From the NCBI GenBank assembly GCA_016218905.1, contig JACRCS010000872.1, positions 1 through 19,512 on the forward strand: DNA of 19,512 nt, read 5' to 3'. Under the pieces are notes generated by a model. It was not told the origin of the DNA and ran no database searches. It was given only the letters and a program-made list of their open reading frames with translations. Positions 1-19,512 of this stretch are shown piece by piece (the stretch's first letter is position 1; the number at the start of each line of letters is the position of its first letter). Origin of the DNA: Deltaproteobacteria bacterium (GTDB lineage Bacteria > Desulfobacterota_C > Deferrisomatia > Deferrisomatales > JACRMM01). Made by a program: the position numbers and the translations under genes.

Positions 1-11
1 CAGTCGCGGTC

Positions 12-49
12 GTCGCAACCCCCGAGGGGTGAAGCGGAAGATGAGCAAC
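12..49. CRISPR. Possible single CRISPR repeat at the window edge
   Basis: A 38-base element begins GTCGCAACCCC and ends GCAAC. It contains a small internal hairpin (ACCCC-CGA-GGGGT, 18-30). A G-T-C-G-C-A-A start, a C-run/G-run dyad and a GCAAC end resemble repeats of type I and type III CRISPR arrays, from my memory of such repeats. Only one copy lies in the window and no repeat-spacer-repeat pattern can be shown, so it would have to be the terminal, possibly degenerate, repeat of an array lying to the left. It could equally be a chance hairpin. Confidence 0.27.
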
Positions 50-136
50 TACCACCTTCGAAGGAAAGGTCAGCACCTCAAGGGGCCGCACCGTGCCTGT
101 CTGGCCGTGTCCGTCCTTAAGTGAACAGTATTGCGG

Positions 137-596
137 CTAAGCCGGCGGGAACTCCCCGGCGTCGCAGAAGCTGAAGTGGCAGCCGAGATCGCCGATGATG
201 ACGTGGTCGAGGAAGCGGATCCCGAGCAGCTTCCCGGCTTCCCACAACCGCCGGGTAAGGTCGGAGTCTTCCCGGCTCGGCTGAGGGTCACCGCTGGGGT
301 GGTTGTGCACGCCGATCACGGCGCTAGCCGAGGCGGCTATCGCGGGCTTGAAGACCTCCCGGGGGTGGACGAGCGATGTGGTCAAGGTGCCGACGCTCAC
401 GATGTTGATGCCGATCAGGCGGTTCTTGGTGTCGAGCAGGAGGATCACGAAGGCCTCCCGGTCGTAGTCGGCGAGGACCTTCCGCGCGGTCTCGGCGACC
501 GTCTCGCTCGTCCGGTACGGTTCGCTGTCCACCACCCCCTTCCCTCACGAGCGCGCAGCGGTACACCGGGACCTTGTAGGTCTTCGGCGGCTTCAT
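137..596 (-). pseudogene. radC: RadC-family JAB/MPN-domain protein, frameshifted
   Basis: The protein is a short RadC-like JAB (JAMM metalloprotease-fold) domain. The zinc motif is intact as H-N-H followed by seven residues and S-x-x-D (HNHPSGDPQPSRED). The family sequences LLLDTKNRLIGINIVSVG and HPREVFKP come before it. Translation in this frame can begin only at the GTG at 535, but the typical family start MKPPKTYKVPVYR lies upstream in another frame (ATG at 594-596). Removing one base from the run of five C at 535-539 joins the two frames into about 152 residues, the normal size for the short RadC-like proteins common on mobile elements and defence islands. RadC itself has no firmly established biochemical role; the old DNA-repair assignment was withdrawn. 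No good ribosome site lies before the ATG (AGGGAG is 18 bases away). The gene is opposite to the main cluster. Family assignment is firm; whether it is a real pseudogene or a sequencing error is open. Confidence 0.82.
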
Positions 597-1147
597 GGTC
601 GTGGTCGCGCTCGTCTCCCTGATCAGCTCGGGCAGTAGGCTCGTCTGGTGCAGCGGATTCTCCTCGTCCTGCGGAGGGTCTCCCCTCTCTGGTTAAGCGG
701 GCTTGCTGCCCCTTCGCCAGGTCCCGCCGGACGTGGTGGTTTGGTGCGCAAAGACCCTCGCGGCTCGGAAGGGTCCACGGCGGCAGGGCGTCGCGGGCAC
801 GGGTGCGACTCGGAGAGCGCGGCCGTGACGTCCTGGGGTTTCCGCCGGGGCAGGAAGGGTGCGAGGGAGATGCCTTGAGGAAGGGCCAGGGGACGAGCAA
901 AGAGGTTCAGGCAGGCGGGAGATGGGGCGGAGGAAGAGGCGCGGAGAACCGACCGGACGGTTCTTCGCCGGGCCTGTAGCTTTCCTTGCGGCCGCCAGCG
1001 GACGGCGCAGGGCTCGTTGTTTTCTCCTTCACATGACCAGTGCAGGTCTCTGATCAAGGGGATCGGGATGGCGTCGACTTCGACAATCCTCTGGCTTTAC
1101 GACGATCCCCCGAATTCGAGCAAGTGGCGGCATATTTCATGCCTCTC

Positions 1148-1165
1148 ATCCCCCGCACGGGGGAT
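1148..1165. repeat. Perfect 7-bp stem, 4-base loop hairpin
   Basis: ATCCCCC and GGGGGAT face each other across a GCAC loop with no mismatch. The right flank has T-rich bases (TTCGCTTCTGTTTTG, 1170-1184) but no clean T run directly after the stem, so it is not a textbook rho-independent terminator. It could stop read-through into the helicase cluster from the left, or be a protein-binding site. The structure is directly visible; its role is not. Confidence 0.4.
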
Positions 1166-1320
1166 ACCGGTTCGCTTCTGTTTTGCGCTATAGTCGGCCC
1201 CGTTCATCCGGGGGGACCGGAGGGTAAGACCATTCGTCTTCTGGAGAACTCTTGGTGGCTCCGGGCCACATGATCAGAGGCCGGACGGCTCGACCACGTC
1301 GCGCTACCGGCCTTCTGTAT

Positions 1321-1348
1321 TTGTTGGGGCAGGATTCTCGGATATTCG
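1321..1348 (+). promoter_or_regulatory. Weak promoter candidate for the helicase cluster
   Basis: TTGTTG (1321-1326) and TATTCG (1343-1348) are spaced 16 bases apart. Each matches only about half of the sigma-70 consensus. It is the best-placed pair upstream of the first plus-strand gene at 1415, and a palindrome (1357-1368) lies just downstream, where transcription would start. The consensus rules may not apply well to this unknown GC-rich host. Confidence 0.2.
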
Positions 1349-1356
1349 TGCGCGGT

Positions 1357-1368
1357 CGCGTGCACGCG
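1357..1368. promoter_or_regulatory. 12-base perfect palindrome, candidate operator
   Basis: CGCGTGCACGCG is fully self-complementary and lies 46 bases before the start of the first gene of the plus-strand cluster, just after a weak -10-like sequence. Such a place and symmetry suit a dimeric repressor site. CG-rich palindromes also arise by chance in this composition, and no regulator gene is present in the window. Confidence 0.27.
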
Positions 1369-1414
1369 GAGCAAAGGATGTGACGCTCGGACCCGGCGAG
1401 GAGGGGGAAAGAAA

Positions 1415-2176
1415 ATGCGGCCTTTCTTTTGCACCCATCTCGCTTTCCCTGATGAGATGGCAAAGGCAGTGCAAGCCACAGACGGCTTCAAGAGTGCCTT
1501 CGGCCGACTCGCTACCCACCCATACAACGAAGCCAATCCCGACAACAGTATCTGGTGGCTCTTTCCTCGCGGCCGCGGCCCACGCCAGAACTGGCCGGCG
1601 TACCACTGCGGGAAGTTCGTCTTCCTGCGCTCACGGGGGCAGGAGTCGATTCGGGTAGGCATTCACGTCGAGAAGGGCGTCGACAGCGCCTTGGGCTCTG
1701 CGCTGGGGACAGCGAGGGGCCGCCACTTTGTGATGACGGATAGGTGGATTTGGCAGAGCTTCCTGGCCGATCTCCGGACGGGAGCCTTTGACGACGCGCT
1801 CTCCGTCATTCGTGAACGCTCACTGGAAGGTCCGGAGCTTAGGTTTGACGTCGGGGTCCCACTCGACGAGCGAAGGTTGACGGAAGCTCGAACGCGATAC
1901 CGGTTTCGGAGCGCGTTCGGGGATCGGACCATTCTCGTATCACACGATCCGCAGCCGCACCCCGTCCCAGGTCTCGAGAGAGCCGAGACGCTCCCTCAAG
2001 TGGCAGAGCGCTTGGCCGCGTTTCACGACGGCGGGGGCGCCTTGCTCTGGATCGACTTAGTCGTCGGGCTCGACATTCCCGTTGACAGGAACGAGGGCGG
2101 CAGAGGTTGGGACGCCGGCGCGATTTGGAAGAACCTTCTGGAGCCGCTGGCGCCTTGGGTCCGCCCTGGCCCATGA
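1415..2176 (+). CDS. Unrecognised 253-aa protein at the head of the cluster
   Basis: I do not recognise this family. The start ATG has an AGGAGG-like ribosome site (about 1399-1404) ten bases upstream. The predicted protein is soluble, with no signal peptide or membrane segment. Visible points are a Trp-rich stretch near residue 45 (SIWWLFP), a central region with DRWIWQSFL, and a Gly-rich segment GGRGWDAG near the C-terminus. No zinc site, Walker motif or nuclease motif is evident. It ends 76 bases before the RecD-like gene and runs the same way, so the two may be co-transcribed. The match of reading frame, ribosome site and GC-rich codon use supports a real gene. Its role may be as an accessory or sensor protein of the downstream helicase system, which is inference from position only. 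Confidence 0.75.
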   Translation: MRPFFCTHLAFPDEMAKAVQATDGFKSAFGRLATHPYNEANPDNSIWWLFPRGRGPRQNWPAYHCGKFVFLRSRGQESIRVGIHVEKGVDSALGSALGTARGRHFVMTDRWIWQSFLADLRTGAFDDALSVIRERSLEGPELRFDVGVPLDERRLTEARTRYRFRSAFGDRTILVSHDPQPHPVPGLERAETLPQVAERLAAFHDGGGALLWIDLVVGLDIPVDRNEGGRGWDAGAIWKNLLEPLAPWVRPGP

Positions 2177-2240
2177 ACTCGAGGAGAGAGAAGAAGCATT
2201 GGGGGCCCGCGCACGTCCCAACTGAGGGCCTGAAACCAAA

Positions 2241-2246
2241 AGGAGG
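2241..2246 (+). promoter_or_regulatory. Ribosome binding site that fixes the start of the RecD-like gene
   Basis: AGGAGG, within AAGGAGGAG, lies six bases before the ATG at 2253. An in-frame TTG at 2250 would be only three bases from it. This favours the ATG at 2253 as the start, giving a protein of 1262 residues. Confidence 0.75.
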
Positions 2247-2252
2247 AGCTTG

Positions 2253-5200
2253 ATGTCGCAACTCGCGGAGGGAGCGAGGCAGCTTCCCGTCTCCCATATC
2301 TCGATTCGAGTCCCATGGCACGACGCAAAGTGGGACGGCACGGTCTGCAAGAAGCCGGGCCAGAACGCGGCTTGTCTCATTCTCCCACGCATCCGTGAGG
2401 GGAAGAAGGACGAGGCAGAGGTGAAGGTAGCCGGCCAGCAATGGGACGAAGCGCTACTTGAACAGAAGCTCCCGGCGTGCGCAGCGGAGCACGGATCTTT
2501 CCTGGCTCCCTTCGCCTTCACCCGCACGCTAACGCATCCGTACTATGGTAAGAGCAAGCTGCACGACCACTTTATGCCGACCGCTTATCGCCACACCGCG
2601 CATTCTGCGGCTTGCATCCCCTTCCGATGGATGCTGTCCGAGGGGACAGCGGAGATCGTCGACACCTTCGGCATCAACTTTCAACGGGAATTAGAGGAGA
2701 GAGCCCACGAAGGCATGGGCTTCGGTACGGGCTGGGTTCAAACCAAGAGGAACCAGCTGGCCCTCCTGGACACATTCTTTAGCGCGGTCCAGCCAAGAGA
2801 GTCCCTCTGCTTCTTCTACGCGAAACAGACTCCGCTGGTAGACGACCCTCGGCGGGTGATCGTCGGTGTCGGAAGGGTCATTCACGTCGGAGAATCCGTC
2901 GAGTACCGCTACGCGAAAGAGTCCCTTGGCATGCACAGGGCAGTGGTGTGGGAGCGCAACGTGGCACACTCGATCCGCTCCGACACTCTCAAGGATGGTT
3001 TCCTCCTTCCGTACCACGAACTGCTCGAAATCGCCGATCGAGACCCTGCCCTCAATCTCGCTGACTTCGTGGCGTTTGCGCCGGATGACGCATGGACAGA
3101 GTTCTCCTACGGGTCGGAGCACGTCGGACACGATGCGGCCATCTCGTCCCTTCTGGCCTGCGAGCGCGTCTTACACAAGGTTGGTGCGGTCTTGCCCGGA
3201 CCATGGGACGCGCTCACCAAGTGGGTGGACGCGGAACTGAATCGCCTTTGGACCATGCGCGGGCCTTGCCCGGGGCTGGGCTCGGCGCTCACGGCGTTCG
3301 GTCTCGGCAACGGGAACCTGATCGCACACGAGATCTCCCGCAGTCAGTTGGAGGCCAAGTCCGAGTGGAATGAGGACCCTTGGCCTCTGGTCGATCAGGT
3401 CTTCAAGGACCCCTCGCTTTTGGGACCGATCGCCGAGAAGTCCATCGGCGCCACCTTGAAGGATAAATGGGCGCAGCTGCCGGCAGAGCGCGCGGCCCTC
3501 CTCAAACTCCTCAGTCGATTCGCGATCACCGCGCCGCAGACGACGCGCTTCTACCAGCCCTCGGAGCGCGAGAAGGCCGGTATCGAGGCAACGGACGCGG
3601 AGATCCTTGAGAATCCCTACCAACTTTACGAACTCGATCGAGGCCGTTTCGACGGCGTGGGGATTCAAACCGTAGACCGCGGATTGTTCCCGGATCCTAT
3701 CGTCCGCGAGAAGCACCCCATACCTTCGCCGTCGGCTCTAGATGGAGACCAGGACGCTCGGCGGGTCCGCGCCTTGGTGACATACGTTCTCGAGGCCTCG
3801 GCCTCCGAAGGACATACGTTGCAGCCCAGGAGTGCGGTGATTCAGGCCATTCGGGATCTCCTCGTCGACCCTCCCTGTCCAGTCGACGCGGACCTGATGA
3901 ACGCGGTGGAAGCCAAGTTCGACGGGGTGGTATGCCGAGTCAAGATGGCGGACAACGCACCCGCCTACCAGCTTGGTCGCCTGAATGAGGCGAGCGAAGT
4001 GATCCGAAGGGTGGTGCAAAAGCGCATTCAGGGGATCCGCCATGAAGGCGAACACCCCTGGCGAAAGCTCCTCGACTCGGAATTTGAGAAGACACGTCCC
4101 GTGGCGTCGTTGCCTCCGGAGGAGCGGAAACTCGAGGAGATGGCCCGCAGAGAGAAGGCGGCGGCACTTCAGGAACTCTATGCCTCTCGGGTCTCCATCC
4201 TGGCCGGTCCCGCCGGGACCGGCAAGACGACGCTACTCAAAATCCTGTGCAACCTCCCGGAAGTGCGCGAGGGCGTGTGCCTCCTAGCGCCCACGGGAAA
4301 AGCTCGCGTGCGCATGGAGGGGCTGACCGGGGTCCACGGGGCGAAGACCATCGCGCAGTTTCTCCTCGGGCTCGGCCGCTACGATCCGCAGGGCGGTGGC
4401 TACCGTCTCTCGGATCGTCCAAAGAAGGCGGGCATTCAGACCCTCGTCGTGGACGAGGCATCCATGCTCACGGAAGAGATGCTGTCCGCCGTACTGGACG
4501 GCATACAGCCGCCGGACCGTGTCATCCTGGTGGGCGATCCCAGGCAACTCCCTCCCATCGGAAGCGGGAGGCCCTTCCTCGACATCGCTCGGAGACTCGC
4601 ACCCCAAGACATCGAAGGGCGCTTTCCCCGGGTCGCCCCCGGCTATGCCGAGCTCACTATCCGGCGCCGGCAGGTCGGGGAGAGACGTGATGATCTGATG
4701 CTCGCTGAGTGGTTCAGCGCCAGTTCACCGGAACCAGGCTGCGACGAGATCTGGGACAGCCTCGCACGCGGGGAGAGTTCCAAACACGTGCGGCTTGAGA
4801 GTTGGACGACAGACGAGGAGCTGCGAGAAAAACTCCTCCGGTGTTTGATCGAGGAACTCGAACTGAAGGGGATCGAAGACGAGGTCGGTTTCGAAGTGTC
4901 CTTGGGCGGTTCCCTCTATAACGGCGTGCCTTATTTCTGGGCCGGGCGCGACGGCAACCCGGGCGCCGCCGCTGCCGTCGAGAATTGGCAAATCCTTTCG
5001 CCGGTGCGCGGGGCGGCCCACGGGGTGGACGCTCTCAACCGGCTACTCCAAGAGAAGTTCCGAAGCCGCATCCGGGAGATGGCCGTGAACGAGGCCAAAG
5101 GGAAGCGCTTTTTTCCCAAGCCCCGAGGGCGGGAAGGCATCCTCTACGGCGACAAGGTCATCAACACGGTCAACAACTCGGGACGACACGTCTACCCCGA

Positions 5201-6041
5201 GCCGAGGGCCCTAAAGTACGTGGCGAACGGCGAGATCGGGGTTGTCGTCGGAGAGTACCGGACGAAGAAATGGGGGCTCAAGCGCGCTCCACGAGATCTC
5301 GAGGTGGAGTTCTCCACCCAGCCCGGTTTCAAGTACACCTACGGGGGAAGGGACTTCTCCGATGAAGGCGAGACGAGCCTCAGCCTCGCCTATGCACTCA
5401 CCGTGCACAAGACCCAGGGGAGCGAGTTTGGTGTCACGTTCCTCGTGGTGCCGAACCCTTGCCGACTGCTCTCCCGCGAGCTCTTGTACACGGCTCTGAC
5501 CCGCCAGAAGAACCGCCTTGTCTTGCTTTATCAGGGCGAATTCCAGTCCCTTCGCGCCTACAGCGACCCCTACTATTCCGACGCTGCCCGGCGTCTCACG
5601 AATCTCTTCGAGGCGCCGCGGCTCGTAGAGATTCGGGACCGCATGTTCGAGGAGGGGCTGATTCACAAGACTCGGCGCGGCGAGGCCGTACGGTCTAAGT
5701 CGGAGGTTATCATCGCCGACCTACTCCACTCAAAAGGCATCGACTATCAATATGAAAAAGAGCTCAAGGGTTTGGACGGCGCCAAGCGCGTGCCGGACTT
5801 CTTCATTGAAGATCGCGAATCCGGCAAGACGTTTGTCTGGGAGCACCTCGGTATGCTGCGCGATCCCCACTACCGCGCCTGCTGGGAGACCAAACTCGCG
5901 TGGTACCGCGCGCAAGGGTTCCTTCCCCTTGCCGAGGGGGGTGGCAAGGCGGGCACCCTGCTGGTGACCCAGGACGACACCAATGGGGGGATCGACTCGG
6001 CGGCCATCGAGAAGCTCGTCGGAGAGGTCTTCGGCGTATGA
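2253..6041 (+). CDS. RecD-like SF1 helicase with C-terminal PD-(D/E)XK-like nuclease domain
   Basis: The 1262-residue protein has three parts. Residues 1-640 are an N-terminal region I cannot assign; it starts with ISIRVPWHD and includes a predicted helical stretch. The RecD/UvrD-class SF1 motor follows: Walker A GPAGTGKT (652-659), DEAS Walker B (734-737), VGDPRQLPP motif III (760-768), a TVHKTQG motif (1050-1056) and YTALTRQ motif VI (1079-1085). The C-terminus (about 1145-1262) looks like a PD-(D/E)XK nuclease: E1151 after SKS, PDF with D1182, and WEHLG with E1197. The usual ExK lysine is replaced, and a later Lys may substitute. The likely activity is ATP-driven 5'-3' DNA unwinding coupled to cleavage. 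Its stop overlaps the next start (ATGA), so coupling with the RelE-UvrD gene is strong. It carries the only clear nuclease candidate in the window and could be the effector that destroys phage DNA, which is inference. The helicase assignment is firm, the nuclease assignment fairly so, and no standard gene name applies. Confidence 0.9.
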   Translation: MSQLAEGARQLPVSHISIRVPWHDAKWDGTVCKKPGQNAACLILPRIREGKKDEAEVKVAGQQWDEALLEQKLPACAAEHGSFLAPFAFTRTLTHPYYGKSKLHDHFMPTAYRHTAHSAACIPFRWMLSEGTAEIVDTFGINFQRELEERAHEGMGFGTGWVQTKRNQLALLDTFFSAVQPRESLCFFYAKQTPLVDDPRRVIVGVGRVIHVGESVEYRYAKESLGMHRAVVWERNVAHSIRSDTLKDGFLLPYHELLEIADRDPALNLADFVAFAPDDAWTEFSYGSEHVGHDAAISSLLACERVLHKVGAVLPGPWDALTKWVDAELNRLWTMRGPCPGLGSALTAFGLGNGNLIAHEISRSQLEAKSEWNEDPWPLVDQVFKDPSLLGPIAEKSIGATLKDKWAQLPAERAALLKLLSRFAITAPQTTRFYQPSEREKAGIEATDAEILENPYQLYELDRGRFDGVGIQTVDRGLFPDPIVREKHPIPSPSALDGDQDARRVRALVTYVLEASASEGHTLQPRSAVIQAIRDLLVDPPCPVDADLMNAVEAKFDGVVCRVKMADNAPAYQLGRLNEASEVIRRVVQKRIQGIRHEGEHPWRKLLDSEFEKTRPVASLPPEERKLEEMARREKAAALQELYASRVSILAGPAGTGKTTLLKILCNLPEVREGVCLLAPTGKARVRMEGLTGVHGAKTIAQFLLGLGRYDPQGGGYRLSDRPKKAGIQTLVVDEASMLTEEMLSAVLDGIQPPDRVILVGDPRQLPPIGSGRPFLDIARRLAPQDIEGRFPRVAPGYAELTIRRRQVGERRDDLMLAEWFSASSPEPGCDEIWDSLARGESSKHVRLESWTTDEELREKLLRCLIEELELKGIEDEVGFEVSLGGSLYNGVPYFWAGRDGNPGAAAAVENWQILSPVRGAAHGVDALNRLLQEKFRSRIREMAVNEAKGKRFFPKPRGREGILYGDKVINTVNNSGRHVYPEPRALKYVANGEIGVVVGEYRTKKWGLKRAPRDLEVEFSTQPGFKYTYGGRDFSDEGETSLSLAYALTVHKTQGSEFGVTFLVVPNPCRLLSRELLYTALTRQKNRLVLLYQGEFQSLRAYSDPYYSDAARRLTNLFEAPRLVEIRDRMFEEGLIHKTRRGEAVRSKSEVIIADLLHSKGIDYQYEKELKGLDGAKRVPDFFIEDRESGKTFVWEHLGMLRDPHYRACWETKLAWYRAQGFLPLAEGGGKAGTLLVTQDDTNGGIDSAAIEKLVGEVFGV

Positions 6042-8119
6042 CAGGCCCCTGGCTCACCACTATGAAGCCGACCTTCCAGACCGAGTGGCTCGCCCTGCCC
6101 CCTAAGGTGAGCCACCAAGTGCTGGAGAAGATCTCCCTCCTGGCGCAGGACCCCAGACCAGACGGCTTCACCAAGAAGAAGCTCAAGCACTTGGATGGCA
6201 AACTCCACCGCATCCGGTGCGGTGACTACAGGATCTTCTACACGTACGAAGACCCGTACGTGAGTCTGCTCGCGCTCCGCAAACGCGACGAGCGCACATA
6301 TGACGACGGTATCGACTCGGAGTTTCTGGGCGGTTTTGATCCGGCAATCGCGGGGAGCGCAAGGTCGAGGGGAGCTGATTGGGAGGCTCTCCTCAAACCC
6401 ACCACTCAGAGCAGCACTCCCTTGCCCGAAGAGATCACTCCGGAGCTTCTGAACCGGCTTCGAATTCCGGAAGCGCTTCACGCCCGGCTCACGCGGCTCG
6501 AGTCGCGAGAAGCGCTGTTCGAGTGCCCCGGGGTCCCAGAGGAGGTCATTCTGAAGGTCGACGAGGTCCTGTTCGAGCGACCGTTAGAAGAGGTAATCGA
6601 GCAACCAGACTACGTTGCGAATGACGTCTGTGACCTCTTGAGGTTCAAAGAGGGGAGCCTCCTCGGCTTCCTCCTCAAGCTGGATCCCGAGCAGAAGAAG
6701 TTCGTCACGTGGGCTCTCGACGCCAAGGGACCGACGCTGGTGAAAGGCGGTCCCGGAACGGGCAAGAGCACCGTCGCCCTCTACCGTGTGCGTTCCCTGC
6801 TGGAGGCGATCGGCAGGACCCGACCGCCCAGGGTGCTGTTCACCACCTACACTAACGCACTCGTTGCGTACTCGCATCAGCTCCTTGAGCAGCTCCTCGG
6901 CGCCGACGTCGACCGCGTTGACGTCCGCACAGCCGATAGCGTCGTCCATGCAGTAGTCCGACGGCACCTCGGCGAGTTCCGCATGATGCGCCAGGAGGAA
7001 GATCAGGCGTTCTTCCGTGACGCAGTGGAGAAGACGGACTTTGGAGGCGGAAGTCTGGCGCAGCGCTCGGAGCGCAGTGCCCTCGAAAGGCTGGGTCTCG
7101 ACTACATTTGGGAAGAAGTTGGGGAAGTGATCGAAGGAAGGGGCTTGGCGTTCCTGGATGACTACCTGCAAGCTCCTCGTGCGGGGCGCCGGGTCGCGCT
7201 CAATGCGAACCAGCGGCGCGCGGTCTGGAAGGTGAGGGAGACATACAACCGACTGCTCGAGCGGTCCGGCGACTGGACCTGGCAACGACTGCGTCTGCAT
7301 GCGGCGCGGCTCGTGCGGGAAGGAAAAGGACTTACACCCTACGACGCTGTTGTAGTCGATGAAGCCCAGGACCTCGATCCCATAACGCTAGGCATGCTTT
7401 CGAGCCTTTGTCGCGAGCCGAACCGGCTCTTCATTACTGCCGACGCCAATCAGTCGATCTACAGGAGCGGCTTCCGTTGGTCCGACGTTCACGAGTCGCT
7501 GCAGTTTCGAGGTCGCACCGGCATTTTGCGAACCAACCACCGCTCGACTGCCGAGATTGGGGAAGCCACAGCGGGTTACCTGGGGGGCGGGAACGTCGAA
7601 GCAGGGTCAGGTGAGGAACGGAGATACAGCCACTCCGGACCTCTCCCGGCAGTGAGAACCGTCGGAACGGAAGACGCCGAGGCGGCGTTGCTTGCCCGGT
7701 TCTTCCCGGCTGCCTCGCGGGAGCTTCGACTTGGGATCTCCGCCTGCGCTGCTCTCGTGCCCACGCAGACAGCGGGGCAGGCGCTCGCACGGCGGCTATC
7801 CGAGAAGGGGCTGCCGGTCGAGTTCATGACCGGTAAGACCCTCGAGTTGGAGAAACCTGTGGTGAAGGTGCTCACCTTCAAGAGCGCCAAGGGGCTGGAG
7901 TTTCCGGTCGTCGCCCTCGGGGGTTTCGTTCTCTCCAGGTACCCGCGCATCCCCGGAGATTTCGCAGAAGAAGCGACGGCCGAATGGCTTGCCCGCGAAC
8001 GCCGATCCCTCTTCGTAGCGATGACACGCGCCATGCACGCGCTGCTCGTAGTCCTACCCGAGGGTCGCGCCGAGCCGTTGTTCGAAGGCTTCGACAGGAA
8101 GCTGTGGAACCTCGCATAG
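6038..8119 (+). CDS. RelE/ParE-like domain fused to a UvrD-type SF1A helicase
   Basis: The start ATG overlaps the previous stop (ATGA), giving 693 residues; a second ATG at 6062 is an alternative. Residues about 9-95 match the RelE/ParE toxin fold, with the typical HRIRCGDYRIFYTYED strand pair. A linker of about 130 residues follows (TPELLNRLRIP, DLLRFKEGSLLGFLLKLDPEQ). The UvrD/Rep helicase core then has Walker A GPGTGKS (238-244), DEAQD (441-445), DANQSIYR (470-477), RTNHRS, TFKSAKGLEF (613-622) and LFVAMTRA (658-665). All key motor residues are present, so it should be an active 3'-5' translocase. In this fusion class the RelE-like part may act as an RNA- or ribosome-binding or a regulatory module; whether it cleaves RNA is unknown. 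No antitoxin gene is adjacent, which argues against a simple toxin-antitoxin pair. It sits between the RecD-like helicase and the PLD-like gene on one strand and probably belongs to the same system. Confidence 0.9.
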   Translation: MTGPWLTTMKPTFQTEWLALPPKVSHQVLEKISLLAQDPRPDGFTKKKLKHLDGKLHRIRCGDYRIFYTYEDPYVSLLALRKRDERTYDDGIDSEFLGGFDPAIAGSARSRGADWEALLKPTTQSSTPLPEEITPELLNRLRIPEALHARLTRLESREALFECPGVPEEVILKVDEVLFERPLEEVIEQPDYVANDVCDLLRFKEGSLLGFLLKLDPEQKKFVTWALDAKGPTLVKGGPGTGKSTVALYRVRSLLEAIGRTRPPRVLFTTYTNALVAYSHQLLEQLLGADVDRVDVRTADSVVHAVVRRHLGEFRMMRQEEDQAFFRDAVEKTDFGGGSLAQRSERSALERLGLDYIWEEVGEVIEGRGLAFLDDYLQAPRAGRRVALNANQRRAVWKVRETYNRLLERSGDWTWQRLRLHAARLVREGKGLTPYDAVVVDEAQDLDPITLGMLSSLCREPNRLFITADANQSIYRSGFRWSDVHESLQFRGRTGILRTNHRSTAEIGEATAGYLGGGNVEAGSGEERRYSHSGPLPAVRTVGTEDAEAALLARFFPAASRELRLGISACAALVPTQTAGQALARRLSEKGLPVEFMTGKTLELEKPVVKVLTFKSAKGLEFPVVALGGFVLSRYPRIPGDFAEEATAEWLARERRSLFVAMTRAMHALLVVLPEGRAEPLFEGFDRKLWNLA

Positions 8120-8163
8120 GCCGATGCCCACGCTCCCGGTCCCGCGAAGGCGTCTCTTGGTCT

Positions 8164-8170
8164 GAGGAGG
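8164..8170 (+). promoter_or_regulatory. Ribosome binding site of the PLD-like gene
   Basis: GAGGAGG ends five bases before the ATG at 8176. It selects this start over open-frame starts further upstream, which would overlap the UvrD gene by more than 100 bases. Confidence 0.7.
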
Positions 8171-8175
8171 CAGGA

Positions 8176-9414
8176 ATGCTGACAGAGAACGCAATGGCAG
8201 TCGCGAACGATGCGACGCTGACGGACTTCATACGCGCTGCGCGGCGCCGCCTGGTCGTGCTCGCGCCGGCGGTCACGAAACCAGTTGGGGAGGCCGTGGC
8301 GGAGCGCTGGAGGAGCTTGGGTCCTGAGGCCGTGTCGGTGATCCTGGACCCGGACCCCGAGGTCTACCGCCTCGGTTACGGTGACGCCGAGGGGCTCCAG
8401 ATCCTGGAGAGCGCCGCACTGGAGGTTGGGGGGCGGCTCACGAGACAATTCGGGTTGCGAATCGGCTTGGTGATCAGCGATGACCTCACCCTCATCTTCT
8501 CTCCCACGCCCCAGCTCATCGAGGCAGGGCCGCGCAATCCCGAAGCGCCGAATGCCGTCCTCATGGGAACTCCGCCAGCTCAGGTGGCGCGAGAGTTGGG
8601 CCTCGGGCCCGAGGGCAAGAAGGCGCAGACGATAGGACTCGAGCCGGTTTCCACGCATTCCGTTGGCGCATTGAGGAAGGATTTGGAGTGCAACCCGCCT
8701 CAGAGTTTTGACGTCGCACGCAAAGTGATGGTGTTCAATTCCTACTTCGAATTCGTCGACTTCTCTCTCTCTGGAACCCACATCGACCGCAAGATTGTTC
8801 GTATTCCGCCGGAGCTCCTGGGGCTGACCGACAGCGAGGATGCGAAGGAGCGCATGAGGGCTTCGTTTAAGCTCATCGCGCCCGACGATGCTCTTTCGGG
8901 AAAGGACCTGGAAACGTACAAGACAGATATAACCAAGATATTTCTACGAAATGTACCAAACTTCGGGACGGTGCTGCCCCGCGCCAAGAAACAGCAGTTC
9001 TTGGAGAGAGTGGAGAAATTAAGGGCCGCAGTCGAGGTCTTCCGCACGAAGGTAATCGCCAATCTTCAAGAAGCGATGGACCGGAATCGGGAGCAGCTCA
9101 AAGGGGCACTTCTGCCCGCTCTGCGCCAAAATCCACCCCGGCGTTGGCGTGAGCCTGGAGGTGAGCCGTACCCGCGCGACTTCATCGAAAAGCTCTTGGA
9201 TGAAGAACTCCGAAGGGCCTTCGGCCAAGCGGAGGCACTGGTCGGACGCATGGAAGTCAAGCTCGTCATCAAGGGCGTGACGTACGAGCTGTTGAAGGAC
9301 AAGGACTTCTTGGAAGCCGTCGCGAAGGCTTTGCCGGAGATGAAGACCTTCTACGACGAGCGTCTCGCGGCCGAGGGTACGTCACCGAAGCAGGCGAGCC
9401 TCTCCTTCCACTGA
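8176..9414 (+). CDS. PLD-like protein with degenerate HKD motif
   Basis: The 412-residue protein starts with a segment whose strand-helix order resembles one phospholipase D half-domain: TDFIRAARRRLVVLAP, then a region ending QFGLRIGLVISDDLTLIFSP. Where active PLD nucleases have H-x-K-x4-D, this protein has R95-x-G97-x4-D102, so His and Lys are lost and only Asp remains. No second HKD is visible. The centre has an FNSYFEFVDFSLSG segment, and the C-terminal half is rich in charged helices (about 255-320), likely coiled coil. The likely role is DNA binding or scaffolding, not cleavage. In DISARM the PLD protein is DrmC; this one lies upstream of drmD and differs in length and motif, so I do not call it drmC. 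It begins 56 bases after the UvrD gene and ends 14 bases before the SNF2 gene. The fold call is inferred from motifs; function is open. Confidence 0.72.
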   Translation: MLTENAMAVANDATLTDFIRAARRRLVVLAPAVTKPVGEAVAERWRSLGPEAVSVILDPDPEVYRLGYGDAEGLQILESAALEVGGRLTRQFGLRIGLVISDDLTLIFSPTPQLIEAGPRNPEAPNAVLMGTPPAQVARELGLGPEGKKAQTIGLEPVSTHSVGALRKDLECNPPQSFDVARKVMVFNSYFEFVDFSLSGTHIDRKIVRIPPELLGLTDSEDAKERMRASFKLIAPDDALSGKDLETYKTDITKIFLRNVPNFGTVLPRAKKQQFLERVEKLRAAVEVFRTKVIANLQEAMDRNREQLKGALLPALRQNPPRRWREPGGEPYPRDFIEKLLDEELRRAFGQAEALVGRMEVKLVIKGVTYELLKDKDFLEAVAKALPEMKTFYDERLAAEGTSPKQASLSFH

Positions 9415-9417
9415 GCC

Positions 9418-9423
9418 AAGGAG
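9418..9423 (+). promoter_or_regulatory. Ribosome binding site for the GTG start of the SNF2 gene
   Basis: AAGGAG lies five bases before a GTG codon at 9429, four bases after the PLD-like stop. It supports the GTG as the true start even though the codon is not ATG, and shows tight coupling of the two genes. Confidence 0.7.
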
Positions 9424-9428
9424 TTCCC

Positions 9429-12400
9429 GTGTTCCAGGAAGTTGTCTCCGTGCCCCGAGTTGGCATGCTCGCCACGCTCCGCAAACGCCGAGGCGTGGTC
9501 TCCAGCGTCGATCCGTACCCGGGCGCCGACGGCAAGGTCCTTCACCTCGTGCGCGTCGAGTACACGGACATTTCCGGAGGCCCGGAGGACGTCGTGCTCT
9601 GGGAACTCGAGCCGGGGGCGAGCCTCGTCGAGCCGACGGCGTTGCCTCGGGTTGCGGACGAGCCGCCGATGCGAGCCCAAGACTACGACGCCCTCGTGCG
9701 GGCGGCCCGCTGGGGCGCTCTGACGCCGTTCCTGCCTGCCGACGGGTCGAGTAGCGAATCCCAGCTGCCGATCGCATCGCCCTTCTTCGGCGCGGTTCAG
9801 GCCGAGGACTTCCAACTCGTTCCTCTCCTCCAGGCCCTACGGATGCCGCGCGTGTCGCTCCTTCTGGCCGACGACGTGGGTCTCGGGAAGACCGTGGAAG
9901 CGGGCCTCATCCTGACGGAGCTCCTCCTCCGGCGCAGGGTCCGCCGCGTTCTGATCCTCTGCCCCGCGTCCCTGCGGGTCCAGTGGCAGCAGGAGATGCG
10001 CGATAAGTTCTCGCTCACCTTCGACGTCGTGGACCGTCCACAGACTCACGCGCTGCAGAAGCGGCTCGGTCTCGACGCCAACCCTTGGCGCACCTTCCCG
10101 CGCATCGTCAGCTCCTACCACTATCTGAAGCAGCCGGACGTCCTGGAGCAGTTCCTAAGCGTGTGCCGCAGCCAGCCCCCGGGCGCGGCCCAGCTCCCGT
10201 GGGACCTCCTCGTCGTGGACGAGGCCCACAACTGCGCCCCGGCGAGCTTCGGCGACGACAGCGACCTCTGTAAAGCGCTGCGGCTCCTCGCGCCTTGGTT
10301 CGAGCACAAGCTTTTCCTCACGGCCACCCCCCACAACGGCCATACCCGGTCGTTTTCGGGCCTGCTGGAGTTGCTTGACCCGGTCCGTTTCACCCAGACG
10401 AGTGAGTTCGGCCCTCGCGAACGAGAGCGCGCCGAAGAGGTCGTCGTGCGGCGCCTAAAGAGTGAGATCAACGAACTCGACGAGAGCCGAGGTCGGCCTC
10501 GTCGGTTCGCGGAGCGGCACCTGAAGCCGGAGCCGCTGTACTTCGGCTCCAGGGAGGCCAAGCTGTCCCGGGCCTTCCAGGCCTTCCGGAAGGCCGTGAA
10601 GGCCGCTGTCGCGGCGTCGCGGCGATCGGAGCAGCTCGCGGGCAGCTTTGCGGTTGAGGTCCTGAACAAGCGGCTCCTCTCGTCCCCGTACAGCTTCGCC
10701 GAGTCGTGGCACCGGTTCCGCGAGGGGCTAGAGCAGGAGGAGACGGCGGACGCGGCCGAGGTGACGGCCGCCCACCGACTCGCCGAGGAGGACATCGACG
10801 ATGACCTGGAGCGGGAAGGGCGCGCCCACCATACGGCTCGCACGGTGGGCGCGTGGCTCAAGCCGCTCGCCCCGAAGCTCGCCGCCGAGGTCGCCGCCGT
10901 AGACGCGGGTCTCTCGGCGCTGGGCCTCGGAGGCAGGGAAGAGGGTGTCCTGTTGGGGGACCCCGCGGAGGACGTGCGCCTGGAGAGGCTCTTCGGTGTG
11001 ATACAGGACCGCCTCCGGGAAGGCGACCGCTGGTCGGCCGACGAGCGTTTGGTGGTGTTCACCGAGTACAAGACCACCCTCGACTACCTGGAGAGGCGTC
11101 TCCGCGAGGCGTTCAAGGATCACGGCTCAGCCGTCCGGGTGCTCTATGGCGGCATGGACGACCCCGAGCGCGAGGGGATCAAGGCGGCGTTCAACGACCC
11201 GACGGACCCCGTTCGGGTGTTGGTAGCCACGGACGCGGCCTCCGAAGGTCTCAATCTCCAGGAGACCGCGCGGCTCGTCCTCCACTATGACGTGCCGTGG
11301 AACCCCGCCCGCATGGAGCAGAGAAACGGTCGTCTGGACCGGCACGGCCAGGCGCGCGACGTCACGGTTTACCACTTCACGAGCGAAGACGACGCGGACC
11401 TCAGGTTCCTCGCCCACGTCGTGGCCAAGGTCCACACCATCCGGGAGGACCTCGGCTCCACAGGTGAGGTCTTCGACGCGGCCTTCCAGCGCCGGTTCAC
11501 CGACCTGGACGACGTGGAGGGCATCACCGCCGACCTCGACTCCGCCGTGGAAGAGGCGAGAGGCCGCGCTCAGGTGCCCACGCGGCCGAGGGAAACCGGC
11601 GTCGCCGAGGCAGAGGGCCTCGCCCGGCTGTGCCGCACCGTCGACCTCTCTCCCGCGTCCCTGCGAGAGACCCTGGAGGTCGCGCTGGGAGTGGGAGTCG
11701 GCGGCCAGCGGTTAGAGGGGCCGGACGACAGGAACCGCGTCGGGCTCAAGGTGCCACTGCCGCCCCGCTGGGAGGCGCTCGTCGACGACACCCTGCGCCT
11801 ACCCGCGGGACGGGGCCAGACCGGCCCGCTCCCCGCCCTGGTCTTCGACCCCAAGCTCTTCATTCAGGAGAACCTGGGCCGCCCGGTGTTCCGCCCAGCT
11901 AAGGACGCCGTCCTCCTCCACCTCGGCCACCCGGTATTCCGTCACGCCTTAGCCACCCTCTCTCGTGCGCGCTTTCCCGGGGGACACGACGGCCTCCGCG
12001 CGAGTCGCTGGGCCGTGCGCCGAGGCCCCGTGTCGGCCGGCGCCGACGCCCTACTCCTCCTCACCGTGGAGGAGTTGGCGGTGAACGAACTCCGCGAGCC
12101 GTTTCACCACTGGGTGCGCACCCTTCGACTGCCGGTCCGGGCCGGTGAGTTGGGCGAGCCCCTCCCCGAGGTGGCGGCCGCGGACGACTTGGTTTCGGTC
12201 CACACTGCTGACGACCGCGCCCGCGCGCGTGCCCAAACACTCTGGGACGAGATCGGACCCCAGGTCGCGGCGCTGATGAAGTGCCTCGTTCGGGACCGCA
12301 CTGCCCAGGTGCAGGAGCGCCTCAAGGCCACCCGGAAGAAGGCCCACGAGGAGCAGCGAGACCTCTTCAAGGAGAGGGTTACAGAAGTGGAGAGAGCCGT

Positions 12401-12722
12401 GCGGGACACGACCCTCAAACGTTTGGAGAAGGAGTTGGGAAGCATCGAGGATGAACGCCGCAAGCTCCACATGAGACCGAGCCTCTTCGCCGAGATGGAG
12501 GCCGAGCGCCTCGGGCGGATTCGCGACATCGACCGGCGAGCGGCGGAGTTGGAGGAAGAACTCGAAAGGCGTCGGAAGCACTACGGGGACCTCCTCGAAC
12601 GCCTCAGGGCGGAACAGGAACGGGTTCTCGAACGCCTCGTTCCCAGGCGCCACGAGCTGCGCGGCCAGGTGCAAGTGTTCCCCGTTGGGGTCGAAGTCCG
12701 GTTCCCGGAGGTGGCGCGATGA
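9429..12722 (+). CDS. drmD: SNF2-family helicase, DrmD-like (class 1 DISARM)
   Basis: The 1097-residue protein has the full SNF2/RapA-type motor: motif I DDVGLGKT (148-155), DEAH (264-267), TATPHNG (298-304), ATDAASEGLN (600-609) and EQRNGRLDRHGQ (630-641). A long helical insertion lies between the two RecA lobes (about 375-540). The C-terminus (about 945-1080) is dense in Glu, Arg and Leu and is a predicted coiled coil, suited to partner binding. The start is GTG with a good ribosome site. The stop overlaps the start of the adenine methyltransferase (ATGA). Class 1 DISARM is defined by a SNF2 helicase (drmD) followed by an adenine methylase (drmMI), and this pair fits. The protein should translocate on double-stranded DNA using ATP and may control entry of the system onto unmodified DNA. 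The helicase family is certain. The drmD name rests on domain order and neighbour, and a RapA-like relative in another defence system is the main alternative. Confidence 0.88.
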   Translation: MFQEVVSVPRVGMLATLRKRRGVVSSVDPYPGADGKVLHLVRVEYTDISGGPEDVVLWELEPGASLVEPTALPRVADEPPMRAQDYDALVRAARWGALTPFLPADGSSSESQLPIASPFFGAVQAEDFQLVPLLQALRMPRVSLLLADDVGLGKTVEAGLILTELLLRRRVRRVLILCPASLRVQWQQEMRDKFSLTFDVVDRPQTHALQKRLGLDANPWRTFPRIVSSYHYLKQPDVLEQFLSVCRSQPPGAAQLPWDLLVVDEAHNCAPASFGDDSDLCKALRLLAPWFEHKLFLTATPHNGHTRSFSGLLELLDPVRFTQTSEFGPRERERAEEVVVRRLKSEINELDESRGRPRRFAERHLKPEPLYFGSREAKLSRAFQAFRKAVKAAVAASRRSEQLAGSFAVEVLNKRLLSSPYSFAESWHRFREGLEQEETADAAEVTAAHRLAEEDIDDDLEREGRAHHTARTVGAWLKPLAPKLAAEVAAVDAGLSALGLGGREEGVLLGDPAEDVRLERLFGVIQDRLREGDRWSADERLVVFTEYKTTLDYLERRLREAFKDHGSAVRVLYGGMDDPEREGIKAAFNDPTDPVRVLVATDAASEGLNLQETARLVLHYDVPWNPARMEQRNGRLDRHGQARDVTVYHFTSEDDADLRFLAHVVAKVHTIREDLGSTGEVFDAAFQRRFTDLDDVEGITADLDSAVEEARGRAQVPTRPRETGVAEAEGLARLCRTVDLSPASLRETLEVALGVGVGGQRLEGPDDRNRVGLKVPLPPRWEALVDDTLRLPAGRGQTGPLPALVFDPKLFIQENLGRPVFRPAKDAVLLHLGHPVFRHALATLSRARFPGGHDGLRASRWAVRRGPVSAGADALLLLTVEELAVNELREPFHHWVRTLRLPVRAGELGEPLPEVAAADDLVSVHTADDRARARAQTLWDEIGPQVAALMKCLVRDRTAQVQERLKATRKKAHEEQRDLFKERVTEVERAVRDTTLKRLEKELGSIEDERRKLHMRPSLFAEMEAERLGRIRDIDRRAAELEEELERRRKHYGDLLERLRAEQERVLERLVPRRHELRGQVQVFPVGVEVRFPEVAR

Positions 12723-15700
12723 CAGTAGCAACAGCGTCGCGGTCACTCCGGAGCGGATCTCTCTCTACGTCTCTGCCCGACTTGGACGCCTGCTGGGCCT
12801 CGCTCAAGCACGGGGGCCTGCTCATCGCCCCGGCGAAACTCTCCGAATATTTTCCATCGGCGGCGGACCCCCTGGCGCCGCACGTCACTGAGAAGCTGCG
12901 GCGCGACCTGGTCCGGCCCTTGGAGGTTACGCCGGGAAAGTGGCAGGCGGGAGGCCTCCTCGACACAGTTCTCGAAGACGTACTGGGGCTGCCGGCGACC
13001 CAGTGGTCCAAGGGTAGCACCCTCGGGCCGGAGTGGTCCCACCGCGCCGTGACGGGCGAGGTCGTCCGGCCGCGCCGCGTATGGGGGGGGGCAACCGGCG
13101 GGCTCCTGCCCGTGTTCATCGCCGACCGGACGGGGCAGGGCGAACCGGGCTCCCGTCTCGGTGTAGGTCGGGGCCGCAGAGCCGTATCGCGTGTGGTCGA
13201 GTGGATGCGCCGGGCGGACCAGAAGCTCGCTCTCCTCACGAATGGCCGCCAATGGAGGCTCTTGCACGCCGGCCCCGACTACGACGCTTGGGCCGAGTGG
13301 GACGTGGACCTCTGGTTCGAGGAAGGGGAGCCCGGACCGCAGGTCACCGCCCTGCGGACGCTACTTGGCCCACGCGCGCTCACCCCGCCAAAGGAAGGCG
13401 AACCCTCTCCCCTTTTGGCGGCCGTGCTGGCGAGCCGAAGGGGGCAGGCGGAGTTGTCCTCGGTTCTCGGGGAGCGCGTCCGCCAAGCCGTCGAGCTCCT
13501 CGTGCGGGAGTCCCACGAGGTCTTGGAGCCGTTGGAGAAGGCGGGTTCCGAGCGGGTGCCGCGGAGGGACCTCTATCTCGCCGCGACCCGCGTCGTGATG
13601 AGGTGTGTGGTCCTACTCTTTGCTGAGGCCAGGGGTCTCCTCCCGCGGGATAACCCGATCTACAACGACTCCTACGGCGTTCAGGGGCTTCGCGAACAAC
13701 TCGACCGGCTGGCCGGCGGCAGGGCTGCGGAACGTCTGCGGCACCACTTCGGTGCCTGGCCGAGACTCCTGGCGCTCTTCCGCCTCGTGTACCAGGGCTC
13801 CGGGCACGAGGCGCTGCCCGTGTCACGCTACGGGGGAGGCCTCTTCGCGCCCGGCGAGCGGGATTCGGGGGACCCGGTGGCCCGCGCCTTGGCGGCCTTC
13901 GAGAGCCCGACCAACGAACTCTCCGACGCCTCCGTTCACAAGATTCTGGAACTCCTCACCCGAAGCCGGGTCAAGGTCCGGTCCGGGCGATCGGCGCGGT
14001 GGGTGGAAGCCCCGGTGGACTTCTCCGACCTCTCCTCCGAGTACATCGGCATCCTCTACGAGGGTCTCCTCGACTACGAACTGCGTCGGGCCGAAGCCGG
14101 CGATCCGATGGTCTTTCTGAACGTTGGGGACCAGCCGGTGCTGCCGTTCTCCCGCCTTCTCGCCATGGAGGACAGGGACCTCGCCCAGTTGCTGGAAAAG
14201 CTCCAGAAAAGCACCCGCGCCGCGGCTTCCGAGGGAGAGGAGGGAGAAGAAGGGGAAGAGGAGGAGGCCGAGCCGGAGGACGACGAAGAGGTTGCCGACC
14301 TGGAAGAGGCGGCTGCGGAGCCGGAGGAGGGATACGGCTCGGACGCCAGGCATGAGCTTCAGGAAAAGGTCCAAGCCTGGGCGGAGCGCGCCGTGAAAGC
14401 GGCGAAGCTCATCAAGGCTCCGCGAGGCAAGGGGATCGAAGCCACCTACGAGCGCGACGTGCAGGTCTTGGCCCACTCCCTCAGCGCGCGGGTGGTCTTG
14501 CCGGGGGAGTGGTTCCTGGTCCGCTGGGGCGGCACCCGCAAGGGCGCGGGAACGTTCTACACCCGCCCCCAACTCGCCGGTCCGACAGTTCGGCGCACGC
14601 TTCAGCCCTTGGTCTACGCGCCGGCACTCCAGCACACCGACGAGAAGACCGGGCTTACCGAGGTGGCGCGCTGGACCCCACGACCTCCCGAGCAGATCCT
14701 TCGCCTCAAAGTCTGCGATCCCACGATGGGATCGGGGTCGTTCTTGGTCGCTGCCCTTCGATACTTGACCGACGCCCTCGTGGAGAGCCTCTTTCATCAC
14801 AGCTGGCTCGAAGAAAGCGATGGGGAACTTCGGGTCATTGTGCCGCCCGAGGCCCGGCCGCCTTGGTTCGCCGAGTGCGTACGGGACCTGCCCGTCGGCG
14901 TCGAGAACCCTGAGGCGCATCTTCGCCCGCGCTTGAAGCGCCACCTCGTGGAGCGGTGCCTCTACGGGGTCGACCTCGACCCCATGGCAGTGGAGTTGGC
15001 GCGTTTGTCGCTCTGGGTAGAGACGATGGACGAGAAGCTCCCCTTCGAGTTTCTCGACCACAAGCTCAAGTGCGGCGACTCCATGGTAGGGTGCGGGTTC
15101 GACCGGTTCCGGGACTACCCCATCCTGGCGTGGGAGCGCGAGGGTGGCGACAAGGCCCACGACCGTTTTGTGCACCACTTTCGGGAATCCGTCGCCCAGC
15201 GAGGGAAGAACAAAGGGCAGGCGATCCGGAGCGGCGACCCCTGGACCCAGGCCATCAAGGACCGCCTCGCCGAAAAGGTGAAGCCCGAACTACGGGCCTG
15301 GGTCTCGACGCAACGGGAAGATCGGCTGGCCTTCGAGCACACCGGCGTTACCTCCGACGCGCTCCACGACCGCGCCCTCGCGCTCTTCGAGGAGCTCCAT
15401 GGCCTGGCCCTCCATGAAGCCGATCGCCGGGCTGAGTTCTACCGAGATAGGATTCTAGGCGACCCAGACTTCCAGGCGCTGAAAGAGGCCTTCGACCTCT
15501 GGTGCGCCCTCTGGTTCTGGCCCGGCGATGCCCTCGACAGCGCTCCGACGCCGAAGACTTTCCTTAAGCCCTCTCCCGAAGCCCGCGAGACTGCGGGGCA
15601 GCTCACCGCGAAGCACCGCTTCTTCCACTGGGAGTTGGAGTTTCCCGACGTCTTCACAGGCCCTGGAGCAGGGTTCCACGCCATGGTCGGGAACCCTCCG

Positions 15701-17254
15701 TGGGAGGTCCAAAAGCCGAACTCCCGGGAGTTCTTCTCCAACGTCGATCCCCTATACCGGACCTACGGCAAGCAGGAGGCCCTGGCGCGTCAGACCGAGA
15801 TCTTCGAGAACAGCCCCGCGGTCGAGACGGAGTGGGTGGCCTACTGCGCACGATTGAAGGCCCTCTCCAATTGGGCGAAGCACGCAGGCCATCCCTTCGG
15901 CGACCCTGAAGAAGGCGAGCACGCCTTCAGCTTCAGTCGATCGAGTGCAGAGAATGGGGCGCTCCACAAGGCGTGGCGCGCCCGTCGCAGGAAGCGCGGC
16001 GGTTACGCCGATCCGGATCACCCATTCCTCCACCAAGGCTCGGCCGACCTCAACACCTACAAGCTGTTCCTCGAAGTTGCGCACGCCCTCCTCGAACCAG
16101 GTGGCCGTCTCGGCTTCCTGGTCCCATCGGGCCTGTACACCGACAAAGGTTCCAATGGGCTTCGCACGCTTTTCTTAAAGCGCTGTTCCTGGGAATGGCT
16201 CTTCGGGTTCATCAACTGGAACAAGATCTTCGGCGCGATCTACTATCGGTTTAAGTTCGCCATCACCGTCGTTCAGAAAGGCGGCACCACCCGCGTGATT
16301 CGATCGGGCTTTTCACGGGTGCAAGTGGAGGACTGGGAAGACGCGGGACGTCACGCGCTTGCCTACCCTCGAGAGCGCGTGCAGGAATTTAGCCCCCGCT
16401 CGCAGGCGATCTTGGAGATCCGAGGGGAGCGGGATCTGGAGGTGCTCGGCAAGCTTTACCGAAACGGCGTGCTCCTGGGCGACGACGGGCCTGATGGCTG
16501 GGGAGTTCGGTACGCCCGCGAATTCGATATGACCAATGACTCCAAGCTCTTTCCCCCGCGGCCCACTTGGGAGGCCAAGGGCTACGCACCGGACGAGTAC
16601 GGCCACTGGCTCAAGGGACCTTGGGCGCCTTGGGACGGTCCACGTTCGATCCTGAAACGCCTCGACGGGTTGATACTCTCCGCCGACGGAAAGGAGTGCC
16701 TTCGAGTCGACGAGATCGAGGACGTAGCATTGCCGTTGTATGAAGGCCGAATGGTCGGCCAGCTCGACTTCAGTGAGAAGGGATGGGTTAGCGGAAAAGG
16801 AAGAGGGGCGGTTTGGCGGGAGATCCCTTGGGACGTGAAAATCCTTGAACCGCAATATCTCATGGCGGCTTCGACGGCGAACTATGGAAGTCGCTCAGTA
16901 CTGGGGAAAGTTGGCTTTCTCGCGATCGGATCGGCTACGAATTCAAGATCTATGGTCGCTTGTCAGATTTCCGGCCTCCCTTGCGGTAATTCGGTAGGTA
17001 CGTTGCTCATTAGAGAGGATATCAAGGATCGATCCATGGGCCTTGTATGTGTATTGAATAGCCTCTCATATGATTTTGGACTGCGCAGCCGGCTTGGCGG
17101 ATTGAATCTCAACTACTTCGTAATAGAAGAGACTTCCGTATTGGGCCCCAATGCCATCACAGTAAACCATGGTCTGCGGGTAGCTGGGCAGAGCCTCATT
17201 TTGGCGAGCGTGCACTTTGCCAAGGTGGTCCACTCTGTCGCGGACCTTCCCTGA
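12719..17254 (+). CDS. drmMI: Eco57I/type IIG-like adenine-N6 methyltransferase, DrmMI-like (main part)
   Basis: The 1511 in-frame residues include the SAM motif DPTMGSGSF (667-675), GVDLDP (750-755), and the catalytic motif NPPW (992-995), the N6-adenine methylase form of NPPY. The N-terminus resembles type IIG enzymes, including a K/R-GAGTFYTRP segment before the methylase core, but I see no clear PD-(D/E)XK site, so it looks methylase-only. An acidic linker (about 504-542, almost all E/D/G/A) divides the N-terminal part from the methylase core. The end of this frame (about 1375-1495) resembles a TaqI/Eco57I target-recognition domain (LNSLSYDFGL, GLNLNYFVIEE). The frame stops at 17252-17254, but the usual C-terminal region continues in another frame (see 17217-17906). 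It overlaps drmD by ATGA. Its expected role is marking host DNA at a specific site so the rest of the system ignores it. The methylase call is secure; the drmMI name is by context. Confidence 0.87.
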   Translation: MTVATASRSLRSGSLSTSLPDLDACWASLKHGGLLIAPAKLSEYFPSAADPLAPHVTEKLRRDLVRPLEVTPGKWQAGGLLDTVLEDVLGLPATQWSKGSTLGPEWSHRAVTGEVVRPRRVWGGATGGLLPVFIADRTGQGEPGSRLGVGRGRRAVSRVVEWMRRADQKLALLTNGRQWRLLHAGPDYDAWAEWDVDLWFEEGEPGPQVTALRTLLGPRALTPPKEGEPSPLLAAVLASRRGQAELSSVLGERVRQAVELLVRESHEVLEPLEKAGSERVPRRDLYLAATRVVMRCVVLLFAEARGLLPRDNPIYNDSYGVQGLREQLDRLAGGRAAERLRHHFGAWPRLLALFRLVYQGSGHEALPVSRYGGGLFAPGERDSGDPVARALAAFESPTNELSDASVHKILELLTRSRVKVRSGRSARWVEAPVDFSDLSSEYIGILYEGLLDYELRRAEAGDPMVFLNVGDQPVLPFSRLLAMEDRDLAQLLEKLQKSTRAAASEGEEGEEGEEEEAEPEDDEEVADLEEAAAEPEEGYGSDARHELQEKVQAWAERAVKAAKLIKAPRGKGIEATYERDVQVLAHSLSARVVLPGEWFLVRWGGTRKGAGTFYTRPQLAGPTVRRTLQPLVYAPALQHTDEKTGLTEVARWTPRPPEQILRLKVCDPTMGSGSFLVAALRYLTDALVESLFHHSWLEESDGELRVIVPPEARPPWFAECVRDLPVGVENPEAHLRPRLKRHLVERCLYGVDLDPMAVELARLSLWVETMDEKLPFEFLDHKLKCGDSMVGCGFDRFRDYPILAWEREGGDKAHDRFVHHFRESVAQRGKNKGQAIRSGDPWTQAIKDRLAEKVKPELRAWVSTQREDRLAFEHTGVTSDALHDRALALFEELHGLALHEADRRAEFYRDRILGDPDFQALKEAFDLWCALWFWPGDALDSAPTPKTFLKPSPEARETAGQLTAKHRFFHWELEFPDVFTGPGAGFHAMVGNPPWEVQKPNSREFFSNVDPLYRTYGKQEALARQTEIFENSPAVETEWVAYCARLKALSNWAKHAGHPFGDPEEGEHAFSFSRSSAENGALHKAWRARRRKRGGYADPDHPFLHQGSADLNTYKLFLEVAHALLEPGGRLGFLVPSGLYTDKGSNGLRTLFLKRCSWEWLFGFINWNKIFGAIYYRFKFAITVVQKGGTTRVIRSGFSRVQVEDWEDAGRHALAYPRERVQEFSPRSQAILEIRGERDLEVLGKLYRNGVLLGDDGPDGWGVRYAREFDMTNDSKLFPPRPTWEAKGYAPDEYGHWLKGPWAPWDGPRSILKRLDGLILSADGKECLRVDEIEDVALPLYEGRMVGQLDFSEKGWVSGKGRGAVWREIPWDVKILEPQYLMAASTANYGSRSVLGKVGFLAIGSATNSRSMVACQISGLPCGNSVGTLLIREDIKDRSMGLVCVLNSLSYDFGLRSRLGGLNLNYFVIEETSVLGPNAITVNHGLRVAGQSLILASVHFAKVVHSVADLP

Positions 17255-17906
17255 GCTGAAGAGGAAACCGTGGCGGGGTCGGTGGGCGATTTCGCCATTA
17301 GAGCGGATGCGCTTGCGTTGCATTCTGGAAGCCAGCATCGCCGCACTTTATGGTCTGGAAGAAGATGAGTTTGGGTGGGTTCTTCATAACTGTGATCAGC
17401 CAGTGGACCGGCTCAATAACAGGGACTTCTACCGTACTCTCGACCCCAAGGGTTTCTGGCGCGTGGACAAAGAGAAGCCACCCGAACTTCGCCACACGGT
17501 GCTCTCCTTGGTCGCTTTCCACGACTTGAAGCACCTGGGACTTCAGGCCTTTCTGGAGCAGAACGACGGCGAGGGATGGATGCTGCCCCAGCGGCTTCGA
17601 CTGGCGGACTACGGCCTCGGCCACGACGAGCGGGCTCGCGAGTTTCAACCTGTCGCGAGTTGCTTGGGGGAGCGCCTCTTTCCGTGGCAGCTCGATCAGG
17701 GCGTGGAGGAGTCATGGGAGGAGTGCGAGCGGCACGCCGCGCTCATCGAGAAGATCGTTCCCATCCCGGCATTAGAGGCAGCGCCCCAGAGGCCCGAGCC
17801 GAAGGCGACGATGACGCCCGTGGCGGGGAAGACCGATCTCCTGGGGAAACCGCTACCGACGGACCTGTTTGGAAACGTGATCTATCCGAAGACGAGGAAG
17901 AGGTGA
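17217..17906 (+). CDS. Out-of-frame C-terminal part of the adenine methyltransferase
   Basis: This 229-residue frame lacks a start of its own with a ribosome site (TTG at 17217; the first ATG is at 17307). It begins in the segment RWSTLSRTFPELKRKPW and goes on with ERMRLRCILEASIAALYGL, which matches my memory of the C-terminal tail of Eco57I-like methylases just after the target-recognition domain. The preceding gene needs this tail and lacks it. This frame is open back to 17184, so the shift lies between 17184 and 17254; a net change of one inserted or two deleted bases joins them into about 1728 residues. The tail also holds DPKGFWRVDK and ends with TDLLGKPLPTDLFGNVIYP. It is best read as part of drmMI, either frameshifted in nature or by assembly error. 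A separate small gene is less likely. Confidence 0.72.
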   Translation: MPRWSTLSRTFPELKRKPWRGRWAISPLERMRLRCILEASIAALYGLEEDEFGWVLHNCDQPVDRLNNRDFYRTLDPKGFWRVDKEKPPELRHTVLSLVAFHDLKHLGLQAFLEQNDGEGWMLPQRLRLADYGLGHDERAREFQPVASCLGERLFPWQLDQGVEESWEECERHAALIEKIVPIPALEAAPQRPEPKATMTPVAGKTDLLGKPLPTDLFGNVIYPKTRKR

Positions 17907-17949
17907 GGGAGCGAACCTGGACGAGAGGTTCAACACTACAAGTGGGGGC

Positions 17950-17990
17950 AACTGGCCCATAGCGGGGGACGAAGGTCCTGAGGGCCAGTT
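17950..17990. repeat. Perfect 9-base inverted repeat in the gap before the last helicase gene
   Basis: AACTGGCCC (17950-17958) and GGGCCAGTT (17982-17990) are exact inverse complements separated by 23 bases. This lies in the 159-base gap between the methyltransferase tail and the DEAH helicase, the longest gap in the cluster from 1415 on. No T run follows the right arm, so it is not an obvious terminator. A regulator site or an RNA stem that reduces or tunes expression of the following gene is possible. Confidence 0.4.
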
Positions 17991-18056
17991 AGTGCACGGC
18001 CGACACTCTTGGAACCAAACAGGCTGGGGAGCCCCCATCCGCCTTTCAGACGAACC

Positions 18057-18062
18057 GGGAGG
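18057..18062 (+). promoter_or_regulatory. Ribosome binding site of the last helicase gene
   Basis: GGGAGG lies three bases before the ATG at 18066, closer than usual. I see no ATG or GTG start in frame in the roughly 50 bases upstream, so this start is preferred despite the short spacing. Confidence 0.5.
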
Positions 18063-18065
18063 CCC

Positions 18066-19512
18066 ATGCTGAATCCGATTACCTATGCCGAGAAGACGGT
18101 CGGCGACTTCTTGCGCTATCAGCTCAGCGCGTATCCGTTCGCAGACGCAGACCTCCACGCCCAGATGCGAGCGCTCTTGAGCCTGGAGCAGACCCGCGCG
18201 ACACCGCTCATGAAGGGGCCGTACGTGAGTCTGAGTCGCTCGTTTCGGCAGGGAGCTACGGTCAAGGACTTAGTGGCCGAGGGGATTCTGCACCCGCACC
18301 TAGCGACGTTGGCGCCGTATTCGTCGGTCTACGGGCACCAGGAGAAGGCGATTCGCGCCATCCAATCGGGGAAGCCGACGCTGGTGTCGACCGGCACCGG
18401 TTCAGGCAAGACCGAGTGCTTCCTGTACCCGATCATCAGCCGCTGTCTGGAACTCCGGGATGAGGGCTCGCCTGAGGGGGTGGTGGCGGTGGTTGTGTAC
18501 CCGATGAATGCCCTGGCCGAAGACCAACTCACCCGGCTCCGGGGGCTCCTCGCGGGGAGCGGCATCAGTTTCGGTATGTATGTAGGAAAGACCCCGGAGA
18601 AGACGAAAGACGTCACGGGTGTGCGTCTGCCTGCCGGGGCGTCGAAGGCCGACTACCTGTCGGCGCTCGAGAAAGCCGTCCAGCAGAAGCAGACCCGCGC
18701 CGTGCACCCTCCCGAGGAGCGCGTCTCGCGGGAGCAGATGCGCATCCCGGGTCAGCAACCTCGGATCCTTCTCACTAACGTCAAGCAGCTCGAACTCCTC
18801 CTGACCCGCCAGAAGGACGTGGAGCTCTTCGACGGGTCACAACTCGACTTCCTCGTGTTCGACGAGGCGCACACCTTCAGCGGCGCCAACGGCGCCGAAA
18901 CGGCCTGCCTAATACGGCGCCTGAGGGCCTTTTGCGCCCGGGGGCCAGAAGACACGGTCTGCGTGGCAACTTCAGCCACCATCGCTGACCCAGATCGGGG
19001 GCCGGAAGCGGGGCGGGACTTCGCGGCGCGTTTTTTTGGTGTGGACGGCGAGGCCGTGGAATTGGTGAGCGAGGAGTACGCACCCGACCTCTGGGCGGAG
19101 GAGCGGACCACCACGCCTGGGCTGCCGGGCGACCCAGCGGTGCAGCTTCAGAACGTACTCGAGGCGGTGGGCGGGGTGGCGCAGGAACCACCCGAACCTC
19201 ACGCACTGAAGCAGCTGAAAGCTGTGTTCCAGACCATGACGGGGTCACCGCTGGATCTCAAGCGGTGGCAGGAGAGCCTCTACGACCGCCTCTCGTCCAA
19301 TGAGGTGGTTTTCCAAATTGCCCAAGCGTTGGAGAAGCCGCGGCCTCTCGCGGCCTTGTTGGCTGAGCTCGCCGAGAACCTGGGGCGTACGGTCCCCGAG
19401 GAGGAGGTCCGGGCGTGGCGCGCCCTGGGCGCGGCGTCGCGCAGGGGCGGACGCCCCCTGCTCCGTCCGGTGGGGCACGCCTTCGTGCGGGGTGTGGACG
19501 GAGCGGTCGTCG
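18066..19512 (+). CDS. DEAH-box SF2 helicase, DrmA/DruE/YprA-like; 3' end outside the window
   Basis: The frame is open to the last base, giving 482 residues of a larger protein. It has a Q-motif-like YGHQEKAI before the Walker A motif GTGSGKT (110-116), then VVYPMNALAEDQ (motif Ia), DEAH (266-269) and SATI (303-306). This is one complete RecA lobe of a large SF2 helicase. The region after it ends in LLRPVGHAFVRGV, which resembles the segment before the second RecA lobe in DUF1998-associated YprA/DrmA/DruE-type helicases. In class 1 DISARM the gene after drmMI is drmA, so context suggests drmA; a DruE-like single-chain helicase with its own DUF1998 domain is the alternative, and the missing C-terminus would decide. 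In DISARM, DrmA with DrmB binds DNA with a free 5' end and helps detect phage DNA. Here the first domain shows all key ATPase residues. Confidence 0.85.
   Translation, partial: MLNPITYAEKTVGDFLRYQLSAYPFADADLHAQMRALLSLEQTRATPLMKGPYVSLSRSFRQGATVKDLVAEGILHPHLATLAPYSSVYGHQEKAIRAIQSGKPTLVSTGTGSGKTECFLYPIISRCLELRDEGSPEGVVAVVVYPMNALAEDQLTRLRGLLAGSGISFGMYVGKTPEKTKDVTGVRLPAGASKADYLSALEKAVQQKQTRAVHPPEERVSREQMRIPGQQPRILLTNVKQLELLLTRQKDVELFDGSQLDFLVFDEAHTFSGANGAETACLIRRLRAFCARGPEDTVCVATSATIADPDRGPEAGRDFAARFFGVDGEAVELVSEEYAPDLWAEERTTTPGLPGDPAVQLQNVLEAVGGVAQEPPEPHALKQLKAVFQTMTGSPLDLKRWQESLYDRLSSNEVVFQIAQALEKPRPLAALLAELAENLGRTVPEEEVRAWRALGAASRRGGRPLLRPVGHAFVRGVDGAVV

What the first reader, a model, noticed from the sequence alone, without database searches (positions are those of the whole stretch)
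1415..19512. Extended DISARM-like defence cluster with four extra upstream proteins
The sequence shows seven large same-strand genes with overlaps (ATGA twice) and short gaps: unknown protein, RecD-like helicase-nuclease, RelE-UvrD, degenerate PLD-like protein, SNF2, adenine methylase, DEAH helicase. Class 1 DISARM is known as drmD-drmMI-drmA-drmB-drmC. The last three genes fit its start, while the first four are not part of it. The tight linkage of genes 2 to 6 implies one larger system that may use four motors (SF1 twice, SF2 twice). I have a vague memory of proposed DISARM-related arrays with more helicases but cannot confirm membership, so this may be a variant of a described family.
Basis: partly seen in the sequence, partly recalled or inferred. 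Interest (0 to 1): 0.85.

Follow-up and report, generated by a model that had tools for sequence, protein, structure and literature searches.

The report
ARMADA-like defence cluster with plug-in genes
A metagenomic DNA fragment carries a three-gene antiviral system that mixes parts of two known types, preceded by three accessory genes whose relatives turn up beside several other DNA-modification-based defence systems, so it looks like a modular variant of a known kind and not one new fixed machine.

Summary
The seven same-strand genes and both ATGA overlaps are real; the contig ends inside gene G, and gene F is frameshifted near 17,225. The core E-F-G (SNF2 helicase, adenine methylase, YprA-type helicase) is not plain DISARM: E groups with DISARM DrmD, but G falls with fused YprA helicases (ARMADA/Druantia), away from DrmA. 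The core recurs at about 46-61% identity (longest aligned pieces) in Synechocystis sp. B12 and in a phylum judged to be Acidobacteriota, without A-D where visible. B, C and D look like portable accessories. B (RecD plus PD-(D/E)xK-like motif) lies between hsdM and hsdS in two genomes. C (RelE-like plus UvrD, like ArmD) also occurs in ARMADA-like, BREX and Dpd loci. D (degenerate PLD fold, no named family) lies near type I R-M, BREX, Hma or SNF2/methylase/YprA genes in 23 of 37 genome loci (24 counting a weak hit), against 1 of 20 control windows. No other examined locus joins B with C or D. 'One larger conserved system' is therefore not supported; three plug-ins stacked on a hybrid core is. 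ARMADA is known (2025 preprint). New here: the E-F-G hybrid lineage and the spread of the D family.

The parts
137..535 (-). RadC-like JAB domain ORF on the opposite strand; left border, not part of the system
   Evidence: Pfam RadC 146.5 bits
1415..2176 (+). Gene A, 253 aa (start may be 1457), rare unknown protein
   Evidence: No family match; 4 proteins found including the window's own; model pLDDT 75 without a convincing fold match
2253..6041 (+). Gene B, 1262 aa: RecD-like SF1 helicase with C-terminal PD-(D/E)xK-like motif (PDF...WEHLG), PADLOC PDC-S68
   Evidence: PDC-S68 1573 bits; Walker A and WEHxG present in 119 and 116 of the 120 family proteins held, the window's own included
6038..8119 (+). 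Gene C, 693 aa: RelE-like domain fused to UvrD/GajB-like helicase, the architecture described for ArmD of ARMADA type II
   Evidence: UvrD Pfam hits and sub-threshold Gp49; 142 bits to E. coli ArmD over the UvrD part only; 36% over 709 aa to a Pseudanabaena protein
8176..9414 (+). Gene D, 412 aa: degenerate PLD domain (residues 1-160) plus long-helix C-terminal part
9429..12722 (+). Gene E, 1097 aa: SNF2 helicase of the DrmD lineage
   Evidence: NCBIfam DISARM_DrmD 694 bits, cut-off 610; tree 100/100 with four DISARM DrmD
12719..17254 (+). Gene F, first frame, 1511 aa: Eco57I/type IIG-like adenine methylase with DPTMGSG and NPPW motifs; frameshifted near its 3' end
   Evidence: PDLC03622 1370 bits; motifs; frameshift shown by single-frame relative
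17217..17906 (+). C-terminal remainder of gene F in another frame
   Evidence: Matches PDLC03622 positions 1330-1506
18066..19512 (+). Gene G (first 482 aa, cut by contig end): YprA/DruE/ArmC-type DEAD/DEAH helicase
   Evidence: DEAD Pfam 84.9 bits; ArmC 142 and DruE3 120 bits; tree separates it from DrmA 100/100

Best explanation
The window holds an antiviral core of the DISARM/ARMADA kind, E-F-G, with three accessory proteins B, C and D placed upstream on the same strand. Inferred working: F methylates host DNA to mark self. E, an SNF2 translocase, and G, a YprA-type helicase (in relatives fused to an MZB/DUF1998 domain and a C-terminal nuclease-like region), find and process unmarked invading DNA. 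B unwinds and probably cuts DNA from ends or branched intermediates. C couples a UvrD motor to a RelE-like RNase as a second-line effector. D, an inactive PLD fold with a coiled coil, is most likely a DNA-binding or adaptor subunit. B, C and D are portable: relatives sit in or beside the operons of several methylation-linked systems, so this locus is a stack of plug-ins on a hybrid core, not one fixed seven-gene machine. Shown: gene content, order, families, predicted fold of D, contexts of relatives. Inferred: every biochemical step, and that the parts act together. F is frameshifted in this contig, so this copy may be inactive unless that is a sequencing error.
For: E = DrmD lineage. G lies with fused YprA proteins, away from DrmA. 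E. coli ARMADA ArmA/B/C/D match E/F/G/C at 202/121/142/142 bits. Core without A-D: Synechocystis B12 and L099-L103. B between HsdM and HsdS in L058 and L059 (PADLOC for HsdM in both and HsdS of L058; HsdS of L059 by own HMM). C in BREX (L082), cyanobacterial ARMADA-like loci (L080, L081) and a Dpd locus (L090, 28% over 678 aa). D in BREX-1 between pglX and pglZ (L076), BrxC-D-methylase (L015), type I R-M (L026, L023), Hma-like (L001, L038) and ARMADA-like loci (L013, L029, L030). On the same criterion 24 of 37 D loci (23 if a weak opposite-strand hit is dropped) against 1 of 20 control windows carry a core family. Each of the four ARMADA genes was needed in E. coli (PMC12458937, section 6).
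Against: 13 or 14 of 37 D loci show no such neighbour (4 of the 14 are contigs under 5 kb). 9 of 14 B places show none of the families tested on their strand (4 of the 9 are partial genes or at contig ends). In two of the 23 D loci the partner genes are on the opposite strand (L016, L020). The neighbour HMMs were partly seeded from these same loci, and the 20 controls come from only 4 genomes; one control has a YprA-type hit (correcting the 0 of 20). F is not clearly of DISARM type: nearest rows by path are Haloquadratum and Thermus. The window is the only case seen with B-C-D in a row. F is broken and G incomplete here.
Confidence: 0.7

Rival explanations
1. One obligate seven-gene (or B-G six-gene) defence system with four motors.
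For: Same strand, ATGA overlaps at B/C and E/F, short gaps C/D and D/E. C and D both recur with ARMADA-type genes in 3 of 37 D loci (L013, L029, L030).
Against: 0 of 14 B places examined carry C, D or F, and 0 of 37 D loci carry a full-length B. The E-F(-G) core recurs without A-D.
Confidence: 0.1
2. Two or more independent systems side by side in a defence island: stand-alone B (PDC-S68), a C/D pair, and the E-F-G core, with no shared function.
For: PADLOC lists B as a candidate of its own. At 9 of 14 places B has none of the tested families as a same-strand partner, including plasmids L071, L073 and L074.
Against: B/C overlap by ATGA and C-D-E follow within 56 and 14 bp. Relatives of B and D lie inside operons of host systems, for example pglX-D-pglZ and HsdM-B-HsdS.
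Confidence: 0.17
3. An ordinary class 1 DISARM whose drmB and drmC lie beyond the contig end.
For: E passes the DISARM DrmD cut-off and F matches a DrmMI model at 450 bits. E groups with DISARM DrmD; F joins DISARM methylases at 87/99, not a starred fork.
Against: G has no phmmer match at E 10 to three DrmA proteins and is separated from them 100/100. In two complete relatives G is one 1983-1991 aa protein with the MZB (DUF1998) domain fused, while DISARM splits DrmA and DrmB (L087).
Confidence: 0.03

Closest known systems
ARMADA type II (ArmA-ArmB-ArmC-ArmD; Bell et al. 2025 preprint, PMC12458937)
   Same: SNF2 helicase, adenine methylase, YprA-type helicase in the same order, plus a RelE-UvrD protein
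   Different: C lies upstream, not after G; E groups with DrmD and not ArmA; B and D are additional. 'RecD' has 0 occurrences in that paper's main text; its supplements were not seen
ARMADA type I, reversed order of archaea and cyanobacteria (PMC12458937)
   Same: Helicase and methylase genes precede the YprA gene; Haloquadratum L083 and Pseudanabaena L081 show a similar order, their type not tested
   Different: Window G and B12 G form their own pair. Two relatives of G have a C-terminal Peptidase_S24 domain; 'peptidase' and 'S24' have 0 occurrences in the paper's main text
Class 1 DISARM (drmD-drmMI-drmA-drmB-drmC)
   Same: E is of the DrmD lineage; F unresolved between DISARM and ARMADA-type methylases
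   Different: G is not DrmA
PADLOC PDC-S68 candidate
   Same: B is a full-length member, 1573 bits
   Different: 0 papers of the library hold the term PDC-S68. Here it starts a longer same-strand cluster
Hma / BREX-related (BR) systems (PMC12839542)
   Same: Close relatives of D lie in E-D-HmaB(-DUF499) loci
   Different: The window has no HmaB or DUF499 gene. The paper lists embedded auxiliary nucleases; UvrD and RecD, whole-word RelE and 'inactive HKD' have 0 occurrences in its main text

Membership tests
Class 1 DISARM | DrmD SNF2 helicase | tested here: met
   694 bits against cut-off 610; tree 100/100 with four annotated DrmD; a fifth PADLOC DrmD (L067) falls elsewhere on a long branch
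Class 1 DISARM | DrmMI methylase | tested here: inconclusive
   DrmMI 450 bits but a type IIG model 1370 bits; joins DISARM methylases at 87/99, while nearest rows by path are Haloquadratum and Thermus
Class 1 DISARM | DrmA helicase separate from DUF1998 DrmB | tested here: not met
   G is not a DrmA by phmmer and tree; two relatives are fused to MZB
Class 1 DISARM | DrmC PLD nuclease downstream | not testable with these tools
   Contig ends inside G; no genome held
ARMADA | SNF2, methylase and fused YprA-type helicase together | tested here: met
   fusion seen only in relatives
ARMADA | YprA protein inside the ARMADA clades | tested here: inconclusive
   Separate pair with Synechocystis B12 among ARMADA and Druantia branches, relation unresolved
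ARMADA | ArmA-lineage SNF2 helicase | tested here: not met
   E groups with DISARM DrmD; E. coli ArmA lies in another group
ARMADA type II | RelE-GajB gene following the YprA gene in strict order | tested here: not met
   C lies upstream of D-E-F-G
ARMADA | Vsr-type nuclease at the YprA C-terminus | not testable with these tools
   G cut by the contig end; relatives show a PD-(D/E)xK-like stretch by eye only and a Pfam S24 domain after it
PDC-S68 | Full-length match to the family profile | tested here: met
   Positions 4-1219 of 1221, 1573 bits
PLD (HKD) nucleases | Catalytic HxK(x)4D motif | tested here: not met
   At a place of the same spacing R is kept in 76 of 76, G in 74 of 76, D in 76 of 76; HxKx4D occurs anywhere in 1 of 76
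PLD (HKD) nucleases | PLD fold | tested here: met

The most novel reading that the evidence does not exclude
B, C and above all D belong to a general class of portable subunits that dock on DNA-modification complexes whatever the system (type I R-M, BREX, Hma, ARMADA, Dpd) and add a second response. The core here belongs to a separate lineage, DrmD-type helicase with a fused YprA helicase-nuclease that ends in a LexA/UmuD-like S24 self-cleaving domain (seen in two relatives), so that DNA damage during infection could switch the nuclease on or off by self-cleavage.
Probability: 0.25. Interest if true: 0.8.

Novelty: new variant of a known kind. Interest (0 to 1): 0.55.

Why it matters
If the plug-in reading is right, one protein family without a name (D) links type I restriction, BREX, Hma and ARMADA through a shared docking role, which makes a common mechanism of methylation-based immunity testable. 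It also gives a rationale for PDC-S68 and for ArmD-like proteins outside ARMADA. The E-F-G lineage combines a DISARM-type helicase with an ARMADA/Druantia-type one. In two relatives the YprA helicase carries a Peptidase_S24 domain, which would be an unusual way to control a defence nuclease.

Tried and rejected
Own genome: none held, so downstream genes could not be seen. Plasmid megablast with window 9000-19512: no match. Viral contigs with B: nothing; with F: 598 pattern stretches, none a relative. Gene A: 4 proteins, model pLDDT 75, best PDB match E 0.27, so no fold assigned; its place in the system stays open. RNA genes: none found. Promoters/terminators 1000-2400: none found. Repeats: nothing that bears on the finding. 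Family search with B in 16 genomes of D loci: 10 places in 8 genomes, taken as ordinary RecD-like matches and not counted as B, best 1.6e-41. PDC-S68 in papers: 0. S24 of a relative among solved structures: one chance-like match, E 0.042; NCBIfam none; the S24 assignment rests on Pfam scores of 29.2 and 25.4 bits (cut-off 23.3) and a GKSMEP stretch. The whole D model (412 residues) was searched, so the part after about residue 168 is barely tested. F/F2 split as programmed frameshifting: not supported, since the Synechocystis relative has this region in one frame; a sequencing error cannot be excluded. The control count (0 of 20) used only non-overlapping called ORFs and missed one hit; one search recounted with all ORFs (1 of 20), and the D and B loci likewise. 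The zero (0 of 398) came with the tool's warning that nothing rang anywhere, so it does not show absence. Papers: PMC12458937 abstract, passages, sections 5, 6, 8, 26; PMC12839542 abstract, outline, passages; PMC13192584 passages; all other papers were seen as search listings only.
Full report
Observation. The window is a whole 19,512-base contig (one search gives 19,512 as the longest contig of the window's own protein; no genome held). Seven large + strand genes are present: A 1415-2176, B 2253-6041, C 6038-8119, D 8176-9414, E 9429-12722, F 12719-17254 and G 18066 to the end. B/C and E/F share ATGA; C/D and D/E gaps are 56 and 14 bp. Gene F is broken: PADLOC profile PDLC03622 is matched to position 1144 in the best stretch of the first frame and from 1330 to 1506 by ORF 17217-17906, while the Synechocystis sp. 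B12 relative covers both in one frame. To the left a RadC domain lies on the opposite strand.

Core E-F-G. A tree of the SNF2 core puts E with Synechocystis B12, L020 and four annotated DISARM DrmD proteins (100/100), apart from E. coli ArmA; a fifth protein with a strong PADLOC DrmD match (L067) falls elsewhere on a long branch. G has no phmmer match to three DrmA proteins, is separated from them at 100/100, and pairs with Synechocystis B12. On its side lies also a helicase beside a DISARM drmD (L084), on a long branch that the tool flags. F falls with DISARM methylases at 87/99 only, not a starred fork, and its nearest rows by path are Haloquadratum and Thermus, so F is unresolved. The core thus mixes a DISARM-type SNF2 helicase with an ARMADA/Druantia-type helicase. 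The F family was found in 0 of 398 genomes of one phylum (judged Pseudomonadota; the tool warns that nothing rang) and 5 of 199 of another (judged Acidobacteriota from the title of the anchoring locus) at E 1e-120. Of these five loci (all fetched), four show E (one only its end), two show G within the stretch, and one starts inside F. No A, B, C or D was found in the five; one 38.9-bit hit of C lies within the E helicase of L100. The upstream side is visible in three. The B12 plasmid has E-F-G without A-D in 49 kb. Between F and G the relatives carry other inserts: a PIN gene (L079), AbiEii (L100), a methylase and GmrSD (L103), and in L101 a reverse-transcriptase gene follows F.

Contexts of D. 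A scan of the genome collection (84,980 species) gave 37 loci, and viral contigs gave 4 (the genome scan used one peptide pattern, so it is not exhaustive). Using HMMs of neighbour families, 23 of 37 lie near methylation-linked systems: 10 with SNF2, IIG methylase or YprA genes (L010, L012, L013, L020, L021, L024, L029, L030, L034, L037), 6 Hma-like (L001, L002, L004, L005, L006, L033), 5 type I R-M (L003, L016, L023, L026, L028) and 2 BREX (L015, L017). In L016 and L020 the partners are on the other strand. 14 are not counted (L007, L008, L009, L011, L014, L018, L019, L022, L025, L027, L031, L032, L035, L036); L007 has an 85-bit methylase hit on the other strand, which makes 24 on the bare criterion, and L007, L022, L032 and L035 are under 5 kb. 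Viral: 3 of 4 (L039 and L040 share their genes). Plasmids: 1 of 2, namely pglX-D-pglZ in an Acinetobacter towneri BREX-1 locus. Several key neighbours were named by independent profiles. Control on the same criterion with all ORFs: 1 of 20 windows of 20 kb from 4 genomes carries a core-family hit, a YprA-type one (one search had given 0 because overlapping ORFs were left out). The HMMs were seeded partly from the D loci, which favours the count.

Contexts of B. B was found in 3 of 240, 3 of 246 and 4 of 398 genomes (phyla judged Verrucomicrobiota, Planctomycetota and Pseudomonadota from the anchoring loci; a further phylum did not complete) and on 5 plasmids. Contexts were seen for 14 of these 15 places, one of them only in 3.2 kb (L055). 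HsdM-B-HsdS in 2 (L058, L059); B then a YprA-type gene in 1 (L060); an SNF2 gene on the same strand in 2 (L067, L072); no same-strand partner of the tested families in 9 (L055, L061, L062, L068, L069, L070, L071, L073, L074; L070 has an SNF2 fragment on the other strand; L055, L061, L062 and L070 are partial genes or at contig ends). None of the 14 has C, D or F.

Contexts of C. Plasmid search gave 6 hits, all fetched: two cyanobacterial SNF2-methylase-...-C-YprA loci (L080, L081), one BREX locus with C between brxC and an N-6 methylase (L082), one Dpd locus (L090, 28% over 678 aa), one without defence neighbours (L089) and one unannotated record with only a 56-bit HsdM hit on the other strand (L091). 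E. coli ArmD is the type II ARMADA member (L078), and a Thermus plasmid has SNF2-methylase-YprA-C (L092; its match to C covers the UvrD part).

Reading. B, C and D each recur inside or beside methylation-linked defence operons but not as a set of three. The window stacks them upstream of a hybrid core. The known literature fits this reading: ARMADA needs each of its four genes, including the RelE-UvrD one (PMC12458937 section 6), and BREX and BR loci carry embedded auxiliary nucleases (PMC12839542, passages). The joint function proposed here is inference.

Extra result. Two complete relatives of G (1983 and 1991 aa, L125 and L124) have DEAD, Helicase_C and MZB domains and a C-terminal Peptidase_S24 match of 29.2 and 25.4 bits (cut-off 23.3), which E. 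coli ArmC lacks. Both keep a GKSMEP stretch and a later YTVK lysine region; reading these as a Ser-Lys pair is recalled knowledge of S24 peptidases. The corresponding stretch of the B12 record shows no such domain by eye in the frames printed, though that record is frame-broken. The window ends before this region. 'Peptidase' and 'S24' have 0 occurrences in the main text of PMC12458937.

Verdict. A real, modular variant of the DISARM/ARMADA kind. It is not filed as DISARM (DrmA split not met) or ARMADA type II (order and ArmA lineage not met), though it probably works like them.

Noticed in passing
window 137-535 (-): RadC-like JAB domain ORF on the opposite strand at the left end.
   Followed up: no
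window 17205-17906: Frameshift in the methylase gene F; the remainder runs on in another frame.
   Followed up: partly
L125:4058-10009 (-) and L124:282-6257 (+): YprA-type helicases, relatives of G, with a C-terminal Peptidase_S24 domain after a nuclease-like stretch.
   Followed up: partly
L029 and L030, about 5000-11340: MkoA- and MkoB-like genes (Mokosh) inside a methylase-...-D-YprA-RelE-UvrD operon (PADLOC for L029; L030 by clustering).
   Followed up: no
L101:1444-5475 (-): A 1343 aa reverse-transcriptase-domain gene downstream of the E-F pair, where others have G.
   Followed up: no
L100:2491-3552 (-); L103:5355-7711 (+): AbiEii-type gene, and a methylase plus GmrSD gene, between F and G in relatives.
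   Followed up: no
L028:8323-9510: SMODS cyclase (CBASS-like) gene close to D inside a type I R-M locus.
   Followed up: no
L010:11260-16080: TmtA-like protein with Sacsin and NO VEIN C-terminal domains directly after D in an SNF2-methylase operon.
   Followed up: no
L079:23145-27620: IS701 transposase gene within the methylase region and many frame breaks in the closest relative plasmid.
   Followed up: partly
L074:9968-14966: A PDC-S68 relative lies beside a Qnr-family gene on a Vibrio fluvialis IncC plasmid.
   Followed up: no
   Followed up: no
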